Made by a program: the position numbers and the translations under genes | The notes under the pieces: generated by a model | What the model was told of the DNA's origin: nothing | The model's database searches: none | The model's input: the letters and a program-made list of their open reading frames with translations, nothing else | In this document: positions 1 to 64,000 of the stretch, one piece after another | Numbering within the stretch: position 1 is the first letter of the stretch | Layout: each line of letters begins with the position of its first letter | Origin: an uncultured Parvularculaceae bacterium | GTDB lineage: Bacteria; Pseudomonadota; Alphaproteobacteria; Caulobacterales; Parvularculaceae | DNA: 64,000 nucleotides | Assembly: GCA_947259375.1 (NCBI GenBank) | Contig: CAMYLZ010000012.1 | Coordinates: forward strand, 83,552 to 147,551 | Direction: 5' to 3'

Positions 1-1126
1 CGAATAACGCGAAGGCGCCGCTCCACAATAGTGCAGCGGCGGCGACCAGTTCCGTATAATGTGCCAGCGCGAACGGCGCGCCCACCCGCGCCGCCGCACC
101 CGTATTGACCATCACAAACGCCAAAATGGTCGGCGCATCAGCGCTCAGCGCCCGCCCGGTATGCCCGCGCGTCGCGCGCGCCATCACCGCAAGGATCATG
201 ACGCCCATAGCCCCGGCGGTAAGCGCATGCACCCCCGCCTGATAGCTGACGACGCCCGGCGCCAGCGCAGCGAGCCCGAGCAAAAGGAAACTCGCGACCA
301 CCCACAAATAACCGACATGGAGGATCGCCAGCAGCGGTTCCGAAAGCGTTTTCACCCCGCCCCAACGCGCAAGGCGCATAGAATGCAACACCGCCGCAGC
401 GACCAGCAGCCAGCCAGTCGCGACCGCGTACGGCGCGGCCACCCATGCCGCCATGCTCACAGCGCCAGCGACGAGCGCCGCCTTGTCGATGACGCCGACA
501 CTCGCCGATACGGATGTACCGCCTCTCTTCGCCAGCCAGTTGCGCGTAAAACTTGGGGTAACCCGTCCGCCGATCAGGGTCAGCAGCACCGCGACAATAG
601 CAAGCCCCGCACGCAGGCTCGCCGCCGCCGGCCCGCCTGCGATATGCGACAGGTGCCATGCGACATTCGCCAACGCAAAAACCGAAACGAGAAGGCAAAC
701 CGGCGCGTTGCGCCAATTCTTGCCCGCCAGCACTTCACGCCAGACCAGACCGGCGACGATAACGAAAAAAGCCGCATCAATGGCCGCCGTCGCCACAGGT
801 CCGAACACGCCCGGCAGCGCCATGGCGACGCGGCCCGCTGCCCAAATCAACGCCAAGGCCCCAAGCCGCGCCCCGGCGATCGGGAGCCGGCCGGTCCAGT
901 TCGGAATGGCGGTGAACAAGAAACCGGCGATGATCGCCGGCAGAAAGCCGAACACCATTTCATGCGCATGATATTCAATCGCGTTCCCGCCCCAGAGTGT
1001 GCGGCCATAAGCCATTGAAACGGCTGTCATCAGCGGGACGAGCGCGGCGAACACCGCCCCGCCGAGAAAGAACGGCCGAAAACCGTGACTGAAGAGCGCT
1101 GGTCCCTGATATGTTTGTGTTTTCAC
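1..1126 (-). CDS. nnrS: NnrS family haem/copper membrane protein (3' end outside window)
   Basis: Multi-pass inner-membrane protein. About 375 codons are visible before the reading frame runs off the left edge. The NnrS signature is clear: SHGFRPFF at residues 13-20 and EYHAHEMVFGF starting at residue 51, giving His14, His53 and His55 as likely metal ligands, followed by many hydrophobic segments. NnrS proteins relieve nitric oxide stress and are usually expressed with NO-detoxification or denitrification genes. I chose the GTG at 1126 because AAAGG lies about 11 bases upstream; an in-frame GTG at 1135 is the alternative. The gene is divergent from the hemerythrin gene and an NsrR-like operator sits between them. 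A long reading frame on the other strand is only its shadow. Identification is firm; the C-terminus cannot be seen. Confidence 0.88.
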   Translation of the reverse strand, partial: MKTQTYQGPALFSHGFRPFFLGGAVFAALVPLMTAVSMAYGRTLWGGNAIEYHAHEMVFGFLPAIIAGFLFTAIPNWTGRLPIAGARLGALALIWAAGRVAMALPGVFGPVATAAIDAAFFVIVAGLVWREVLAGKNWRNAPVCLLVSVFALANVAWHLSHIAGGPAAASLRAGLAIVAVLLTLIGGRVTPSFTRNWLAKRGGTSVSASVGVIDKAALVAGAVSMAAWVAAPYAVATGWLLVAAAVLHSMRLARWGGVKTLSEPLLAILHVGYLWVVASFLLLGLAALAPGVVSYQAGVHALTAGAMGVMILAVMARATRGHTGRALSADAPTILAFVMVNTGAAARVGAPFALAHYTELVAAAALLWSGAFALF

Positions 1127-1161
1127 TGGCGTCACCGCCTTTCATGTTGCCATCAGTCACT

Positions 1162-1184
1162 ATTCTGTATTTAAAATGCATCTT
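1162..1184. promoter_or_regulatory. Predicted NsrR operator between nnrS and the hemerythrin gene
   Basis: An 11-1-11 inverted repeat: the right half (1174-1184) reads AAATGCATCTT and matches the NsrR half-site exactly, while the left half (1162-1172) keeps the inner TGTATTT. NsrR is an iron-sulphur repressor released by nitric oxide, and nnrS and hemerythrin genes are classic targets. The site lies about 36 bases upstream of the chosen nnrS start, where a bound repressor would block that promoter. A second perfect palindrome, TTGCGTCGCAA, lies at 1191-1201 and may bind another factor. No nsrR gene is in the window. Assigned by pattern only. Confidence 0.55.
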
Positions 1185-1343
1185 TTGTAATTGCGTCGCA
1201 AGAGCGTTCCGTGCAAAAATCCGCACACAGCGCTTGGCCGCCGGTAAATTGAACGCATGACCGCACGGGCGGGGACTCTTCGCCAGTAACGAAAGCCCCC
1301 TCCCGCCCTTGACGCTGCAGGATATCACTGAAGGAGCCGTTCC

Positions 1344-1892
1344 GTGACGTCGCTCATTGATGATCTGGAAGCTGATCACGCTCGGTTTCGGCGATACATT
1401 GTCTGGTTCAATGAAGAAATCGGCAAGCTCGCCGCCGGCGGGAAGCCTGATTACCTCCTGCTCAATCTGCTTTCGACCTATTTCGCAGAATATCCGGACG
1501 AGCTGCATCATAAAAAGGAAGATATCGTCTATACGCATCTCGCCGATAAAGTGCGCAATCGCCGCATCAAGCTGCACAATCTGCAGGAACAACACTTAGA
1601 AATATCGAAACGGGCAAATCGTTTTGCAGAAATCGTCAGGCTGATTATCAATGATGAAGAGTTGCCAATAGGCGAAATCGTTGAAGAAGCTGCATCCTAT
1701 CGCGACATTCTGGCCGCGCATATGTCCGGCGAAGAGGAAGCGTTATTCGCGCCAGCGCGCAAGTTATTGAGTGAAAACGACTGGTGGGAAATTGATCGGG
1801 CTGTCGGCGACCTTTATGCCGAAGAGATTAATTTCGACAAGGCGCGGTCCGTACTGGCTATTGAAAAATCGCTGGATCAGTATGACCGGTAA
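1344..1892 (+). CDS. Hemerythrin HHE domain protein
   Basis: 182-residue helical protein with the diiron ligand pattern of the hemerythrin HHE domain: His12, His55 or His56 with Glu59, His84, and His126 with Glu130 (AHMSGEEE). Such domains bind O2 or NO, or repair iron-sulphur clusters, in the cytoplasm. The GTG start is supported by AAGGAG at 1331-1336, seven bases upstream. It is divergent from nnrS across an NsrR-like operator, which points to NO or low-oxygen response rather than simple O2 storage. It lacks the N-terminal ScdA-type segment of YtfE/DNRN repair proteins. A short GC hairpin (1951-1965) lies in the gap before nrdD without a T tract. Confidence 0.85.
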   Translation: MTSLIDDLEADHARFRRYIVWFNEEIGKLAAGGKPDYLLLNLLSTYFAEYPDELHHKKEDIVYTHLADKVRNRRIKLHNLQEQHLEISKRANRFAEIVRLIINDEELPIGEIVEEAASYRDILAAHMSGEEEALFAPARKLLSENDWWEIDRAVGDLYAEEINFDKARSVLAIEKSLDQYDR

Positions 1893-2075
1893 GGCGCTGA
1901 AGATTTAATTCCCTTACAAATTAACACATTCGCCGTCGTACTCGGGCCGTGCCGGGCAACCCGGCGCGTGAAATTATCCGAAAGCCGTTTCGGCGTTAAC
2001 GACTTTGGCCGCGAATCACCCTTAACATGCATTCAATATCTTTCTTTGAAAAATCCGTCATGGAGGCAAAAAGGC

Positions 2076-3953
2076 ATGTACGATTCCGCCGAGGTCGAAA
2101 TTCCTGCAGAAAACATTCCCCCCGCTCGCATAAATATTCGCAGCTCAATTGAGGAGTATCTATCGCGTGCGGACTGGCGCGTGCGCGCCAACGCCAATCA
2201 GGGATATTCCCTCGGCGGACTTATTCTCAATGTTTCCGGCAAGGTCATCGCCAATTACTGGCTCGATCATGTCTATGACGAGGCCGCCGGCCACGCCCAT
2301 CGCAGCGGAGCCTTGCACATTCACGACCTCGACATGCTTTCGGGTTACTGTGCCGGCTGGTCGCTGCGCACACTGCTCAATGAAGGCTTCAACGGCGTCG
2401 CCGGCAAGATCGAGGCCGGGCCCCCGAAACATTTTTCGAGCGCCCTCGGTCAGGCCGTCAATTTCCTCGGCACCCTGCAAAATGAATGGGCCGGCGCGCA
2501 GGCCTTCAGCTCTTTCGATACCTATCTTGCGCCTTTCGTGCGTACTGACGGCCTGGATTATGACGGCGTGCGCCAAGCGATGCAGGAATTCATCTTCAAT
2601 CTCAACGTCCCGTCACGCTGGGGCACGCAAACGCCATTCACCAACCTCACTTTCGACTGGGTCTGCCCGGAAGACTTGCGCGAAACCGTCCCCCTTGTCG
2701 GCGGCGAGGAAGCCGACTTCACCTATGGCGAACTGCAAGCGGAAATGGATTTGATCAACCGCGCCTTTATCGATGTCATGACCAGCGGCGACGCAAAGGG
2801 CCGCGTCTTCACCTTTCCGATCCCCACTTATAACATCACGCCGGATTTTCCCTGGGAGAGCGAAAACGCCGAGGCGCTGTTCGACATGACGGCGAAATAC
2901 GGCCTTCCCTATTTCCAGAATTTCATCAATTCCGACATGAAACCAAACCAGGTCCGTTCAATGTGTTGCCGCCTGCAGCTTGACCTGCGCGAGCTTTTAC
3001 GCCGCGGCAACGGGCTCTTCGGGTCGGCCGAACAGACCGGCTCCATCGGTGTCGTCACCATAAATTGCGCGCGTCTCGGCCATCAATTCAAGGGGCGCGA
3101 GGATGCGCTCATTAAACGGCTGGACGCGTTGCTGAACCTGGCTCGCGACACGCTGGAGAAAAAGCGTGTCGTCATTCAGGAACTGATCGATAATGGGCTT
3201 TATCCGTACACTAAGCGATACCTCGGTACCTTACGCAATCATTTCTCGACCATCGGCGTTAACGGGCTCAATGAAATGATCCGGAATTTCACCGGTGACG
3301 CCTATGGCATTACCGCGCCCGAAGGCGAAGCGTTCGCCCGGCGCCTGCTCGAACATGTGCGCGCGCGTATGCTCGAATATCAGGATGAGACCGGCAATAT
3401 GTACAATCTCGAGGCGACGCCGGCGGAAGGCACCACCTACCGCTTCGCCAAGGAGGACCTGATACGCTTCCCGGAAATTCTGCATGCCGGCTCAGCGAGC
3501 GCGCCCTATTACACCAATTCAAGTCAGTTGCCGGTCGGCTTTACTGACGACCCGTTCGAGGCGCTTGAACGACAGGATGATCTGCAAACGCTATATACCG
3601 GCGGCACAGTGCTGCACCTTTATATGAGCGAGCGGCTTTCCTCGACGGCCGCCTGCAAGGCGCTGGTAAAGCGCGCGCTTTCCAATTTTCGCCTGCCTTA
3701 CATAACCGTCACGCCGACATTTTCCATCTGCCCGCATCATGGCTATCTCGCCGGCGAGCACGCCTTTTGTCCAAAATGCGACGCCGAACGCGACCTTTCC
3801 GCCGAAAGCGAGGCGCAGTTGCGCCAGCCATGCGAAGTCTGGACCCGCGTGATGGGGTATCACCGGCCGGTATCGGCATTTAATCCCGGCAAGCAAAGCG
3901 AGCACGCCGAGCGCCGGCATTTTGAAGAGCGCGCCGCCGCGTTGGCCGCCTGA
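2076..3953 (+). CDS. nrdD: Anaerobic (class III) ribonucleoside-triphosphate reductase
   Basis: Oxygen-sensitive glycyl-radical enzyme that makes deoxyribonucleotides from NTPs without oxygen. Seen: the active-site region SMCCRLQLD, a C-terminal zinc site (CPHHGY then CPKCD), and the glycyl radical motif RVMGYHRP near the C-terminus, where the Gly carries the radical. The frame opens at a GTG (1968), but GGAGG at 2062-2066 lies nine bases before the ATG at 2076, so I use that start (625 residues). No obvious N-terminal ATP-cone is seen, so it is shorter than the E. coli enzyme. The activase nrdG follows one base after the stop. Its place beside nnrS and hemerythrin suggests a low-oxygen programme; no convincing FNR box was found. 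Confidence 0.95.
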   Translation: MYDSAEVEIPAENIPPARINIRSSIEEYLSRADWRVRANANQGYSLGGLILNVSGKVIANYWLDHVYDEAAGHAHRSGALHIHDLDMLSGYCAGWSLRTLLNEGFNGVAGKIEAGPPKHFSSALGQAVNFLGTLQNEWAGAQAFSSFDTYLAPFVRTDGLDYDGVRQAMQEFIFNLNVPSRWGTQTPFTNLTFDWVCPEDLRETVPLVGGEEADFTYGELQAEMDLINRAFIDVMTSGDAKGRVFTFPIPTYNITPDFPWESENAEALFDMTAKYGLPYFQNFINSDMKPNQVRSMCCRLQLDLRELLRRGNGLFGSAEQTGSIGVVTINCARLGHQFKGREDALIKRLDALLNLARDTLEKKRVVIQELIDNGLYPYTKRYLGTLRNHFSTIGVNGLNEMIRNFTGDAYGITAPEGEAFARRLLEHVRARMLEYQDETGNMYNLEATPAEGTTYRFAKEDLIRFPEILHAGSASAPYYTNSSQLPVGFTDDPFEALERQDDLQTLYTGGTVLHLYMSERLSSTAACKALVKRALSNFRLPYITVTPTFSICPHHGYLAGEHAFCPKCDAERDLSAESEAQLRQPCEVWTRVMGYHRPVSAFNPGKQSEHAERRHFEERAAALAA

Positions 3954-3954
3954 C

Positions 3955-4653
3955 ATGGCTCCATGCGACTTGCGCATTGGCGGTTTCGAGCCGTTTTCGA
4001 CAGTGGACATGCCTGACCGGATCGCTGCGGTAATCTTTTGTCAGGGATGTCCGCTGCGATGCGGCTATTGCCATAACAAACACCTCATCCCGCCCAGCAA
4101 AGATAATTTAATCCGCTGGCAAATGATCGAAGAGCGTCTCGCCACGCGTCGCGGTCTCCTCGACGCCGTTGTTTTCAGCGGTGGCGAACCACTGGCGCAG
4201 CGCGCCCTGCCGGAGGCGGTTGCGCGCATGCGCGCGCTCGGCTTCTCCATCGGCCTGCATAGCGCCGGCCCTTTCCCGCGCATGTTTGAACGGATCCTGC
4301 CGCTGGTCGACTGGGTCGGCTTCGACGTTAAAACCATCTTTGCCGATTATACGCCCATCACCGGCGTTCCGGGCAGCGGCGCGCGGGCGGAGCAATCATT
4401 AAAGGCGCTTCTCGCCTCGGGAGTCGATTATGAAATCCGCACTACGCTGCCGCCCGGCGGTCTGCCGGGCGATGCGTTAGAAGCCTTGATCGAGGCGCTG
4501 AACGGGTATGGCGTCAAGCGTTTCGTCTTACAAGAAGCGCGCACCGCCAACGCAGACGCGGATGCGCACGCCGCCTTCGAAGACGCCGCGGATCTCGTCT
4601 GGCGCCTCGGCCAATTCGCGCAATTTGACGTGCGTCGGGCCGCGCCAGCCTGA
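3955..4653 (+). CDS. nrdG: Anaerobic ribonucleotide reductase activating protein (radical SAM)
   Basis: Radical-SAM activase that installs the glycyl radical on NrdD using S-adenosylmethionine and a 4Fe-4S cluster. The cluster motif CPLRCGYC (CxxxCxxC) is near residue 30 and the SAM-binding GGEP follows at about residue 78 (VVFSGGEP). The ATG at 3955, one base after the nrdD stop, is the likely start; an in-frame TTG at 3922 would overlap nrdD and has no better ribosome site. About 232 residues, longer than the E. coli protein and closer to the pyruvate-formate-lyase-activase-like NrdG group. Translation is probably coupled to nrdD. Confidence 0.93.
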   Translation: MAPCDLRIGGFEPFSTVDMPDRIAAVIFCQGCPLRCGYCHNKHLIPPSKDNLIRWQMIEERLATRRGLLDAVVFSGGEPLAQRALPEAVARMRALGFSIGLHSAGPFPRMFERILPLVDWVGFDVKTIFADYTPITGVPGSGARAEQSLKALLASGVDYEIRTTLPPGGLPGDALEALIEALNGYGVKRFVLQEARTANADADAHAAFEDAADLVWRLGQFAQFDVRRAAPA

Positions 4654-4694
4654 GCATTCAGATCGAGGCCATTCTATTCTGATCGAGAAAAAAT

Positions 4695-4771
4695 TGGTAG
4701 CGGGGGCGAGACTTGAACTCGCGACCTCAGGGTTATGAATCCTGCGCTCTCACCAACTGAGCTACCCCGCC
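4695..4771 (-). tRNA. tRNA-Met (CAT anticodon)
   Basis: 77-nt cloverleaf on the minus strand with encoded CCA (4695-4697). The acceptor pairs GGCGGGG with CCCCGCT, closed by a G-T wobble; the anticodon loop is TTCATAA. The anticodon stem has one A-C mismatch next to the loop (CAGGA against CCCTG). The G1-T72 pair is not the unpaired 1-72 end typical of initiators, so this is read as elongator tRNA-Met, though a CAT anticodon could also belong to a lysidine-modified tRNA-Ile. Downstream on its strand is a short T run. Confidence 0.93.
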
Positions 4772-4871
4772 AAAGGGCGATGCGCCGCCCATGGCGACGC
4801 GCCGGAGGGCGGTCTATAGCGGGCTCGGCGCGGCCTCGCAAGGGGCTTGTTGATACGCTGAACGGGGCGCG

Positions 4872-5987
4872 TCAGCGGCCTGCTTCACAAAGCAGCACCG
4901 CAGCGTGATCAGCAATTGCGAGACAGGCCGTAAGCCCCGGCGATTCGATGCCGTAAAGGCCAAGATACCCCGCAACCCCATGAATTGACCTGTCCGAGAA
5001 CAGAAAGTCCCCCTCCTCGCCCGGCCCTTTCAGTTTCGGGCGGATGCCCGCATAGCCGGGCTGAAGTTTTTCTGCGTCGATCTGCGGCCAGAAGCGGCAG
5101 GCGGCGGCCGCAAAGGCATCGCGGCGGGCGGCATCGACCGCATAGTCCGTATTCGTATCAACAAACGAAATATCAGGCCCCAGCTTCGCCTGCCCGCCAA
5201 GGTCACGCGTATAATGCACCCCCTGGCTGTCGGGAGACGGCAAGGGATAGATCAGCCGCTTGAACGGCGCCGGGCCGGTATAAGTGAAATATTGCCCTTT
5301 GCCGTATCTAAAGCGCGGAATGGTCTCCGGCGGGAGGCCGACAATGGAGCGTGCGACGCGGTCGGACCACAGCCCGGCGCAATTGACGAGTGTCTTCGCA
5401 CGCAGCGTGACCGGGTCAGCCCCGCCGACTTCAACGTCAACGCCATCGTCGCGCACCCGCCCGCCAGTGACAGGCGAAGACAACGCCAATGCGCCGCCAT
5501 GAGCTTCAAGCGCGCCCAGAAGCGCCAGCATCAATCCGTGACTGTCGACGATGCCCGATGACGGCGAAAGGATCGCCGCATCGCAGCGAAGGTCAGGCTC
5601 CAGACCGCGCGCCGCAGCGCCATCGATGATTTCAAGATCGTGGACGCCATTGCACTCGGCATTGACCTTTAATCCGCCAAGCGATGCGACCTCATCCTCG
5701 CCATTGGCGACGAGAAGTTTGCCGCATCTTGCGTGATTGACCTTATGCGTCTTGCAAAAGGCATAAAGCGCGTCACGCCCCTTGACCGCCAGCATCGCAC
5801 GCACGCCTTCGGGCTTGTACTGAATACCGGCGTGGATGACTTCTGAATTACGCGACGAGGTTTCCTCGCCAATCGCGGCATTTTTTTCGAGAACGAAAAC
5901 CTCACGGCCCGCTTTGGCCAGAGCGCGCCCCACAGCGAGGCCGATGACGCCCGCGCCGATGACGATGGCGTCGGCGCGCTCAACCAT
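4872..5987 (-). CDS. FAD-dependent oxidoreductase, L-2-hydroxyglutarate dehydrogenase-like
   Basis: 371-residue DAO-fold flavoenzyme. An N-terminal FAD Rossmann motif (GAGVIGLAVGRALA, residues about 12-25) is followed by TSSRNSEVIHAGIQY, which is typical of L-2-hydroxyglutarate dehydrogenase/oxidase (LhgO type). A likely role is oxidation of L-2-hydroxyglutarate to 2-oxoglutarate, a metabolite-repair step, with electrons passed to O2 or quinone. It is the last gene of a tight minus-strand operon after mnmA, a GNAT and a YkgJ-type protein, six bases past the latter's stop. Family is confident; substrate is inferred. Confidence 0.82.
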   Translation of the reverse strand: MVERADAIVIGAGVIGLAVGRALAKAGREVFVLEKNAAIGEETSSRNSEVIHAGIQYKPEGVRAMLAVKGRDALYAFCKTHKVNHARCGKLLVANGEDEVASLGGLKVNAECNGVHDLEIIDGAAARGLEPDLRCDAAILSPSSGIVDSHGLMLALLGALEAHGGALALSSPVTGGRVRDDGVDVEVGGADPVTLRAKTLVNCAGLWSDRVARSIVGLPPETIPRFRYGKGQYFTYTGPAPFKRLIYPLPSPDSQGVHYTRDLGGQAKLGPDISFVDTNTDYAVDAARRDAFAAAACRFWPQIDAEKLQPGYAGIRPKLKGPGEEGDFLFSDRSIHGVAGYLGLYGIESPGLTACLAIADHAAVLLCEAGR

Positions 5988-5993
5988 GCCGGC

Positions 5994-6374
5994 CTAGTCC
6001 GTGGTCGCCACCCATTCAGGATCGTCCTGCACTTCGCGTTCCCAGATCAGGAACTCATAATAGCCGCAGCGTTTCTGGGTCGGAAATTCCCGGCAAATTT
6101 TCGGGCGCGCGTCATAGATCGTGCAATTGCGTGTTTCCTTGTCGAGAAACATGCACGAGGTCACGAAATGCTCGTCATCGGTGTGACGCAGGACGCGCGG
6201 GTTTTCCTTGTCGCCCTTTTTGGTGAATTTCTTTTCGGCCTGCTCCGGCGTTACATCGAAATGCTTCGCCAGACGTTTGATGTCCGTCTTGGTCGTCGGG
6301 ATATGCGTATATGAACAGCAATAGGCCGAGCATTTGAGGCAATCATAAAGGTTCTTTTTGGCCATCAAATTCAC
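5994..6374 (-). CDS. YkgJ family cysteine-cluster protein
   Basis: 126-residue cytoplasmic protein with the YkgJ-type Cys arrangement, probably a zinc or iron-sulphur site: C-x2-C-x3-CC near residue 12 (CLKCSAYCC), then isolated Cys in SCMFLD, NCTIYDARPKICREFP and KRCGYY. The segment YDARPKICREFP is diagnostic of the family. Biochemical function is unknown. The first start is GTG at 6374; an in-frame ATG at 6365 is equally possible. It lies ten bases after the GNAT gene and six bases before the oxidoreductase gene, so it is co-transcribed with both. Confidence 0.82.
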   Translation of the reverse strand: MNLMAKKNLYDCLKCSAYCCSYTHIPTTKTDIKRLAKHFDVTPEQAEKKFTKKGDKENPRVLRHTDDEHFVTSCMFLDKETRNCTIYDARPKICREFPTQKRCGYYEFLIWEREVQDDPEWVATTD

Positions 6375-6384
6375 CGCGCCGGAA

Positions 6385-6825
6385 CTACAAGACCACGTGG
6401 TAGTGAACGAATCCGGTCAGCGTTGCAACCTTATCATATAACTTTCGCACCCGCGCGTCGTTCTCATGCGCATGCCAATAAACAGAGTTGCATGACCTTT
6501 TCTTCGCCTCTTCATAAACCTGCTCGATGAGCTTGCGGCCTGCGCCGCTGCCGCGCGCCGATTCGCTGACATAAACATCTTCGAGACAACAGGTCAGCTC
6601 CATCGACCAGGTCACCGGGTGAAGAATGCAATGAACCAGCCCGATCAGTTCGCCAGCCTCTTCGGCGACAAGCGCAAAAACCCGCTCGTCTTCGATCAAA
6701 CGGTCGAATGTGGTCTGCGTCACCGTTTCGGAAACGCCTGTCCCGTAGAACTCAAGATAATCGCGCCAAAGCACCCGCCAGCCTGTTTCATCGCTGGCGG
6801 TGATCGGCCTGATGCTAAAACTCAC
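6385..6825 (-). CDS. GNAT family N-acetyltransferase
   Basis: 146-residue single-domain acetyltransferase. The acetyl-CoA pyrophosphate loop reads [11 protein letters not shown] near residue 92, after the strand LEDVYVSES, and the C-terminal part ([18 protein letters not shown], then FVHYHV) matches the GNAT fold. The acceptor substrate cannot be read from sequence. Its start overlaps the end of mnmA by four bases (ATGA type), so the two are translationally coupled. Confidence 0.85.
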
Positions 6826-8066
6826 GCAGCCGTACCTAACTCCAAATTACATGCGCCCGCGATCCAGCCGCCGCCGAGAACGCGGTCATGCGCGGCGTCA
6901 GGCGAATAGAAAACGCAGGCCTGTCCGGGCGCAACGCCCTCTTCCGGTTCGGCGAGGTCCACCGCCCAGCCGGTCGGGCTCGCCTCGTCCCAAACCAGCC
7001 GCGCCTGCGCCGGCGGACGTGTTGAGCGCACTTTCACTGCAACATCCGCCCCGGCGCGCGCGACGGCCTCGCCCTCGCCGTCGCCCAGCCAAGTGACGTC
7101 TTTGAGATGAATGCGCGAGACCAGCAACGCCTCGCGCGGGCCGACCACAACCTGGCGTTTGTCAGCATCGAGCCGCGCCACATAAAGCGGATCGCCCGTC
7201 GCCACGCCAAGGCCGCGCCGTTGACCGACCGTATAATGAATGACACCCGGATGCCGGCCCATCACCGTCCCGTCCACATGGACGATCTCGCCGGGCTCGG
7301 CCGCGCCGGGGCGCAGGCGCTCAACAACGGAAGCGTATTTGCCTTCCGGCACGAAGCAGATGTCCTGGCTGTCCGGCTTGTCGGCGACAACCAGCCCCAG
7401 CGCATCGGCAATGCGGCGGACCTCCGCCTTCGGCATGTCGCCGAGCGGAAAGCGCAGGTAATCGAGCTGCTCTTTCGTGGTCGAAAACAGGAAATAGCTC
7501 TGGTCTTTCGACGCGTCCGCCGCGCGGCGCAGCTCTGGTCCGTTCGGGCCTTTAACGCGGCGAATGTAATGGCCCGTCGCCATGGCCGCCCCGCCAAGAT
7601 CGCGCGCAGTCTCCAGCAGATCCTTGAACTTCACCCGTTCGTTACAGCGTACGCACGGGATCGGCGTCGCCCCGGCGAGGTACGTATCGGCGAAGTCTTC
7701 CATCACCGCTTCGCCGAAGCGGTTTTCATAATCGAGGACATAGTGCGGAAAGCCCATGGCTTCGGCGACCCGCCGCGCGTCCTGAATATCCTGACCGGCG
7801 CAGCAAGCGCCTTTTTTCTGGATGGCGACGCCATGATCGTAAAGCTGCAGGGTGACGCCGACGACGTCATAGCCGGAGAGTTTCGCCAAAGCGGCCGTCA
7901 CCGAGCTATCGACGCCGCCGGACATGGCGACAATCACGCGCGCGCCGGCGGGCACGCCGAGATCGATCCGCGGCGCGTCGATGATGGATATGTCAGCCAG
8001 AGCGTTCATTTCGGCGGGAACATAGGGATTGAAGGCCGCTGGCGCTAGTCCGAAATCATTCAACAA
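6822..8066 (-). CDS. mnmA: tRNA-specific 2-thiouridylase
   Basis: Cytoplasmic enzyme that adds sulphur to U34 of tRNA-Lys, -Glu and -Gln. It has the PP-loop SGGVDSS near residue 50 for ATP adenylation, a first catalytic Cys in [13 protein letters not shown], and the persulphide Cys in [11 protein letters not shown]. 414 residues, with an N-terminal extension of about 40 residues over the E. coli protein. The ATG at 8066 gives the longest form; an internal Met twenty codons in is an alternative. It heads the operon with the GNAT, YkgJ-type and LhgO-like genes. Confidence 0.95.
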
Positions 8067-8215
8067 AGTTTCGCGGCGCCCCTTAAAAACCGGCGTTTGG
8101 TCCTGTAATTACAGGAAAACTTACGTTCCTCATCCAGCGCCATTCAGTTCCTAACTGCCTGAAACGCCTGCAATCGGAAGGAGGAAAGAACCTTTGTAGC
8201 CAGGAGAACGGTCCA

Positions 8216-10030
8216 GTGCTGGACGCCATAAACGCCACCATCCTGATCGGCGCGAGCCTGGTGGTGTTGAGCGTCGTCACGAGCCTCGTCTCGCAGCGCA
8301 TCGGGGCGCCGTTGCTTCTGGTGTTTTTGGCGGTTGGGCTTTTGGCCGGTGAAGACGGCATACTCGGCATAGATTTCGATAGCGCCGAGTCGGCTTATTT
8401 CATTGGCTCTCTCGCGCTGGCGATCATCCTTTTCGACAGCGGTTTCCACACGCCGTTCAAAAGCTATCGACAAGCGGCCGGGCCGGCGCTGACGCTGGCG
8501 ACGGCCGGCGTGATCTTGACGGCCGGCGGCGTTGGCGCCGCGGCGCACTTTTTGTTTGATTTGCCCTGGATCGAAAGCCTGATACTGGGGGCAATCGTTG
8601 CGTCCACCGATGCCGCCGCGGTTTTTTTCCTGTTGCGGGTCGGCGGCCTGAACTTGCGTGAACGCGTCAGGTCGACGCTTGAGATCGAATCCGGCGCCAA
8701 CGACCCGATGGCGATATTCCTGACGGCAACCCTGGTTGAGCTCGCTGCCGCACGTTCTGATGGTTCGATCGCATTCAACGTCTCGTTCATCGCAACCTTC
8801 ATTTCGCAAATCGGCCTGGGCGCCGTTCTTGGCGCCGTTGGCGGCGTTGCGATCTCCGCTCTCTTGAACAGGCTGCGCGGTATTGATGCAGGCCTGTTCC
8901 CTATTGCGGGCCTCGCCGCAGCGCTTGTGGTGTTTTCGGTCACCGGCCTTGTGGGCGGAAGCGGTTTTCTCGCCGCATATGTCGCCGGCCTTGTCGCGGG
9001 CAACCGGCGCATTGCCTTTGCTCATAGGATAAAACGGTTTCAGATCGGCATGACGTGGCTCGCCCAGATCGGCATGTTTTTGACTCTCGGCCTGCTCGCT
9101 ACGCCTTCAGAATTTGGCGGCGCGATCCTTCCGGCGATCGCGCTCGCCCTTATACTGATATTTCTCGCCAGGCCCGTAGCGGTGTGGCTGTGTCTTGCGC
9201 CCTTCAATTTTAAATGGCGTGAAATATTGTTTGTCGGCTGGGTCGGGCTGCGCGGGGCTGTCTCCATTCTACTCGCTATTTTACCGGGCCTCGGCGGCGT
9301 CGCCGGCGACGACATCTTTTTCAACATTGTCTTTGTAATGGTGATCGCTTCATTGCTTGTGCAAGGGTGGACCATCGGCGTTTCTGCGCGGCTGTTGAAC
9401 ATGAACGCGCCATACGAACCCGGCCTTGTCGACAGGCTGGAACTGGAGTTGCCCGGCAAAGCCGAGCTTGAGCTCATCGGATACCGGATCCACCCGGAAA
9501 GCGCAGTGGCGAAAGGCCAACGCGTGCCGCGTTGGGCGCGCCCGTCCATTATCATTCGAGACGATCGCGCCCTTTCCGTCCACAAGGCCGGCCGTCTGGC
9601 GGCCGACGACCGGGTCTATTTGTTCGCAACAGCCAGCCAGGCGGATATTCTCGACACGATCTACGCGCGTCCGGCGGAAACGGATGACATGCGCCGTCTG
9701 AGCGATTTTTTTATTGACGGCGCTGCAAAAATCTCTGACTTGCGCGCCTTTTACGGTCTTGACCAGTTTGAGGATGAAATAAACGCCAGCGTCGCTGAAC
9801 TGTTCGAAAAGGCGTTCGGCGGCGACGCAGACCTTGGCGACCGCCTCACCTTTCCGCAAATGGACCTCATCGTCACGGCGCTGGACGACAAGGGCGGTGT
9901 TTTGAAAGCGGGATTGATTCTCGACCCGGTCAAACGCGTGCGTGAAAATTTCTCAGACCGAGCCGCCGCATACATTCGCAACAAACTGCTTGCGTTGCAC
10001 TACAAATTCCGCCGAGGCCATTCCCCTTGA
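8216..10030 (+). CDS. Potassium/proton antiporter, CvrA/NhaP2 type
   Basis: 604-residue CPA1-family exchanger. About twelve transmembrane helices occupy residues 1-385; conserved transport segments include AIVASTDAAAVFF and ESGANDPMAIFL with acidic residues in the membrane. A cytoplasmic RCK_C-like regulatory domain follows (about 400-480), then a CorC/HlyC-type C-terminal domain (about 490-575), the usual CvrA layout. It exports K+ or Na+ in exchange for H+ across the inner membrane. GTG start at 8216 with GGAG nine bases upstream. Stands alone, divergent from the mnmA operon. Confidence 0.9.
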   Translation: MLDAINATILIGASLVVLSVVTSLVSQRIGAPLLLVFLAVGLLAGEDGILGIDFDSAESAYFIGSLALAIILFDSGFHTPFKSYRQAAGPALTLATAGVILTAGGVGAAAHFLFDLPWIESLILGAIVASTDAAAVFFLLRVGGLNLRERVRSTLEIESGANDPMAIFLTATLVELAAARSDGSIAFNVSFIATFISQIGLGAVLGAVGGVAISALLNRLRGIDAGLFPIAGLAAALVVFSVTGLVGGSGFLAAYVAGLVAGNRRIAFAHRIKRFQIGMTWLAQIGMFLTLGLLATPSEFGGAILPAIALALILIFLARPVAVWLCLAPFNFKWREILFVGWVGLRGAVSILLAILPGLGGVAGDDIFFNIVFVMVIASLLVQGWTIGVSARLLNMNAPYEPGLVDRLELELPGKAELELIGYRIHPESAVAKGQRVPRWARPSIIIRDDRALSVHKAGRLAADDRVYLFATASQADILDTIYARPAETDDMRRLSDFFIDGAAKISDLRAFYGLDQFEDEINASVAELFEKAFGGDADLGDRLTFPQMDLIVTALDDKGGVLKAGLILDPVKRVRENFSDRAAAYIRNKLLALHYKFRRGHSP

Positions 10031-10178
10031 CGCAAGCAGACAGGTTCGCCCAAATAAATGTGCGGTGGATGATCTGCGCTGCTTGCAATAAAAACCAACG
10101 CGCGAATTCATATCCGCATCCATTGCATGATGATCCGGTTGCTCCATATAACCCACGCTCGCTAGAAAGAGAAAGCTC

Positions 10179-10487
10179 GTGAACAACAAGTCTTTATGGT
10201 CATCCGCCGCTACGGCGTTTCTGGTCGGCGTCGAAACTTTTGTGGTCGCCTTTACTGCAGCTTGGGTCGGTCTGACGCTGGTTTTTCATGTTCAGTCATG
10301 GAAAACGCCCTCCGCAGCCATCGCTTTGGCGCTATCCGTCTGGTCTGCTGTGAGCATTTTCAACTTGGCGGAGAATTCTGCTCGCACGGAAATGGAACTG
10401 CAGAGAATGGCGATGCAGCAATCAACCGCCGCTGGCGCTTCCGACAAGCGAAAAATCGCCGGTAAAACCACCGGTCAAAAGGTCTGA
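10179..10487 (+). CDS. Small two-helix membrane protein of unknown function
   Basis: 102 residues with two hydrophobic helices (roughly 10-36 and 45-64), then a polar, charged tail rich in Met, Ala, Lys and Gly. A GTG at 10179 follows a purine-rich stretch (AGAAAGAGAAAG). No family recognised. It sits between cvrA and hemA. Composition and amphipathic layout look like a real coding region, but evidence is modest. Confidence 0.5.
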   Translation: MNNKSLWSSAATAFLVGVETFVVAFTAAWVGLTLVFHVQSWKTPSAAIALALSVWSAVSIFNLAENSARTEMELQRMAMQQSTAAGASDKRKIAGKTTGQKV

Positions 10488-10524
10488 GTAAACGATGACG
10501 GCTGAGCGCAGGCCGCCAATGACT

Positions 10525-11769
10525 CTAAGCCGCGCGTTTCAGCTTCAACACCGTCCAGGCGTCGTCAAGCGCGCCCAATAGAGTCGCCATGTGATCATCC
10601 GTATGCAGCGGGGTTGGTGTCAGACGCAGGCGCTCCGTCCCTTTGGGTACGGTCGGATAGTTGATCGGCTGGACGTAGATATTGTGCTCTTCGAGCAGAT
10701 AGTCGGTCACGCGCTTGCACTGCACCGGATCGCCCACCTTGACCGGCACGATGTGGCTTACCGACGGCATGACCGGGAAGCCCTCTTCCGCCAGCAGCGC
10801 CTTCAGGCGCGCCGCGCGCTCTTGGTGTTGTTCGCGAAGATGGTTCGATTGTTTCAATGTCTCGACGCTGGCGAGCGCGCCGGCGACCAGCACCGGCGAC
10901 AGCGCGGTCGTGAAGATAAAACCTGACGCATAGGAACGAATAGCGTCAATGATCGCTGCATTGGCGGTGATATAGCCGCCCATGACGCCAAACGCCTTGC
11001 CAAGCGTGCCTTCGATAATATCGATGCGATGCGCAACGCCGTCGCGTTCGGAGACGCCGCCGCCGCGCTGACCGTAAAGGCCCACCGCATGCACTTCGTC
11101 GAGATAGGTGAAAGCGTTATATTTCTCGGCGAGGTCGCAGATCTCTTTCAAGGGCGCGATGTCGCCGTCCATGGAGTAAACGGACTCAAACGCGATGACT
11201 TTCGGCCGCTCCGCCGGAAATTCCTGAAGCAACGCCTCGAGGTGTTCGAGATCATTATGGCGCCAGATGCGCTTGATCGAACGGCCGTCGCGGATGCCCT
11301 GGATCATTGAGGCGTGATTGAGCTCGTCCGACAGGATTACGCAATCAGGCAGAATGCGCGAGATGGTCGACAGCGTCGCCTCGTTAGAAACATAGCCGGA
11401 GGTGAACAGGAGCGCGGCTTCCTTGCCATGCAAATCCGCAAGCGCGCGTTCAAGCTGCACATGAAAATGCGTTGTGCCCGCAATATTGCGCGTACCGCCG
11501 GCGCCGGCGCCGACTCGGTCGGCCGCCGCTTTCATCGCGCCGACCACCGCCTCATGCTGGCCCATGCCGAGATAATCATTAGAGCACCAGACGGTGATCT
11601 CACGCGGCGCCTTCGCCGTTTCACCCGCGCCCGTCTGATCATGACCGCCATAATAAAGCGCAGACGGAAAACGCCCGCGCATCCGTTCAAGGTCGGCGAA
11701 CACCCGATAGCGCCCTTCCGCGCGCACGGCCGCGACCGCTCCTTCGAAAGCTTTGTTGTAGTCAACCAT
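10525..11769 (-). CDS. hemA: 5-aminolevulinate synthase
   Basis: PLP enzyme condensing glycine with succinyl-CoA to 5-aminolevulinate, the first step of haem and tetrapyrrole synthesis in alphaproteobacteria (Shemin pathway). 414 residues; [12 protein letters not shown] near residue 61, the cofactor aspartate in YLDEVHAVG, and the PLP lysine in [14 protein letters not shown] all fit. Length matches the family. hemB, the next enzyme of the pathway, lies about 0.9 kb away on the other strand, with a MarR regulator between them. Confidence 0.96.
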
Positions 11770-11890
11770 TACCAGTGACAGGCCTTACATCCCGCTTGAT
11801 CTTTCAGGGAACCATACTCAAGACGCACGATTAAGCGCCAGTCCTAATCCTCCGTAACATGGCGGACCGAACGCCGCATGTGCGAAATAA

Positions 11891-11920
11891 AAAACGCGCC
11901 ATCACAAAATGGCGCGTTTT
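11891..11920 (-). terminator. Strong intrinsic terminator after the MarR-family gene
   Basis: Perfect 12-bp inverted repeat, AAAACGCGCCAT and its complement, around a six-base loop. Read on the minus strand it is followed by a T-rich run (TTTTTTATTT), as expected for the end of the regulator gene whose stop is at 11957. The A-rich 5' arm may also let it work on the plus strand. Confidence 0.85.
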
Positions 11921-11956
11921 GCAGGTGTTTTTAAGAATGGCTCGCAAAAATAACGG

Positions 11957-12493
11957 CTACAAACGGTAGCGCACCTGATCCGCCCAGAATCGCTCGAGCC
12001 GTTGCAGCGTCTTGTTGGTGTTTTCGATCAGTTCGATATTGACGCCGCCGACCTGCTCAACCGACGCGAGCTGGCGTTCAAACAGCGCGGCGATGGAATC
12101 GCGCACTTCCAGCCCGGATTCTGTCAGCGAAACGCGCTTCGAGCGGCGATCGGTGCTGGAGCGCTCGTCGCGAATGTAGTTTTTCTCGACAAGCTGCTTG
12201 AGATTATAAGAAACATTGGAGCCGAGATAATGCCCGCGCGAGCGCAATTCGCCCGGCGTCAGTTCCGCATCGCCGATATTGTACAAGAGCAGCGCCTGGA
12301 CCGAATTAATGTCAGTCTGCCCGATGCGCTCCAACTCGTCCTTGATCACGTCAAGAAGCTGGCGGTGCAATCGCTCCACCAGATGCAGCAATTGCAAATA
12401 CCCGGTTTCAAGCGCCTCGGGGTCCTGATCGACCATGTTTACGCTTTCGCCAATCACTTCACGTATCGCCCCGTTTACCGACATCGCATTCAC
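11957..12493 (-). CDS. MarR family winged-helix regulator, LdtR-like
   Basis: 178 residues with a MarR fold: dimerisation helices at both ends and a winged helix at about 75-130 (LTPGELRSRGHYLGSNVSYNLKQL, then the wing DERSSTDRRSKRVSLT). The sequence resembles the alphaproteobacterial LdtR group, small-molecule-responsive regulators named for control of an L,D-transpeptidase in Liberibacter. It lies between hemA and hemB, so control of a haem gene is possible but unproven. A start nine bases further in (ATG, 12484) is equally good. It ends in a strong terminator. Confidence 0.82.
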   Translation of the reverse strand: MNAMSVNGAIREVIGESVNMVDQDPEALETGYLQLLHLVERLHRQLLDVIKDELERIGQTDINSVQALLLYNIGDAELTPGELRSRGHYLGSNVSYNLKQLVEKNYIRDERSSTDRRSKRVSLTESGLEVRDSIAALFERQLASVEQVGGVNIELIENTNKTLQRLERFWADQVRYRL

Positions 12494-12637
12494 TCACTAA
12501 AACTCAGCACGAAATTGATCTCATGGTATAAAGGCGAGGTCTAAAAGCGCCGTTAAGTCACACTGTTCAATTTGAAATCAAATTCTATGGGGGGCGGTAA
12601 TGAAAGTGGTTACCAAATCGCAAAGGACTAACGGATT

Positions 12638-13642
12638 ATGAACAAACGCCCCCTCGCCCGCTTTCCGGCCCTGCGCCTGCGCCGTCCGCGCATGTCCGAC
12701 TGGTCGCGGCGGCTATATGCCGAAACGCGGCTCTCGCCGGACGATTTTTTGTGGGCCATCATTTTGAAAGACGGCGAAGGCGTGCGCGAGCCGATCGAAG
12801 CGATGCCGGGCGTTTTTCGCCTGTCGCCGGATGAAGCGGCGAAGGCGGCAAAACAGGCAAAATCGCTCGGCATTCCGGCTCTGGCGCTGTTTCCCTACAC
12901 CGACGCAGATGGGCGCACGCCGGCCGGCGAAGAGGCGCTCAATCCGGACAATCTCATGTGCCGCGCCGCACGCGCCATCAAGGATGCGGTTCCCGATATC
13001 GGCCTGATGGCGGATGTGGCGCTCGATCCGTATACAGACCATGGTCATGACGGCCTGTTGAAGGACGGTGAAATCCTCAATGACGAAACAATTGAAGTGC
13101 TGGTGGCGCAGTCAGTCAATCAGGCGCGCGCCGGTTTCGACATCATGGCGCCGTCGGACATGATGGACGGCCGAGTCGGCGCCATCCGCGCCGGCCTTGA
13201 CGCTGAAGGATTCCAGAACGTCCAGATCATGGCCTATGCGGCGAAATATGCGTCAGCGTTTTACGGCCCCTATCGCGAGGCGATCGGCTCGGCCGGCGTT
13301 CTCAAAGGCGACAAGCGCACCTATCAGATGAATCCGGCCAATTCCGATGAAGCGCTGCCCGAAGTGGCGCTTGATCTTGCCGAGGGCGCGGACAGCGTCA
13401 TGGTCAAACCGGGCGGCGCCTATCTTGATATTGTCCGGCGCGTCAAAGACGCGTTCCGCGCGCCGACATTCGTTTTCCAGGTCTCCGGCGAATACGCCAT
13501 GATCAAAGCCGCAAGCGCCAATGGCTGGCTCGATGGAGAACGTGCGATGATGGAATCGCTGCTTGCCTTCAAACGCGCGGGCGCCGACGGGATCATCACC
13601 TATTTCGCCGCTGAAGCAGCGGCGTTGTTACAGAAAAATTAA
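12638..13642 (+). CDS. hemB: Porphobilinogen synthase (5-aminolevulinate dehydratase)
   Basis: 334-residue cytoplasmic enzyme joining two 5-aminolevulinates into porphobilinogen. Schiff-base lysines are seen in YAAKYASAFYGPYREA and SVMVKPGG. The metal-site region reads DVALDPYTDHGHDG, with Asp in place of the Cys ligands of zinc enzymes, so this is the magnesium-dependent alphaproteobacterial type. An AAAGGA-like ribosome site lies upstream of the ATG. Divergent from the MarR gene; the shared 144-base gap holds a short interrupted palindrome (GGTAA...TTACC) but no operator I can name. Confidence 0.96.
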   Translation: MNKRPLARFPALRLRRPRMSDWSRRLYAETRLSPDDFLWAIILKDGEGVREPIEAMPGVFRLSPDEAAKAAKQAKSLGIPALALFPYTDADGRTPAGEEALNPDNLMCRAARAIKDAVPDIGLMADVALDPYTDHGHDGLLKDGEILNDETIEVLVAQSVNQARAGFDIMAPSDMMDGRVGAIRAGLDAEGFQNVQIMAYAAKYASAFYGPYREAIGSAGVLKGDKRTYQMNPANSDEALPEVALDLAEGADSVMVKPGGAYLDIVRRVKDAFRAPTFVFQVSGEYAMIKAASANGWLDGERAMMESLLAFKRAGADGIITYFAAEAAALLQKN

Positions 13643-13835
13643 CCGTGATTTTCTCCTAAAGCGGGAATGTTGTCATCAGACTTTCGCTGAGGTCGCATTG
13701 TCGGCGATTTTACTCCGCCTAACGACGATGTTACATCGCGGCGCCTTTATTGTCTGACTCTCTCATGCTATCGGCCCGCCATGGCGCGAAGGGTTACGCG
13801 CCGGCGCGGCCATTGCGCCCGTGGGAGACTAATCA

Positions 13836-14462
13836 ATGTTTTTGAAGGCTTCGATTGCCGCCGCCCGAGCGGCGATCGTAATTTTTCTGACCGCCAGTTC
13901 GGCGGACGCGGCAGTCATCTGCGTTGCAGCGGATCGCGGCGTCAATCCGCCTCTTGTTGATGCAAAGGACATTGGCGAGGCGTCTGGCGAAAGCGCCCTT
14001 CGTTATGTCACCACGCTCAATTACCGCTGGGACGACCCGGCAAATGCGATGGCCTCCTTTTCGGAAAGCGATATTTCCGGCAATGGCGATGACCCCGCCT
14101 CCCTTTTTGATGGTTTCGGCATCGCCAATGCCGGCCTCGCGCCCGACGTAGAGTATTCGCTCGAATTTTTGCGAAGCGACGGTCTTTCCAACGCGGCCGC
14201 TTTGATCACTCATATTGCAGACCGGCTTTTTTCCAGAAACGCCGCGAGCGAACAGGCGTTGGCTGTCTTCCTTGGCGCCGTCCTGAACGACGCGCCGCCC
14301 CTTCGCCTCAATTTCATCACCGACGATGGCATGGCGGGCGGGCGAAAAGCGCAAACCCCGGCCGCGCAAGGAAATGATGCGCCGCTGCCATTGTTCCTCG
14401 CAGGCATTGCCGGGCTGGGCTTTGCCGGCCGCAAGAAAATGGACGCGGTCAGGGCTGTATAA
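13836..14462 (+). CDS. Exported protein with VPLPA/PEP-CTERM-like sorting tail
   Basis: 208 residues. The N-terminus is a signal peptide (positive start, hydrophobic core at about 11-22, ASSADAA cleavage region). The body has no recognised enzyme motif. The C-terminus ends in a short motif, a hydrophobic helix and basic residues (PLPLFLAGIAGLGFAGRKK), the three-part layout of VPLPA/PEP-CTERM proteins processed by exosortase. No exosortase gene is in the window, so the system must lie elsewhere if it is active. It is preceded by about 190 non-coding bases. Confidence 0.65.
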   Translation: MFLKASIAAARAAIVIFLTASSADAAVICVAADRGVNPPLVDAKDIGEASGESALRYVTTLNYRWDDPANAMASFSESDISGNGDDPASLFDGFGIANAGLAPDVEYSLEFLRSDGLSNAAALITHIADRLFSRNAASEQALAVFLGAVLNDAPPLRLNFITDDGMAGGRKAQTPAAQGNDAPLPLFLAGIAGLGFAGRKKMDAVRAV

Positions 14463-14539
14463 AGACCAATCGCCCCATGGCGATTGCAACGGCCCCAGGC
14501 TTCAAAGCCCCCCGGCTCAAAGACCCGAAGCTCAACGGC

Positions 14540-14568
14540 GGCCCACAGTATCAGCGGGCCTGCTTTTT
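14540..14568 (+). terminator. Likely intrinsic terminator after the CTERM-type gene
   Basis: GGCCC (14540-14544) pairs with GGGCC (14556-14560), followed by TGCTTTTT. It lies in the short region between two converging genes. A separate perfect 7-bp stem (14468-14485) sits just after the stop but lacks a T run. Confidence 0.5.
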
Positions 14569-15265
14569 ATCGGCCCCCATAGCCGCCTTTAGGCTTGAGC
14601 AGACCGCGCAGCGCGCCATAGAGCGGCAAAAAGGCGATCGCGACAAACGCCTTGATGGCGAAATCGCCAATCATCCAGTTTAGCCACGGCGCGCCGCGGC
14701 CAAGATAAAGACCCGGAAAATAGACCAGCGCATAGACGCCATATCCGAACAACGCGGCGAAAAGCGGCGCCCTCCACCAGCGCAGATCGCCGCGCACGAC
14801 GTCATAAACGCTCGCCGCCACATATTGCCCCGCCATGGCGCTAGCCGTGAATACCATGGTGAAACGCACCCCCGGCAGATCACCGTCTTCTAACGATGGT
14901 GCAAGATAAGAAAGCTCAGCAAACACCGCCAACGCTGCAATTCCCCATGCAGCGGTTACGGCGCGCGAAGCTTCGTCGCCGCCAAATTTGCGCGCAAACA
15001 GAATTACGAGCAACGCCGCCAGCCCCATCAGGAAGCCGCCGCGCGACAACCAGAGAGACGGCCGCGAGCCCACCGCTTCGCCAGCAAAGCGGTCAAACAG
15101 ATGCATCGGAATATCAACGGTAAGAATGGCGGCGAGCAATAGCGGCGTCAGCACAGCCGCCATGGCCGCCATGCGTGAAAGCGCGGCCACCGCCGCCGCC
15201 GAGCGGCGCGCAAGGCGCTCAATCGCAGTTTCTTGTGGTTGGCGTTTTTCGACCGCCGCTTCCAT
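14567..15265 (-). CDS. Polytopic membrane protein, possibly VUT/VUPS-like
   Basis: 232 residues with about six hydrophobic helices after a charged N-terminus of about 30 residues. The segment AGQYVAASVYDVVRGD with the following helices recalls the vitamin-uptake-transporter-like (VUT/VUPS) membrane fold, but similarity is by eye and weak. Substrate unknown. Minus strand, upstream of the convergent CTERM-type gene and 47 bases downstream of rpmB. Confidence 0.6.
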   Translation of the reverse strand: MEAAVEKRQPQETAIERLARRSAAAVAALSRMAAMAAVLTPLLLAAILTVDIPMHLFDRFAGEAVGSRPSLWLSRGGFLMGLAALLVILFARKFGGDEASRAVTAAWGIAALAVFAELSYLAPSLEDGDLPGVRFTMVFTASAMAGQYVAASVYDVVRGDLRWWRAPLFAALFGYGVYALVYFPGLYLGRGAPWLNWMIGDFAIKAFVAIAFLPLYGALRGLLKPKGGYGGR

Positions 15266-15312
15266 GCCGCCCTACCTTCTTGGCCAGGCGCGGTTGAATC
15301 AGCGCACGGCGC

Positions 15313-15591
15313 TTAGGAAGCTTTCGCCAGTTTTCGCTTCACTTTCAAGGCGCTTGGCGACAATTGCGCATCATCCGCCTTGGTAAGGAAAACGTCGAGG
15401 CCTCCAACATGGTCGACCGTACGCAAGGTTGATGCCGCAACCTTGAACTTGAAGCCCTCTCCAAGCTTGTCGGAATGCAGCGTCACATTGCACAAATTCG
15501 GCAGAAAACGCCGTTTTGTCTTATTGTTCGCGTGGGAGACGTTGTTTCCGGTTGTCGGACCAACGCCCGTCAGATCGCACCGCCGCGCCAT
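15313..15591 (-). CDS. rpmB: 50S ribosomal protein L28
   Basis: 92-residue basic protein of the large ribosomal subunit. The start MARRCDLTG, then [14 protein letters not shown] and a Lys-rich C-terminus are diagnostic of L28 and the length fits alphaproteobacteria. It is not adjacent to rpmG, as is common in this class. About 230 bases of upstream sequence before the divergent kinase hold its promoter; no specific motif is claimed. Confidence 0.96.
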
Positions 15592-15824
15592 GGGTCTAGC
15601 CTTCGCATGTTCGGTGCGTCGCGCCGGGTTCCGGCGGCGTTTGCACCCAGTTGAAACCTTGAAATCGAGCCGCGTCTCCTAGCCGAGGCTCGGCGAGGCG
15701 TCAAGGCGTATTCGCCTTCCATGCGCCGCAGCATGCCGCAATTGCGTAATCTCCCCGTCGCCAGCGCTGCGATAAGCAAAATCTAAGGAATTTGCGCCAT
15801 TTAGGAGACGAAGAAGGGCCCATT

Positions 15825-17624
15825 ATGCGAAACTCCCCACTGCTCGAGTTCTTTTGGCCGCCAATCATCGGCGACGACTATCTCGAAGCGGCGCGCAAGC
15901 GTTGCCTGATCGTGATCTCATTCGCGGCCGGGCTGGTCGGATTCGGATCCGGCATCCACAATTTCACCCAGTCCTTCACCGAATATCCCGTCCAGACGAT
16001 GATCGCCGTCGCCGTGCCCCCGGTGCTGCTATTCTGCCCGGCCCTGTTGGCCCTCAAGGTCAGCACGCGAAAAGTCGCCTGGGTGTTTCTGATCGTGACA
16101 TTCATTTCCATGCTCGCCGTCCCGATCATCGCCGGCGGCATGTTTTCACGCGCGAATTTTTTCCTGCTGGCCTGGGCGGTCCTCACGACGCTGTTCCTTG
16201 GTTGGAAGCAAGGCGTCGGCGCCAGCCTGCTGGTGTTTTGCAGCTACTTATTGCTGCATTCCATGCGCGCCGAGCTTTCGCCAAGCGTTTACGACGTTAA
16301 TGCGGCGATGATTTCAGGCTGGCTTCTTTTTGCCTTGTCATCAACCCTGCTGGTTTTGATCATTGGCGCGGCGATCATCCAAAGGGAGATGGAACGCGCG
16401 ACGTCAAGGCTCATCGAAGCACGCGCCGAAGCGGAAGCTGCTAATCAGGCGAAATCAGAATTTCTCGCCAAAATGAGCCATGAGATACGCACCCCCATGA
16501 ACGGCATAATCGGCATGTCGGAAATGCTGAAAAAGTCGAAACTGTCGGGCGAACAACAGGTCTTCGCCAATACCATCATGGCGTCCGGCGAATCGCTCCT
16601 GACGATTATCAACGACATTCTCGACTTTTCAAAGATCGAGGCCGGCCGGCTAGAGTTTCGCAACGAACCATTCGTTCTCAAAGACCTGATCGAGCAGCTT
16701 CATATTCTGTTCAAACCGGGCGTGAGCGAGCGCGGCATCGATTTGCTGGTCGAAATCGACAAAGGCATCCCCTATTGCGTCAATGGCGATGCAAACCGCA
16801 TCCGCCAGGTGCTGGTCAATCTACTCGGCAACGCCGTCAAATTTACGGAGGAAGGCCGCGTCACGCTTCGGGTGCGGGCGAATATCGATGACGGCGACGC
16901 AGAACTCGTCTTTGATGTTGAAGACACCGGCATCGGCATCGCTTCCGACAAGCTCGAATGGATATTCGAAAGTTTCGAACAAGTCGACACAGTAAAGACG
17001 CGCCGTTTTGGCGGCACCGGCCTCGGCCTCGCAATATCAAGGCAGATAGCGCAGGCGATGGGCGGCGCCATCACTGTGCAGTCCGTCGAGGGCGAAGGTT
17101 CGACATTTACGTTTTGCGTCAACCTGCCGCTCGCCACCGCGCTGCCCGAAACCGAAGCGGCGCCCTCCGTCAAAGAAACCGAAGGCGCCGCTGAGATTAC
17201 CCCAAGGCGGGGTGAAGCGCGGTCTATCCGTGTGTTGGCCGCCGACGACAATGAGGTCAACAGGCTGGTGCTGAAATCAATGATCGACGCCGCCCGCTGC
17301 GACCTCGATTTCGCTGTCAACGGCGCCGAGGCTGTCGAAGCCTACAAGCAGGCGGAATATGATCTTGTCTTCATGGACATATCCATGCCGGTGATGGACG
17401 GCACCGAGGCGGCGCGGACGATCCGTCAATTTGAGCGCCAAACCGGGCGCGACTACACGCCGATCATTTGCCTGACCGCCCACGCCACCGATGGCCGGTC
17501 GCAAGAGTTCCTTGATTCAGGCATGGACGATATCGCGCCCAAACCGCTCAGCCAGAAAGTCGTCAAGCATATGATCGAAAAATGGGTGCGAGAATCGCCG
17601 GCAGATCAGCGGGCGTCCGCCTGA
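15825..17624 (+). CDS. Hybrid sensor histidine kinase/response regulator
   Basis: About 599 residues. Six or so transmembrane helices (about 20-190) form the sensor, followed by a coiled linker and HisKA (phospho-accepting His in [13 protein letters not shown], about residue 224), HATPase_c (N box [13 protein letters not shown] boxes DTGIGI and [10 protein letters not shown]), then a receiver with phospho-acceptor Asp in [13 protein letters not shown]. The ATG at 15825 with GAAGGG before it is a better start than the TTG at 15792. No cognate regulator gene is next to it, so the receiver probably passes phosphate to an unlinked Hpt or regulator. Confidence 0.92.
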
Positions 17625-17729
17625 CTTTGAGAATTCGCGGCGCGCGCCTATATTAAAGGCGATTCAGATGGAACCGCCGTCACGCGCGCCGGCTTGCCCC
17701 GAGGCTCGAGAGTTTAGACCATACCCCCC

Positions 17730-20845
<3,116 letters not shown>

Positions 20846-20849
<4 letters not shown>

Positions 20850-21268
20850 CCGACGCCCAGCCGGCGGCGGCGGGGCGCGGCGACGGACAGGAAAGCCAGC
20901 GCATCGACCAATGGCTGTGGCGCACGCGCCTGTTCAAGACCCGGACACTTGCGGCGAAATTTGTCAGCAGCGGCAATGTCCGCCTTACCCGCAACGGCGA
21001 CACCACCAGGATCGACAAGGCAAGCGCCAACATCCGCCCGGGCGACACGCTGGTTTTTACACGGAACGAACGGCTGCGCGTTATTTCCGTCGCCGCCTGC
21101 GCCGGCCGCCGCGGCCCGCCAAGCGAAGCGCAAACGCTTTACGAAGACCACTCCCCGCCGCCCCCGCCAAAGTCAAAGGCGGCGGCGGCTTTCGAAAGGG
21201 ATAAAGGCGCAGGCCGCCCCACCAAGAAAGACCGCCGCGCGCTCAATGCACTTAAAGCCGGCGACTAA
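20846..21268 (+). CDS. RNA-binding S4 domain protein (Hsp15/HslR type)
   Basis: 140 residues. An S4 domain occupies about 18-80 (RIDQWLWRTRLFKTRTLAAKF, then a GNVRL turn) and a basic tail follows with PPPPPK and KKDRR. Hsp15-type proteins bind stalled 50S subunits carrying peptidyl-tRNA. The start overlaps the helicase stop (ATGA), so translation is coupled. The alphaproteobacterial form is longer in the N-terminus than the E. coli protein. Confidence 0.9.
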
Positions 21269-21280
21269 GAAAGGTTCACC

Positions 21281-21733
21281 ATGCTCGACAAGATCCGCTC
21301 CCTGTTTCGCCAGACGGCGAATGCGCCCGAGGCGACCGAAACCGATCCGCGCCAACTCGCTTTCGCCGCGCTTCTCGTAGAAGCGGCGCGGGCCGATGAA
21401 GTTTACGCCGATCACGAAATCGCGATCATCGACCGGGCGATACGCTCGAAATTCACGCTCGACGCCGCCGGCGCCGCCGCCCTTCGCGAAAAGGCCGAAG
21501 CCGTTCAGAATAACGCCAACGACATCCAACGCTTCACGCGGGTGATGAAGGAAATGAGCCATGCCGAGAAAATCAGCCTCATCGAAGAGCTCTGGGAGAT
21601 TATCCTGTCCGACGGAGACCGTGATTCCTTCGAGGATGCGCTGGTGCGCCGCATCTGCGGGCTGATCTATGTGGAGGACCGCGAAAGCGGCGAAGCGCGT
21701 CAGCGCGTTGAAGCGCGCCTAAAAGGAAAATGA
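21281..21733 (+). CDS. TerB family protein
   Basis: 150-residue all-helical acidic protein with the TerB-like pattern: LLVEAARADEVYADHEIAII in the first half and ILSDGDRDSFEDALVRRICGLIYV in the second, the Asp-rich helices typical of a metal-binding TerB fold. It is a lone homologue of tellurite-resistance TerB; a housekeeping role is more likely than tellurite resistance here. Twelve bases after the S4 gene, so in the same operon. Confidence 0.82.
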   Translation: MLDKIRSLFRQTANAPEATETDPRQLAFAALLVEAARADEVYADHEIAIIDRAIRSKFTLDAAGAAALREKAEAVQNNANDIQRFTRVMKEMSHAEKISLIEELWEIILSDGDRDSFEDALVRRICGLIYVEDRESGEARQRVEARLKGK

Positions 21734-21820
21734 GGAATATTGCCGGTTTCGCGGCTTGCGTCGCGGCCATGAGAGAGTAAAGAAGAGCCAAAACTTCACA
21801 GATTCAAGGAGCGCACCCCG

Positions 21821-22159
21821 ATGACTTACGTGGTGACTGAAGCGTGCATCAAATGCAAATACACCGACTGTGTGGAGGTGTGCCCGGTGGACTGCTTCTA
21901 CGAAGGCGACAACATGCTGGTCATCCATCCGGATGAATGCATCGACTGCGGCGTTTGCGAGCCTGAATGTCCCGCCGAAGCGATTATCCCGGATACCGAG
22001 GACGGCGCCGACAAATGGGTCGAGATCAACACCAAATACGCCGCCGAATGGCCGAATATCACTCAGAAAATCGATGCCCTGCCCGGCGCTGATGATATTG
22101 TCGATGAAAAGGGCAAGTTCGAAAAATACTTCTCCGACAAGCCCGGCCAAGGCTCCTGA
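21821..22159 (+). CDS. fdxA: 7Fe-8S ferredoxin
   Basis: 112-residue ferredoxin of the FdxA type. [19 protein letters not shown] holds the first cluster ligands and [12 protein letters not shown] the second, consistent with one 3Fe-4S and one 4Fe-4S centre. C-terminal extension as in the alphaproteobacterial family. It is a low-potential electron carrier; the partner is unknown. Its position just before the CarD-family gene is often seen in this class. Confidence 0.95.
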
Positions 22160-22397
22160 CGCCGTCGCCCTCCTCACGGCCATTGGCCCATAGCTTTTGT
22201 TGAAATTTTGTGCTAATATCCTAGCTGAATCTTGGGTTCTCTTGCAGCAGGGCCATATTGGGCCGGAGCATTCAAAAGACTGTATAAGCCCCTGAAAAAT
22301 CCCGCCTTTCTGATTTTGGGGAGATCCCAAAACGCGCTGGTGTTCAGGTCCGGTCGGAACGCTCCTGCTTCAGGAAACATCAGATAGGAAATTGGCG

Positions 22398-22421
22398 CCG
22401 CCGGCTCTGTCGGCGGTTTTT
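22398..22421 (+). terminator. Intrinsic terminator or attenuator just before the CarD gene
   Basis: CCGCCG pairs with CGGCGG around a seven-base loop, followed by five T. It is an ordinary-looking terminator for fdxA, but it ends only about 18 bases before the CarD start codon, leaving little room for a promoter downstream. A second inverted repeat, TTTTGGG...CCCAAAA (22314-22332), lies upstream in the same 279-base gap. See findings. Confidence 0.65.
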
Positions 22422-22438
22422 CAACGCAAGGGTCACAA

Positions 22439-23662
22439 ATGGCGACGAAATCGAAAAAAAGCGTGACACGAAAGACGGCGGCGAAAAAATCGACGGCCAA
22501 GAAAGCCCCACCCCGAAAAACCGCCGCCAGGAATGCGACGGTGAAAACCACCGCTCGAAAGGCCCCTGCCGCTTCGAAAAACGCCACTCAGAAGAAAGCC
22601 GCGCCGAAGACAGCCGCCAAGAAAACGGCCACGAAAAAAACCGCTGCAATAAAGGCGACAGCGAAAAAAACCGTGACGAAAAAGACTGTCACCCGGAAAT
22701 CAACAACCAAACCCGCCGCGAAGAAAGCGACTGTGAAAAGTACTGCGAAAACCCCCACCGCCAAGAAAGCGACCGTAAAAACGACGGCTGCAAAGAAACC
22801 AGCCGCCAAAAAAGCGAGCGTCAAAACCACCGCGAAAAAGGCTGCCCCCAAAGCGGCGGTCAAAACCGTAAAAAAACCGGCGCCCGCAAAGCCCGCTGCG
22901 GCAAAGAAAGCCGCCCCGGTAAAAAAAGCGGCCGCAAAGAAAGCGACCGCGACCAAGGCGAAGACCACCAAGAAAGTCGCTGCGGAAAAGCCGAAGAAGA
23001 AAAAGCTCGCCAATGTTGGCCAGGCGCCGCGCAAGACCACCCTCGCCGCGTCGATTCCGACTCCCACCAGCATTGCGCCGAAGGATACGCCCCAAGCGGA
23101 TGCGGAGGCCTCTGACAATGCGCCGGCGTCGAAATCCGCTAAACAGGATTTCAAGGTCAATGACAAGATCGTCTACCCGGCGCATGGGGTGGGCAAGATC
23201 GTCAGTCTCGAAAAACAGCAGGTCGCCGGCATTCCGATCGAGCTTTTCGTGATCAATTTCGATCAGGAAAAAATGAAATTGCGCGTGCCGACCGGCAAAG
23301 CGAAGGCCGCCGGCATGCGTCCCCTTTCCGACGAAAAGACGGTAAAGGACGCAATCGGCACGCTCAAAGGCCGTGCTCGGATCAAGCGCACCATGTGGTC
23401 GCGCCGGGCGCAGGAGTATGACGCCAAGATCAATTCCGGCGACATCAAGCTCGTGGCGGAAGTGGTTCGCGACCTTTATCGCGGAGAAGACCAGCCGGAG
23501 CAAAGCTATTCCGAGCGCCAATTATTCGAGGCCGCCCTCGACCGCATGGCGCGCGAAGTCGCCGCCGTGCGCAGCGTCGATCTCGGCAAGGCGATCGAGG
23601 AACTTGAGGGCGTTTTGAAAAAGAAAACGGCGGCGGCGGCGGCAGCGGCGGCGAACGCCTGA
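22439..23662 (+). CDS. CarD-family RNA polymerase-binding regulator fused to a histone H1-like tail
   Basis: 407 residues in two parts. Residues 1 to about 205 are a Lys/Ala/Thr-rich low-complexity region with many KKTAAKK- and AAKKA-like repeats, as in histone H1 and AlgP. Residues about 235-390 are a CarD/CdnL domain: the start KVNDKIVYPAHGVGKI is the RNA-polymerase-interacting module, and the helical part follows (RRAQEYDAKINSGDIK, DLYRGED, then SYSERQLFEAAL). CarD binds the RNAP beta subunit and stabilises open complexes. The basic tail could add general DNA binding. Typical CarD proteins are near 165-190 residues, so this is an unusual fusion. Ends with a poly-Ala run. Confidence 0.9.
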   Translation: MATKSKKSVTRKTAAKKSTAKKAPPRKTAARNATVKTTARKAPAASKNATQKKAAPKTAAKKTATKKTAAIKATAKKTVTKKTVTRKSTTKPAAKKATVKSTAKTPTAKKATVKTTAAKKPAAKKASVKTTAKKAAPKAAVKTVKKPAPAKPAAAKKAAPVKKAAAKKATATKAKTTKKVAAEKPKKKKLANVGQAPRKTTLAASIPTPTSIAPKDTPQADAEASDNAPASKSAKQDFKVNDKIVYPAHGVGKIVSLEKQQVAGIPIELFVINFDQEKMKLRVPTGKAKAAGMRPLSDEKTVKDAIGTLKGRARIKRTMWSRRAQEYDAKINSGDIKLVAEVVRDLYRGEDQPEQSYSERQLFEAALDRMAREVAAVRSVDLGKAIEELEGVLKKKTAAAAAAAANA

Positions 23663-23691
23663 CCGCCCCTTGTTTCCAACTTTCTTCAACC

Positions 23692-23723
23692 AAAAAGCCC
23701 TTGTGAAAGCACGGGCTTTTTTT
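23692..23723 (+). terminator. Intrinsic terminator after the CarD gene
   Basis: AAAAAGCCC pairs with GGGCTTTTT around a loop containing a further GTG/CAC pairing, and a T run follows. It lies 30 bases after the stop, between converging genes. Confidence 0.85.
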
Positions 23724-23763
23724 GCAACCGGACCCGCAATGCCGGAAATTTCGGCGGCGTATG

Positions 23764-24531
23764 CTAACGCTCTCCCCCTTCACCACGCGGCGGCGCGAGC
23801 AATTCGATTTGCTTTTGATGCACGAGGTCGATCGATGGGCCGTTTATCTCGTCCACAAACCCGCGCACGCGAATCTTAGCGCCTGCAAGCGCCGCGAGGT
23901 CAAGACCGCCCTTCGCCCATAAGCGGCACAGGCGACCCGCAGCGCTGGCGGTAAAGTCAGTGCGATAATCTGCACCGAAATTAAGATAGCAGCGGCTGCG
24001 AACCGCATTGGCGTTGGCGACAACGCCTTCGATAAGGTGATAACCGCCGACAGCGCCGCCGGCGGCGAGCGCATCGGCGATCTTGTATGCATCATAGGCC
24101 CAAAGCCCTTCATGACTGCGACGCGCCGCCGCTTCCCGCCTCATCAAACGATCGATAAATGCAAGGTCGTCCGTATGCGGCGCCACCCGAACCGCGCCGG
24201 CCGAAACGAGCGCTTCCTGAACCGTTTCACCGCCGCCACGGCGTCTCACCGAAACAGTGCGAACGCCCCACCGGGTTTTTGGCGCAACATCCTCAACCGC
24301 CAATTCACCTTCGAGCTGTTTTTGCAGTGCGCGCATCGCGGCCTCGAAATAGGCCGGGCGGTCCGGCTTCAGGCTGTAGAGCGGCGGCGCTATGACATCG
24401 GCAAGCTGAAATTCCTCATCCCCGAGAATGAAACGGTCGCCGGAAAGCGCCCGCGCCCTGGCGCCGCCACGCGCCCCTTGCGATCCCAGAACGCAAGCGC
24501 CCGCATGGACGAGAAAGGCGCGCCGCTTCAT
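23764..24531 (-). CDS. Exported thermonuclease (SNase)-like protein
   Basis: 255 residues. The N-terminus has a twin-arginine-like start (MKRRAFLVHAGACVLG). The rest follows a staphylococcal nuclease-like fold: LADVIAPP, then VSAGAVRVAP, a helical RREAAARRSHEGLWAY segment, and a C-terminal RGFVDEINGPSIDL strand. Catalytic Arg/Asp/Glu residues cannot be assigned confidently, so activity is uncertain. It overlaps pbpC by four bases as the last gene of an envelope operon. Confidence 0.65.
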   Translation of the reverse strand: MKRRAFLVHAGACVLGSQGARGGARARALSGDRFILGDEEFQLADVIAPPLYSLKPDRPAYFEAAMRALQKQLEGELAVEDVAPKTRWGVRTVSVRRRGGGETVQEALVSAGAVRVAPHTDDLAFIDRLMRREAAARRSHEGLWAYDAYKIADALAAGGAVGGYHLIEGVVANANAVRSRCYLNFGADYRTDFTASAAGRLCRLWAKGGLDLAALAGAKIRVRGFVDEINGPSIDLVHQKQIELLAPPRGEGGER

Positions 24532-26660
24532 CCGGCAACGACCCTCACCTTGGCGCGCGCCGACCGGCCTGCCCCGTCAACGACGACGATATCGTAAAAG
24601 CCCGCTTCATCTGGGCGCCAAAGATGCCTGCCGCTGGTCGCCTCGCGCGAAACCGGTTCGCCATTGACATACCAGCGATGCTCATGTGCGCCGCCTCGCG
24701 CCGCCAGCGCATAGCCGCGCTGTTCCGCACCAAGATAGATCTCGACGCCATCGCGTGGAAAGACGATGCGCGGCGGCGCCGCCACGGCAGGTCGTTCGAA
24801 CCGGGCAAGCACCGGCGCCAGCGCGTCCTGCGGCCCATCGCCAAGCGCATCGTGAGCGCCGCCGCGCTGAAGCATGTCGAAAATATCAAACAACAGCGGG
24901 GCCGCCGTTCTGCGCCCCGTATGTCCCGGGCGCGGCGCCCCGTCAGCGCGCCCGACCCAAACGATTACTGTGTATTCACCGTCATGCCCGGCGGCCCAGG
25001 CATCGCGATAGCCGTATGACGTGCCGGTCTTGAACGCCACCGCCGACGCCTCGCGCGCGAGTGCCGCCGGCGCGCGGCCCTGGAGCGCGGGACTGTCCGC
25101 CAGGATTGCGCTGATGCGATGCGCCGTTTCTTCCGAGAACAGACGGTAGGCTGCGCTTGCAACGTCCTTCTCGTCTTCACGCCAGATCAGCGGCTTTACC
25201 GCACCGGCATCGCCCAGCGCGGCGTAAAGCGCCGCGAGCTCGCGCGCCGTCACGCCTGCGCCGCCTAATGCGAGCGCAAGGCCCGGCTTGCTGTCCGCCC
25301 GTTCGGGCGTACGCAAAGCGACGCCCGCCGATCGCAACAAGGACGCGAAGCGCGCCGCGCCCACCCGGTCCAGCGCGTTCACCGCCGGCACGTTCAGCGA
25401 ATGCTGGAGCGCTTCGCGCACCCGCACCTCACCGCGAAATCCACGGTCGAAATTTTCCGGCGCGTAATCGCCGAAGGAGCGCGGCATGTCGTCGATCACC
25501 GTATCCGCACCCGCATGCCCTTCTTCAAAGGCCAGCGCGTAGATGAACGGCTTCAGCGCGGAGCCCGGCGAGCGCGCAGCCGCCGTCAGATCCATCCAGC
25601 CGCCGGGCGCATCAAGACCCGAAGAGCCAATGCTGGCGCGAACCGCGCGCGACTTGTTCTCAACGATCATCAAGGACGCGGTCGCGCCATCATCAAACTG
25701 TGCGGCATAATCCGTAAGTAGACTTTCCGCGCGCCGTTGCAGGTCCGCGTCGAGGCTTGCGCGGATTACGCCGCCTCCTCCTTCCGCTGCAAGGTTTCGC
25801 GCCGCATGATAGGCGTGGCGCGGCAATAGATGGCGGGTTTGCGGCAACCGCGCGTTTGCCGCTTCCTGCGCCAACCGAGGAGACAACGCGCCCAGCCCCT
25901 TCAGTTTTTCCAGAACCGCCGCGCGCGCGGCCCGCGCCGCATCCGGTTTCAAATCCGGACGGCGCGCTTCCGGCGCCTGCGGAAGTGCGATCAGAAGCGC
26001 TTGCTCCGCGTCTGTCAGCCGGCCCGGTTCCTTGTCGAAGTAAAGCCGGCTCGCGGCGCGCACACCTTCGATATTCCCGCCATAAGGCGCGAGCGTCAGG
26101 TATAGCTCGAGAATTTCCTGCTTTGATAAACGCCGCTCAAGCTGCAAGGCGCGCAGCATTTCGATCGCTTTTGATCCTGGCGTTCTCGGGCGCGGTTCAA
26201 TCAGCCGCGCCGTCTGCATCGTGATGGTCGAGGCGCCGGAAGTAACGCGGCTCGCGCGCATGGACGCAGCGCCCGCACGCGCTACCGCCAGCAGGTCAAC
26301 GCCCCAATGCGCATGGAATCTTTTGTCTTCGATGAGGATCAAGCGCTCGATGAAAACTGGGTCAACCTCTTCGAGGCTGACGGCAAAACGCCAGCGTCCC
26401 TCGCTTGTAGTAAAGCCGTGCAGCCACGCGCCATGGCGATCGACCACCAGCGGCGAGACGGCCCGCGCCCGATCAATCTGCGGCGGAAAGAGAAGATCGA
26501 GCGCTGCAACGAACGCCAAACACGCTAATGCCGCCTTGGAGATCGCGCCGACAACGCCCCCGCCGAAAAATATGAATCGCGCCCATCGTGAGAACGCCAA
26601 TCCTGCCCCTGCGCTTTCCGCGAAGCGCCGCACGCCGATCAAGCGGCGCAGCAATCTCAT
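24528..26660 (-). CDS. pbpC: Penicillin-binding protein 1C
   Basis: 710-residue bifunctional class A PBP. An N-terminal membrane anchor is followed by glycosyltransferase motifs (EDKRFHAHWGVD; TITMQTARL; KEPGRLTDAEQALLIALPQAPE), a transpeptidase domain (serine motif SPGSALKPF, the SLN motif as HSLNVP, and KTGTS), and a C-terminal BiPBP_C-like beta domain. It builds peptidoglycan or acts with the alpha-2-macroglobulin encoded just upstream, a conserved pairing (PbpC-YfhM). Overlaps both neighbours by four bases. Confidence 0.94.
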   Translation of the reverse strand: MRLLRRLIGVRRFAESAGAGLAFSRWARFIFFGGGVVGAISKAALACLAFVAALDLLFPPQIDRARAVSPLVVDRHGAWLHGFTTSEGRWRFAVSLEEVDPVFIERLILIEDKRFHAHWGVDLLAVARAGAASMRASRVTSGASTITMQTARLIEPRPRTPGSKAIEMLRALQLERRLSKQEILELYLTLAPYGGNIEGVRAASRLYFDKEPGRLTDAEQALLIALPQAPEARRPDLKPDAARAARAAVLEKLKGLGALSPRLAQEAANARLPQTRHLLPRHAYHAARNLAAEGGGGVIRASLDADLQRRAESLLTDYAAQFDDGATASLMIVENKSRAVRASIGSSGLDAPGGWMDLTAAARSPGSALKPFIYALAFEEGHAGADTVIDDMPRSFGDYAPENFDRGFRGEVRVREALQHSLNVPAVNALDRVGAARFASLLRSAGVALRTPERADSKPGLALALGGAGVTARELAALYAALGDAGAVKPLIWREDEKDVASAAYRLFSEETAHRISAILADSPALQGRAPAALAREASAVAFKTGTSYGYRDAWAAGHDGEYTVIVWVGRADGAPRPGHTGRRTAAPLLFDIFDMLQRGGAHDALGDGPQDALAPVLARFERPAVAAPPRIVFPRDGVEIYLGAEQRGYALAARGGAHEHRWYVNGEPVSREATSGRHLWRPDEAGFYDIVVVDGAGRSARAKVRVVAG

Positions 26661-29600
26661 TGCGCCGCCGCGATGGTGACGCGCGAAACGCCGGTGCGCG
26701 CGAATAGGCCCGGCCGGTACATGTCTTCGACCACCGCGCCGGGCGCGACAAACGCGCCTGGCGTTACCGCGCGGATAACGTAGGCGAGCGTGAAACGCTC
26801 CCCGCGCCGGATATCCACCGCGGCAACGAAGCGATCATCACGCGCCTCCGCGACGCGCGGGCGCGAAAGTTCGCCCACCCATTTATAAGGCCCGTTCCGG
26901 TCGCGCCCGCCGCCATCTTCAGGTTTCAGGATCGCTTCAATTTCAAAGCCCGCCGGCAACAAATCGGCGATAATCGCAGGGTGCAGGCGCTGATCCGACG
27001 CCCGGCCCGAAATCACCACCACCAACCGGTCATTCTGCCGGATTTGCGCAAGATCCGCCGGCCGCCCATCGCGGGTGGCGATGCGTTTGGCGAGGGTAAA
27101 GCCTTGCGCCGCCGCTGGCGGCGCCGAAGCCGGCGCGCCTGACACGCTCAGTGAACGGAAAATCTGCCCCTCGCCGTCATTACGATAAGCAAGGCCATCC
27201 GCGATCTCCGATGCCCCCGGCGTGAATGACGGCGCCGGCGGCAAATTGGCGAGCGCAACCCCGCCAACCGATAGGGCCACTGGCCCGCCCTCGCGCAGCA
27301 GCGCTTGCGCCGCCAGCAAGGTAAAGGCTTTTTCTTGCGTATGCATGGCGCCCGGCTCTTTCATCACCGTGGTGAAGGTTTCAGCAATGGCTTCGGTCTT
27401 GTCAGCTTGTCCGGCTTCGACGGCCAGCGCGAGGACGCCGGCGGTGTCGCGCAAGCTCGTTTGATAATAATCGCCGCGATTCTGCCAGCCGAAGGCGGCG
27501 ACCGCTTTTTCAAAGGCGCTGCTCGCCCGGGCGCGATCGCCCATAAAGGCGAGCGCCGCGCCGATATGCGCGCGAGCAAGCGGGCTCGGCGTTTCATCGA
27601 GCAGCGCATCATGGAAATAGCGCAAATCCGACAGATCGGCCTGGCCGGCGCGCGCCAGCACATAAAGCGCATAGGCCGCCGACCGCCGGCGCAGATGTTC
27701 GCGCGTATCGTTGTTGCCGTTGAAATCCGCAACGCTTGTCTGGTAGCTTGCCAAATACCAGCGATCGACGCGGGCCATCTCCTGCAATGACGAATAAGCG
27801 CGCGCCAGCGCTGCTTCCGGCACCGCATAACCTTCCGCCTTGGCGCGATAGAGAAAATCCGTCACATAAGCGCCAAGCCATGGCGATGCCCAGCGATCGC
27901 CGACACGCCACAAGCCAAAGGCGCCGTCCGTACTCTGACGGTCAAGCAATGTATTTATTGCTGATTGCACGCGCGGGCGCACCTGGCGCTCCGGTCCGCG
28001 GCCGATTTCACCGCCCAGCACGTCAACGAATAATAGCGGCATCGCCGAACTGGTCAGCTGTTCGGAGCAACCGTAAGGGTAGCGGAAAAGCGCATCGAGC
28101 AACGGTCCCGGCTCCACCCCGCGCAGGCGTGAGAAGGAGACCGCGACTTCCGCCGAGCCTGGAACAAAAGGTTCCGTCACTGTTTGCGTGAGCCGGAAAG
28201 TCTCGCCGGGATCCAGTGCGGCGGTCCTGACCTCCGTTATCGGAAAATAAGGCGTACGCGACTGGATCGGATAAGCGCGTGAGACGGCGAACCCGTCCGG
28301 CCCCTCGACCTTCAGATTGACCGCGCCGACGCCGACCTCGCCAGCCGCAAAGCTGAACGCTCTGGTCTGCTTTTCGCCGCGCGCCAGCGTGACAGTTTCA
28401 CGCGCGGCAAGGCCTACCGGTCCCTCGCCGGAAAGCGAGATCACATAATCGCCCGCCGCGCCCTCGACATTGTCGATCAGCAAGGTCGCGGTCGCGCTGT
28501 CGCCTGGCGCAATGAAGCGCGGCAGCGCAAGCTCAGCGGGCACAGGATCGCGCACGGTCAGCGGCTTCGACGCGCTGCCGAGCTTGTCTTTCGACCAGGC
28601 CACCGCCATAAGCCGCAATTCGCCATTAAAGTCCGGAACCTCAATCGGCACGCGGGCCTTGCCGTCCTCGCCGACCGTCACCGGCCCGGAAAACAGCGCC
28701 ACGGATTTCGTCGGCACGACGGTCAACCCCTCGCCGCCCAACTGATCGCCGCCAAATCGCGCCGGCGCGCCGAGATTAGCGTTCAAAATTCGTCCGTAAT
28801 CATCGCGGAGCGCAACGCCGAGGCGCTTTTTGCCGTAATAATGCGCCACCGGATCGGGCGATGAGAATTTCGTAATTCGCAAGATGCCTTCATCCACCGC
28901 CGCGAGCGTCATCATCACGCTCGCACCCGGCGCGGCGCCGGATATCGTCACCGGCAGACCGAGGCGCTGGCGCGGCCGAAAAACATCCGGCTGGTCGATC
29001 GCCACCTCGAGTTTGCGCGCCTTCATGTCGAACGGAACATAGGTCGCGGCCATCGCCCGGCGCGGCGCCGGCTGGTTGCGCGCATCGCGCGGCGTGACGA
29101 CGCTCGCTAGGACGTAAAAGCCCGCGCCCCAATCCTCGTCAGTATCGATGATGATCTCGCGACCGCCTGCACCGACCTTCATCCGCTGCACGCGATGCAC
29201 CCGGTCCGTGGCGATAGCGATCGTCGCCTCGCCTTCATAAGGCGAGTTGAGAAACAGCCGCGCGCGCGAGCCCGGCGCCACCGCGTCATTCTGCAGCGTC
29301 ACCGCAGCCTGGTCCGGCGTATCCGCCCCCGCCGCATGCGAGCGCCAACCCACATAAAAGCGAATATCGCTTGTCGCCTTGCCGCCGGCTTCGGTGACCG
29401 CCAAGCGATACGTGCCCGGATCAACGCGCTGGTTAACCAATGCTGCAAACTGTTGCGGCCCGGTCTTGCCGCGTCCTTCAGCCACCAGCACATCGCGGAA
29501 AGAACGCCGCCAGCGCCACTGGCCGTTTTCACGATACCAGTCGAACCAGTAATCTTCTTCGACGAGACGCCATTCAAGCTCGCCATCGACTGGCTGGCCT

Positions 29601-31606
29601 TGCCAGTCAAGCAGCACCGCGTTGACCGCCACATCCTCATCCCGGCCAAAGCCGCTACCGTCGCTCGCGAGCTTAACGCCCACATAATGATCGTCAGGCC
29701 GTACCGGAATGCGCGCGGATTCACGCACAACGCGCCCGCCCGGCTCGACAACGCCGACAACAAGATCCGCGCGCATCGGCGCGCCGTAATCTTTCGGCGC
29801 GTCATCGACTTTCAGCACGACGCTCGCTGCGCCCTCCGCATCGGTCACGGTTTTAGGCAGCGTGATGAAGCGTTCGTCGAACCGCCCGTTCACCGGCCCA
29901 AACCGATAGCCTGAAAAATCTGGAAACGGATTTGGATCGAGCCGCAGGCGCGCTTCCGCCTCGACCGCAAGACCGCTCGCCGGCGCGCCGTAAAGATAGC
30001 GGCTCGAAACTTCAAGCTCGCGCGCCTCACCCGGCCGGATCGGCGTTTTTTCGTCGCCTTCGATTTTCACCTCAAGGCGCTGCGGCACGAAATCCTCGAC
30101 CGAGAATTGCGCCGCGCCGACAAGACCGTCCAAGCCGTCCGCCGCGACTTCGATGCGCCAGTGCCCGCGCGCGGCGGAGGCCGGCACATCATAGGCAAAT
30201 GAGAAACCGCCCACGGAAAGTTTTTCAAAACGCCTCGTCAGGGCTTCGGTCGCATTTGGCCGGCGGATCGTCACCGTCAATGGCCGGTCATCGATGGCGC
30301 GCCCTGCATCGTTGCGCAGCAGGCCCGAAACATGGACCGTCTCGCCCGGCCGGTAAATGCCGCGATCGAGATACACGAATGCGTCAATTTTGGGTGGCGC
30401 AGCACGCCCGCCCACATCGCGGTCCGACAGATCAAGCGGCGCACGCGTCAAATCGAGCGCGGCGAAATCGTCCTGCGGGCCGTACGCCATCAACATGCGC
30501 GGCGTTAATGGATAGTCGCCATTGGTCGCCGCCCCCTGGAAACGCGCGCGACCATCCGCATCGGTGATCGCGGTGGCGAGAATATCATTATTCGCGGCGA
30601 TCAGGCTCAGCTTGACGCCGGAATGCGCCCGCGCGGTCGCGATCGAACGGACGATTACGTCAATGCCGTCGGCGCCCGAATAGGTTGTCAACGCCATATC
30701 GGTGAAGACGATCCACCGCCAGGCCTGCGCCGTGCGATATTCATCAGCACCGGGAGAGACATCTTTGATATGCAAAAAATACGCGCCGGGTTTCAGTTCG
30801 CCAAGCGCAGCGCCGAGGGCGAACACGCTGGTCGTCATTTCATTGCGCGCGCCCGGCGTTTCGATCTCGCCCGACCACAATTTGACGCCGACATCCTTGC
30901 CGTCTTCTTCATCCCAGACATAAGCGTAACGGTCTTCGCCTGTGGCCTCGCCGGCGACGATGTTCTTGCGCGCCAGCGAACGGTCCGAAACCCGGTAAAC
31001 GCTAATCTCAAGCTTTTCGACATTGACTGTTTCAATACCGACGCCATCGGCCTCAAGCCGCGGAAGGATGACGCCGTCGCCGGCGAAACCCGCATAGGCC
31101 GGCTTGTCGCCAAAAGCGACAGTAAGACTGTCGGCGCGCGCGAGCCGGTCCCCGCCCCGCCCCGGCAGCCCGGCGCGCAAACGCACCTGATACTCCTTGT
31201 CGAACTCAAGGCCGACAAGGCACAGCGAAGTTCCGTCAACCTCGAAGGCGACGCCAGCCTCAGGCGTCACCCGCACATAATCCGCGTAATTGACATCGCC
31301 GCTATCATCGAGACGGCGCGTGAACTGCAGACAGGCTTTTGGCGCATCCGCGCCAGTGTCGAGGCGCAGCCGGCGATAGGCAAAGGCGTCATCCGTCGGT
31401 CCCGCCGGCCGGGGCGCGTCCTCGCCGCGCGGCGTCTGGAACGGATGGCGGGCCGTACGCGCTGGCGCCTCGCCGCCGATCGCTTGTTGCAGCGCCGGCG
31501 CGCCGCGCCCACCCGCTTCGGGCGCGACCGCCCGCCCGATGAACAACCCCGCGGCGAACGCCGCCAATACTCCGCCCGCGATAAACGCCGCCTGCCGTCG
31601 CGCCAT
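26657..31606 (-). CDS. Bacterial alpha-2-macroglobulin (YfhM-like)
   Basis: 1649-residue periplasmic protease trap. An N-terminal hydrophobic helix (about 8-28) acts as signal or anchor; I see no lipobox, unlike E. coli YfhM. A series of MG beta domains includes the MG1-type VYLDRGIYRPGETVHVSG, then the thioester motif YGCSEQLTS in the complement-like helical domain, and a C-terminal receptor-like domain. The intact CxEQ thioester indicates covalent trapping of attacking proteases. Located with pbpC, thought to protect and repair the envelope after breach. First gene of a three-gene operon. Confidence 0.94.
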   Translation of the reverse strand: MARRQAAFIAGGVLAAFAAGLFIGRAVAPEAGGRGAPALQQAIGGEAPARTARHPFQTPRGEDAPRPAGPTDDAFAYRRLRLDTGADAPKACLQFTRRLDDSGDVNYADYVRVTPEAGVAFEVDGTSLCLVGLEFDKEYQVRLRAGLPGRGGDRLARADSLTVAFGDKPAYAGFAGDGVILPRLEADGVGIETVNVEKLEISVYRVSDRSLARKNIVAGEATGEDRYAYVWDEEDGKDVGVKLWSGEIETPGARNEMTTSVFALGAALGELKPGAYFLHIKDVSPGADEYRTAQAWRWIVFTDMALTTYSGADGIDVIVRSIATARAHSGVKLSLIAANNDILATAITDADGRARFQGAATNGDYPLTPRMLMAYGPQDDFAALDLTRAPLDLSDRDVGGRAAPPKIDAFVYLDRGIYRPGETVHVSGLLRNDAGRAIDDRPLTVTIRRPNATEALTRRFEKLSVGGFSFAYDVPASAARGHWRIEVAADGLDGLVGAAQFSVEDFVPQRLEVKIEGDEKTPIRPGEARELEVSSRYLYGAPASGLAVEAEARLRLDPNPFPDFSGYRFGPVNGRFDERFITLPKTVTDAEGAASVVLKVDDAPKDYGAPMRADLVVGVVEPGGRVVRESARIPVRPDDHYVGVKLASDGSGFGRDEDVAVNAVLLDWQGQPVDGELEWRLVEEDYWFDWYRENGQWRWRRSFRDVLVAEGRGKTGPQQFAALVNQRVDPGTYRLAVTEAGGKATSDIRFYVGWRSHAAGADTPDQAAVTLQNDAVAPGSRARLFLNSPYEGEATIAIATDRVHRVQRMKVGAGGREIIIDTDEDWGAGFYVLASVVTPRDARNQPAPRRAMAATYVPFDMKARKLEVAIDQPDVFRPRQRLGLPVTISGAAPGASVMMTLAAVDEGILRITKFSSPDPVAHYYGKKRLGVALRDDYGRILNANLGAPARFGGDQLGGEGLTVVPTKSVALFSGPVTVGEDGKARVPIEVPDFNGELRLMAVAWSKDKLGSASKPLTVRDPVPAELALPRFIAPGDSATATLLIDNVEGAAGDYVISLSGEGPVGLAARETVTLARGEKQTRAFSFAAGEVGVGAVNLKVEGPDGFAVSRAYPIQSRTPYFPITEVRTAALDPGETFRLTQTVTEPFVPGSAEVAVSFSRLRGVEPGPLLDALFRYPYGCSEQLTSSAMPLLFVDVLGGEIGRGPERQVRPRVQSAINTLLDRQSTDGAFGLWRVGDRWASPWLGAYVTDFLYRAKAEGYAVPEAALARAYSSLQEMARVDRWYLASYQTSVADFNGNNDTREHLRRRSAAYALYVLARAGQADLSDLRYFHDALLDETPSPLARAHIGAALAFMGDRARASSAFEKAVAAFGWQNRGDYYQTSLRDTAGVLALAVEAGQADKTEAIAETFTTVMKEPGAMHTQEKAFTLLAAQALLREGGPVALSVGGVALANLPPAPSFTPGASEIADGLAYRNDGEGQIFRSLSVSGAPASAPPAAAQGFTLAKRIATRDGRPADLAQIRQNDRLVVVISGRASDQRLHPAIIADLLPAGFEIEAILKPEDGGGRDRNGPYKWVGELSRPRVAEARDDRFVAAVDIRRGERFTLAYVIRAVTPGAFVAPGAVVEDMYRPGLFARTGVSRVTIAAAQ

Positions 31607-31777
31607 GAACCCTCTCCCGTCTTCACGCCCGCCAAATCAGAATGTTGCGGGCAATTATGGCGGTTAATCAACACAAGGAAAACGATTCCGCGTCGAATCA
31701 GTGATTTTCCGGCGCCGATCGCCGAAAGCCGGTTTAGCTGCGCCGCAAAATTGGATAAGGTCGCCGCCCAGCCGCGC

Positions 31778-31819
31778 GTCCCCGTAGCTCAGCAGGATAG
31801 AGCATCAGATTCCTAATCT
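31778..31819 (+). pseudogene. 5' half of the chromosomal tRNA-Arg(CCT), cut by the island
   Basis: Starts GTCCCCG, TA, D-arm GCTC...GAGC, then the 5' anticodon stem TCAGA and loop TTCCTAA, and stops matching a tRNA at 31819. The remaining 3' half is at 57239-57285. Joining the two at the shared 12-bp core gives a perfect 77-nt tRNA with CCT anticodon and fully paired acceptor (GTCCCCG/CGGGGAC). The half alone cannot make a working tRNA. Confidence 0.93.
31808..31819 (+). repeat. attL core of the island (12-bp direct repeat)
   Basis: GATTCCTAATCT, identical to 57239-57250 and forming the anticodon loop and adjoining stem of tRNA-Arg. Bases on both sides differ between the two copies, so the identity block is exactly 12 bp. 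Confidence 0.9.
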
Positions 31820-31917
31820 CCCGACCTATATATAATATTCTCCATAAGAACGTAAAATCATACATAATATCAATATGTTGTAAATTTACTTGCCTCGTTT
31901 TGATCGCCATTTTATCA

Positions 31918-31948
31918 TTACACATAGCTTACACATTTTCGCACTTTT
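31918..31948 (+). repeat. Putative integrase arm-binding repeats, left end
   Basis: TTACACAT, TTACACATTTT and GCACTTTT in tandem just before the integrase gene. The right end carries TTACACACTTT and TCACATTTT in the same order twice. Matching short repeats on both sides of the crossover core are what tyrosine integrases use as arm sites. The AT-rich stretch from 31820 onward probably also holds the integrase promoter. Confidence 0.55.
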
Positions 31949-31957
31949 GAGACGATC

Positions 31958-33499
31958 ATGGCAGACCACACGATTATGGGCGGAAAAGTCCACGTTTATA
32001 AACGCGGACGAAGCCGATACTGGCAGTGCTCCACCTACATCGCCGGTAAGAACCGGCGTGTCAGCACCAAGCAGGAGAGCTTGGCGCAGGCAAAGGACTT
32101 TGCCGAAGATTGGTATCTGGACCTTCGCGGAAAGAACAATCGCGGCGAGCTGAAATCTGAAAAGACATTCAAGCAAGCCGCCGAGCAGTTTCTACGCGAG
32201 TACGAGGTCATCACCGAAGGTCAACGCCACCCCGGTTATGTCGAAGGACATGAGCGTCGGCTCAAGCTCCACCTTGTCCCCTTCTTCGGAGACAAGGGAC
32301 TATCCGAAATCACTCCTGGCCTTGTGCAGGAGTACCGCATCTCCAGACTGAATCCAGACAACAAGCCAATCGAAAAGCCGTTCAAACAGGCGGTTCGCCA
32401 GTTTGAAAAGGAATACGGCTTTCGCAGCAATGACCGTACGGAACGCGAAGCCGAGTTCCGCCTTGAAACCGTGAAAAAGCACATCGTTCCCTATTTCAGC
32501 GACGCAGTTGCATCCACCGTCACATCCAAGGCTATCGAGAAATACCGCGACTACCGGATTTCGGAGATAGATCAGGAACCCGCCATCGCCGCAAAGATGG
32601 TGGACCGGGAACTAGGCGCGCTTGGCGAAATGCTACGCTGGATGAAACAGCGCAGCAGGCCGCCGTCCAAGAGCACGATGCACCACGAGATCGTGACGCT
32701 TCGGCAGGTCATAAAGACCGCCATCCGCCACGGCTGGCTCGCACACCTGCCCGACTTCTCGCCCCCTTACCGGAAGGCCGAGAAGATTGCCCACCGCGCG
32801 TGGTTCTCGCAGGAAGAATACCGGAAGCTCTACGAGGCGTCCCGCGCCCGCACCCAACAATTCAAGGGCACGGCAAGGGCGTGGCCCAACGAGCAGTTGC
32901 ACGACTACATCCTGTTCATGGCGAATACCGGCATGCGTCCGGATGAAGCCAACACGCTTGAGTTTCGCGACGTGGAGATCGTCGAGGACGAAGGAACCGG
33001 CGAAACGATCCTACTGATTTCAGTTCGGGGAAAGCGCGGTGTCGGCTATTGCAAGAGCATGGCGAATGCCGTGCGGCCGTTTGAGCGGCTGCGCGACAGG
33101 CTTCGGCCTGCATCGGATGACCAGACCGACGATGACGACACAGAAACCAGTTCGGAAGAACGGGGCTGGCGGAAACCTAAGCCGACCGACCTTGTTTTCC
33201 CCGCCAATCACAAGAAGCAATTCAACGCCATTCTCGAAGAGAATGACCTCAAATTCGACCGCGAAGGCAGCAGGCGGACGGCCTACAGCCTGCGTCATAC
33301 CTATATCTGTTTCCGGCTCCTCGAAGGTGCCGACATCTACCAGATCGCCAAGAACTGCCGCACCAGCGTCGAGATGATCGAGAAATACTATGCCTCGCAC
33401 ATCGCCACGACGCTCGATGCGTCAGCGATCAATGTGCGAAGGCCGAAGCGCAAAAATCAAAGCAAGGAAGACGACTCCGGCAAAAGGCCGGAGGCTTAA
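31958..33499 (+). CDS. Tyrosine site-specific integrase with duplicated core-binding domain
   Basis: 513 residues. The catalytic domain shows Arg in NTGMRPDEA (about residue 328), the RH box in SLRHTYICF (about 446), and the nucleophile Tyr in EKYYASH (about 477). The N-terminal part holds two similar core-binding segments: FKQAAEQFLREYE...HLVPFFGDKGLSEIT (about 70-120) and FKQAVRQFEKEYG...HIVPYFSDAVASTVT (about 143-190), which look like a tandem duplication. It catalyses insertion at the tRNA-Arg anticodon core. Oriented inward from attL. An internal in-frame ATG at 31976 is an alternative start. Confidence 0.93.
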   Translation: MADHTIMGGKVHVYKRGRSRYWQCSTYIAGKNRRVSTKQESLAQAKDFAEDWYLDLRGKNNRGELKSEKTFKQAAEQFLREYEVITEGQRHPGYVEGHERRLKLHLVPFFGDKGLSEITPGLVQEYRISRLNPDNKPIEKPFKQAVRQFEKEYGFRSNDRTEREAEFRLETVKKHIVPYFSDAVASTVTSKAIEKYRDYRISEIDQEPAIAAKMVDRELGALGEMLRWMKQRSRPPSKSTMHHEIVTLRQVIKTAIRHGWLAHLPDFSPPYRKAEKIAHRAWFSQEEYRKLYEASRARTQQFKGTARAWPNEQLHDYILFMANTGMRPDEANTLEFRDVEIVEDEGTGETILLISVRGKRGVGYCKSMANAVRPFERLRDRLRPASDDQTDDDDTETSSEERGWRKPKPTDLVFPANHKKQFNAILEENDLKFDREGSRRTAYSLRHTYICFRLLEGADIYQIAKNCRTSVEMIEKYYASHIATTLDASAINVRRPKRKNQSKEDDSGKRPEA

Positions 33500-33542
33500 T
33501 CCCCTTCTCTCACCCGTCAGGCTCGGAAGGCACCTTTAAGAG

Positions 33543-33582
33543 CCGTCAGGGCCAGCCCGTGGGGCGTTAGGGGCCTGGACGG
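33543..33582 (+). repeat. Structured stem-loop motif, copy 1
   Basis: Nested hairpin: outer stem CAGG(G)CC with GGCCTG, extended by CCGTC/GACGG; an inner stem GCCC-GTG-GGGC; then a conserved GTTAGG. The inner part is identical in copy 2 (33668-33699) while the outer stem differs and still pairs, as expected for a conserved RNA fold. The 540-base region 33500-34039 between integrase and HTH gene holds only these two motifs and no supported gene. Confidence 0.55.
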
Positions 33583-33667
33583 GCAAAGGCCACCACCTAT
33601 CTATCGTCCGGCAGCGGACACTTGCGGTGTGCCTTATTTCAGGCTGAGAGGGTAGCCGTTCAGCCGT

Positions 33668-33699
33668 CCGAGCCAGCCCGTGGGGCGTTAGGGGCTCGG
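33668..33699 (+). repeat. Structured stem-loop motif, copy 2
   Basis: Outer stem CCGAGCC/GGCTCGG (seven perfect pairs), then the same inner GCCC-GTG-GGGC hairpin and GTTAGG as copy 1. The two copies share an exact 24-base central block. Function unknown; could be an RNA element or a recombination-related DNA structure. Confidence 0.55.
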
Positions 33700-34039
33700 G
33701 ACACCTGAATAACTCTTTTGAGCTTATGACCTCCATTCAGGCAAGCCATCGAGCTCGGCAGCTAGATGGTAAGCCCAAGACATCGAACGGGAATTCACGA
33801 AGATCGTGCCCTCGATCAAACAGAGCGGCCCCGCGATAAAGGCACCGATCCGGAAAGCCTCCAAAGTGCCAATGCGTTCCTCCAATTGCGCCCCAAATTG
33901 ACGGCAACCGCCACCCAACCAACCCTGCGCGGATTGGATATGCACCCGCGCTTCGTCGCCGGAACGGGTAGGCATTACCATTGTTATCTCCGCAATTTTC
34001 CCGTATTTTCTCATTGGGAATCTTGCGCGCAGGAACGCC

Positions 34040-34228
34040 ATGCAGACCGACATTATGACCATCCAAGAGGTGGCGGAGTATCTCAAGCTCAACCAGAAGA
34101 CCGCCTATAGGTTGGCGTCTGAAGGCGAGATACCCGGTTTTAAAGTTGGCGGTTCGTGGCGGTTCAAACGACAGGACATCGAACGCTGGATTGCCCAGAG
34201 GACAAAGACGCAGAAAGATAAAAGCTAA
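34040..34228 (+). CDS. AlpA/excisionase-like helix-turn-helix protein
   Basis: 62 residues forming one MerR-like/excisionase winged HTH: TIQEVAEYLKLNQKTAYRLASEGEIP, then the strand FKVGGSWRFKRQDIERWI. Proteins of this type act as excisionases or as regulators at type I restriction loci. Its stop overlaps the hsdM start by one base, so it is the first gene of the restriction operon. It may control hsd expression or direct excision of the island; the sequence does not decide. Confidence 0.8.
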   Translation: MQTDIMTIQEVAEYLKLNQKTAYRLASEGEIPGFKVGGSWRFKRQDIERWIAQRTKTQKDKS

Positions 34229-36663
34229 TGGCGATCAAGAAGACCGAACTCTATTCCTCTCTCTGGGCAAGCTGCGACGAGCTGCGCGGCGGAATGGATG
34301 CCTCTCAGTACAAGGATTACGTCCTTACGCTGCTCTTCGTAAAATACGTTTCTGACAAATACGCTGGGGACCCGAATGGCCTAATCGTCGTTCCTGAAGG
34401 CGGCTCATTCGATGAAATGGCAAAGCTCGGCGGCGACACAAACATCGGCGAAAAAATCAACATCATCATCAAGCGCCTTGCTGAAGAGAACGACCTTCGC
34501 GGCGTCATCGACATCGCCGACTTCAATGACGAGGACAAGCTCGGCAAAGGCAAGGCGATGGTGGATCGCCTATCCAAGCTGATCAAAATTTTCGACAGCC
34601 TCGATCTAAGCGCCAACCGGGCCGAAGGCGATGATCTGCTTGGCGACGCCTACGAGTATCTTATGCGCCACTTCGCGACGGAGTCGGGCAAATCCAAGGG
34701 GCAGTTCTACACGCCCGCAGAGGTTTCCCGCATTCTCGCTAAGGTCATCGGCATTTCGAAAGAGACCAGCCAGGACGAGACAGTTTACGACCCGACCTGT
34801 GGCTCGGGCTCGCTCTTATTGAAAGTGGCGGATGAATCCCCGCGCGGCATGTCGCTCTTTGGCCAGGAGATGGATAACGCCACCGCAGCCTTGGCCAAGA
34901 TGAACATGATCCTGCATAGCAGCCCGACCGCGCAAATCTGGCAGGACAACACGCTATCCGAACCCTATTGGAAAAATGCCGATGGCAGCCTGAAGGCCTT
35001 TGACTATGCCGTCGCCAATCCGCCGTTCTCCTTCAAAGCCTGGAGTTCTGGCGTCTCGGTCGAGGACGATCCCTATAAGCGATTTGAATACGGCACACCA
35101 CCAGAGAAAAATGGCGATTACGCTTTTCTCCTTCACATCATCAAATCACTAAAATCCGATGGTAAGGGCGCGGTGATCTTGCCCCATGGTGTTCTTTTCC
35201 GTGGAAACGCGGAGGCCACGATCCGGCGCAATCTGGTCAAGCAGGGATTCATCAAAGGCATCATCGGCCTGCCGCCGAACCTGTTTTATGGTACCGGAAT
35301 CCCCGCCTGCATCATCGTGATCGACAAGGCGGCGGCAAAGCCGAAGAACGACATTTTCATGATCGACGCTAGCAAGGGCTTTATTAAGGACGGCAACAAA
35401 AACCGTCTACGCAGTCAGGATATTCACAAGATCGTCGATGTCTTCAACAAGCGGTTGGTGATTGATCGTTACTCCCGCCTAGTGCCTTTCGAAAAAATTG
35501 AAGAGAACGACTTCAACCTGAATATCCCACGATACGTGGATTCATCCGAACCCGAGGATATCCACGATCTGACGGCGCATATGAATGGCGGAATCCCGAA
35601 CACCGATATCGACGCGTTAAAGCCATATTGGGATGTATTTCCCTCGCTTCGTGAAACGCTGTTTGGGCCGAACGGGCGCGACAATTACAGCGACGCAAAA
35701 ATACCGGCAGACGAGGTCAGGCAAACCGTGCTCGCGCACGAAGAGTTTGAGGCTTTCCGCAAGAATGCGCTCACCCCTTTCGCAGAGTGGAAAGCGCACT
35801 ACCTAGATCGGCTCCGCGCCATCGAGATTGGGGATGGCCCGAAAGACCTGATCTTCGATCTGTCAGAGAACCTACTTTCCCGCTATGCCGAGCCGCCTCT
35901 AATTGACCGGTATGACGTGTACCAGCTTCTCATGAACTATTGGTCGGAGACCATGCAGGATGATGTCTACATCCTCGCGCAAGATGGCTGGGCAGCAGGC
36001 AATGTCATCCGCGAGCTGATTCCGGCCAAGGATAAAAACGGCAAGAATGTTTACAAGGAGGAGCACGACTTTGAGTTCAAGAAAGTCCGCTATAAGAGCG
36101 ATCTTGTCCCGCCACAGCTCGTCATCAACTGCTTCTTCGCCGAAGATCAGCAAAATCTAGACAGCCTTCAGGCCGCCCACGACGAGGCCAGCCAAACGCT
36201 GGAGCAGTTTGTTGAGGACAATAGCGGCGAAGAAGGCCTGATCGAAGACGCCAAGAACGATAAAGGTAAAGTCAGCCAGAAATCTGTGAAGGAATGTCTC
36301 GATAAGGCCGTCGATCAAGATGAGATTGCCGCGCTCAAAAAATGCATGACGCTGATAAAGGCGGAAGCCGCTGCAAAGAAGGCTGTAAAGGACGCAAAGA
36401 ATAAGCTCGACGCCAAAGTCTTCGCGAAGATCAAGGTACTGAGCGAGGAGAACATTCGCACGATTGTGATCGAGGACAAATGGCTAGCGACCTTGCAGAG
36501 CGACATCGACAGCGAGATTGAGCGCGTCACCAACAAACTGGTCAATCGCTTGAGGACGCTGGAAGAGCGCTACGCCACTCCCATGCCAAAATTGTCAGAG
36601 CGTGTCGGAGAACTAACCAGCAAAGTGGATGGCCACCTCAAAGCAATGGGGGTGTCATGGTAA
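34228..36663 (+). CDS. hsdM: Type I restriction-modification DNA methyltransferase subunit
   Basis: 811 residues. An N-terminal helical HsdM domain (about 1-150) is followed by an N6-adenine methylase core: motif I DPTCGSGSLLL (about residue 190) for AdoMet and motif IV NPPF (about 268) for the target base, preceded by GQFYTPAEV. A long C-terminal helical region (about 510-811) makes it larger than the classical 520-residue HsdM. With HsdS it methylates host sites; with HsdR it forms the restriction complex. Confidence 0.95.
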   Translation: MAIKKTELYSSLWASCDELRGGMDASQYKDYVLTLLFVKYVSDKYAGDPNGLIVVPEGGSFDEMAKLGGDTNIGEKINIIIKRLAEENDLRGVIDIADFNDEDKLGKGKAMVDRLSKLIKIFDSLDLSANRAEGDDLLGDAYEYLMRHFATESGKSKGQFYTPAEVSRILAKVIGISKETSQDETVYDPTCGSGSLLLKVADESPRGMSLFGQEMDNATAALAKMNMILHSSPTAQIWQDNTLSEPYWKNADGSLKAFDYAVANPPFSFKAWSSGVSVEDDPYKRFEYGTPPEKNGDYAFLLHIIKSLKSDGKGAVILPHGVLFRGNAEATIRRNLVKQGFIKGIIGLPPNLFYGTGIPACIIVIDKAAAKPKNDIFMIDASKGFIKDGNKNRLRSQDIHKIVDVFNKRLVIDRYSRLVPFEKIEENDFNLNIPRYVDSSEPEDIHDLTAHMNGGIPNTDIDALKPYWDVFPSLRETLFGPNGRDNYSDAKIPADEVRQTVLAHEEFEAFRKNALTPFAEWKAHYLDRLRAIEIGDGPKDLIFDLSENLLSRYAEPPLIDRYDVYQLLMNYWSETMQDDVYILAQDGWAAGNVIRELIPAKDKNGKNVYKEEHDFEFKKVRYKSDLVPPQLVINCFFAEDQQNLDSLQAAHDEASQTLEQFVEDNSGEEGLIEDAKNDKGKVSQKSVKECLDKAVDQDEIAALKKCMTLIKAEAAAKKAVKDAKNKLDAKVFAKIKVLSEENIRTIVIEDKWLATLQSDIDSEIERVTNKLVNRLRTLEERYATPMPKLSERVGELTSKVDGHLKAMGVSW

Positions 36664-37868
36664 ATCCAGGTCCCCACGAGATCGACGAAATCAGAGCTCC
36701 GGATGGCTGGGAGCTGCTATACATCGGCGAACACTTTGAGTTCAAGAATGGTTTGAATAAGGCAAAAAAGTATTTTGGTCACGGTACGCCCATCATAAAT
36801 TATATGGACGTCTACAAATACCCAGGGCTTTTCCTATACCAAATCGTCGGTAAGGTCGATGTCAATTCGGAAGAGAAACGTGCGTATTCAGTAAGAAAAG
36901 GCGACGTATTTTTTACCCGCACATCAGAGACTCCTGAGGAGATCGGGATAGCGTCTGTCCTTATCGATGATGTCGAGGATGGTGTGTTTAGTGGGTTTGT
37001 GCTCAGAGCGCGCCCAAATACCAATGCTTTCAACAACGATTTTAAAAAATACTGCTTCTCATCCAGTGCGGTTCGCAAACAGATACAATCAACTAGCTCT
37101 TACACAACGCGAGCGTTGACGAATGGTCGTTTGCTTTCTCAAGTAGTCGTCCCTGCGCCTATCGATATCGAAGAACAAAAGGCCATCGCGGAGGTTTTGT
37201 CGGACGTCGATGCTCTGATAGAACATCTCGAAGCGCTGATCGCGAAAAAGGGCGATATCAAAACCGCCACGATGCAGCAGCTTTTCGCAATAGATGATAG
37301 CTCTAACATCACTGAATTCGGGAAAGTTTGCAGTTTGCGAAAAACACGATGTGCGCCAGCCTCAGCTCCAGAGGGTTCAAAAAGCATCGAACTTGAGCAC
37401 ATCCAGGCCGAAACGGGAATTGTATTAGATAAAACTCCAATGCTTGAGCTGGTTTCTCTGAAGTCCTCTTATAAGCAGGGCGATATTCTTTTCGGAAAAT
37501 TGCGATCTTATCTCCGGAAGTTTCACTTAGCCCAAGATTCAGGATACTGCTCGACCGAAATCTGGGTGATCGTGCCCGATAAGGATGTTGTCGAGCCCGA
37601 ATACTTATACAACGTGGTTCAAACGAACCGTTTCATCGAAGCAGCTAGCGAAGCTTACGGAACACACATGCCAAGGGCTGACTGGGGCGTTGTATCGGAA
37701 TTCAAAATGAAGCTTCCTTCTTCTCTAAAAGAACAGAAAAAGGTGGCTAGTGTGCTAATGGACATGGAAAAAGAGATAAATGAATTGCGTAATCAAAGCG
37801 TCAAACTTCAAGGCATAAAGCAAGGTATGATGCAGGAACTCCTTACGGGGAGGACGCGCCTGATATGA
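36657..37868 (+). CDS. hsdS: Type I restriction-modification specificity subunit
   Basis: 403 residues with two target-recognition domains, each followed by a long helix: the first ends PAPIDIEEQKAIAEVLSDVDALIEHLEALI (about 165-195) and the second ends LPSSLKEQKKVASVLMDMEKEINELRNQ (about 358-385), the typical HsdS half-repeat pattern. It sets the recognition sequence, which cannot be deduced here. The gene overlaps hsdM by seven bases and the next gene by four. It looks more AT-rich than its neighbours, as specificity genes often are after exchange. Confidence 0.93.
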   Translation: MVNPGPHEIDEIRAPDGWELLYIGEHFEFKNGLNKAKKYFGHGTPIINYMDVYKYPGLFLYQIVGKVDVNSEEKRAYSVRKGDVFFTRTSETPEEIGIASVLIDDVEDGVFSGFVLRARPNTNAFNNDFKKYCFSSSAVRKQIQSTSSYTTRALTNGRLLSQVVVPAPIDIEEQKAIAEVLSDVDALIEHLEALIAKKGDIKTATMQQLFAIDDSSNITEFGKVCSLRKTRCAPASAPEGSKSIELEHIQAETGIVLDKTPMLELVSLKSSYKQGDILFGKLRSYLRKFHLAQDSGYCSTEIWVIVPDKDVVEPEYLYNVVQTNRFIEAASEAYGTHMPRADWGVVSEFKMKLPSSLKEQKKVASVLMDMEKEINELRNQSVKLQGIKQGMMQELLTGRTRLI

Positions 37869-38800
37869 CGCCGGTGAAAAGCTATTATCGCATTATGTTG
37901 GGGCGCGGAAGCATGCACGCCCAGGAATGCTATGATGGCGAATTCATCGGCACGCATTTTGGCTTCGATTTCGATCTGTCTGGCGAGCTGCCGGACGACT
38001 GGCGTGCCTTTAATGCCAAGTACCGTGAGGTTTATCTCAAGAATCACCCTGATAAATCAAAGGTAGCCGCTGGCCTTGCGTGCGGCGCTGTTTGGTCGAT
38101 CTGCAAGGGGATTAGGAAAGGCGACATCGTGCTTTGCCCTAATGGACAGGGGCAGTATTGGGTTGGTGAAGTCGCCGGTGATTACTATTACGAAGCCGAT
38201 ACCTTCTTCCCCCACCGCCGCAAGGTGGCGTGGCTGCCATTTCTGATCGAACGCTCGGCTATGTCGCAGAGCCTTCAGAATTCGACAGGCTCAATCGGCA
38301 CGGTATCTACCATCACCAAACATGCCGAGGAGATCGAGTCCTTCATCGGAGGGCACACACGCCCTCAATTAATCGCAACCGACGAATTGGTCGAAGACGC
38401 ATCCGAATTTGCTCTCGAAAAACACCTCGAAGATTTCCTCGTCCAAAACTGGTCATCGACCGAACTGGGCAAGACGCACGATGTGTACGAGGTCGATGGC
38501 GAACTCGTGGGCCAGCAATTCCCCAGCGATACCGGTCCAATCGATATCCTCGCCATCAGCAAAGACCAAAAAGAGCTCCTGGTCATTGAGCTGAAAAAGG
38601 GACGCGCCAGCGATGTCGTGCTCGGGCAAGTCCAACGCTATATGGGCTATGTCCAGGATGAGCTGACCGAGAACGGGCAGAAAGTGCGCGGGATTATCAT
38701 TGCTCTGGATGACGATTTGCGTTTGCGCCGTGCTCTGAGCGTGACAAACAATATCGATTTTTACCGCTATCAAGTGAATTTTAAGTTGTTCAGGGGGTAG
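37865..38800 (+). CDS. PD-(D/E)XK nuclease of NucS/DUF91 type with PUA-like N-domain
   Basis: 311 residues. The N-terminal half (about 60-130) contains KGDIVLCPNGQGQYWVGEV and FFPHRRKVAWL, resembling PUA/EVE-like domains that bind modified bases. The C-terminal half (about 180-300) is NucS-like: FALEKHLEDFL, catalytic Asp in TGPIDILAI and the ExK motif VIELKKG, then a helix with QVQRYMGYV. It lies inside the type I operon between hsdS and hsdR with overlapping or one-base junctions. A modified-DNA-dependent nuclease or accessory specificity factor is plausible; the role is inferred. Confidence 0.8.
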   Translation: MTPVKSYYRIMLGRGSMHAQECYDGEFIGTHFGFDFDLSGELPDDWRAFNAKYREVYLKNHPDKSKVAAGLACGAVWSICKGIRKGDIVLCPNGQGQYWVGEVAGDYYYEADTFFPHRRKVAWLPFLIERSAMSQSLQNSTGSIGTVSTITKHAEEIESFIGGHTRPQLIATDELVEDASEFALEKHLEDFLVQNWSSTELGKTHDVYEVDGELVGQQFPSDTGPIDILAISKDQKELLVIELKKGRASDVVLGQVQRYMGYVQDELTENGQKVRGIIIALDDDLRLRRALSVTNNIDFYRYQVNFKLFRG

Positions 38801-38801
38801 C

Positions 38802-41800
38802 ATGGCGAAGATCGGTCAAAAAGAAATCGCCACGCAAAAGCGCATCATTAAGCTTTTTGTTGATGATCTGAAATACACCTATCTCGGCGACTGGAAGGAC
38901 CGCGAAGACAACGGCAACATTGAGGTCGAACATCTCACCACCTGGCTGAAAAAGAGCGGCGTCAGCGAGGCCCTGATTGGCCGCACGCTGCGCGAACTGG
39001 ACCAAGCCGCTGCTCTTGGTGAAGGTAAAAACCTCTACGACGCCAATAAGGCCGTCTACAGCCTATTGCGTTACGGCGTGAAGGTGAAAGAAGGTGCTGG
39101 CGAGCAGAATGTCACTGTCCAACTAATCGACTGGGATCATCCAGATAAGAACGACTTTGCCGTTGCCGAGGAAGTCTCGGTGCGCGGCGAGAACAAGAAA
39201 CGCCCCGACCTTGTTCTTTATGTAAATGGGATCGCGCTCGGCGTCATCGAACTCAAACGCTCCAGCGTCTCCATCGGTGAAGGCATCCGCCAGAATCTCG
39301 ATAACCAGAAAAAAACATTCATCCGAAACTTCTTCACCACCATGCAATTGGTCATGGCGGGTAACGATACTGAGGGGTTGCGCTACGGCACCATCGAAAC
39401 GTCAGAAAAGCACTACTATCAATGGAAAGAACAAATCGAGCATGGGTATGAGCACTTGCTCGACTTCCATCTCTCATGCCTTTGCAGCAAAGACCGCTTT
39501 CTGGAAATAATCCACGACTTCATCGTCTTCGACGCAGGCACAAAAAAGACCGGCCGCCACAATCAATATTTTGGCGTGAAAGCCGCGCAGGAATACGTGG
39601 ATCGCCGTGACGGCGGTATTATTTGGCACACTCAGGGCTCCGGTAAGAGTCTGACAATGGTTTGGCTCGCCAAGTGGATACGCGAACATATCGAAAGCTC
39701 TCGCGTGCTCGTTATTACCGACCGCACCGAGCTTGATGATCAGATTGAAAAAGTCTTTCTGGGAGTTGATGAGCAGATTTACCGAACTGGGAGCGGCAAA
39801 GACCTCATCAGCACCCTCAACAAAAGTCATGAATGGCTGCTGTGTTCACTGGTCCATAAATTTGGACGCCATGATCACAAGAACGATGATGACGATGATG
39901 AAACGGCGGCGGACGAATTTATTGCTGAGTTGCAGGCCAGCTTGCCAAGGGATTTCCACGCCAAAGGTGAAATCTTCGTGTTCGTCGATGAGTGCCACCG
40001 CACGCAATCGGGTAAATTACACGCTGCGATGAAAAGCATATTGCCGAAAGCCACTTTCGTTGGCTTTACAGGGACGCCATTACTCAAAAAAGATAAGCAA
40101 AAAAGCATCGAAATCTTCGGCCCTTATATCCACACCTACAAATTCGACGAAGCGGTAGAGGACGGGGTGGTTCTCGATTTGCGCTATGAGGCTCGGGACA
40201 TTGATCAATTTCTGACCTCAGAGGAGAAGGTCGATAAGTGGTTTGATCTAAAAACGCGCGGCCTGTCCGACATGGCGCGCGTACAACTCAAACAAAAATG
40301 GGGCACCATGCAAAAGGTGCTCTCCAGCCAAGACCGGCTTGAGCAGATCGTCAACGACATCCTGATGGATATGGAGACCAAGCCTCGTCTAATGGATGGG
40401 CGCGGTAATGCCATGTTGGTTTGCTCCAGCATTTATCAGGCGTGCAAAATCTACGACCTGTTCAGCAAGACCGACCTTGCGGGAAAATGCGCAATCATCA
40501 CCAGCTATCAGCCTTCCCCTGCCGATATTAAAGGGGAAGAAAGTGGAGAAGGACTTACAGAGAAGCTGAACCAGTACAGCATCTACCGGCGAATGCTCGC
40601 TGACCATTTTGAGCTGCCTGAAGACGAGGCGATGGGGAAAGTTGAAGAGTTCGAGAAGCGCGTTAAAGAGCGTTTCAAAAAAGAACCCGGTCAGATGCGA
40701 TTGCTTATCGTGGTCGACAAGCTCCTCACCGGTTTCGACGCGCCGTCAGCGACCTACCTTTATATCGATAAGGCCATGAAAGATCATGGTCTCTTCCAGG
40801 CCATATGCCGTGTGAATCGCCTTGATGGAGACGACAAGGAATACGGCTACATTATTGACTACAAAGACCTCTTCAACCGCTTGGAGGGGGCTATTGGGGA
40901 CTACACGAACGGGGCGTTTGACCAGTACGATGCAGCCGATGTTGCCGGGATACTCACGAACCGCGTCGAAAAGGGAAAAGAGCGGCTTGATGAGGCACTA
41001 GAAGCGGTGAAAGCGATCTGCGAATCCGTCATGCAGCCGCGCGGCCAGAAAGAGTTTTACGACTATTTCTGCGGGGACGTCGCCGATAAGAATGCTGCAG
41101 CCGAGAATGAACCAAAGCGAGTGGCACTGTACAAGTCTGTGGCGGCGCTCTTGAGAGCTTACGCAAACCTTGCCAATGAGATGGAGGATGCAGGGTACAC
41201 GCCGGAACAGATCGAAGCGATAAAGGCCGATGTTCAGTACTACGACAAAATGCGCGACGAAATTAAGATGCGGAGTGGCGATTATCTGGACATGAAGCAA
41301 TACGAGCCAGCAATGCGGCATTTGCTCGACACTTACATCCGTGCTGACGAAAGCAACGTAGTCGCGGACTTCGAAGAGCTGGGCCTTATCAACCTGATTG
41401 TTAAACAGGGGATGGGCGCTCTGGATACAATGCCGGACAGTATCAAAGACAATGAAGAAGCAATGGCCGAGACAATCGAAAACAACATTCGCAAGGTCAT
41501 TATTGACGAGCAGTCCGTCAACCCGAAATACTATGAACGTATGTCGGAACTCCTCGATGCGCTTATCGGAGAGCGCAGGCAGCAGGCGCTTGACTACAAG
41601 AAGTATCTCGAAAAAGTCAAAGAGCTTTGCTCTCAGGTAGTAAATCCAGGCGGCATCAATTCTGCCGCTTACCCAACTACTATGAACACTCCCGCCAAGA
41701 AGGCGTTGTACGACAACCTTGGTGAAGATCAGGTGCTTGTAACAAAGATCGATACGGTCGTGCGTCACACAAAAAAGGCTGATTGGATTGGCAGCCGGAT

Positions 41801-41906
41801 CAAGGAGCGCGAGGTTCGTGGTGCCCTAATTCGCGAGCTGGGGACTTACGATCTTAATATCGATGAAGTGATGGAATTGGTGAAAAGTCAGTATGAATAT
41901 CAGTAG
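38802..41906 (+). CDS. hsdR: Type I restriction endonuclease/translocase subunit
   Basis: 1034 residues. The N-terminal nuclease motif reads RPDLVLYVNGIALGVIELKRSS (PD...ExK, about 130-150). The SF2 motor follows: Walker A TQGSGKSLTMVW (about 277), motif II DECHRTQ (about 396), motif III GFTGTPL, and motif VI-like CRVNRLDGD. The C-terminal helical domain binds HsdM. It translocates DNA with ATP and cuts unmodified DNA far from the site. Complete by eye, so the system is probably functional. Confidence 0.95.
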   Translation: MAKIGQKEIATQKRIIKLFVDDLKYTYLGDWKDREDNGNIEVEHLTTWLKKSGVSEALIGRTLRELDQAAALGEGKNLYDANKAVYSLLRYGVKVKEGAGEQNVTVQLIDWDHPDKNDFAVAEEVSVRGENKKRPDLVLYVNGIALGVIELKRSSVSIGEGIRQNLDNQKKTFIRNFFTTMQLVMAGNDTEGLRYGTIETSEKHYYQWKEQIEHGYEHLLDFHLSCLCSKDRFLEIIHDFIVFDAGTKKTGRHNQYFGVKAAQEYVDRRDGGIIWHTQGSGKSLTMVWLAKWIREHIESSRVLVITDRTELDDQIEKVFLGVDEQIYRTGSGKDLISTLNKSHEWLLCSLVHKFGRHDHKNDDDDDETAADEFIAELQASLPRDFHAKGEIFVFVDECHRTQSGKLHAAMKSILPKATFVGFTGTPLLKKDKQKSIEIFGPYIHTYKFDEAVEDGVVLDLRYEARDIDQFLTSEEKVDKWFDLKTRGLSDMARVQLKQKWGTMQKVLSSQDRLEQIVNDILMDMETKPRLMDGRGNAMLVCSSIYQACKIYDLFSKTDLAGKCAIITSYQPSPADIKGEESGEGLTEKLNQYSIYRRMLADHFELPEDEAMGKVEEFEKRVKERFKKEPGQMRLLIVVDKLLTGFDAPSATYLYIDKAMKDHGLFQAICRVNRLDGDDKEYGYIIDYKDLFNRLEGAIGDYTNGAFDQYDAADVAGILTNRVEKGKERLDEALEAVKAICESVMQPRGQKEFYDYFCGDVADKNAAAENEPKRVALYKSVAALLRAYANLANEMEDAGYTPEQIEAIKADVQYYDKMRDEIKMRSGDYLDMKQYEPAMRHLLDTYIRADESNVVADFEELGLINLIVKQGMGALDTMPDSIKDNEEAMAETIENNIRKVIIDEQSVNPKYYERMSELLDALIGERRQQALDYKKYLEKVKELCSQVVNPGGINSAAYPTTMNTPAKKALYDNLGEDQVLVTKIDTVVRHTKKADWIGSRIKEREVRGALIRELGTYDLNIDEVMELVKSQYEYQ

Positions 41907-42621
41907 CCATCACATCAGCGTTTCTAACATCTCCGTCGAGGTGGTTCGCAAACCCATCAAGAACTTGCATTTGGCTGTCTATCCGCCTGACGGACGTGTG
42001 CGCGTTGCAGTCCCTAGCCACATCAGCGATGACAATGTGCGTTTAGCAGTGATTTCGAGACTTGGATGGATCAAGAAACAGCAAGCTGATTTTGCGGCAC
42101 AGCCACGGCAGTCCGAACGCGTCTATATTTCCGGCGAAACTCATTACTTGTGGGGACGGCGCTACATCCTAAACGTACACTGGCGTCACGGGCGGCACGA
42201 ATTGTTCGTTAAGAACAACAAGGTTTTGGACCTGTATGTCAGACCTGGAACGTCTACGGAAAATCGAGCATTGGTGGTCAACGAGTGGTATCGCGCCGAG
42301 CTCAAAGCCAGGGTACCAGAGCTACTGGAAAAATGGGCGCCGAGAGTCGGCAAAGCGCCGCCCATGTGGGGCGTCAAGAAGATGCGGACAAAGTGGGGAA
42401 GCTGTAACGCTGATAGCGGCCGGATTTGGCTGAACCTCGAACTCGCAAAGAAGTCACCAGAATGCATGGAATACATTCTCTTGCATGAGCTCATTCACTT
42501 ACACGAACGTCATCATAACGATCGGTTCCGAGCGTATTTTGATCGCCTGATGCCGCAATGGCGACTTTATCGCGACAAGCTAAAATCCGAACCACTTGCC
42601 CATGAAGATTGGTCGTATTGA
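41893..42621 (+). CDS. YgjP/M48-like zinc metallopeptidase linked to the type I locus
   Basis: 242 residues with a YgjP-like layout: N-terminal beta segment (RKPIKNLHLAVYPPDGRVRVAVP), the block KMRTKWGSCNADSGRIWLNLELA, and zinc motif HELIHLHERHHNDRF (HExxH, about residue 198). Such peptidases are often the last gene of type I restriction operons, where their function is unknown; control of the HsdR subunit by proteolysis is one idea. It overlaps hsdR by 14 bases, so it clearly belongs to the operon. Confidence 0.85.
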   Translation: MNISSHHISVSNISVEVVRKPIKNLHLAVYPPDGRVRVAVPSHISDDNVRLAVISRLGWIKKQQADFAAQPRQSERVYISGETHYLWGRRYILNVHWRHGRHELFVKNNKVLDLYVRPGTSTENRALVVNEWYRAELKARVPELLEKWAPRVGKAPPMWGVKKMRTKWGSCNADSGRIWLNLELAKKSPECMEYILLHELIHLHERHHNDRFRAYFDRLMPQWRLYRDKLKSEPLAHEDWSY

Positions 42622-42682
42622 AGGTTAAGGGCCAACCTCTCAGCGTACTCCATGAAAAATCGGCGGTTTCCCTAGAATCGAT

Positions 42683-42906
42683 ATGACTTGTCATGGATAT
42701 GCGGACAGCACCGTGCTCTTTCTTCCGGGCGCGTCCGGCTGCGCCGGATCGGGCTGTCGTGAACCAAGCCCCGGCAATGCTGGGTCTTGGCCCTCCGGCT
42801 TCCATCCCTCGCGCATATAGGCGGCTGCGCCGCCTCTGTTGAGCGGCCTTTGGCCGCTTCTTTTTTTTGTCTTTTTTTGGGGCCTGCGGCCCCTTGGCCG
42901 TCAAGG
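42683..42906 (+). other. Stem-loop array upstream of ardC
   Basis: The 476-base gap 42622-43097 has no supported gene but at least eight stem-loops: 42683-42694, 42707-42717, 42734-42748 (TCCGGC-TGC-GCCGGA), 42764-42790, 42820-42834 (GGCGGC-TGC-GCCGCC), 42841-42859, 42879-42893 (GGGGCC-TGC-GGCCCC) and 42892-42906. Three share a TGC triloop with different, fully paired stems. From 42907 to 43097 I see GC-rich sequence and the ardC ribosome site (AAAGGAG, about 43082-43088). Confidence 0.6.
42841..42869 (+). terminator. Intrinsic terminator in the hsd-ardC gap
   Basis: AGCGGCC-TTT-GGCCGCT followed by TCTTTTTTTT and another T run. Strong form. It could end the type I restriction transcript or attenuate a transcript entering ardC. 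Confidence 0.7.
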
Positions 42907-43097
42907 CCAGGCCCTCCGTTTCTCTGCGGGCGTCCGCCGGGGTTTCCCCAACCTTCCGTCCACTTCGTTGCCGTGCAGGTCGGGTGATCCCCCTCCCACG
43001 GCGGACGGCCTGTGACGGCCTCACCCCGCTCATTGCCGCGTGGCTAGTTCGGTTGCAGCAGCAGCGCAACCGCGACTAACCAAAAGGAGAAAAGGCA

Positions 43098-43997
43098 ATG
43101 AAAGCTGATGTCTATACCCGTATCACTGACAAGATCGTCTCTGACCTTGAGCAAGGTGTTCGTACATGGCTCAAGCCATGGAACGCCGAGCACGCAGCCG
43201 GGCGGATCACACGACCGCTACGCCATAACGGACAGCCCTATAACGGCATCAACATTTTGATGCTGTGGGCGACCGCCGTTGAGCGTGGCTTTGCCGCGCC
43301 CATCTGGATGACCTATCGGCAGGCCATCGAGCTTGGCGCGCATGTGCGCAAGGGCGAGAAAGGCTCTTTGGTCGTCTATGCAAACACCATCACCCGCACC
43401 GAGCTTGATGTGGACACCGGCAAGGAGGAAGAGCGGGATATTCCGTTCATGAAGGGCTATTCCGTTTTTAACGTCGAACAGGTCGAGGGATTGCCCGCGC
43501 ATTTCTATGCCGTGGCCGAGCCGCAGCTTGATCCCGTCGAGCGCATCGACCATGCGGAGGCATTCTTTGCCGCAACCTCTGCCGATATCCGGCATGGCGG
43601 CAATCAGGCGTATTACGCTCTGGGTTCCGATCATGTGCAGATGCCGCCCTTTGAGGCGTTCCGCGATGCCGAGAGCTATTACGCCACCCTGGCGCATGAG
43701 ATGTCCCACTGGACGCGACACCCTAAGCGCCTTGACCGCGACTTTGGCCGCAAGCGCTTTGGCGATGAAGGTTACGCCATGGAAGAGCTTGTTGCCGAGC
43801 TTGGCTCTGCCTTCCTTGCCGCTGATCTTGGCATTACCCCCGAGGTTCGCGAGGATCACGCCGCCTATATCGGCTCGTGGCTCAAGGTGTTGAAGAACGA
43901 CAAGCGCGCGATCTTCACCGCCGCCGCTCATGCCCAGCGCGCCGCAGACTTCCTCAACGGCCTGCAAACAGAAAATGACGATCGGGCCGCCGCTTAG
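43098..43997 (+). CDS. ardC: ArdC family antirestriction protein
   Basis: 299 residues. The N-terminal ssDNA-binding domain (about 1-125: DVYTRITDKIVSDLEQGVRTW, then KPWN, and a YNGINILMLW segment) is followed by a zincin-like metallopeptidase domain with HEMSHWTRHP (about residue 201) and a downstream ligand region EELVAELGSAFL. ArdC proteins protect incoming single-stranded plasmid DNA from restriction after conjugation. On this element it sits next to a type I restriction system, so protection during transfer and defence of the host are encoded together. AAAGGAG lies upstream. Confidence 0.93.
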   Translation: MKADVYTRITDKIVSDLEQGVRTWLKPWNAEHAAGRITRPLRHNGQPYNGINILMLWATAVERGFAAPIWMTYRQAIELGAHVRKGEKGSLVVYANTITRTELDVDTGKEEERDIPFMKGYSVFNVEQVEGLPAHFYAVAEPQLDPVERIDHAEAFFAATSADIRHGGNQAYYALGSDHVQMPPFEAFRDAESYYATLAHEMSHWTRHPKRLDRDFGRKRFGDEGYAMEELVAELGSAFLAADLGITPEVREDHAAYIGSWLKVLKNDKRAIFTAAAHAQRAADFLNGLQTENDDRAAA

Positions 43998-44009
43998 GCG
44001 GCCCTTTTT
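43984..44009 (+). terminator. Terminator overlapping the ardC stop codon
   Basis: GGGCCGCC-GCTTA-GGCGGCCC then TTTTT. The TAG stop (43995-43997) lies in the loop and right arm. A sister structure with the same plan is at 55905-55925. Confidence 0.8.
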
Positions 44010-44097
44010 CCCGCCCGACCCAACCCCTGAATTTTCGGGCCGGGACATGCCCGGCCCGATGGCATTTCACGGTATTCGCAAAATGCAAATTCACCGC

Positions 44098-44577
44098 TCA
44101 CGGTTTCGCGGCATAGGCTCCGGCGCTCTGGCGACGCCTGCGCCACGGTGCGCCGGTTGCCACCGGCGGTACCGTTCTTGTTGGCGACGGTTGCGTCATC
44201 GGTTTCGTTGCCGGTGTCTGTGCTGGCTGCATTGCCTTGCGCTGCGCCTCGGGTAGGGAATCGAGCACTGATGCCCGTGCCTCTTCATCCGACCACGCTA
44301 ACCGCTCGGTGTCCTCGTGGCTGACTGTCCGCCGTGCGCGGCGGAGCAACTCATCCGTTTTGAACGGGTTCGTGCCTTCGCTTGCCAATACCTGTAGCTC
44401 CAGCAACTCGTTCTGGTCCGTCGGATCAAACAGCACCTGGGCTGTGATGCTGCGCTCGCCGACCTTTATGCGGTGTTTTCGGTCGTAGCGACTCGACTGA
44501 AACACACCCTCATGCCAGCGGATCACATCGCCCTCGATGAACTCCGCCCCGCAGACCACCCATGTCTGCCCGGTCAT
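44098..44577 (-). CDS. Hypothetical protein of the mobilisation backbone
   Basis: 159 residues. The N-terminal 80 residues look folded (strands such as TWVVCGAEFIEGDVIRW and RIKVGERSITAQVLF), followed by a charged helix and a Pro/Thr/Gln-rich tail ending in an Arg cluster. No family recognised. Translationally coupled to the pentapeptide gene upstream (start and stop overlap at 44574-44577). Confidence 0.6.
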   Translation of the reverse strand: MTGQTWVVCGAEFIEGDVIRWHEGVFQSSRYDRKHRIKVGERSITAQVLFDPTDQNELLELQVLASEGTNPFKTDELLRRARRTVSHEDTERLAWSDEEARASVLDSLPEAQRKAMQPAQTPATKPMTQPSPTRTVPPVATGAPWRRRRQSAGAYAAKP

Positions 44578-45335
44578 GAGATGCTCTGCTCGACCTGTTC
44601 CGCCGTGACCGGCGGTGCAACAGCGGGCGTGCCCACGGTCCCGCGCATTTGCTCCGAGACGACGTGGACGCCGCGCAGATCGGCATCATCCACACACATC
44701 CCCTCAAGATAGGCCGTGCGGAAGTCCACCCCGTCGAGACAGGCCCCGGAAACATCCGCACCGCGTAAATCCGCCCGCCGGAAATATGCTGCCCGGACAT
44801 AGGCGTTGCGCAGGCTGGCACCTTCGAGGTTTGCCGCCTCGAAATCCACCCATGCCAGCGCACCCGCGCCAAGATCGGCACCGGCAAGGTTTGCACCCTC
44901 AACGCCCGCGCCGTTGAGATTGACGTGGCGCAAGTCTGCGTTTTCGAGATTTGCCCCCTCCAGATCGGCCCACCACATGCCTGCCGCGACCAGTTTGGTC
45001 CCCCTCAGGCTTGCGCCGCGCAGCGATGCGCCTTTGAGCGATGCGCCGTTGAGATTTGCGCCGTCGAGGATCGCCCCGGCGAGGTTCGCGCCGCTCAGGC
45101 AAACCCCTTCCAGATTGCAGTTCGTCAGGTTCGCACCAGCCAATCTCGCTTGCCGCAAATAGCCGCCGCGCAAATCCAGACCCGCCAAACAAAAAACCTG
45201 CCCATCGGGCAGGTCGTTGTGGCGGAGGTGCTGGCAGAGCTCTTTGACGGAAGCGAACTCCAATACGCCGAGAAATGTTCCGTCTGCGGATAAGATTTTA
45301 ATATCAAAAGGATTTTGCTGTTTATATATCTCCAT
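44574..45335 (-). CDS. Pentapeptide repeat protein
   Basis: 253 residues. From about residue 50 to 225 there are roughly 35 successive A(D/N)LXX pentapeptides (LAGANLTNCNLEGVCLSGANL and similar), forming a right-handed quadrilateral beta-helix. Some members of this fold mimic DNA (QnrB, MfpA) and bind gyrase. On a mobile element with a relaxase and antirestriction gene, a DNA-mimic role is conceivable, but nothing specific shows it. The N-terminal 45 residues are a separate small domain. Start region is AT-rich. Confidence 0.88.
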   Translation of the reverse strand: MEIYKQQNPFDIKILSADGTFLGVLEFASVKELCQHLRHNDLPDGQVFCLAGLDLRGGYLRQARLAGANLTNCNLEGVCLSGANLAGAILDGANLNGASLKGASLRGASLRGTKLVAAGMWWADLEGANLENADLRHVNLNGAGVEGANLAGADLGAGALAWVDFEAANLEGASLRNAYVRAAYFRRADLRGADVSGACLDGVDFRTAYLEGMCVDDADLRGVHVVSEQMRGTVGTPAVAPPVTAEQVEQSIS

Positions 45336-45519
45336 TTCTTTATTCCCATTAAATTAGATAATTATATCAGCTCCTTATCTATCCGTATAAATCACTAAAT
45401 CTGAAATATTCTTATGTAATTGCGTATCGTATAGACTCGCAATATTTTTGTTGAGGATATTATTGTGATGCGTTTTATATGAGAGTGCTTATTTTTATTC
45501 ACTCTTCTGGTCTCTTAAA

Positions 45520-46146
45520 ATGACGTGCCAAAGTATTCAAAAAATTATTCCCTTGTTATGTGTGACATTTTTCCTGTTCGGCTGCGTTGCTACGACAAAG
45601 GGCTATCAGCAAGTTCTTGATACGTGGATCGGATCGACCGAGCAGAGCCTTGTACAAAGCTGGGGGCCACCGGACAATGTTTACGAAAACAATGGCATGC
45701 GGATACTCACGTACGACCAGCAGAAAACAACTTCGATTTCAATCCCGCAATATCAAACCACCACCCATCAAGGCACCGTATATGGAGGCGGCACCCTCGG
45801 TTCGTACTCCGGAACATCTGGAACATGGGTCAATCAAACCAGCACGGCCCATCATCGTTGTAAAACCAACTTTACAACTGATGAACGCGGTGTAATTCGC
45901 AGTTATTCGTTTGAAGGAAATTCTTGCCGTAGCCAAGAAACAGGGTCAGAAAACAAGAATCGAAAAGTTCGTTGTTTTTTTGGCCCAAATGACAAAAAAG
46001 ATTTGCTTGAAAGCGAATGTGAGAACAAAGGTGGGACCTTCCTAAATTACCTCCCTGACTCTGATTTAGTTACCTGCAACGCACCTGGCATCGGAGAGCT
46101 CGATATGCAAAAGCATGAGTGCCGAAAGCTTGGAGGGACATACTAG
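45520..46146 (+). CDS. Predicted lipoprotein, low-GC cargo
   Basis: 208 residues. Signal peptide with lipobox LFGC (Cys about residue 22). A SmpA/OmlA-like segment (LVQSWGPPDNVYENNGMRILTY, about 43-66) is followed by a Gly/Thr-rich stretch and a Cys-rich C-terminal part (six or more Cys after residue 110) that may form disulphides. Base composition is visibly lower in G+C than the mobilisation genes on either side, as is the AT-rich gap 45336-45519 before it, so it was probably acquired separately. Function unknown. Confidence 0.7.
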   Translation: MTCQSIQKIIPLLCVTFFLFGCVATTKGYQQVLDTWIGSTEQSLVQSWGPPDNVYENNGMRILTYDQQKTTSISIPQYQTTTHQGTVYGGGTLGSYSGTSGTWVNQTSTAHHRCKTNFTTDERGVIRSYSFEGNSCRSQETGSENKNRKVRCFFGPNDKKDLLESECENKGGTFLNYLPDSDLVTCNAPGIGELDMQKHECRKLGGTY

Positions 46147-46200
46147 GGTGCCCAATGGGAGCGCGGTTTCTTATGAGGTCTGATAGCCCTGTGCCTTGCA

Positions 46201-48036
46201 TCAATCAATTTCGGCGTGAACTAATGGATTCGGATCGGCGCAGTCCTTCAGGCTGGACAGGAAGTAGGGCAGCTTCTGCGCCTTGATCGGGCGCAGGCCG
46301 CCCCGGAAGAACAGCAATTCCTCATCCGGCCTCATGTTCATCACTTCATCCGGCGTCATTAACGGACGGCCTGTCTCGCTGGTGCTTTCCCTGTCGCCGC
46401 TCGACCCACTCGACCACACCGTGGCTTTGCCGAGCATGTCCGAGGCGTATTTCGCCGTGAACAAATCCGCCGTGCCGAAGAACTGGATAATGCGGGCATT
46501 GCCGATGAAGGTTTGCCAGCCGTCGCGGTAATTGTCCTTGAGCTGGTTCAGGTCTTGCAAAATAGGCCACATCTTCACGCCATAGGCGCGCCCTTCGGCC
46601 ATCCCACGCTCGGCCATGCGCAGATGCCCGAGCGCGGCAAACTCATCGAGCAGGAACAGTGTGCCGGGTCGCGATGGTCCTTTGGTGCGGGAGAGCGCTG
46701 TCAGGCTCAGCGTAATCATCAACCGAAGCCAGCGGGCAAACTGCCCGCTGACATGTTCAAACGGCAGGCAGAGATAGATGGTCATGGGTTTGCGCTTGAG
46801 GTCCGCCAGATCGAAGTCCGACGAACTGAGCACCAGCCGCATCCGGTTGCTGTCAAGAAAGTTGGTATGGCGTTGCGCCGTCGAGAGCACGGCGGGGCCT
46901 TCACGATCCGACTTCGAGAGGAAGCGATTGGCGGCACGGGCAATCAGCCCGTCCGCTTGCACCAGCTTCGACATCTTGCGCAGCAGATCGGTCCAGTCTT
47001 CCGGGGCTTGGGTAATCAGCTCGCGCACCGTGAGCAGGTTGCGCCGCTCCGGTTCTTCCATGAAAGCGACATAGAGGATCAGGCCGGTGAGCAAAGATTC
47101 CGCTTCATCGGCAAAATGACCTTCGACGCCCGACGTGCCCTTGTCGCGCAGCACGAGGGCGTTCGCCATCATGCCTGCGTCGTCGCCCACATCGTCGCTG
47201 TTGATGTCGAGCCAGTCGAGCGGATTGAAAGCCGAACAGGGCAAGTCCCATGGCGGGCCAGCGTGCAGGCCCCATGGGTTCAGGACATGGACTTCCTGCC
47301 CCATCTCGCGTCGTTGTTTTGCGGTGACGGCGGCGTTCTCGCCCTTCGGATCATTGCAGATGACCGAGCCTTCCCATGTGAGCAGGTTCGGAATCACCGA
47401 GCAGACGCCCTTTCCGGCACCAGATGCGGCCACGGTAATCAAATGGCCGTCGCCATCGAACCATAGCCCCTCATTGCCGAGTTCCGGGTATTGGCCGAGA
47501 TAGACGCCCTCATTGTTGAGCAGTCCGGCCTTTTTGATTTCCTTGTCATTGGCAAACCGGGCCGAGCCATGCGTGGTCAGTTGCGGCTCATCCTCTTCGC
47601 CGAAGAATGCCATGAAGGCGCGCCAGATGATCCTGGCCCCGAGATAGCCGAGCGCGGCGACACCCGGCCAGAATGCGAGGCTGTTTGCCATGCGATTGAA
47701 GTTGCCGGTATCGCCGGTCACGGCGTCGGCATAAAGGAGTAAGGGAATGCCGAGCCCGGCGCAGAGCTGCCATAGCCGGATATGTTTCCAGCTCCGGCGA
47801 CCTTCCTCGTCGCCGTCCGCATCCTCGTCTTCCTCATCATCTTCCGCAGCGGATTTGGGGATGCCGAAAGCAGAGAGGACCGTCAGTCCCCCAAACAGCA
47901 TCCCCGCCGCCAGAGACGCCATAGCGATAGGCTCCCATGCCGTCGGCATATCGCCCTTGAAAATCAGCAGCGCCGCGAGCGGAATCCCAATCAGGATTCC
48001 GCCAAGGATCATCAGTTCGCGGGTCTGCGTTTTCAT
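46201..48036 (-). CDS. traG: VirD4/TraG type IV coupling protein
   Basis: 611-residue inner-membrane ATPase that brings the relaxase-DNA complex to a type IV secretion channel. Membrane helices lie in residues 8-60 and 85-145, with an acidic stretch between (DDEEDEDADGDEE). Walker A region AASGAGKGVCSVIPN (about 205-220), then NDPKGEN, and Walker B LFLLDEFAALGHL (about 455). No other type IV secretion genes are in the window. It reads away from mobC-relaxase, with the stem-loop array and likely oriT between. Confidence 0.93.
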   Translation of the reverse strand: MKTQTRELMILGGILIGIPLAALLIFKGDMPTAWEPIAMASLAAGMLFGGLTVLSAFGIPKSAAEDDEEDEDADGDEEGRRSWKHIRLWQLCAGLGIPLLLYADAVTGDTGNFNRMANSLAFWPGVAALGYLGARIIWRAFMAFFGEEDEPQLTTHGSARFANDKEIKKAGLLNNEGVYLGQYPELGNEGLWFDGDGHLITVAASGAGKGVCSVIPNLLTWEGSVICNDPKGENAAVTAKQRREMGQEVHVLNPWGLHAGPPWDLPCSAFNPLDWLDINSDDVGDDAGMMANALVLRDKGTSGVEGHFADEAESLLTGLILYVAFMEEPERRNLLTVRELITQAPEDWTDLLRKMSKLVQADGLIARAANRFLSKSDREGPAVLSTAQRHTNFLDSNRMRLVLSSSDFDLADLKRKPMTIYLCLPFEHVSGQFARWLRLMITLSLTALSRTKGPSRPGTLFLLDEFAALGHLRMAERGMAEGRAYGVKMWPILQDLNQLKDNYRDGWQTFIGNARIIQFFGTADLFTAKYASDMLGKATVWSSGSSGDRESTSETGRPLMTPDEVMNMRPDEELLFFRGGLRPIKAQKLPYFLSSLKDCADPNPLVHAEID

Positions 48037-48240
48037 CGCGGCTCCCGTGATGAGCGGGCCGTGTCATGGCTCCTCAGGCCATGCCAACGGACCGCAAGAT
48101 GCGCGGTGCAGGCCCCGGTGTCAGGGCGTTCGCGCGTTGTTCCGGCGGCCAAAATCGGCTACAAAAGCGAGCGGCAAGTGTCGCACAATTTCCATATATG
48201 TGATAGCCTGAAATATACCATAAGGTGAAGGGCAAGCCAT

Positions 48241-48257
48241 GTGCGGTATAACCGCAC
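48241..48257 (+). other. Inverted repeat, candidate oriT arm
   Basis: GTGCGGT-ATA-ACCGCAC, a perfect 7-bp inverted repeat in the gap between traG and mobC. MOBP-type oriT sites usually have an inverted repeat beside the nick site next to mobC. No nick motif was recognised, so the assignment is positional. Another hairpin (CATGGC...GCCATG, 48065-48083) lies closer to traG; the intervening 48084-48240 looks ordinary and AT-richer. Confidence 0.4.
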
Positions 48258-48276
48258 GACCGGCCCGGCCCCGAAT

Positions 48277-48587
48277 CGACGGTGTCGTTTCGGCACGCGT
48301 GCCTGGCTTGGCAAGGGGACATCCTTCCCCGTTGCATCCCCGGTCAAGGCGCTTCGCCCCTGAACCCAGACCGCTGTTTCGGCAGCGGCATCGACCAGCA
48401 TCCGTGCTGGACCGGCCAACCCCTTCGGTTGGATGCGGCGTCGGGTTTCTCCCCGACATGACGACCAAGGCGCGCCGCCCTTGGAACCCGTGAGGGGATA
48501 GCGCACCCCCTCAACCCGCGTCAGGGGTATGCCCCCTGAACCCGCACCAGCAACCGTGCTGGACCCTGCCAAGGAGGGCGTCCTTGG
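48277..48587 (+). other. Dense array of stem-loops upstream of mobC
   Basis: Back-to-back hairpins at 48277-48287, 48292-48303, 48311-48335, 48342-48366, 48371-48388 (CCGCTG/CAGCGG), 48395-48410 (CCAGCA/TGCTGG), 48416-48432 (CCAACC/GGTTGG), 48440-48457, 48465-48484 (CCAAGG/CCTTGG), 48491-48513 (TGAGGGG/CCCCTCA), 48521-48539 (TCAGGGG/CCCCTGA), 48547-48562 (CCAGCA/TGCTGG) and 48569-48587 (CCAAGGA/TCCTTGG). Linkers are about five to eight bases, often (A)ACCCG or (G)ATGC. No convincing protein is encoded on either strand. The last hairpin abuts the mobC region. Confidence 0.7.
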
Positions 48588-48617
48588 ATGCGCAATTGGC
48601 TTGGCGGAGGCAAGCGC

Positions 48618-48977
48618 ATGGCAGGCAGCGAAAAGCGTAAACGCAACAAGCTCGCGCATGTCCGCCTGAGCGACGAGGAGCACGCGCTCCTCAAATCCGC
48701 TGCCGATAAAACCGGCCTTGCCCTTGGCGCATATCTGCGCGCCGCAGCCCTCGATAGCCCCGGCCCCCGTGCCGCCCGCAAGCCGCCCATCCGGCGGCAG
48801 GAGCTTGTCCGCCTGCTGGGGCAGATCGGCAAGCTGGGCAGCAACGTCAACCAGATCGCCCGCGCCCTGAATACCGGCGACGACCCTTACGGCCTTGTCG
48901 ATGACATGAAGGCCGCCTCGGTCGAGGTTGCCGAGATGCGCGCTGCCATCCTGCAAGCTCTCGGGAGGTCGCCGTGA
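48618..48977 (+). CDS. mobC: MobC-type relaxosome accessory protein
   Basis: About 119 residues. An N-terminal ribbon-helix-helix-like segment (HVRLSDEEHALLKSAADKTGLALGAYLRAAAL) is followed by the MobC signature LLGQIGKLGSNVNQIARALNTG and a C-terminal helix. It binds oriT and opens the nick region for the relaxase. I prefer the ATG at 48618, preceded by GGAGG (48606-48610); an upstream ATG at 48588 lies just after the last array hairpin and lacks a ribosome site. It overlaps the relaxase start by four bases. Confidence 0.88.
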   Translation: MAGSEKRKRNKLAHVRLSDEEHALLKSAADKTGLALGAYLRAAALDSPGPRAARKPPIRRQELVRLLGQIGKLGSNVNQIARALNTGDDPYGLVDDMKAASVEVAEMRAAILQALGRSP

Positions 48978-50395
48978 TAATCAAGGGCGGCAGCCGGGCA
49001 GCACCAAGGAGCCTCGCCAAGCATCTGATGCGCGGCGACACGAATGAGCGTGTCCTCGTCCTCGGATACGACGGCGTCGCCATCGAAGACCTCAACGCGG
49101 CGCTAGCCGACATGCAGGCGCTGGCATCAGGCACGCGGGGCAAGAAGGGCCTCTACCACGCCAACATCGACCCCCACTCCGACTACAAGATGACGCCGGA
49201 GCAATGGGATCGTTGCGTGGCCGTGCTGGAAAAGGAGCTTGGCCTAGAAGGCCAGCCCCGCGTGGTGGTGCTGCACGAAAAGAAAGGCCGCGAGCATATT
49301 CACGTCGTCTGGGCGCGAACCGACATCGACACGATGACGCTGCGGTCCGATAGCAACAACTATCTTGCCCATGAACGTGCTTCCCACCAGCTCGAAGTGG
49401 AGTTCGGGCACGAGCACGTGCCCGGCGCACATCACAAGCGTGACAAGTCGCAGGACCGGCCCGTCGCCAAGATGAACCGCATGGAGTGGCAGCAGTCCGA
49501 GCGCAGCGGGCTCGACCCCATCGCGCGCAAGGCCGAGATCACCGCCCTCTACGAGCAGTCCGACAACGGCCAGGCATTCAAGAACGCGCTTGAGGAGCAT
49601 GGCTACGTTCTTGCCAATGGCGACAAGCGCGTGTTCGTCTTGGTCGATATCGCTGGCGACGTTCACAGCCTCAATCGGCAGGTCACATCCGCCAAGGCGA
49701 AAGACATCCGCGAGAAGATCGCCGATATCGATCCGGCCAGCCTGCCGGACGTTGCCGAGGCGCAAGAGATACAGGAGCAGCGCCGTGATGCTCGCCGCAG
49801 CGCCTCGGGACGCGAGGAAGCCGAAGAAGGCCGGGGAATGGCTGGAGGCCCGGAGAAATCGCAAGAGGCTTTGCCGATCCTTGCGCCCGACGATCCGGCC
49901 CTTGCAGAGGCCCGTGCCGAGCTAAACCAGAACCACGACCGCCGCCGCGAAATCTTTGCGCAGGATTGGGAGAAGCGGATCGCGCGCGAGATGGATCTGG
50001 TCAATCGCCAGATTCAGGAACAGCGCGATATCGAGCGCAAGGTGGACTGGAAACAGATGGAACCGGGCAAAGGTATTGAACGGTTCGAGCACAAGCTCAA
50101 AGACCGTCTCGACCCGAAGCGGATCAGTGACCGCTATGACGAACGGCAAAGCCGTGAGAAAGAACGCGACGTTCGTGACACTGAGCGCCGCGATGCCCGT
50201 ATGGCTGAGTTGGTGCGTGATCGCGAACAGGCACGAGAGAAGATGGAGAGCAAGTTCGATCAGGAACACTCCCAGCTTGAGGACATGCACCGCCGCGATC
50301 AGGAGCGCGCGCGGCAGCAGGAGCTGGACCGCACCCGCGAACCCCAAACGCCCGAGAGCAAGACCCCCGACCGTGGCGGTGGCTACGACCGATAA
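48974..50395 (+). CDS. Relaxase/mobilisation nuclease, MOBP-like
   Basis: 473 residues. The N-terminal relaxase domain has the histidine triad in GREHIHVVWARTD (about residue 110) with an upstream Asn/Asp-rich segment (HANIDPHSDYKMT). The C-terminal half is a long charged coiled-coil (RDARRSASGREEAEE..., EKERDVRDTERRDARM), typical of plasmid relaxases. It nicks oriT and pilots the strand. GTG start with CGGGAGG upstream, coupled to mobC. A stable two-tier hairpin follows the stop (50396-50427). Confidence 0.92.
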   Translation: MIIKGGSRAAPRSLAKHLMRGDTNERVLVLGYDGVAIEDLNAALADMQALASGTRGKKGLYHANIDPHSDYKMTPEQWDRCVAVLEKELGLEGQPRVVVLHEKKGREHIHVVWARTDIDTMTLRSDSNNYLAHERASHQLEVEFGHEHVPGAHHKRDKSQDRPVAKMNRMEWQQSERSGLDPIARKAEITALYEQSDNGQAFKNALEEHGYVLANGDKRVFVLVDIAGDVHSLNRQVTSAKAKDIREKIADIDPASLPDVAEAQEIQEQRRDARRSASGREEAEEGRGMAGGPEKSQEALPILAPDDPALAEARAELNQNHDRRREIFAQDWEKRIAREMDLVNRQIQEQRDIERKVDWKQMEPGKGIERFEHKLKDRLDPKRISDRYDERQSREKERDVRDTERRDARMAELVRDREQAREKMESKFDQEHSQLEDMHRRDQERARQQELDRTREPQTPESKTPDRGGGYDR

Positions 50396-50427
50396 GCGGT
50401 CCTTCCCGACGGGAGGAGCAGGACCGC
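50396..50427 (+). other. Two-tier hairpin right after the relaxase stop
   Basis: GCGGTCC pairs with GGACCGC, with an inner TTCCC-GAC-GGGA stem. No T run follows, so it is not a standard terminator. It lies where the reading frame of the next gene appears to be already open (see the next entry). Confidence 0.5.
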
Positions 50428-50577
50428 AGGAGCCGACAACCCGTCAAACGGTTCAGCCTCAAAGGGCTGTTCAACAAGCTGACCGGCTTACTTGGCATCC
50501 GGGCGCTGTTCAACTTCTTTGCCCGGCCCCGTGGCCCGAGGCCGGAGCCAATCAAGATCGATCCGTCATGGTTCCCA

Positions 50578-51012
50578 GTGCCACAAACAGTCGTAGCATC
50601 CGAAGAGTCGGACTGGGCACCGCCTTGGGCAGACACATCCAATGTTCTGGCCCCATGGGAGCCGCCTTGGATGCAGGCGTCTGCGCCGTCGCCAGAAGCC
50701 GCGCCGGAGTCACGGCACGATGACGACTACGTCGATGAATACGCCTTTGCCGAGGACAATCCCAGCTTGGACGAGGAGCCCCCGGAGCCAGAGGAAGACA
50801 CGATCACTGTCAAGCCCGGTGAGCGTATGCCGCCCGATGCGGGTGGGTTGCTGAGAGCCTACTATGCCCCTGGCATTGGCGATGTTCGGGTTTATGCCCG
50901 GCTTGATCCGGATGAGATGGATATCGATCCGGGGCAAGTGCTTGGGCCGGATGATATTGAACTGGAACCGGATGCGCCTGATTTTGACAAGAAGCCGAAG
51001 TCACCACGCTGA
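50578..51012 (+). CDS. Hypothetical acidic protein after the relaxase
   Basis: 144 residues from the first usable start (GTG). Strongly acidic and Pro-rich (EEPPEPEEDTITVKPGE, DPDEMDIDPGQVLGPDDIELE), with an aromatic N-terminal part (DWAPPWADTS). The same frame is open upstream back into the relaxase gene and encodes a plausible continuation (RFSLKGLFNKLTGLLGIRALFNFF, shortened here to key residues) from about 50449, yet contains no ATG, GTG or TTG. The true start may therefore be unconventional or reached by frameshift from the relaxase. Family unknown. Confidence 0.5.
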   Translation: MPQTVVASEESDWAPPWADTSNVLAPWEPPWMQASAPSPEAAPESRHDDDYVDEYAFAEDNPSLDEEPPEPEEDTITVKPGERMPPDAGGLLRAYYAPGIGDVRVYARLDPDEMDIDPGQVLGPDDIELEPDAPDFDKKPKSPR

Positions 51013-51275
51013 TGGCCCCACAACTTTAGCAAGGACTTCGTCATCACCATCTAAAGCGGCAAGAGCCGATAGAAAGTAAGAAATTACGCCGAATTCAAAG
51101 ATCAATTTCCGTCACAGACTGTATTCATTGAAGTTTAATAGGGTGCTTGGTAGATTGAAATATAGAGCGACGGCTGCCAATCGGGGGCAAGTAGGCTTTG
51201 CAGCGCTCGAATCCACTGGATATAAGATAGTTGCACAGCCTGCACTGGCCTCCTCCTGCGGAGAAGAATGGAGTC

Positions 51276-52253
51276 ATGACAGCCTCAAAGCACCTCATAG
51301 CGCTGCTACAAAGCCATATAGATGGCGACAATGAGCAGTTCTTGGCTGTGGCTATGCAGGTCGCGGCGCACGAGGCGCGTCAAGGCCACGGCAATCTTGC
51401 TAAGCAACTCCGCGATCTCGTCGATGAAGCACGGTCGCTAAAGGCTAGCAGGACCAGCAAGCCAGTCCCTTTCGCACAGCCGAAGGGAGAGCTCGCTGCG
51501 TTGATCTCCGCCACCTATTCCGATACGCGCCTTACCAGCATGGTGCTACCAACAGCACTGGAAGAGCGTCTGAAGCGGATTGTCACGGAGCAGCGCCAGC
51601 ACCACCGCTTGATTAAGCACGGCCTTCACGCGAGACGAAAGATTCTACTCATCGGCCCTCCGGGCTCGGGCAAAACAATGACTGCTGCCGCTCTGGCAGG
51701 CGAACTCACGCTGCCTCTTTTTACGGTCGTGTTTGATTCTCTGATCACGCGGTTCATGGGTGAAACCGCTGCCAAATTGCGACTTGTTTTCGATGCCATG
51801 CTTGAGACGCGTGGCGTTTATTTCTTCGACGAGTTTGATGCAATTGGTTCCCGGCGAGCGGAAAGAAACGATGTCGGAGAAATACGGCGTGTGCTGAATT
51901 CTTTCCTTCAGTTCCTTGAAAATGATGACAGCGACAGTTTGATCATTGCCGCCACAAATCACCCAGAGCTACTCGACCCAGCACTTTTTAGACGCTTCGA
52001 CGACGTTATCCATTACGAATTGCCTGATACTTCTATTGCTGAAGGTATTTTGAAAACGCGCCTTTCCGGTTTCGATACCAAAGGCATGCGTTGGAAGCAG
52101 GTAGTGGAAGCGACCTCAGGATTGAGCCAGGCCGAAATTTCGAGAGCTGCGGACGAAGCAGCGAAACGGACCATTCTTGATGACCGCACCCGAATTGCGC
52201 GTGACGACCTATTGGGGGCGATAGCGGAGCGCAAAGCGTCCACTGAACGGTAA
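51276..52253 (+). CDS. AAA+ ATPase paired with an S8 protease
   Basis: About 325 residues. An N-terminal helical region (about 1-95) precedes a classic AAA module: Walker A GPPGSGKT (about residue 126), Walker B VYFFDEFDAIG (about 184), sensor 1 in IIAATNHPELLD, and arginine fingers in LFRRFDD. The C-terminal small domain includes SGLSQAEISRAADEAAK. Similar to FtsH/Vps4-type unfoldases but soluble. The ATG at 51276 has a GGAG-containing leader; the frame extends 15 codons further up. The subtilisin-like protease gene starts 15 bases after its stop, so the two likely form one system. The 263-base gap before it is AT-rich and probably carries their promoter. Confidence 0.88.
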   Translation: MTASKHLIALLQSHIDGDNEQFLAVAMQVAAHEARQGHGNLAKQLRDLVDEARSLKASRTSKPVPFAQPKGELAALISATYSDTRLTSMVLPTALEERLKRIVTEQRQHHRLIKHGLHARRKILLIGPPGSGKTMTAAALAGELTLPLFTVVFDSLITRFMGETAAKLRLVFDAMLETRGVYFFDEFDAIGSRRAERNDVGEIRRVLNSFLQFLENDDSDSLIIAATNHPELLDPALFRRFDDVIHYELPDTSIAEGILKTRLSGFDTKGMRWKQVVEATSGLSQAEISRAADEAAKRTILDDRTRIARDDLLGAIAERKASTER

Positions 52254-52268
52254 TCGGGGGCGCTACTT

Positions 52269-54812
52269 ATGGCAGAAGAAGATCAGCGACAACTTCCACA
52301 TATTTATCTACCCGCGCACGGCGAGAGAGAAGATTTTACGTCGCCCCAGGGTGGCGGGGGTAGCGGAACGATCCCTCAGCGGAGCCGTGAGCAGCACGCC
52401 CGGCGGCTCGATCAAATGCTTACAGCAGCTGTTGAAGCAGCTCAGGAGCGGATCGCCGATCGTGACCCTGACATCAGTGGTGGTACGCCGGGCTTCTACC
52501 TTGAATTTGAGCTCCCGCAGTCACAACAGTCTATGCTGGACAAGCTGGAAAACAAACAAGGAAGAGAGCACATCGAGTTGGTGGCCGCACGTCCGTCCGG
52601 CGATGATCCAAATCTCATCAAAGCCACAGTGTTTGTCCCTGAATCAAAGCGTGACCACTTTCTTCGCAAAGTTCGAGCCTATGGAGAAGAGGACAATGTC
52701 CGATACCAGAAGGACGACGAGGGCAACTTCATCCACGATGAAGTTGGAAATCGCGTAGAGAAATCCCGTCGTCCTAAGAATGAAGACTTGGTCGCTTCAT
52801 TGGAAACGGCAAGGATTGCGGAGGCGGAGTCACTTTATACGGATGATCTACGGCTATTCCCAGAGGCGGGGCAGGAAGTCTGGTGGGAAGTATGGCTAAG
52901 ACATGACGGCCGCCCCATTCTGGAACACGCTGTGGGTCAACTCGAACTAGCAACCAAAGAGCATTCTGTGACCTTCCCCGAACGGGAGGTGGTCCTAGTT
53001 CGCGCTGCCCCGGAATCAATTGGTCTGATCATTTCCAATACCGATGCGATAGCCGAGCTTCGAATGGCGCGGGATACTCCGTCCTTCTTTATGGAGATGG
53101 ACGGAGCAGAACAGATTGAGTGGTCACAAGAGCTTGCTGAACGAATTGTTGCGCCGGCGGGCGATGCTCCTGCCGTGTGCCTGCTCGATAGTGGGACCAC
53201 GCGTCGTCATCCTCTCATTACTCCCGCTCTTGCAGATGAAGATCAACAGGCTTGGGATGCTAACTGGAACGTTGAAGATGTTGGTGCTCAGTGGCTTGGG
53301 CACGGCACTCAGATGAGCGGCGTAGCGCTATATGGCGACTTGACGGACGCGCTCGTGGCGAATGGACCAGTTGAACTCCGTCACAGGCTCGAATCCGTAA
53401 AAATTCTCCCTGATCATGGTGCCAATGACCCCGATTTATACGGCTATATAACGGCCACTGCTGTGGGACGTACAGAAGTCCAGGCGCCCGAACGACCCCG
53501 CGCCTATTGTCTCGCCGTCACTAGCGAAGGAGATCATTGGCGTGGCCGACCGTCATCCTGGTCCGCAAAGGTGGATGACCTCGCCTATGGCGACGGAGAA
53601 GATCAGCGACTCATCACGATCTCCGCTGGCAATATTCGAACCTACTATCCAGCAGGAGAATACCTAGATCAGAATGACACTGCGGCTATCGAGAATCCTG
53701 CGCAGGCTTGGAATGCGCTCACGGTAGGGGCCGCCACCGACAAAGTTACGATCACGCATCCTGATTTTCAAGGATGGGAGGTCATGGCAACGGCAGGAGA
53801 CCTCTCTCCTTGCAGTCGCACATCGGTGAACTGGAATCACGATTGGCCAATCAAGCCAGATGTAGTTTTCGAAGGTGGGAACCATGGTATCGACCCCGCA
53901 ACTGGCGCTGGCGATCACGTTGACGATCTGGCGCTGCTAACCACCTTTAACCGTCCTGAAGAGCGCGCTTTCACCGTGACGGGAGATACGAGCGCCGCCA
54001 CTGCGCAAGCTGCGCGTATGGCGGCTCAGATCCTTGCGGATCGACCTGGCCTTTGGCCGGAGTCTGTGCGCGCGCTTATCGTCCATTCAGCCGAATGGAC
54101 GCCCGCGATGCTTGCGCATTTACCTCAAAATCCGAACAAGATCCATCAAAGGCTGATTTTGCGCCGGTATGGATATGGTGTCCCGAGTTTTGAGAAGGCA
54201 GTGCGCAGCCTCACTAGTGACGTGACCATGGTGATTGAGTCCGACCTACAGCCGTTTCTCCTTGAAGGGGCAAAGACCCGCAGCTGCGATATGATGCTGC
54301 ATGACTTGCCTTGGCCTGAGGAGGCGCTGAATGCGCTTGGCGAAACTCTGGTCGAGATGAGAACGACCTTGAGCTATTTTATAGAGCCTAATCCCGGTGA
54401 GCGCGGTTGGACGAAACGCCATAGCTACAGCGGCCACGGATTACGATTTTCGGTTAAACGCCCCGAAGAGAGTGTCGATCGGTTCCGCCGAAGAGTGAAC
54501 AAAGCGGCACGCGATGAGGATGAGCGCGTGGCTGGCGCGGGAAGTGATGACGGATGGGTGCTTGGGCCTCGCCTTCGTGATCGAGGTTCGGTTCATTCTG
54601 ACGTTTGGAGGGGCACAGCGACTGACCTTGCAAATCGCCATGCGATAGGAGTCTATCCCATCGGAGGGTGGTGGCGAGAGAAGCCAAGGCTGGAACGCGC
54701 TGACCGGCGCGTTCGATACTCTTTGGTCGTTAGTCTTCGTGCTAACGTCGAGATCGATCTATACACCGAGATTGCCAATGCAATTGGCGTCGAGATCGAG
54801 ATCGAGACTTAG
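52269..54812 (+). CDS. S8 subtilisin-like serine protease, cytoplasmic
   Basis: 847 residues. No signal peptide. An N-terminal region of about 280 residues without known motifs is followed by the protease with complete triad: Asp in AVCLLDSGT (about 305), His in GHGTQMSG (about 345), Ser in TGDTSAATAQAA (about 574). The C-terminal 270 residues form a beta-rich domain. Lack of a secretion signal and pairing with the AAA+ ATPase suggest an intracellular, ATPase-gated protease, possibly defence or stress triggered. Similar AAA/S8 pairs occur on mobile elements; what activates this one is unknown. Confidence 0.88.
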   Translation: MAEEDQRQLPHIYLPAHGEREDFTSPQGGGGSGTIPQRSREQHARRLDQMLTAAVEAAQERIADRDPDISGGTPGFYLEFELPQSQQSMLDKLENKQGREHIELVAARPSGDDPNLIKATVFVPESKRDHFLRKVRAYGEEDNVRYQKDDEGNFIHDEVGNRVEKSRRPKNEDLVASLETARIAEAESLYTDDLRLFPEAGQEVWWEVWLRHDGRPILEHAVGQLELATKEHSVTFPEREVVLVRAAPESIGLIISNTDAIAELRMARDTPSFFMEMDGAEQIEWSQELAERIVAPAGDAPAVCLLDSGTTRRHPLITPALADEDQQAWDANWNVEDVGAQWLGHGTQMSGVALYGDLTDALVANGPVELRHRLESVKILPDHGANDPDLYGYITATAVGRTEVQAPERPRAYCLAVTSEGDHWRGRPSSWSAKVDDLAYGDGEDQRLITISAGNIRTYYPAGEYLDQNDTAAIENPAQAWNALTVGAATDKVTITHPDFQGWEVMATAGDLSPCSRTSVNWNHDWPIKPDVVFEGGNHGIDPATGAGDHVDDLALLTTFNRPEERAFTVTGDTSAATAQAARMAAQILADRPGLWPESVRALIVHSAEWTPAMLAHLPQNPNKIHQRLILRRYGYGVPSFEKAVRSLTSDVTMVIESDLQPFLLEGAKTRSCDMMLHDLPWPEEALNALGETLVEMRTTLSYFIEPNPGERGWTKRHSYSGHGLRFSVKRPEESVDRFRRRVNKAARDEDERVAGAGSDDGWVLGPRLRDRGSVHSDVWRGTATDLANRHAIGVYPIGGWWREKPRLERADRRVRYSLVVSLRANVEIDLYTEIANAIGVEIEIET

Positions 54813-54888
54813 GCCCATCGGCACACCGTTTCCCAGTTCCGTTGAGCCGCAAAGTGCAGGATTGTTTCGCCATGTCTAAAGGAGTGTC

Positions 54889-55440
54889 TCACTTCCTATC
54901 CCGCAAAACCGTCAGCGCCTTCACCCGTTCCGCATGACGCAGGCTGACGGCTTTGCCGAATTCCAGCACGACATCTTCATGCCCCTTGTGTTCGGCCCAG
55001 AACGCCGCCGTGCGGTCCTTGTCCGTCAGCGCATTTGTGTCCGCGCCGTGATCCAGAAGCAGCGCAACGGCGTCACCACGTCCGCACCATGCCGCGACGT
55101 GCAGGGGCGTCCATTGCCGGTCAGCTTGAGCGTTTACGTCCGCGCCCTTTTTCAGCAGCTCTTCCATGGTCTTCGTATGGCTGTAGCTTCCGGCGATATG
55201 CAGCGCGGTCCACATGCCTTTGTCCATTGTGCGCGCATTCACCGGCGCACCGGCTTCCAGCAGTAAACGGATTATCTCCGGGGTTTCCTCCAGCGCGGCC
55301 ACATGCAGCGGCATCCAGCCTCTGTCGTCAGGGGCAGACAGCTTCGCCCCGGTCAGGATCAGGGATCGGCACCTTGCAAGGTCGCCCTCGCGTATGGCCT
55401 TCAGCAGCCTTAGCCCGATCAGCTCCGCGCTTTCATTCAC
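54889..55440 (-). CDS. Ankyrin repeat protein
   Basis: 183 residues with about four ankyrin repeats: GWMPLHVAALEETPEIIRLLLEAGAP, MWTALHIAGSYSHTKTMEELLKKGAD, QWTPLHVAAWCGRGDAVALLLDHGAD and a degenerate last one (all given in part). A protein-protein interaction module with no catalytic motif. GTG start at 55440 overlaps the stop of a small upstream frame by eight bases, and AAGG precedes it. Partner unknown. Confidence 0.85.
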   Translation of the reverse strand: MNESAELIGLRLLKAIREGDLARCRSLILTGAKLSAPDDRGWMPLHVAALEETPEIIRLLLEAGAPVNARTMDKGMWTALHIAGSYSHTKTMEELLKKGADVNAQADRQWTPLHVAAWCGRGDAVALLLDHGADTNALTDKDRTAAFWAEHKGHEDVVLEFGKAVSLRHAERVKALTVLRDRK

Positions 55441-55621
55441 CGGTCTTGCCTTTCACACCTTGCCTTGCGGTGGCAGGTGTTTGGTTCTCGCGCATATGCC
55501 CATCCACCGCCGGGTTTTGTCCTCCTGAAACGGCCTGTTCTAGCCGTCTGGAACCGTCCGCAAGGCTGCCCGCCAGCATAGCAGGCGGCGCGCTTTGCCG
55601 CGACCGTGTATCCCGCACCAC
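55433..55621 (-). CDS. Possible small protein coupled to the ankyrin gene
   Basis: 62-codon frame ending in TGA eight bases into the ankyrin gene, a layout typical of translational coupling. Residues are polar (QAVSGGQNPAVDGHMRENQTP) with no recognised family. GTG start is weak. Listed because of the overlap, with low confidence. Confidence 0.3.
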   Translation of the reverse strand: MVRDTRSRQSAPPAMLAGSLADGSRRLEQAVSGGQNPAVDGHMRENQTPATARQGVKGKTGE

Positions 55622-55711
55622 ACGCTAGCGCGGCCTTGCCGTCCGGTCCTCCAACGACGGCTTCCCACGATCCGTATTCGGACATCAATCCCAACGATGG
55701 AGGACATCGAT

Positions 55712-55918
55712 ATGAGCGAGAACACCAAAAACACAAGCGCACCCAGCCACATCGTCTGGTTCGCGCCAGACCGGGAAAACGCGCCCTGGACCCGCATCGG
55801 AGCGCAGTGGCCGACCAAGAACGGCAGGAGCCACCGCCAGGTGCTCACCGTCATCCCGACCGCACCGGGCCGCATCTTCGTCTGCCCCAATCAACCGAAA
55901 ACCGGGGCCGCTGCATAA
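55712..55918 (+). CDS. Small conserved-looking plasmid-type protein
   Basis: 68 residues. The ATG at 55712 follows GGAGG by eight bases, a strong ribosome site. The sequence PWTRIGAQWPTKNGRSHRQVL resembles small proteins widely carried by plasmids and conjugative elements (IGA-WP-K-G pattern); function unknown. The stop lies in the loop of a hairpin. Confidence 0.7.
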   Translation: MSENTKNTSAPSHIVWFAPDRENAPWTRIGAQWPTKNGRSHRQVLTVIPTAPGRIFVCPNQPKTGAAA

Positions 55919-55925
55919 GCGGCCC
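55905..55925 (+). terminator. Hairpin overlapping the stop of the small gene
   Basis: GGGCCGCT-GCATA-AGCGGCCC, with the TAA stop (55916-55918) in loop and arm. Same design as the ardC terminator at 43984 but without a T run, so its terminator strength is doubtful. Confidence 0.45.
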
Positions 55926-55946
55926 CCACAAGAAGGAGGAACTCCC

Positions 55947-56309
55947 GTGAGCCTTAAAGACACATTCCGCCAACTCGCCAAGTGCGTCCTTATCCGCTAC
56001 AGCGAATGGAACGGCGTGAAAATCCAAATCGACTACAAGCCCTCTTGGTTTCTGGTGCTTCGCCGCATCTACAACTACGATCTGGCCCACCTGAAAATCA
56101 GAACGATAGCCCCCGAAGGCATTCCGCTTCCCATTACGAAAACCGGCACCACGACGATGATTGCGTACCGTACCGAGGTCGATGAAGCCGGTGGCCCCGA
56201 AGCCTATGTCCTTGAGCAGATCGCTATCCGTGAACAGTCAGCTGAATACAAGGCAGAGCAGGAAGCCGCACGGCAAGGCGATCTGTTCGCTTTCGCGCTT
56301 GAGGATTGA
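55947..56309 (+). CDS. Hypothetical protein near the right end of the island
   Basis: 120 residues, GTG start with AAGGAGGA seven bases upstream. Mixed alpha/beta look (WNGVKIQIDYKPSWFLVLRRIYNYDLAHLKI), then a helical acidic tail (EQSAEYKAEQEAARQGDLF). No family recognised. Likely co-transcribed with the 68-residue gene 28 bases upstream. Confidence 0.65.
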   Translation: MSLKDTFRQLAKCVLIRYSEWNGVKIQIDYKPSWFLVLRRIYNYDLAHLKIRTIAPEGIPLPITKTGTTTMIAYRTEVDEAGGPEAYVLEQIAIREQSAEYKAEQEAARQGDLFAFALED

Positions 56310-56340
56310 CGATGGCCGCTCTTCCGGTAGCTGCCAATTG

Positions 56341-56361
56341 GCCGGGGCTCAAAGCCCCGGC
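56341..56361. terminator. Perfect 9-bp hairpin between converging small genes
   Basis: GCCGGGGCT-CAA-AGCCCCGGC. The stop codon of the minus-strand gene (56349-56351) lies at its loop. No T run on either side, so a terminator or processing role is possible but not certain. Confidence 0.45.
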
Positions 56362-56582
56362 TTCGGTGTTCTGATCCGGCGAGGTGCCGGGATGAAGGTG
56401 CGCATCTGCGCATCCTTGTATGCGATGATTTTGGCGATCCGTCGCATTGCCGCGACGGCTTCGGCGTGCTCCGGGGTGCAGGGCCGTGTCGAGATAATGG
56501 CCTTGCGTGCCATTTTGAACATTGCGCTCAGTTCCGTGATCGACAGGCCGTGGAGTTGTTCGCAGCTCATCCGGTAGGTCAT
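56349..56582 (-). CDS. Small helical hypothetical protein
   Basis: 77 residues, mostly helical (LSITELSAMFKMARKAII, then AEAVAAMRRIAKIIAYKDAQ) with a basic C-terminus. AAGGAG lies about seven bases before the ATG on the minus strand, supporting translation. Unrecognised; typical of small genes on mobilisable elements. Confidence 0.55.
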   Translation of the reverse strand: MTYRMSCEQLHGLSITELSAMFKMARKAIISTRPCTPEHAEAVAAMRRIAKIIAYKDAQMRTFIPAPRRIRTPKPGL

Positions 56583-56607
56583 TGGTCTTCTCCTTCTCGT
56601 CTCTCCA

Positions 56608-56786
56608 GCCGCGACCGTCGCGGCCTTGATGACGCCCGGAAGAAGCGCTCCGCCCGGAGCCGCATCCGTCAGGACCGGAACGAAAGAGAAGGACTGGCCT
56701 ATGCCGCATGCGCGGTAGCCAGTTGCGGCGCACGCAGGGCGGTGCGCCAGAACGCAGGAAAAAGGCCCGCGCGGGACGCGAGCCTT
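56608..56786. other. Stem-loop cluster between the small gene and the island tRNA
   Basis: The 330-base stretch 56583-56912 has no supported gene. It contains hairpins at 56608-56624 (GCCGCGA-CCG-TCGCGGC), 56704-56715, 56727-56748 (GGCGCAC/GTGCGCC) and 56762-56786 (ten pairs with one wobble or mismatch). The rest, 56787-56912, is AT-richer and must hold the tRNA promoter. Confidence 0.5.
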
Positions 56787-56912
56787 GAGAGACGTGGAGA
56801 AGATTGATGATGAACGGAAGCTGATGGACAGCCATCTCAGGTGTCGGTCAGGGAAATATCGACCAGTTTAAACTTCCACTTTTTGATGCAGACAGGTATC
56901 TATATTCGATGA

Positions 56913-56989
56913 CTCCCCGTAGCTCAGCAGGATAGAGCGACGGTTTCCTAAACCGTAGGTCAGAGGTTCGAGTCCTCTCGGGGAGGCCA
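56913..56989 (+). tRNA. Intact tRNA-Arg (CCT) carried by the island
   Basis: 77-nt cloverleaf with encoded CCA. Acceptor CTCCCCG/CGGGGAG, D-arm GCTC/GAGC, anticodon stem ACGGT/ACCGT around TTCCTAA (anticodon CCT), T-arm AGAGG/CCTCT. Same anticodon as the chromosomal tRNA the island has split, so it very likely supplies the lost function. Its anticodon stem differs from the att core (GGT-loop-ACC against AGA-loop-TCT), which would spare it from the island's own integrase. Confidence 0.95.
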
Positions 56990-57137
56990 CCCCCTTCCCG
57001 AATCGCCGAAATTTCCACACTTTCTTACACACTTTCACATTTTTTTATTTTTTGTTGTGTATTATCAATGCGTTGAATATGGGGCCTGTTGATTCCTAAT
57101 CCTGAGGCCACTGGTTCGAATCCAGTCGGGGAGGCCA
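56990..57137 (+). repeat. Right-end repeat unit A (arm sites plus tRNA 3' half)
   Basis: AT-rich stretch with CACACTTT, TTACACACTTT and TCACATTTT (57016-57043), then GGGGCCTGTT, the att core and a tRNA-Arg 3' half. Unit B (57138-57285) repeats the same order with clear sequence similarity. The two tandem units of about 148 bp look like two successive attR ends. Confidence 0.75.
57091..57137 (+). pseudogene. Relic tRNA-Arg(CCT) 3' half inside the island
   Basis: GATTCCTAATC, then CTGAGG, T-arm ACTGG/CCAGT and acceptor strand CGGGGAG with GCCA end. It lacks its 5' half, which should begin CTCCCCG. It is neither the host tRNA half (acceptor CGGGGAC) nor part of the intact tRNA at 56913. Best read as what remains of an earlier element's own tRNA after a later insertion. 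Confidence 0.75.
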
Positions 57138-57238
57138 TCCTCTCCGAAAATCGCCAAAATTTTCACACTTCCTTACACACTTTCACATTTTTGAAATTTT
57201 TCTTGTGTAATATCAGCATGATAAATAAGGGGCCTGTT

Positions 57239-57250
57239 GATTCCTAATCT
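57239..57250 (+). repeat. attR core of the island (12-bp direct repeat)
   Basis: GATTCCTAATCT, identical to the attL core at 31808-31819. Together they predict a circular form whose attP joins GGGGCCTGTT, the core, and CCCGACC. Confidence 0.9.
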
Positions 57251-57285
57251 GAGGGCCACAGGTTCGAATCCTGTCGGGGACGCCA
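57239..57285 (+). pseudogene. 3' half of the chromosomal tRNA-Arg(CCT)
   Basis: Anticodon loop and 3' stem (TTCCTAA, TCTGA), variable GGGCC, T-arm ACAGG/CCTGT, acceptor CGGGGAC, discriminator G and CCA. It completes the 5' half at 31778-31819. Without its promoter and 5' half it is not expressed as a tRNA. Confidence 0.92.
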
Positions 57286-57437
57286 TTTCCAATCGAGCCC
57301 TGATTTGCGCGCGCCTGCCGCCGCCTGCGCCCTTGCGCCGCGAAAACCCGTGTGCGCTGCACCCAATCGGCTTTCGCCTTCGTTTTTCCAATATGCGCCA
57401 CGCGCGCGCGCAAAATGGTAACCGAAAGGCAAAAAAG

Positions 57438-58958
57438 ATGTTGCTTAAACGAATGCTCCTGCTTGGGGCGGCAAGCGTATTCACTGTGGGGTCGGCCTAT
57501 GCTTCGAGCCACCGTGAGGCGCCGGCGATCACCGAAACGCCGAAGATCGACGGCACGGATTTGTACATGTTCCGCAGCTATGAGCCCGGCCGCGAGGACT
57601 ATGTCACCTTCATTTCGAACTATCAGCCGATCCAGGCGCCCTATGGCGGTCCGAATTATTTCACCATGGACCCGGAAGCACTTTACGAAATTCACATCGA
57701 TACGGATGGCGACGCAGTCGAAGACCTGACCTTCCAGTTCGATTTCGACAATAATCTCGTCAACGGCACGGGCGTGACGGTCAATGTCGGCGGCGAAGAC
57801 GTGCCGATCGCCCTGCGCGCCGCCGGGCCCATCAGCGCGAGCGACCAGAGCGGCCTCGGCGAAGTGGAAAGCTATGACGTATATGTCGTGCGCGGCGATC
57901 GCCGCACCGGCGAGCGTCAATACGCAGGCACCTTCGGAAAGCCTTTCGACAATACGGGCACCAAGACCATTCCCGATTATGCAAGCTACGCTGCGTCTTT
58001 CGTAGAAACGCTGAACATCCCCGGTTGCGACGCACCGGGCCGCGTCTTCGCCGGTCAACGCGAGGAAGCCTTTGCGGTCAATCTTGGCGGCATTTTCGAT
58101 TTGCTCAATTATGTGCCGGTCGACGGGGCGTCTTTTCCTGGCGGCATCATGCAGGACCGCGCCAATGACGATCTGGTTGGCGAGGCCAACATCACGTCGC
58201 TCGCCATCGAGGTGCCGATTTCATGCCTCGAAGATGACGGCGACAACATTATCGGCGCATGGATGACGTCAAGCCTGCCGCAGGCGCAGATCGAAGACCC
58301 CTCGCCGACTTATGAGGAGCCTTCGGCAATCGGCGGCGCCTTTGTTCAGCAGTCGCGGCTTTCCAACCCGCTGGTCAATGAGCTGGTTATCGGTCTCAAC
58401 CAGAAAGACCTGTTCAACGCGTCAGAGCCGACCGGTGACAGCCAGTTTGCAACCTTCGTCACCAATCCGACGCTGTCGACCCTGATCGACATTCTGTTCC
58501 GCGATGATGTGAACGCCGGTCTTGGCACGAACCACGCCACCATCGCGCCGACCAACTTTCCGCGTACCGATCTCGTCGCGGCGTTCCTTACCGGCGTTGA
58601 AACGCTCAACCAGCCGGCCAATGTGACGCCGGCGGAAATGCAGCGGCTCAACTTCGCCGTTGCGCCGACGCCGCGCGATCAGCAAAGCACCTTTGGCGTT
58701 GCCGGCGGCGACCTTGCCGGCTTCCCGAATGGCCGCCGACCCGGCGACGACGCTGTTGACCTCGCGTTGCGCGCCGTTATGGGCCGGTTCTGCCACCCGG
58801 TGGATATCAACGGCACGCCGACGGATCTCGGCCTTTGCTCGCCGGAAGACGCACCGGTCGGAACCGAGCCCTTCACCGATGGCGCGCCGATCAGTGCTTC
58901 GGAACTGAAAAACGAGTTTCCCTATCTCAATGATCCGCTTCCTGGCGCGACCAACTAG
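57438..58958 (+). CDS. DUF4331 domain exported protein
   Basis: About 506 residues. Signal peptide at the N-terminus (MLLKRMLLLGAASVFTVGSAYA), then SSHREAPAI at the start of the mature protein, the hallmark of DUF4331 proteins, with TDLYMFRSY and a long beta-rich body. Function is not established. The frame is open upstream across the tRNA remnant, but the ATG at 57438 with a purine-rich leader and proper signal peptide is the start. The region 57286-57437 holds its promoter and is otherwise featureless. Followed 14 bases later by a small lipoprotein gene. Confidence 0.88.
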   Translation: MLLKRMLLLGAASVFTVGSAYASSHREAPAITETPKIDGTDLYMFRSYEPGREDYVTFISNYQPIQAPYGGPNYFTMDPEALYEIHIDTDGDAVEDLTFQFDFDNNLVNGTGVTVNVGGEDVPIALRAAGPISASDQSGLGEVESYDVYVVRGDRRTGERQYAGTFGKPFDNTGTKTIPDYASYAASFVETLNIPGCDAPGRVFAGQREEAFAVNLGGIFDLLNYVPVDGASFPGGIMQDRANDDLVGEANITSLAIEVPISCLEDDGDNIIGAWMTSSLPQAQIEDPSPTYEEPSAIGGAFVQQSRLSNPLVNELVIGLNQKDLFNASEPTGDSQFATFVTNPTLSTLIDILFRDDVNAGLGTNHATIAPTNFPRTDLVAAFLTGVETLNQPANVTPAEMQRLNFAVAPTPRDQQSTFGVAGGDLAGFPNGRRPGDDAVDLALRAVMGRFCHPVDINGTPTDLGLCSPEDAPVGTEPFTDGAPISASELKNEFPYLNDPLPGATN

Positions 58959-58972
58959 CGGGAGTGCGGATT

Positions 58973-59272
58973 ATGCAAGGAAACTTCCTCAAAAAACGCA
59001 GCGCGCTCGCCGCAGCGGCTTGCTGCATGATGGCGGCGGCATGCTCGGACGACGCGGTCATGGCCCCTGCGCCTGAAGCGCCGCCCGAAGAAGCAGCGCC
59101 CGACCCCGGTCCGGTCACGGTGTCGCCAAACACCGCCGCCGGCATGCTGGGCACGGGTTTCTCGCTCGCCTTCTTCGCGGGGGCCGAAGACGAGCCGCTC
59201 GATCCGATGGGCGGCGATATCGTCCCGCTCGATCCGGCGGGCGAGCCGATCGACATCTCAAATACGAACTAA
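58973..59272 (+). CDS. Small Pro/Ala/Glu-rich lipoprotein
   Basis: About 99 residues. Lipobox-like MAAACSDDA puts a Cys at about residue 24; the remainder is acidic and proline-rich (APEAPPEEAAPDPGP) with no catalytic motif. GGAG at 58961-58964 supports the ATG at 58973. It is probably co-transcribed with the DUF4331 gene and may be its membrane-attached partner; that is inference. Confidence 0.7.
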   Translation: MQGNFLKKRSALAAAACCMMAAACSDDAVMAPAPEAPPEEAAPDPGPVTVSPNTAAGMLGTGFSLAFFAGAEDEPLDPMGGDIVPLDPAGEPIDISNTN

Positions 59273-59288
59273 CCGTTCGCTCACTAAA

Positions 59289-59320
59289 GGCCAGCGCGCA
59301 AAATCGCGTTGGCCGTTTTT
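59289..59320 (+). terminator. Intrinsic terminator after the lipoprotein gene
   Basis: GGCCAGCGCG pairs with CGCGTTGGCC (one G-T wobble) around a six-base loop, followed by GTTTTT. It separates the DUF4331 pair from the DUF4198 gene. Confidence 0.88.
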
Positions 59321-59349
59321 CTTCAGCTACAAAAGGTTCGGGAACCGAA

Positions 59350-60195
59350 ATGCGAAAGAACGCGATAATTACGGCTTGCGCCGGCTTATTATTTCTTGCC
59401 GGTCCCGCGCTGGGCCATGATTTCTGGCTGCACCCGGCGAAATTCACTGCCCAGAAGAAATCACCAACCGTCATCCAGTTTCTTATCGGCCATGTGGGCG
59501 CGCCGGAATCCTGGCCGCTTTCTGCCAAGCGTGTTGTCGATTTTCGGTCAATCGGGCCCGACGGCGTCACCGATCAGCGCGGAACCATCCACCCGGCGCT
59601 GCCACAAGCCCCCGGTTACGCAACGCCCGCCTTCAACGGCGCCGGAAGCCACATATTGGTGTTTGAAAGTACCGACAGTTTCAGCGAACTCCCTGCGGAA
59701 AAATTCAACGACTACGCCAAAGAGGCGGGGCTTACTGCAATTCTCGACTGGCGCGCCCGAAACGGGCGCGACAACGAACCGGGCCGCGAGTTTTATTCCC
59801 GCCGTGCAAAGACGATTGTCCAGGTCGGCAATACGCCAACCGATAATGTCAGCGTTCCGGTCGGTCATATGCTGGAAATCGTTCCCGAGCACCATCCGTT
59901 GCTGCTTGCGCAAGGCGCGTCCCTGCCCGTGCGCGTTCATTATCGCGGCGCGCCGCTTGCTGGCGCTCTGGTCGAATTCAGCGCGCTTGCGCCCGAAGCC
60001 GAAATGCTTACCGCCAACCGCACCAGCGCCGATGGCCGCGCACGTTTTGAAATTCCGCGTCCCGGCGATTATCGGCTCAGCGTGATCTGGGGCGAACAGA
60101 CCGATATAGACGGCGCTGAATTTGAAACGATTTTTGCGAGCCTGACATTCTCCACAAACCCGGCGGGCGCGGTGACGCCAGCGACGGGCCGGTAG
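59350..60195 (+). CDS. DUF4198 domain periplasmic protein
   Basis: 281 residues. Signal peptide ending ALGH, then HDFWLHPAKF at the mature start, the typical DUF4198 beginning with potential metal-binding His. A C-terminal beta domain includes GAPLAGALVEFSA and TSADGRARFEIPRPGDYRLSVIW, the Big/transthyretin-like segment of the family. Members are often linked to metal uptake; no transporter gene is adjacent here. Follows the DUF4331 pair in the same direction after a terminator. Confidence 0.82.
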   Translation: MRKNAIITACAGLLFLAGPALGHDFWLHPAKFTAQKKSPTVIQFLIGHVGAPESWPLSAKRVVDFRSIGPDGVTDQRGTIHPALPQAPGYATPAFNGAGSHILVFESTDSFSELPAEKFNDYAKEAGLTAILDWRARNGRDNEPGREFYSRRAKTIVQVGNTPTDNVSVPVGHMLEIVPEHHPLLLAQGASLPVRVHYRGAPLAGALVEFSALAPEAEMLTANRTSADGRARFEIPRPGDYRLSVIWGEQTDIDGAEFETIFASLTFSTNPAGAVTPATGR

Positions 60196-60273
60196 CAGGC
60201 TGTCCGGCAGCCTCCCGCGCACCCTTCACCTCAACAGCTTTTTCCGTCACACTGACCGGCGTGAGGCGAAGCC

Positions 60274-60987
60274 ATGATGCTGTCTATCACCGCGCGCGGC
60301 GCGCATCGGATGGCGACGACAGGCGCTGGCGTTCAACGCTTTGTCGCATTGATTGCAGCGTTGGCGTTGGCCGGGTGCATGTCCGCCAAAGCGATCCCGC
60401 CTGCGCCAGGCGACTGCGCAACGATCCGTCTGTGGTCGAATGGATGGCATGCGAGCCTCGCCCTGCCGGCGGAGACGTTTAGCGAAGACCACCCGCTGCG
60501 CACACTTTTTCCAGACAAGCGTTATTTCCTGATCGGCTGGGGCGCCCGCGATTTTTACATGACCGAACAAGCCGGCGTCCTTGAGGGGATCAAGGCGGTC
60601 TTGCCGCCCACCCGATCCGCCATTCACATCATCGCCGGCGACGCCCCGGTCGAGGATGCGCTCTGGCGCCCACGCCATTTGATGGAATTCGCCGTATCGC
60701 AATCGGCACTATCGGCAATGCAAGAGAAAATCGCGGCGTCGCTCGATTATGACGAAGCTGGCGCGCCGGTGATTGTCGGCGAAGGGCGCGTCGCGGGCGC
60801 CAGCTATTTCCTCGCCTCAAAAGGCGGCTTTCACCTGTTTAGTATGTGCAATCACTGGACCGCGCGCCGCCTTGGCGAGGCCGGCGTCCCGGTCAATGCC
60901 GGGATTTCCTTCACGGCAGCGGGTTTGTTCAACGCCGTCGAGCGTCTGGCGCCCCCTTCCTGTCCGGAAAGCGGCGAGCATTTTTGA
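60274..60987 (+). CDS. DUF2459 lipoprotein
   Basis: 237 residues. Hydrophobic N-terminus with lipobox LAGC (Cys about residue 35; an in-frame ATG at 60310 would shorten the signal to a more usual length, but GAGG precedes the first ATG by seven bases). The DUF2459 pattern is visible: SNGWHASLALPA, then FLIGWGARDFYM, and FHLFSMCNHWTARRL near the C-terminus. Function unknown; the NGWH and CNHW blocks suggest a catalytic Cys/His pair of a papain-like or NlpC-like fold, which is speculative. Confidence 0.78.
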   Translation: MMLSITARGAHRMATTGAGVQRFVALIAALALAGCMSAKAIPPAPGDCATIRLWSNGWHASLALPAETFSEDHPLRTLFPDKRYFLIGWGARDFYMTEQAGVLEGIKAVLPPTRSAIHIIAGDAPVEDALWRPRHLMEFAVSQSALSAMQEKIAASLDYDEAGAPVIVGEGRVAGASYFLASKGGFHLFSMCNHWTARRLGEAGVPVNAGISFTAAGLFNAVERLAPPSCPESGEHF

Positions 60988-61004
60988 ACCATCATGCGAG
61001 ATGC

Positions 61005-61706
61005 TTATTCCGGCTTGGAGAACCGCACCAGATAATTCTCATCAAGGCCGTCGACCTCAGGTGTTTCCGCCAGTTCGAACCCGATAAATTCAATTTCGGA
61101 AACGACGCCCGCGCGGCCGAAGCGCACATGAGATTTGTCTGCGGGGCGCACGCCGCCCGGCTCGATTTCGTAATCGATGATCACCAGCGCGCCGCCGGGT
61201 TTGAGGGCGCGATAGACCGACTTCATCACCGCCTCGCGATTGTCGAAATAGTGATACGTGTCGGCGATGAAAATGAGATCGATCATTCCTGCTGGCAGCG
61301 ACACGTCGTCTTCGCGCCCGAAAACCGGCGTGATATTATGCAGCCCCGCATCCTCCGCACGCCGATTGATCAGATCGAGAAACAACGGTTCGATATCTTC
61401 GGCAAAGACGCGGCCCTCGGCCCCAACCGCCTCAGCGAACATCAGCGTGTAAAGCCCGGTGCCGGCGCCGATATCGGCGACGATGTCACCTTCTTTCAAC
61501 CGAAGCGCGGCCACGACATTATCGCGCGCCGAATAAAGCTCGCGGCTGCCGACTTCTAGACGCTCCAACCAGACGTCGAGATTGACGTCATCGTCGGCTG
61601 GCGGGTTAACACCGCGCGCATTTCCTTCGCCGCCGCTTGGCGAACATCCGGCGATCAGCGCAGCCAGCACCGCCGCCATGAACCATTTCAGCGTTGCGCC
61701 CCGCAT
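61005..61706 (-). CDS. SAM-dependent methyltransferase with lipoprotein signal
   Basis: About 233 residues. Signal peptide with lipobox LIAGCSPSG (Cys about residue 21) followed by a full class I methyltransferase fold: motif I DIGAGTGLYTL, acidic loop AEDIEP, motif IV-like IDLIFIADTYHYF, and ALKPGGALVIIDYE. The ATG at 61706 has GAGAGGG upstream and is preferred over a GTG at 61727. A methyltransferase outside the cytoplasm would lack AdoMet, so either the lipobox is fortuitous or the protein has a different role. Convergent with the DUF2459 gene. Confidence 0.75.
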   Translation of the reverse strand: MRGATLKWFMAAVLAALIAGCSPSGGEGNARGVNPPADDDVNLDVWLERLEVGSRELYSARDNVVAALRLKEGDIVADIGAGTGLYTLMFAEAVGAEGRVFAEDIEPLFLDLINRRAEDAGLHNITPVFGREDDVSLPAGMIDLIFIADTYHYFDNREAVMKSVYRALKPGGALVIIDYEIEPGGVRPADKSHVRFGRAGVVSEIEFIGFELAETPEVDGLDENYLVRFSKPE

Positions 61707-61856
61707 ACGCCCTCTCTTATTCCACAATATTCATTCAGCACTTATTCAGCCTGCCCCGGGATTGCCAAACAAAACCCGGCCCGGAACTTGCCGCCTGCAT
61801 TTCGCAGCAACCTACCTTATTCACTCCGGCGCTACAAAGCGCCTATTTTCAGCGCC

Positions 61857-63284
61857 CTAGCTCGACCAGACGGGGCGCGCCGAGCCGAGGGCGCAGGCCG
61901 GCCGATCCCAGTGCAGCCTGGTCTCGCCAATGGTCAAGGGCGCGCGCAGCCGGCGTGCATCGCCCCAGGGCGTGCATTCCACATCCTCTGCAAAATCCGC
62001 GTCGCCGGCGGCGCCAATTGGTTCTTCCCGGCCGACTGATTCCCTTTGCACCAGCAGCGCCGCCGTGCGGGCAAGCGACAGCCGCGCGGCGCGCGCGGGC
62101 GCACCGCGCAGGCGCAGATCAAGCAGGCGCAGCGCCGCGGCGGCCATCAAATAGCCGGTGGCGTGATCAAGCGCTTGCACCGGCAGCGGCGTCGGGCGAT
62201 CAGCGCCCGCCCATTCCCTGCCTGCATCGGCTATGCCGCTGCTCATTTGCACAAGGCTGTCAAAACCCCGCCGCCCCGCCCAAGGGCCTGTCCATCCATA
62301 AGCGTCAAGCGTTACTTCAATAAGATGCGGCGCGAGCGCTTTTCGTTTGTCATCGTCAAAACCGAGCCCCGCCAGCGCGCCGGGGCGCAGCCCATGAATG
62401 AAAATATCCGCTTTGGCCAGAAGTTCTTCGAATCGGCGCCGGTCCGGTTCGGCCCGAAGGTCGAGCCGCGCGCAATGTTTGCCAAGCGTAATGTCGGGGA
62501 CGACAATCGGCTCGTCCCATCCCGGCGGATCAATCCGCAGCACCTCAGCGCCGAAACCAGCAAGCGTACGCGTCGCCACGGGTCCGGCAAGAACTCGGGT
62601 CAGATCGAGAACGCGCAGCCCCTGAAGCGGGCGCGCTGCCGGTCCCTTCCAGTCGCGCAACGACGCAACGTCGCCAGACTGAAAATCGATCAACGGCTCG
62701 CGCAAAACCGCGGCGCCTTGCGGATGCGCCCCCCATTCGGCGCGAGAGCGCATGGCGGCGGCGACGCCCCCTGCTTCGACGATCGCCGTTTCAAGCGCGT
62801 TTTTTTCCCATCCCACGATCACCTGTTCGACACGGGGCCGATCCGCCTCAACGCCCAGCGCGGCGCAGGCCGCATGGCGATGATGCGGAAGGTTCGTATG
62901 CAGCTTAATCCAGCCGTCTTTGGTCTGGTAATCGCCGGCAATCGCATCCCATGTGGGCGGCAATTCCCACTCGATCGGGTGGATCGACCAAGAAAACCAC
63001 AGCGAGGCGAGCCGCCCGTCGATGATTACCCGCGCGGGCCCGTTTGTCAGGTTACGTGCATGCATTAACGACGCAATGGTTGAGCCAACCGCACCAATGG
63101 CGCCAATAGCCAACCCTGTCACATCATAGCGCGACGGCCACGCCCCCTGGCCGGCTGTCTCGCCTGTATCCGCCAGGCCTAAGGCGTCGTTAATCTCGTT
63201 CCAGAATGTCAAGCCGTTAATCCTACCCGCTCCGGCTTTTGGCCTCTCGGCCGCGCCTTCCACTAACACAGGCTTCGGACCCAC
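61857..63284 (-). CDS. CaiB/BaiF family CoA-transferase
   Basis: 475 residues from a GTG. Class III CoA-transferase features: LRVLDLTRVLAGPVATRTLAGFGAEVLRIDPP in the middle, ADIFIHGLRPGALAGLGFD, and VQALDHATGYLMAAA near the end. The order differs from short family members because of an N-terminal half of about 210 residues that also looks CaiB-like but degenerate. The catalytic Asp is not located with certainty. A TTG at about 63212 preceded by AGGA is an alternative start. Substrate unknown. Confidence 0.82.
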   Translation of the reverse strand: MGPKPVLVEGAAERPKAGAGRINGLTFWNEINDALGLADTGETAGQGAWPSRYDVTGLAIGAIGAVGSTIASLMHARNLTNGPARVIIDGRLASLWFSWSIHPIEWELPPTWDAIAGDYQTKDGWIKLHTNLPHHRHAACAALGVEADRPRVEQVIVGWEKNALETAIVEAGGVAAAMRSRAEWGAHPQGAAVLREPLIDFQSGDVASLRDWKGPAARPLQGLRVLDLTRVLAGPVATRTLAGFGAEVLRIDPPGWDEPIVVPDITLGKHCARLDLRAEPDRRRFEELLAKADIFIHGLRPGALAGLGFDDDKRKALAPHLIEVTLDAYGWTGPWAGRRGFDSLVQMSSGIADAGREWAGADRPTPLPVQALDHATGYLMAAAALRLLDLRLRGAPARAARLSLARTAALLVQRESVGREEPIGAAGDADFAEDVECTPWGDARRLRAPLTIGETRLHWDRPACALGSARPVWSS

Positions 63285-63310
63285 TTGTCAGCATTCGCAA
63301 GCACAATAAA

Positions 63311-63346
63311 CAAAAAAACCGCGCTGAGTGCAAAGCACCAAGCGCG
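63311..63346 (-). terminator. rRNA operon terminator
   Basis: On the minus strand CCGCGCT...AGCGCGG, with an inner GTGC/GCAC pairing and TTT loop, followed by seven T. It lies about 40 bases past the 5S gene and is the expected end of the rrn transcript. Confidence 0.9.
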
Positions 63347-63384
63347 GCTTGGAAAATCGAGAAGGGTTTAAAATCATCTTGGCA

Positions 63385-63502
63385 GGCCCGGCGACGACTT
63401 ACTCTCCCACGCCTTAAGACGTAGTACCATCAGCGCTGGGGACTTTAACGACCGAGTTCGAGATGGGATCGGGTGGAGGCTCCCCGCCATAACCACCGGG
63501 CC
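63385..63502 (-). rRNA. rrf: 5S ribosomal RNA
   Basis: About 118 bases, read on the minus strand. Contains the conserved blocks GGTTATGGCGGGGAGCC, CCGATCCCATCTCGAACTCG and GTACTACGTCTTAAGGCGTGG, ending in pairing GGCCCGG/CCGGGCC-like termini. Ends are accurate to a few bases. Confidence 0.95.
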
Positions 63503-63617
63503 GGCAAAAACGATTTCAAATGCGAGAGATGTCTAAAGCGATGGTCCGTAAAACGAACCGTTCGCCGCGCACAAGTCTAAAAGCTTCATGCCCATCGTCC
63601 GAAGACGACTGCATGAG

Positions 63618-64000
<383 letters not shown>

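Follow-up and report, generated by a model that had tools for sequence, protein, structure and literature searches.

The window, which is the whole 64,000-nt stretch of DNA from an uncultured Parvularculaceae bacterium that was analysed here, contains an island of ~25.4 kb lodged between the two halves of a tRNA-Arg(CCT) gene. We consider it highly probable that this island is an integrative and mobilizable element which splits the host gene at a 12-bp core in the anticodon loop, leaves it unrestored, and carries a complete tRNA-Arg(CCT) copy of its own that likely takes its place.

The broken host gene and the island-borne tRNA

The 5′ half of the host tRNA-Arg(CCT) gene (T0) occupies positions 31778-31819 and its 3′ half positions 57239-57285, both on the plus strand. 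The former ends in, and the latter begins with, the 12-bp repeat GATTCCTAATCT (31808-31819 and 57239-57250), which falls at the anticodon loop of T0. When the flanks were joined in a script, ARAGORN recognized one normal tRNA-Arg(CCT) with full pairing, in agreement with the first-pass annotation, which had located both halves and the repeat and described a perfect join. At both island junctions ARAGORN found no tRNA, indicating that none is rebuilt at attL or attR and bearing out the earlier claim that the host gene is destroyed. The 24-nt 5′ sequence of the tRNA has just two matches in the window at ≤3 mismatches, and two matches occurred in none of 100 shuffles; the 11-mer core alone gives a weaker signal (3 matches at ≤1 mismatch, all exact, compared to 0.90 expected).

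An intact tRNA-Arg(CCT) detected by ARAGORN (T2; 56913-56989, plus strand) lies 250 bases before the right core, where it had been placed in the first-pass annotation. T2 has GTTTCCTAAAC where the core has GATTCCTAATC, and its loop-closing A-T pair is changed to T-A. No other complete tRNA-Arg(CCT) occurs among the 41 tRNA matches in the assembly (99.11% complete), as a direct pattern search of the assembly confirmed; the whole-genome scan proposed earlier thus revealed no second CCT gene. Neither a promoter-like site before T2 nor a terminator-like site at the right end was detected; the one promoter-like match, at 57068-57039 on the minus strand, is close to the chance level (0.6 expected).

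T2 likely replaces the lost host tRNA-Arg(CCT). Since T2 is the sole complete copy in the assembly, the cell would likely be left without this tRNA if the island were lost in any way other than by excising cleanly. The same assembly also contains a tRNA-Arg(TCT) gene (G000:C25:279196), and a UCU anticodon may read AGG by wobble. Because this tRNA is present and AGG is rare (in 24 flanking ORFs it makes up 34 of 885 Arg codons, or 3.18 per 1000 codons overall), dependence on T2 may be mild. The integrase would act at the 12-bp core, and an exact excision would reconstitute the host gene; the island could then leave cleanly, and only deletion or decay of its tRNA would be punished. The proposed likeness to an addiction system is thus partly right, in that T2 is the sole complete CCT copy, but the term is too strong given that excision would rebuild the host tRNA and that tRNA-Arg(TCT) may read AGG.

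An alpha-2-macroglobulin gene (Pfam) lies beside the site in 22 of the 28 same-genus genomes, window included. Among those 22, tRNA-Arg(CCT) is intact in 16, which provides the empty-site comparison called for earlier, and the host gene is split in 6 (window included). We saw no relative with separated halves and nothing between them, the arrangement that the first-pass annotation had named as contrary to its reading. Four congeners (G010, G011, G015 and G017, the last three with assemblies 84-85% complete) have a dead host half and an intact substitute tRNA-Arg(CCT) nearby. The fetched stretches of these four contain no match to the window integrase and their contigs no PF00589 match, the latter being weak evidence since PF00589 misses even the window integrase at E 0.001.

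Gene content of the island

The gene for a 513-aa tyrosine integrase (31958-33499, plus strand, as are all genes below unless indicated) matches PHROG_1 integrase (E 8.9e-37) and PF14659, and codes for two tandem core-binding-like stretches (23/65 identical, E 4e-11). It is followed by a gene for a small helix-turn-helix protein (34040-34228; HTH_17, PF12728, E 4.5e-20), which we would guess to be a candidate excisionase. A type I restriction-modification cluster identified by Pfam and PADLOC comes next, with genes for the methyltransferase HsdM (34228-36663), the specificity subunit HsdS (36657-37868) and the restriction subunit HsdR (38802-41906), among which lies the gene for PDC-S02, a nuclease-like candidate defence protein (37865-38800; PADLOC E 1.8e-160; PF01939). 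Further predicted products are a YgjP-like metallopeptidase (41893-42621; Pfam), an ArdC-like antirestriction protein (43098-43997; Pfam, PHROGs), a pentapeptide-repeat protein (44574-45335, minus strand; Pfam), the IetA-like AAA ATPase (51231-52253) and IetS-like subtilase (52269-54812), both assigned to defence by Pfam and PADLOC, and an ankyrin-repeat protein (54889-55440, minus strand; Pfam, PADLOC).

Mobilization functions comprise a TraG/VirD4-type coupling protein (46201-48036, minus strand; PF02534, E 2e-78), a NikA/MobC-like mobilization protein (48588-48977; Pfam) and a MobA/VirD2-like relaxase (48974-50395; PF03432). Of type IV secretion, the coupling protein alone was seen among the 19 island proteins scanned, and no phage structural family was found among 10 island proteins searched against PHROGs or 19 against Pfam, small frames lying outside both scans. 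With its own integrase and relaxase, the island looks like an integrative and mobilizable element with defence cargo. Among viral contigs, 7 stretches match a pattern and none encodes a relative of the integrase; a plasmid search returned 24 records, of which 4 reach a query coverage of 80% or more, with a top identity of 49.7% among these four.

Orphan tRNA halves at the right end and in related islands

A third copy of the core, at 57091, heads another orphan 3′ half (57091-57137, plus strand) that the first-pass annotation overlooked. The right end therefore consists of two 148-nt units, each a 3′ half with its arm, arranged head-to-tail and 80% alike. The middle half is distinct from both T2 and the host half; its 47 nt are identical to the T1 halves (T1 denoting an earlier replacement tRNA) of Rhodothalassium and Iodidimonas, including the 3′ half of the intact island-borne T1 of Rhodothalassium (47/47 nt). 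Iodidimonas has a related island lodged within T1 and flanked by both T1 halves; no host 5′ half was seen there, where the contig ends next to the T1 5′ half, and the outermost 3′ half is degraded. Together, the identity of the middle half with the Rhodothalassium T1 half and the position of the Iodidimonas island inside T1 suggest that islands stack in one another's replacement tRNAs. The T1 5′ half is absent from the window in a search at ≤3 mismatches.

The arms are less orderly. The outer right arm (57138-57238) is most similar (87.1%) to the arm that follows T1 in Rhodothalassium, and the left arm (31820-31957) is nearest the Rhodothalassium left arm (78.2%, compared to 67.8% for Iodidimonas). 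The inner right arm (56990-57090; all three on the plus strand) is nearest the two Iodidimonas arms. Its pairing with the Iodidimonas inner arm was considered and dropped, the outer arm being slightly nearer (84.3% compared to 82.4%), so that the arms give no clean order with older units outside and newer ones inside.

A related integrase and a split tRNA-Arg(CCT) occur together in four other genomes, those of Rhodothalassium, Iodidimonas and two MAGs. Each has an Arg(CCT) 5′ half ~150-160 bp before the integrase gene, and a complete tRNA-Arg(CCT) with an orphan 3′ half behind it. In two of the four the island ends lie on different contigs, and one of the MAGs, from Methylococcaceae, contains a further tRNA-Arg(CCT). 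More widely, a broken tRNA-Leu or tRNA-Arg half precedes the integrase in 63 of the best 80 relatives. The integrase group, placed in a quick tree with 30 of 75 inner branches open and with L161 left out (translation <300 residues), is found in Alphaproteobacteria, with Acidobacteria also among the relatives, and targets Arg-CCT and Leu-TAA. Many of the Leu splitters likewise carry a matching isoacceptor, and in most Leu(TAA) breakers the replacement tRNA has an intron inside the target core. L164 is counted here as a Leu-TAA breaker, although the script classed it as restored on account of a more distant tRNA-Gly; L154, in which attL keeps the tRNA up to the T loop and the intron-bearing tRNA is on the other strand, is a doubtful member.

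These comparisons bear on whether T2 is a replacement or a mere passenger. Were it a passenger, tRNA-Arg(TCT) would cover AGG, the split would cost little and nothing would tie the cell to the island, as the presence of that tRNA, the rarity of AGG and wobble reading by UCU would allow. We find this unlikely, though worth keeping in view, because a complete tRNA-Arg(CCT) precedes the orphan half in all 4 other genomes that combine a split Arg(CCT) with a related integrase, the four congeners with a split site have a substitute nearby, and a matching isoacceptor accompanies many Leu splits. Far less credible is an intron-type interruption of the tRNA or an assembly artefact. Group I introns are known in tRNA-Arg(CCU), and the anticodon-loop position fits; unlike an intron-bearing tRNA gene, however, this one has 25.4 kb of genes, including an integrase and mobilization genes, between its halves and the core duplicated at both ends, and the halves are also split in four other genomes while the site is intact in 16 congeners.

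With T2 taken as the likely replacement, the doubled 3′ half admits more than one history. A tandem duplication confined to the right end would account for the two similar head-to-tail units and for the failure of the window and Iodidimonas arms to pair off cleanly. It is quite improbable all the same, since the sequence of the middle half is that of the Rhodothalassium T1 3′ half and not that of T2 or the host half, and since in Iodidimonas the T1 5′ half that pairs with it stands at the opposite end of the island. From the middle half and the relatives we infer instead that an older island would have entered the host gene, bringing T1, that a second would have entered T1, bringing T2, and that the stretch with the T1 5′ half would then have been lost. 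T2 would thus be the third tRNA to serve at the locus. As an alternative to such stepwise stacking, the island may have arrived as an already composite unit.

Possible shielding of carried tRNAs and relation to known systems

T2 differs from the core beside the anticodon loop, and of the 8 carriers of Leu-CAA, 7 have a core 11-mer that departs from the attL side by 1-3 bases, while that of L157 is unchanged. A base-pair swap occurs in only three of these (L135, L153 and L156). That such a swap shields every carried Arg tRNA was rejected: the core is unaltered in T1 of both Rhodothalassium and the Methylococcaceae MAG, which limits the swap among Arg tRNAs to T2. For the intron-bearing Leu(TAA) copies, Rfam reported no group I intron in six stretches at the gathering score; with an E-value cut-off, one was reported in L120 (E 4.5e-7), its 34.2 bits falling short of the gathering score of 50. 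The intron call rests on this match, the ARAGORN intron mode and the conserved sequence. A control drawn from the class (289 genomes) showed the intron-bearing Leu(TAA) pattern in 4, and in two of these it adjoins an integrase of the same group; the pattern and the integrase group are associated, not exclusive.

We tentatively propose, at somewhat less than even confidence, that this integrase group lives by tRNA replacement and that its elements shield the replacement. One shield would be altered core bases beside the anticodon loop, as in T2 and the 7 Leu-CAA copies; the other, in Leu(TAA) breakers, would be a self-splicing group I intron positioned precisely within the att core: at the DNA level the gene would then offer no target, yet it would still yield a normal tRNA. 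Unshielded copies would be the landing sites of the next island, which could account for the stacked halves in the window.

The first-pass annotation regarded an anticodon-centred crossover as an exception to integration near the 3′ end, which does not hold: in the Islander report (PMC4383910), 2083 of 3919 islands are anticodon-centred, with the gene restored from an attP fragment. The island resembles these in its tyrosine integrase and anticodon-centred site; what sets it apart is that the target gene is left unrestored. Likewise, it has the integrase, relaxase and accessory mobilization genes of IMEs, most of which, when they use a tyrosine integrase, integrate without disrupting the target gene according to a review (PMC5704250).

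Nor is dependence on a carried tRNA a new principle. As described in PMC10865867, tRNA-dependent lysogeny has experimental support in mycobacteriophages, and actinobacteriophages that practise it share with the island a tyrosine integrase, a short core in a host tRNA (8-17 bp), no reconstruction and a carried tRNA of the same isotype; the authors speculate that the carried tRNA can act as a second attB. Unlike those phages, the island has a relaxase, NikA/MobC and a coupling protein with no phage structural gene found, the hosts are Alphaproteobacteria, the targets are Arg-CCT and Leu-TAA, and nesting of islands within carried tRNAs can be seen in sequenced genomes. Sinorhizobium meliloti prophages break tRNA-Leu(UAG) centrally and carry a functionally similar tRNA gene (PMC11476347); that case concerns prophages and another tRNA, and the section on them describes a sequential prophage pair in a restored tRNA-Lys and no stacking inside a carried tRNA. 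What is new beyond the phage literature is the occurrence in non-phage elements, the stacking, and the tie between one integrase group and broken Leu and Arg tRNA halves.

If these readings are true, the phage rule of breaking a tRNA and bringing a spare extends to mobilizable defence islands, a mobile element can own a core translation gene, and a single locus can have a succession of tRNA owners. Orphan tRNA halves would thereby be explained, and group I introns in tRNA anticodon loops would have a testable reason, namely protection from tRNA-targeting integrases.

The split tRNA-Arg(CCT) gene and its site in the genus

The host tRNA-Arg(CCT) gene lies in two halves (31778-31819 and 57239-57285) that have the 12-bp core GATTCCTAATCT in common (31808-31819 and 57239-57250) and that, when joined by a script, give one normal tRNA-Arg(CCT). 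An intact copy of the tRNA gene occupies 56913-56989 inside the island, confirming the split gene and same-anticodon replacement described in the first-pass annotation. A third core at 57091 opens an additional orphan 3′ half (57091-57137), and the right end of the island consists of two 148-nt units, each made of a tRNA 3′ half and an arm, that are 80% alike. Immediately downstream of the integrase gene lies a 34-nt direct repeat (33541-33574 and 33662-33695, 94% alike); the stretch containing it also occurs in Iodidimonas, there about 1.2 kb farther from the integrase.

We ran ARAGORN on all 41 tRNA places (30 loci plus 11) of the assembly, which comprises 3.20 Mb in 32 contigs and is 99.11% complete. 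The arginine anticodons were CCG, TCT, TCG, ACG and a single CCT, that of the island, and a genome search with the CCT 3′-part pattern hit three places, namely the complete gene and both orphan halves. The island's copy is thus the only complete tRNA-Arg(CCT) found.

The joined tRNA was matched in 27 of 28 genomes of the genus, the window's included, in some via other tRNA-Arg genes only. In 22 of the 28 the site adjoins the alpha-2-macroglobulin gene (Pfam) found left of the island; six genomes (G004, G008, G009, G018, G022 and G027) were left unplaced. Among the 22 placed sites, 16 have an intact tRNA-Arg(CCT) beside this gene, an empty site in keeping with the proposed insertion, and six have a split host gene (the window, G003, G010, G011, G015 and G017). 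In G013, one of the intact 16, about 1.3 kb separates the alpha-2-macroglobulin and tRNA genes. Another, G023, has a 25-nt tRNA 3′-end remnant (L080:4041-4065) about 85 bp behind its intact tRNA-Arg(CCT), possibly an older scar at the same site. The gene to the right of the island, a DUF4331 gene, had no match in any of the 29 other stretches searched (25 of them at a tRNA-Arg(CCT), with 1.5-kb flanks, some ending at contig ends), and the downstream side of the site is therefore variable.

Four congeners, G015 and G017 (anticodon stem CGAAA) and G010 and G011 (CTTGA), have a dead host 5′ half followed by an intact substitute tRNA 166-190 bp away, start to start. We read these sites as islands whose bodies are gone and whose tRNA was retained. 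Both ends lie about 5.1 kb apart on a single contig in G017, where the scar (L072:3638-8789, 5.1 kb) holds both host tRNA halves and the intact substitute, with no integrase detected. No relatives of the window's integrase occurred in the stretches examined of these four genomes, and PF00589 (E 1e-8) gave no match on their contigs, which are short; this family did not pick up the window's own integrase either. By eye, the arms at the split sites of G010 (L073, L074) and G011 (L075) carry GAACCG-type repeats unlike those of the window, which hints that another integrase family struck the same tRNA there. In G003 the host 5′ half (L078:7186-7231) and a complete tRNA-Arg(CCT) (L079:19200-19278, near the contig end and adjoining element-like genes) are on different contigs. 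Our guess is an element that brought a 5′ part, with the tRNA rebuilt at the far junction; the frame taken for its integrase had no Pfam match.

Related islands and probable stacking

Scanning genome contigs yielded 238 relatives of the integrase, and the best 80 were retained. Four of these 80 are preceded, at a distance of about 150-160 bp, by the end of a tRNA-Arg(CCT) 5′ half: Rhodothalassium salexigens (95% integrase identity), Iodidimonas muriae (94%), a Proteobacteria MAG (79%) and a Methylococcaceae MAG (61%). Each of these genomes has a complete tRNA-Arg(CCT) with one or more orphan 3′ halves behind it (truncated by the contig end in the Methylococcaceae MAG); the left and right island ends fall on separate contigs in Rhodothalassium and the Proteobacteria MAG. 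The complete CCT gene is the sole one found in three of the four, the Methylococcaceae MAG having another. The Methylococcaceae contig (L093, G031:C110) starts and stops inside the two tRNA halves, so that the assembly breaks coincide with the ends of the island. Stretches at both ends and in the middle of the window's island are shared with Rhodothalassium and Iodidimonas, whose islands have no counterpart of its restriction and IetAS parts.

Rhodothalassium shows one stacking step. Its order is an intact earlier replacement tRNA (T1, anticodon stem CAGGA/TCCTG), an arm, and an orphan half fitting its host 5′ half. Over 47 nt the window's middle half is the same as the 3′ half of this T1, and so is the T1 3′ half of Iodidimonas, where the T1 5′ half precedes the integrase and the T1 3′ half stands behind the newer replacement (T2), with another, degraded half after it. 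A host 5′ half did not appear in Iodidimonas, where about 460 bp of contig remain past the T1 half. In the Proteobacteria MAG the middle half and the intact copy have the same stem and the arms are 96.1% alike; apparently the same kind of island entered its own replacement tRNA. The T1 5′ half is absent from the window, so that either a deletion or the arrival of a composite island must be assumed there. The arms are mixed evidence on stacking: the window's left and outer right arms are nearest those of Rhodothalassium (78.2% and 87.1%), and its inner arm is nearest the outer arm of Iodidimonas (84.3%), then the inner one (82.4%).

The wider integrase group and tRNA-Leu

Among the best 80 of the 238 relatives, a Leu(TAA) half precedes the integrase in 37 (38 with L164), a Leu(CAA) half in 22 and the Arg(CCT) half in the four described; 13 have a complete tRNA there and three are other (L130, cut off, L142 and L163). 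The far ends of the loci were inspected in a few of these 80. The five Arg(CCT) integrases, with the window's among them, group together on a quick tree (SH-aLRT 100), on which having a complete tRNA next to the integrase requires three changes. An intact tRNA-Leu(CAA) directly follows the integrase in eight of the 22 Leu(CAA) loci, none of which had the intron pattern; Edaphobacter (G416) has a complete Leu(CAA) between the two halves, 22 kb after the 5′ half and 5 kb short of the orphan 3′ half.

Over 40 loci (the 38 Leu(TAA) loci, L130 and L142), 30 have an intron-bearing replacement tRNA-Leu(TAA) (L103, L114, L117, L118, L120, L121, L123, L127, L136 and others), 23 of these at 1.2-1.4 kb from the integrase start. 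It was not found in ten (L092, L098, L115, L116, L128, L133, L138, L145, L150 and L158), five of which have less than 1.6 kb of sequence available, counted from the integrase start, and none of the 37 Leu(TAA) breakers had an intron-less Leu(TAA) within the stretch examined. The intron sits behind GACTT, within the att core GACTTAAAA; the one tested (L120:12425-12611) scores as group I (RF00028, E 4.5e-7, under the gathering score). The intron-bearing pattern occurred in four of 289 genomes of the class, two of the four beside an integrase of this group.

Island content and possible dependence on the carried tRNA

The island encodes an integrase, a small HTH_17 protein, a MobA/VirD2-like relaxase, NikA/MobC, a TraG-type coupling protein and ArdC, together with type I restriction-modification with a PDC-S02 protein (34228-42621) and IetAS (51231-54812). 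No structural phage families appeared among 19 island proteins compared with Pfam and 10 with PHROGs. This predicted content fits an integrative and mobilizable element (IME) with defence cargo. The integrase (31958-33499) has two tandem core-binding-like stretches (residues ~68-136 and ~139-207, 35% identical); most of its relatives are near 420 aa and would be without one of the two stretches, and those at loci L087-L091 are similar to it in length.

Experiments in PMC10865867 showed that Fionnbharth and Cluster L phages need the phage tRNA; the paper also lists further phages with 8-17 bp cores, and its authors speculate on tandem integration into the carried tRNA. Other papers describe Sinorhizobium meliloti prophages that split tRNA-Leu(UAG) and bring a substitute (PMC11476347), another prophage group in which no such feature was found (PMC12429752), and most tyrosine-integrase IMEs as integrating without disrupting their target (review, PMC5704250). 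A literature search over titles and abstract openings, with subscription papers mostly outside it, returned no non-phage elements of this kind and no carried-tRNA introns.

Integration would split the host gene and the carried tRNA would take over. Recombination between the outer cores would restore the host gene on excision, so that clean loss would be free and deletion of the carried tRNA costly. The addiction-like hold on the cell proposed in the first-pass annotation is partly right: a cost of deleting the carried tRNA would remain, but the hold would be weaker than toxin-antitoxin addiction and tRNA-Arg(TCT) may soften the dependence further. AGG makes up 34 of 885 arginine codons in 24 flanking ORFs and is present in 15 of them. 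We infer that the carried tRNA may be shielded from the island's own integrase.
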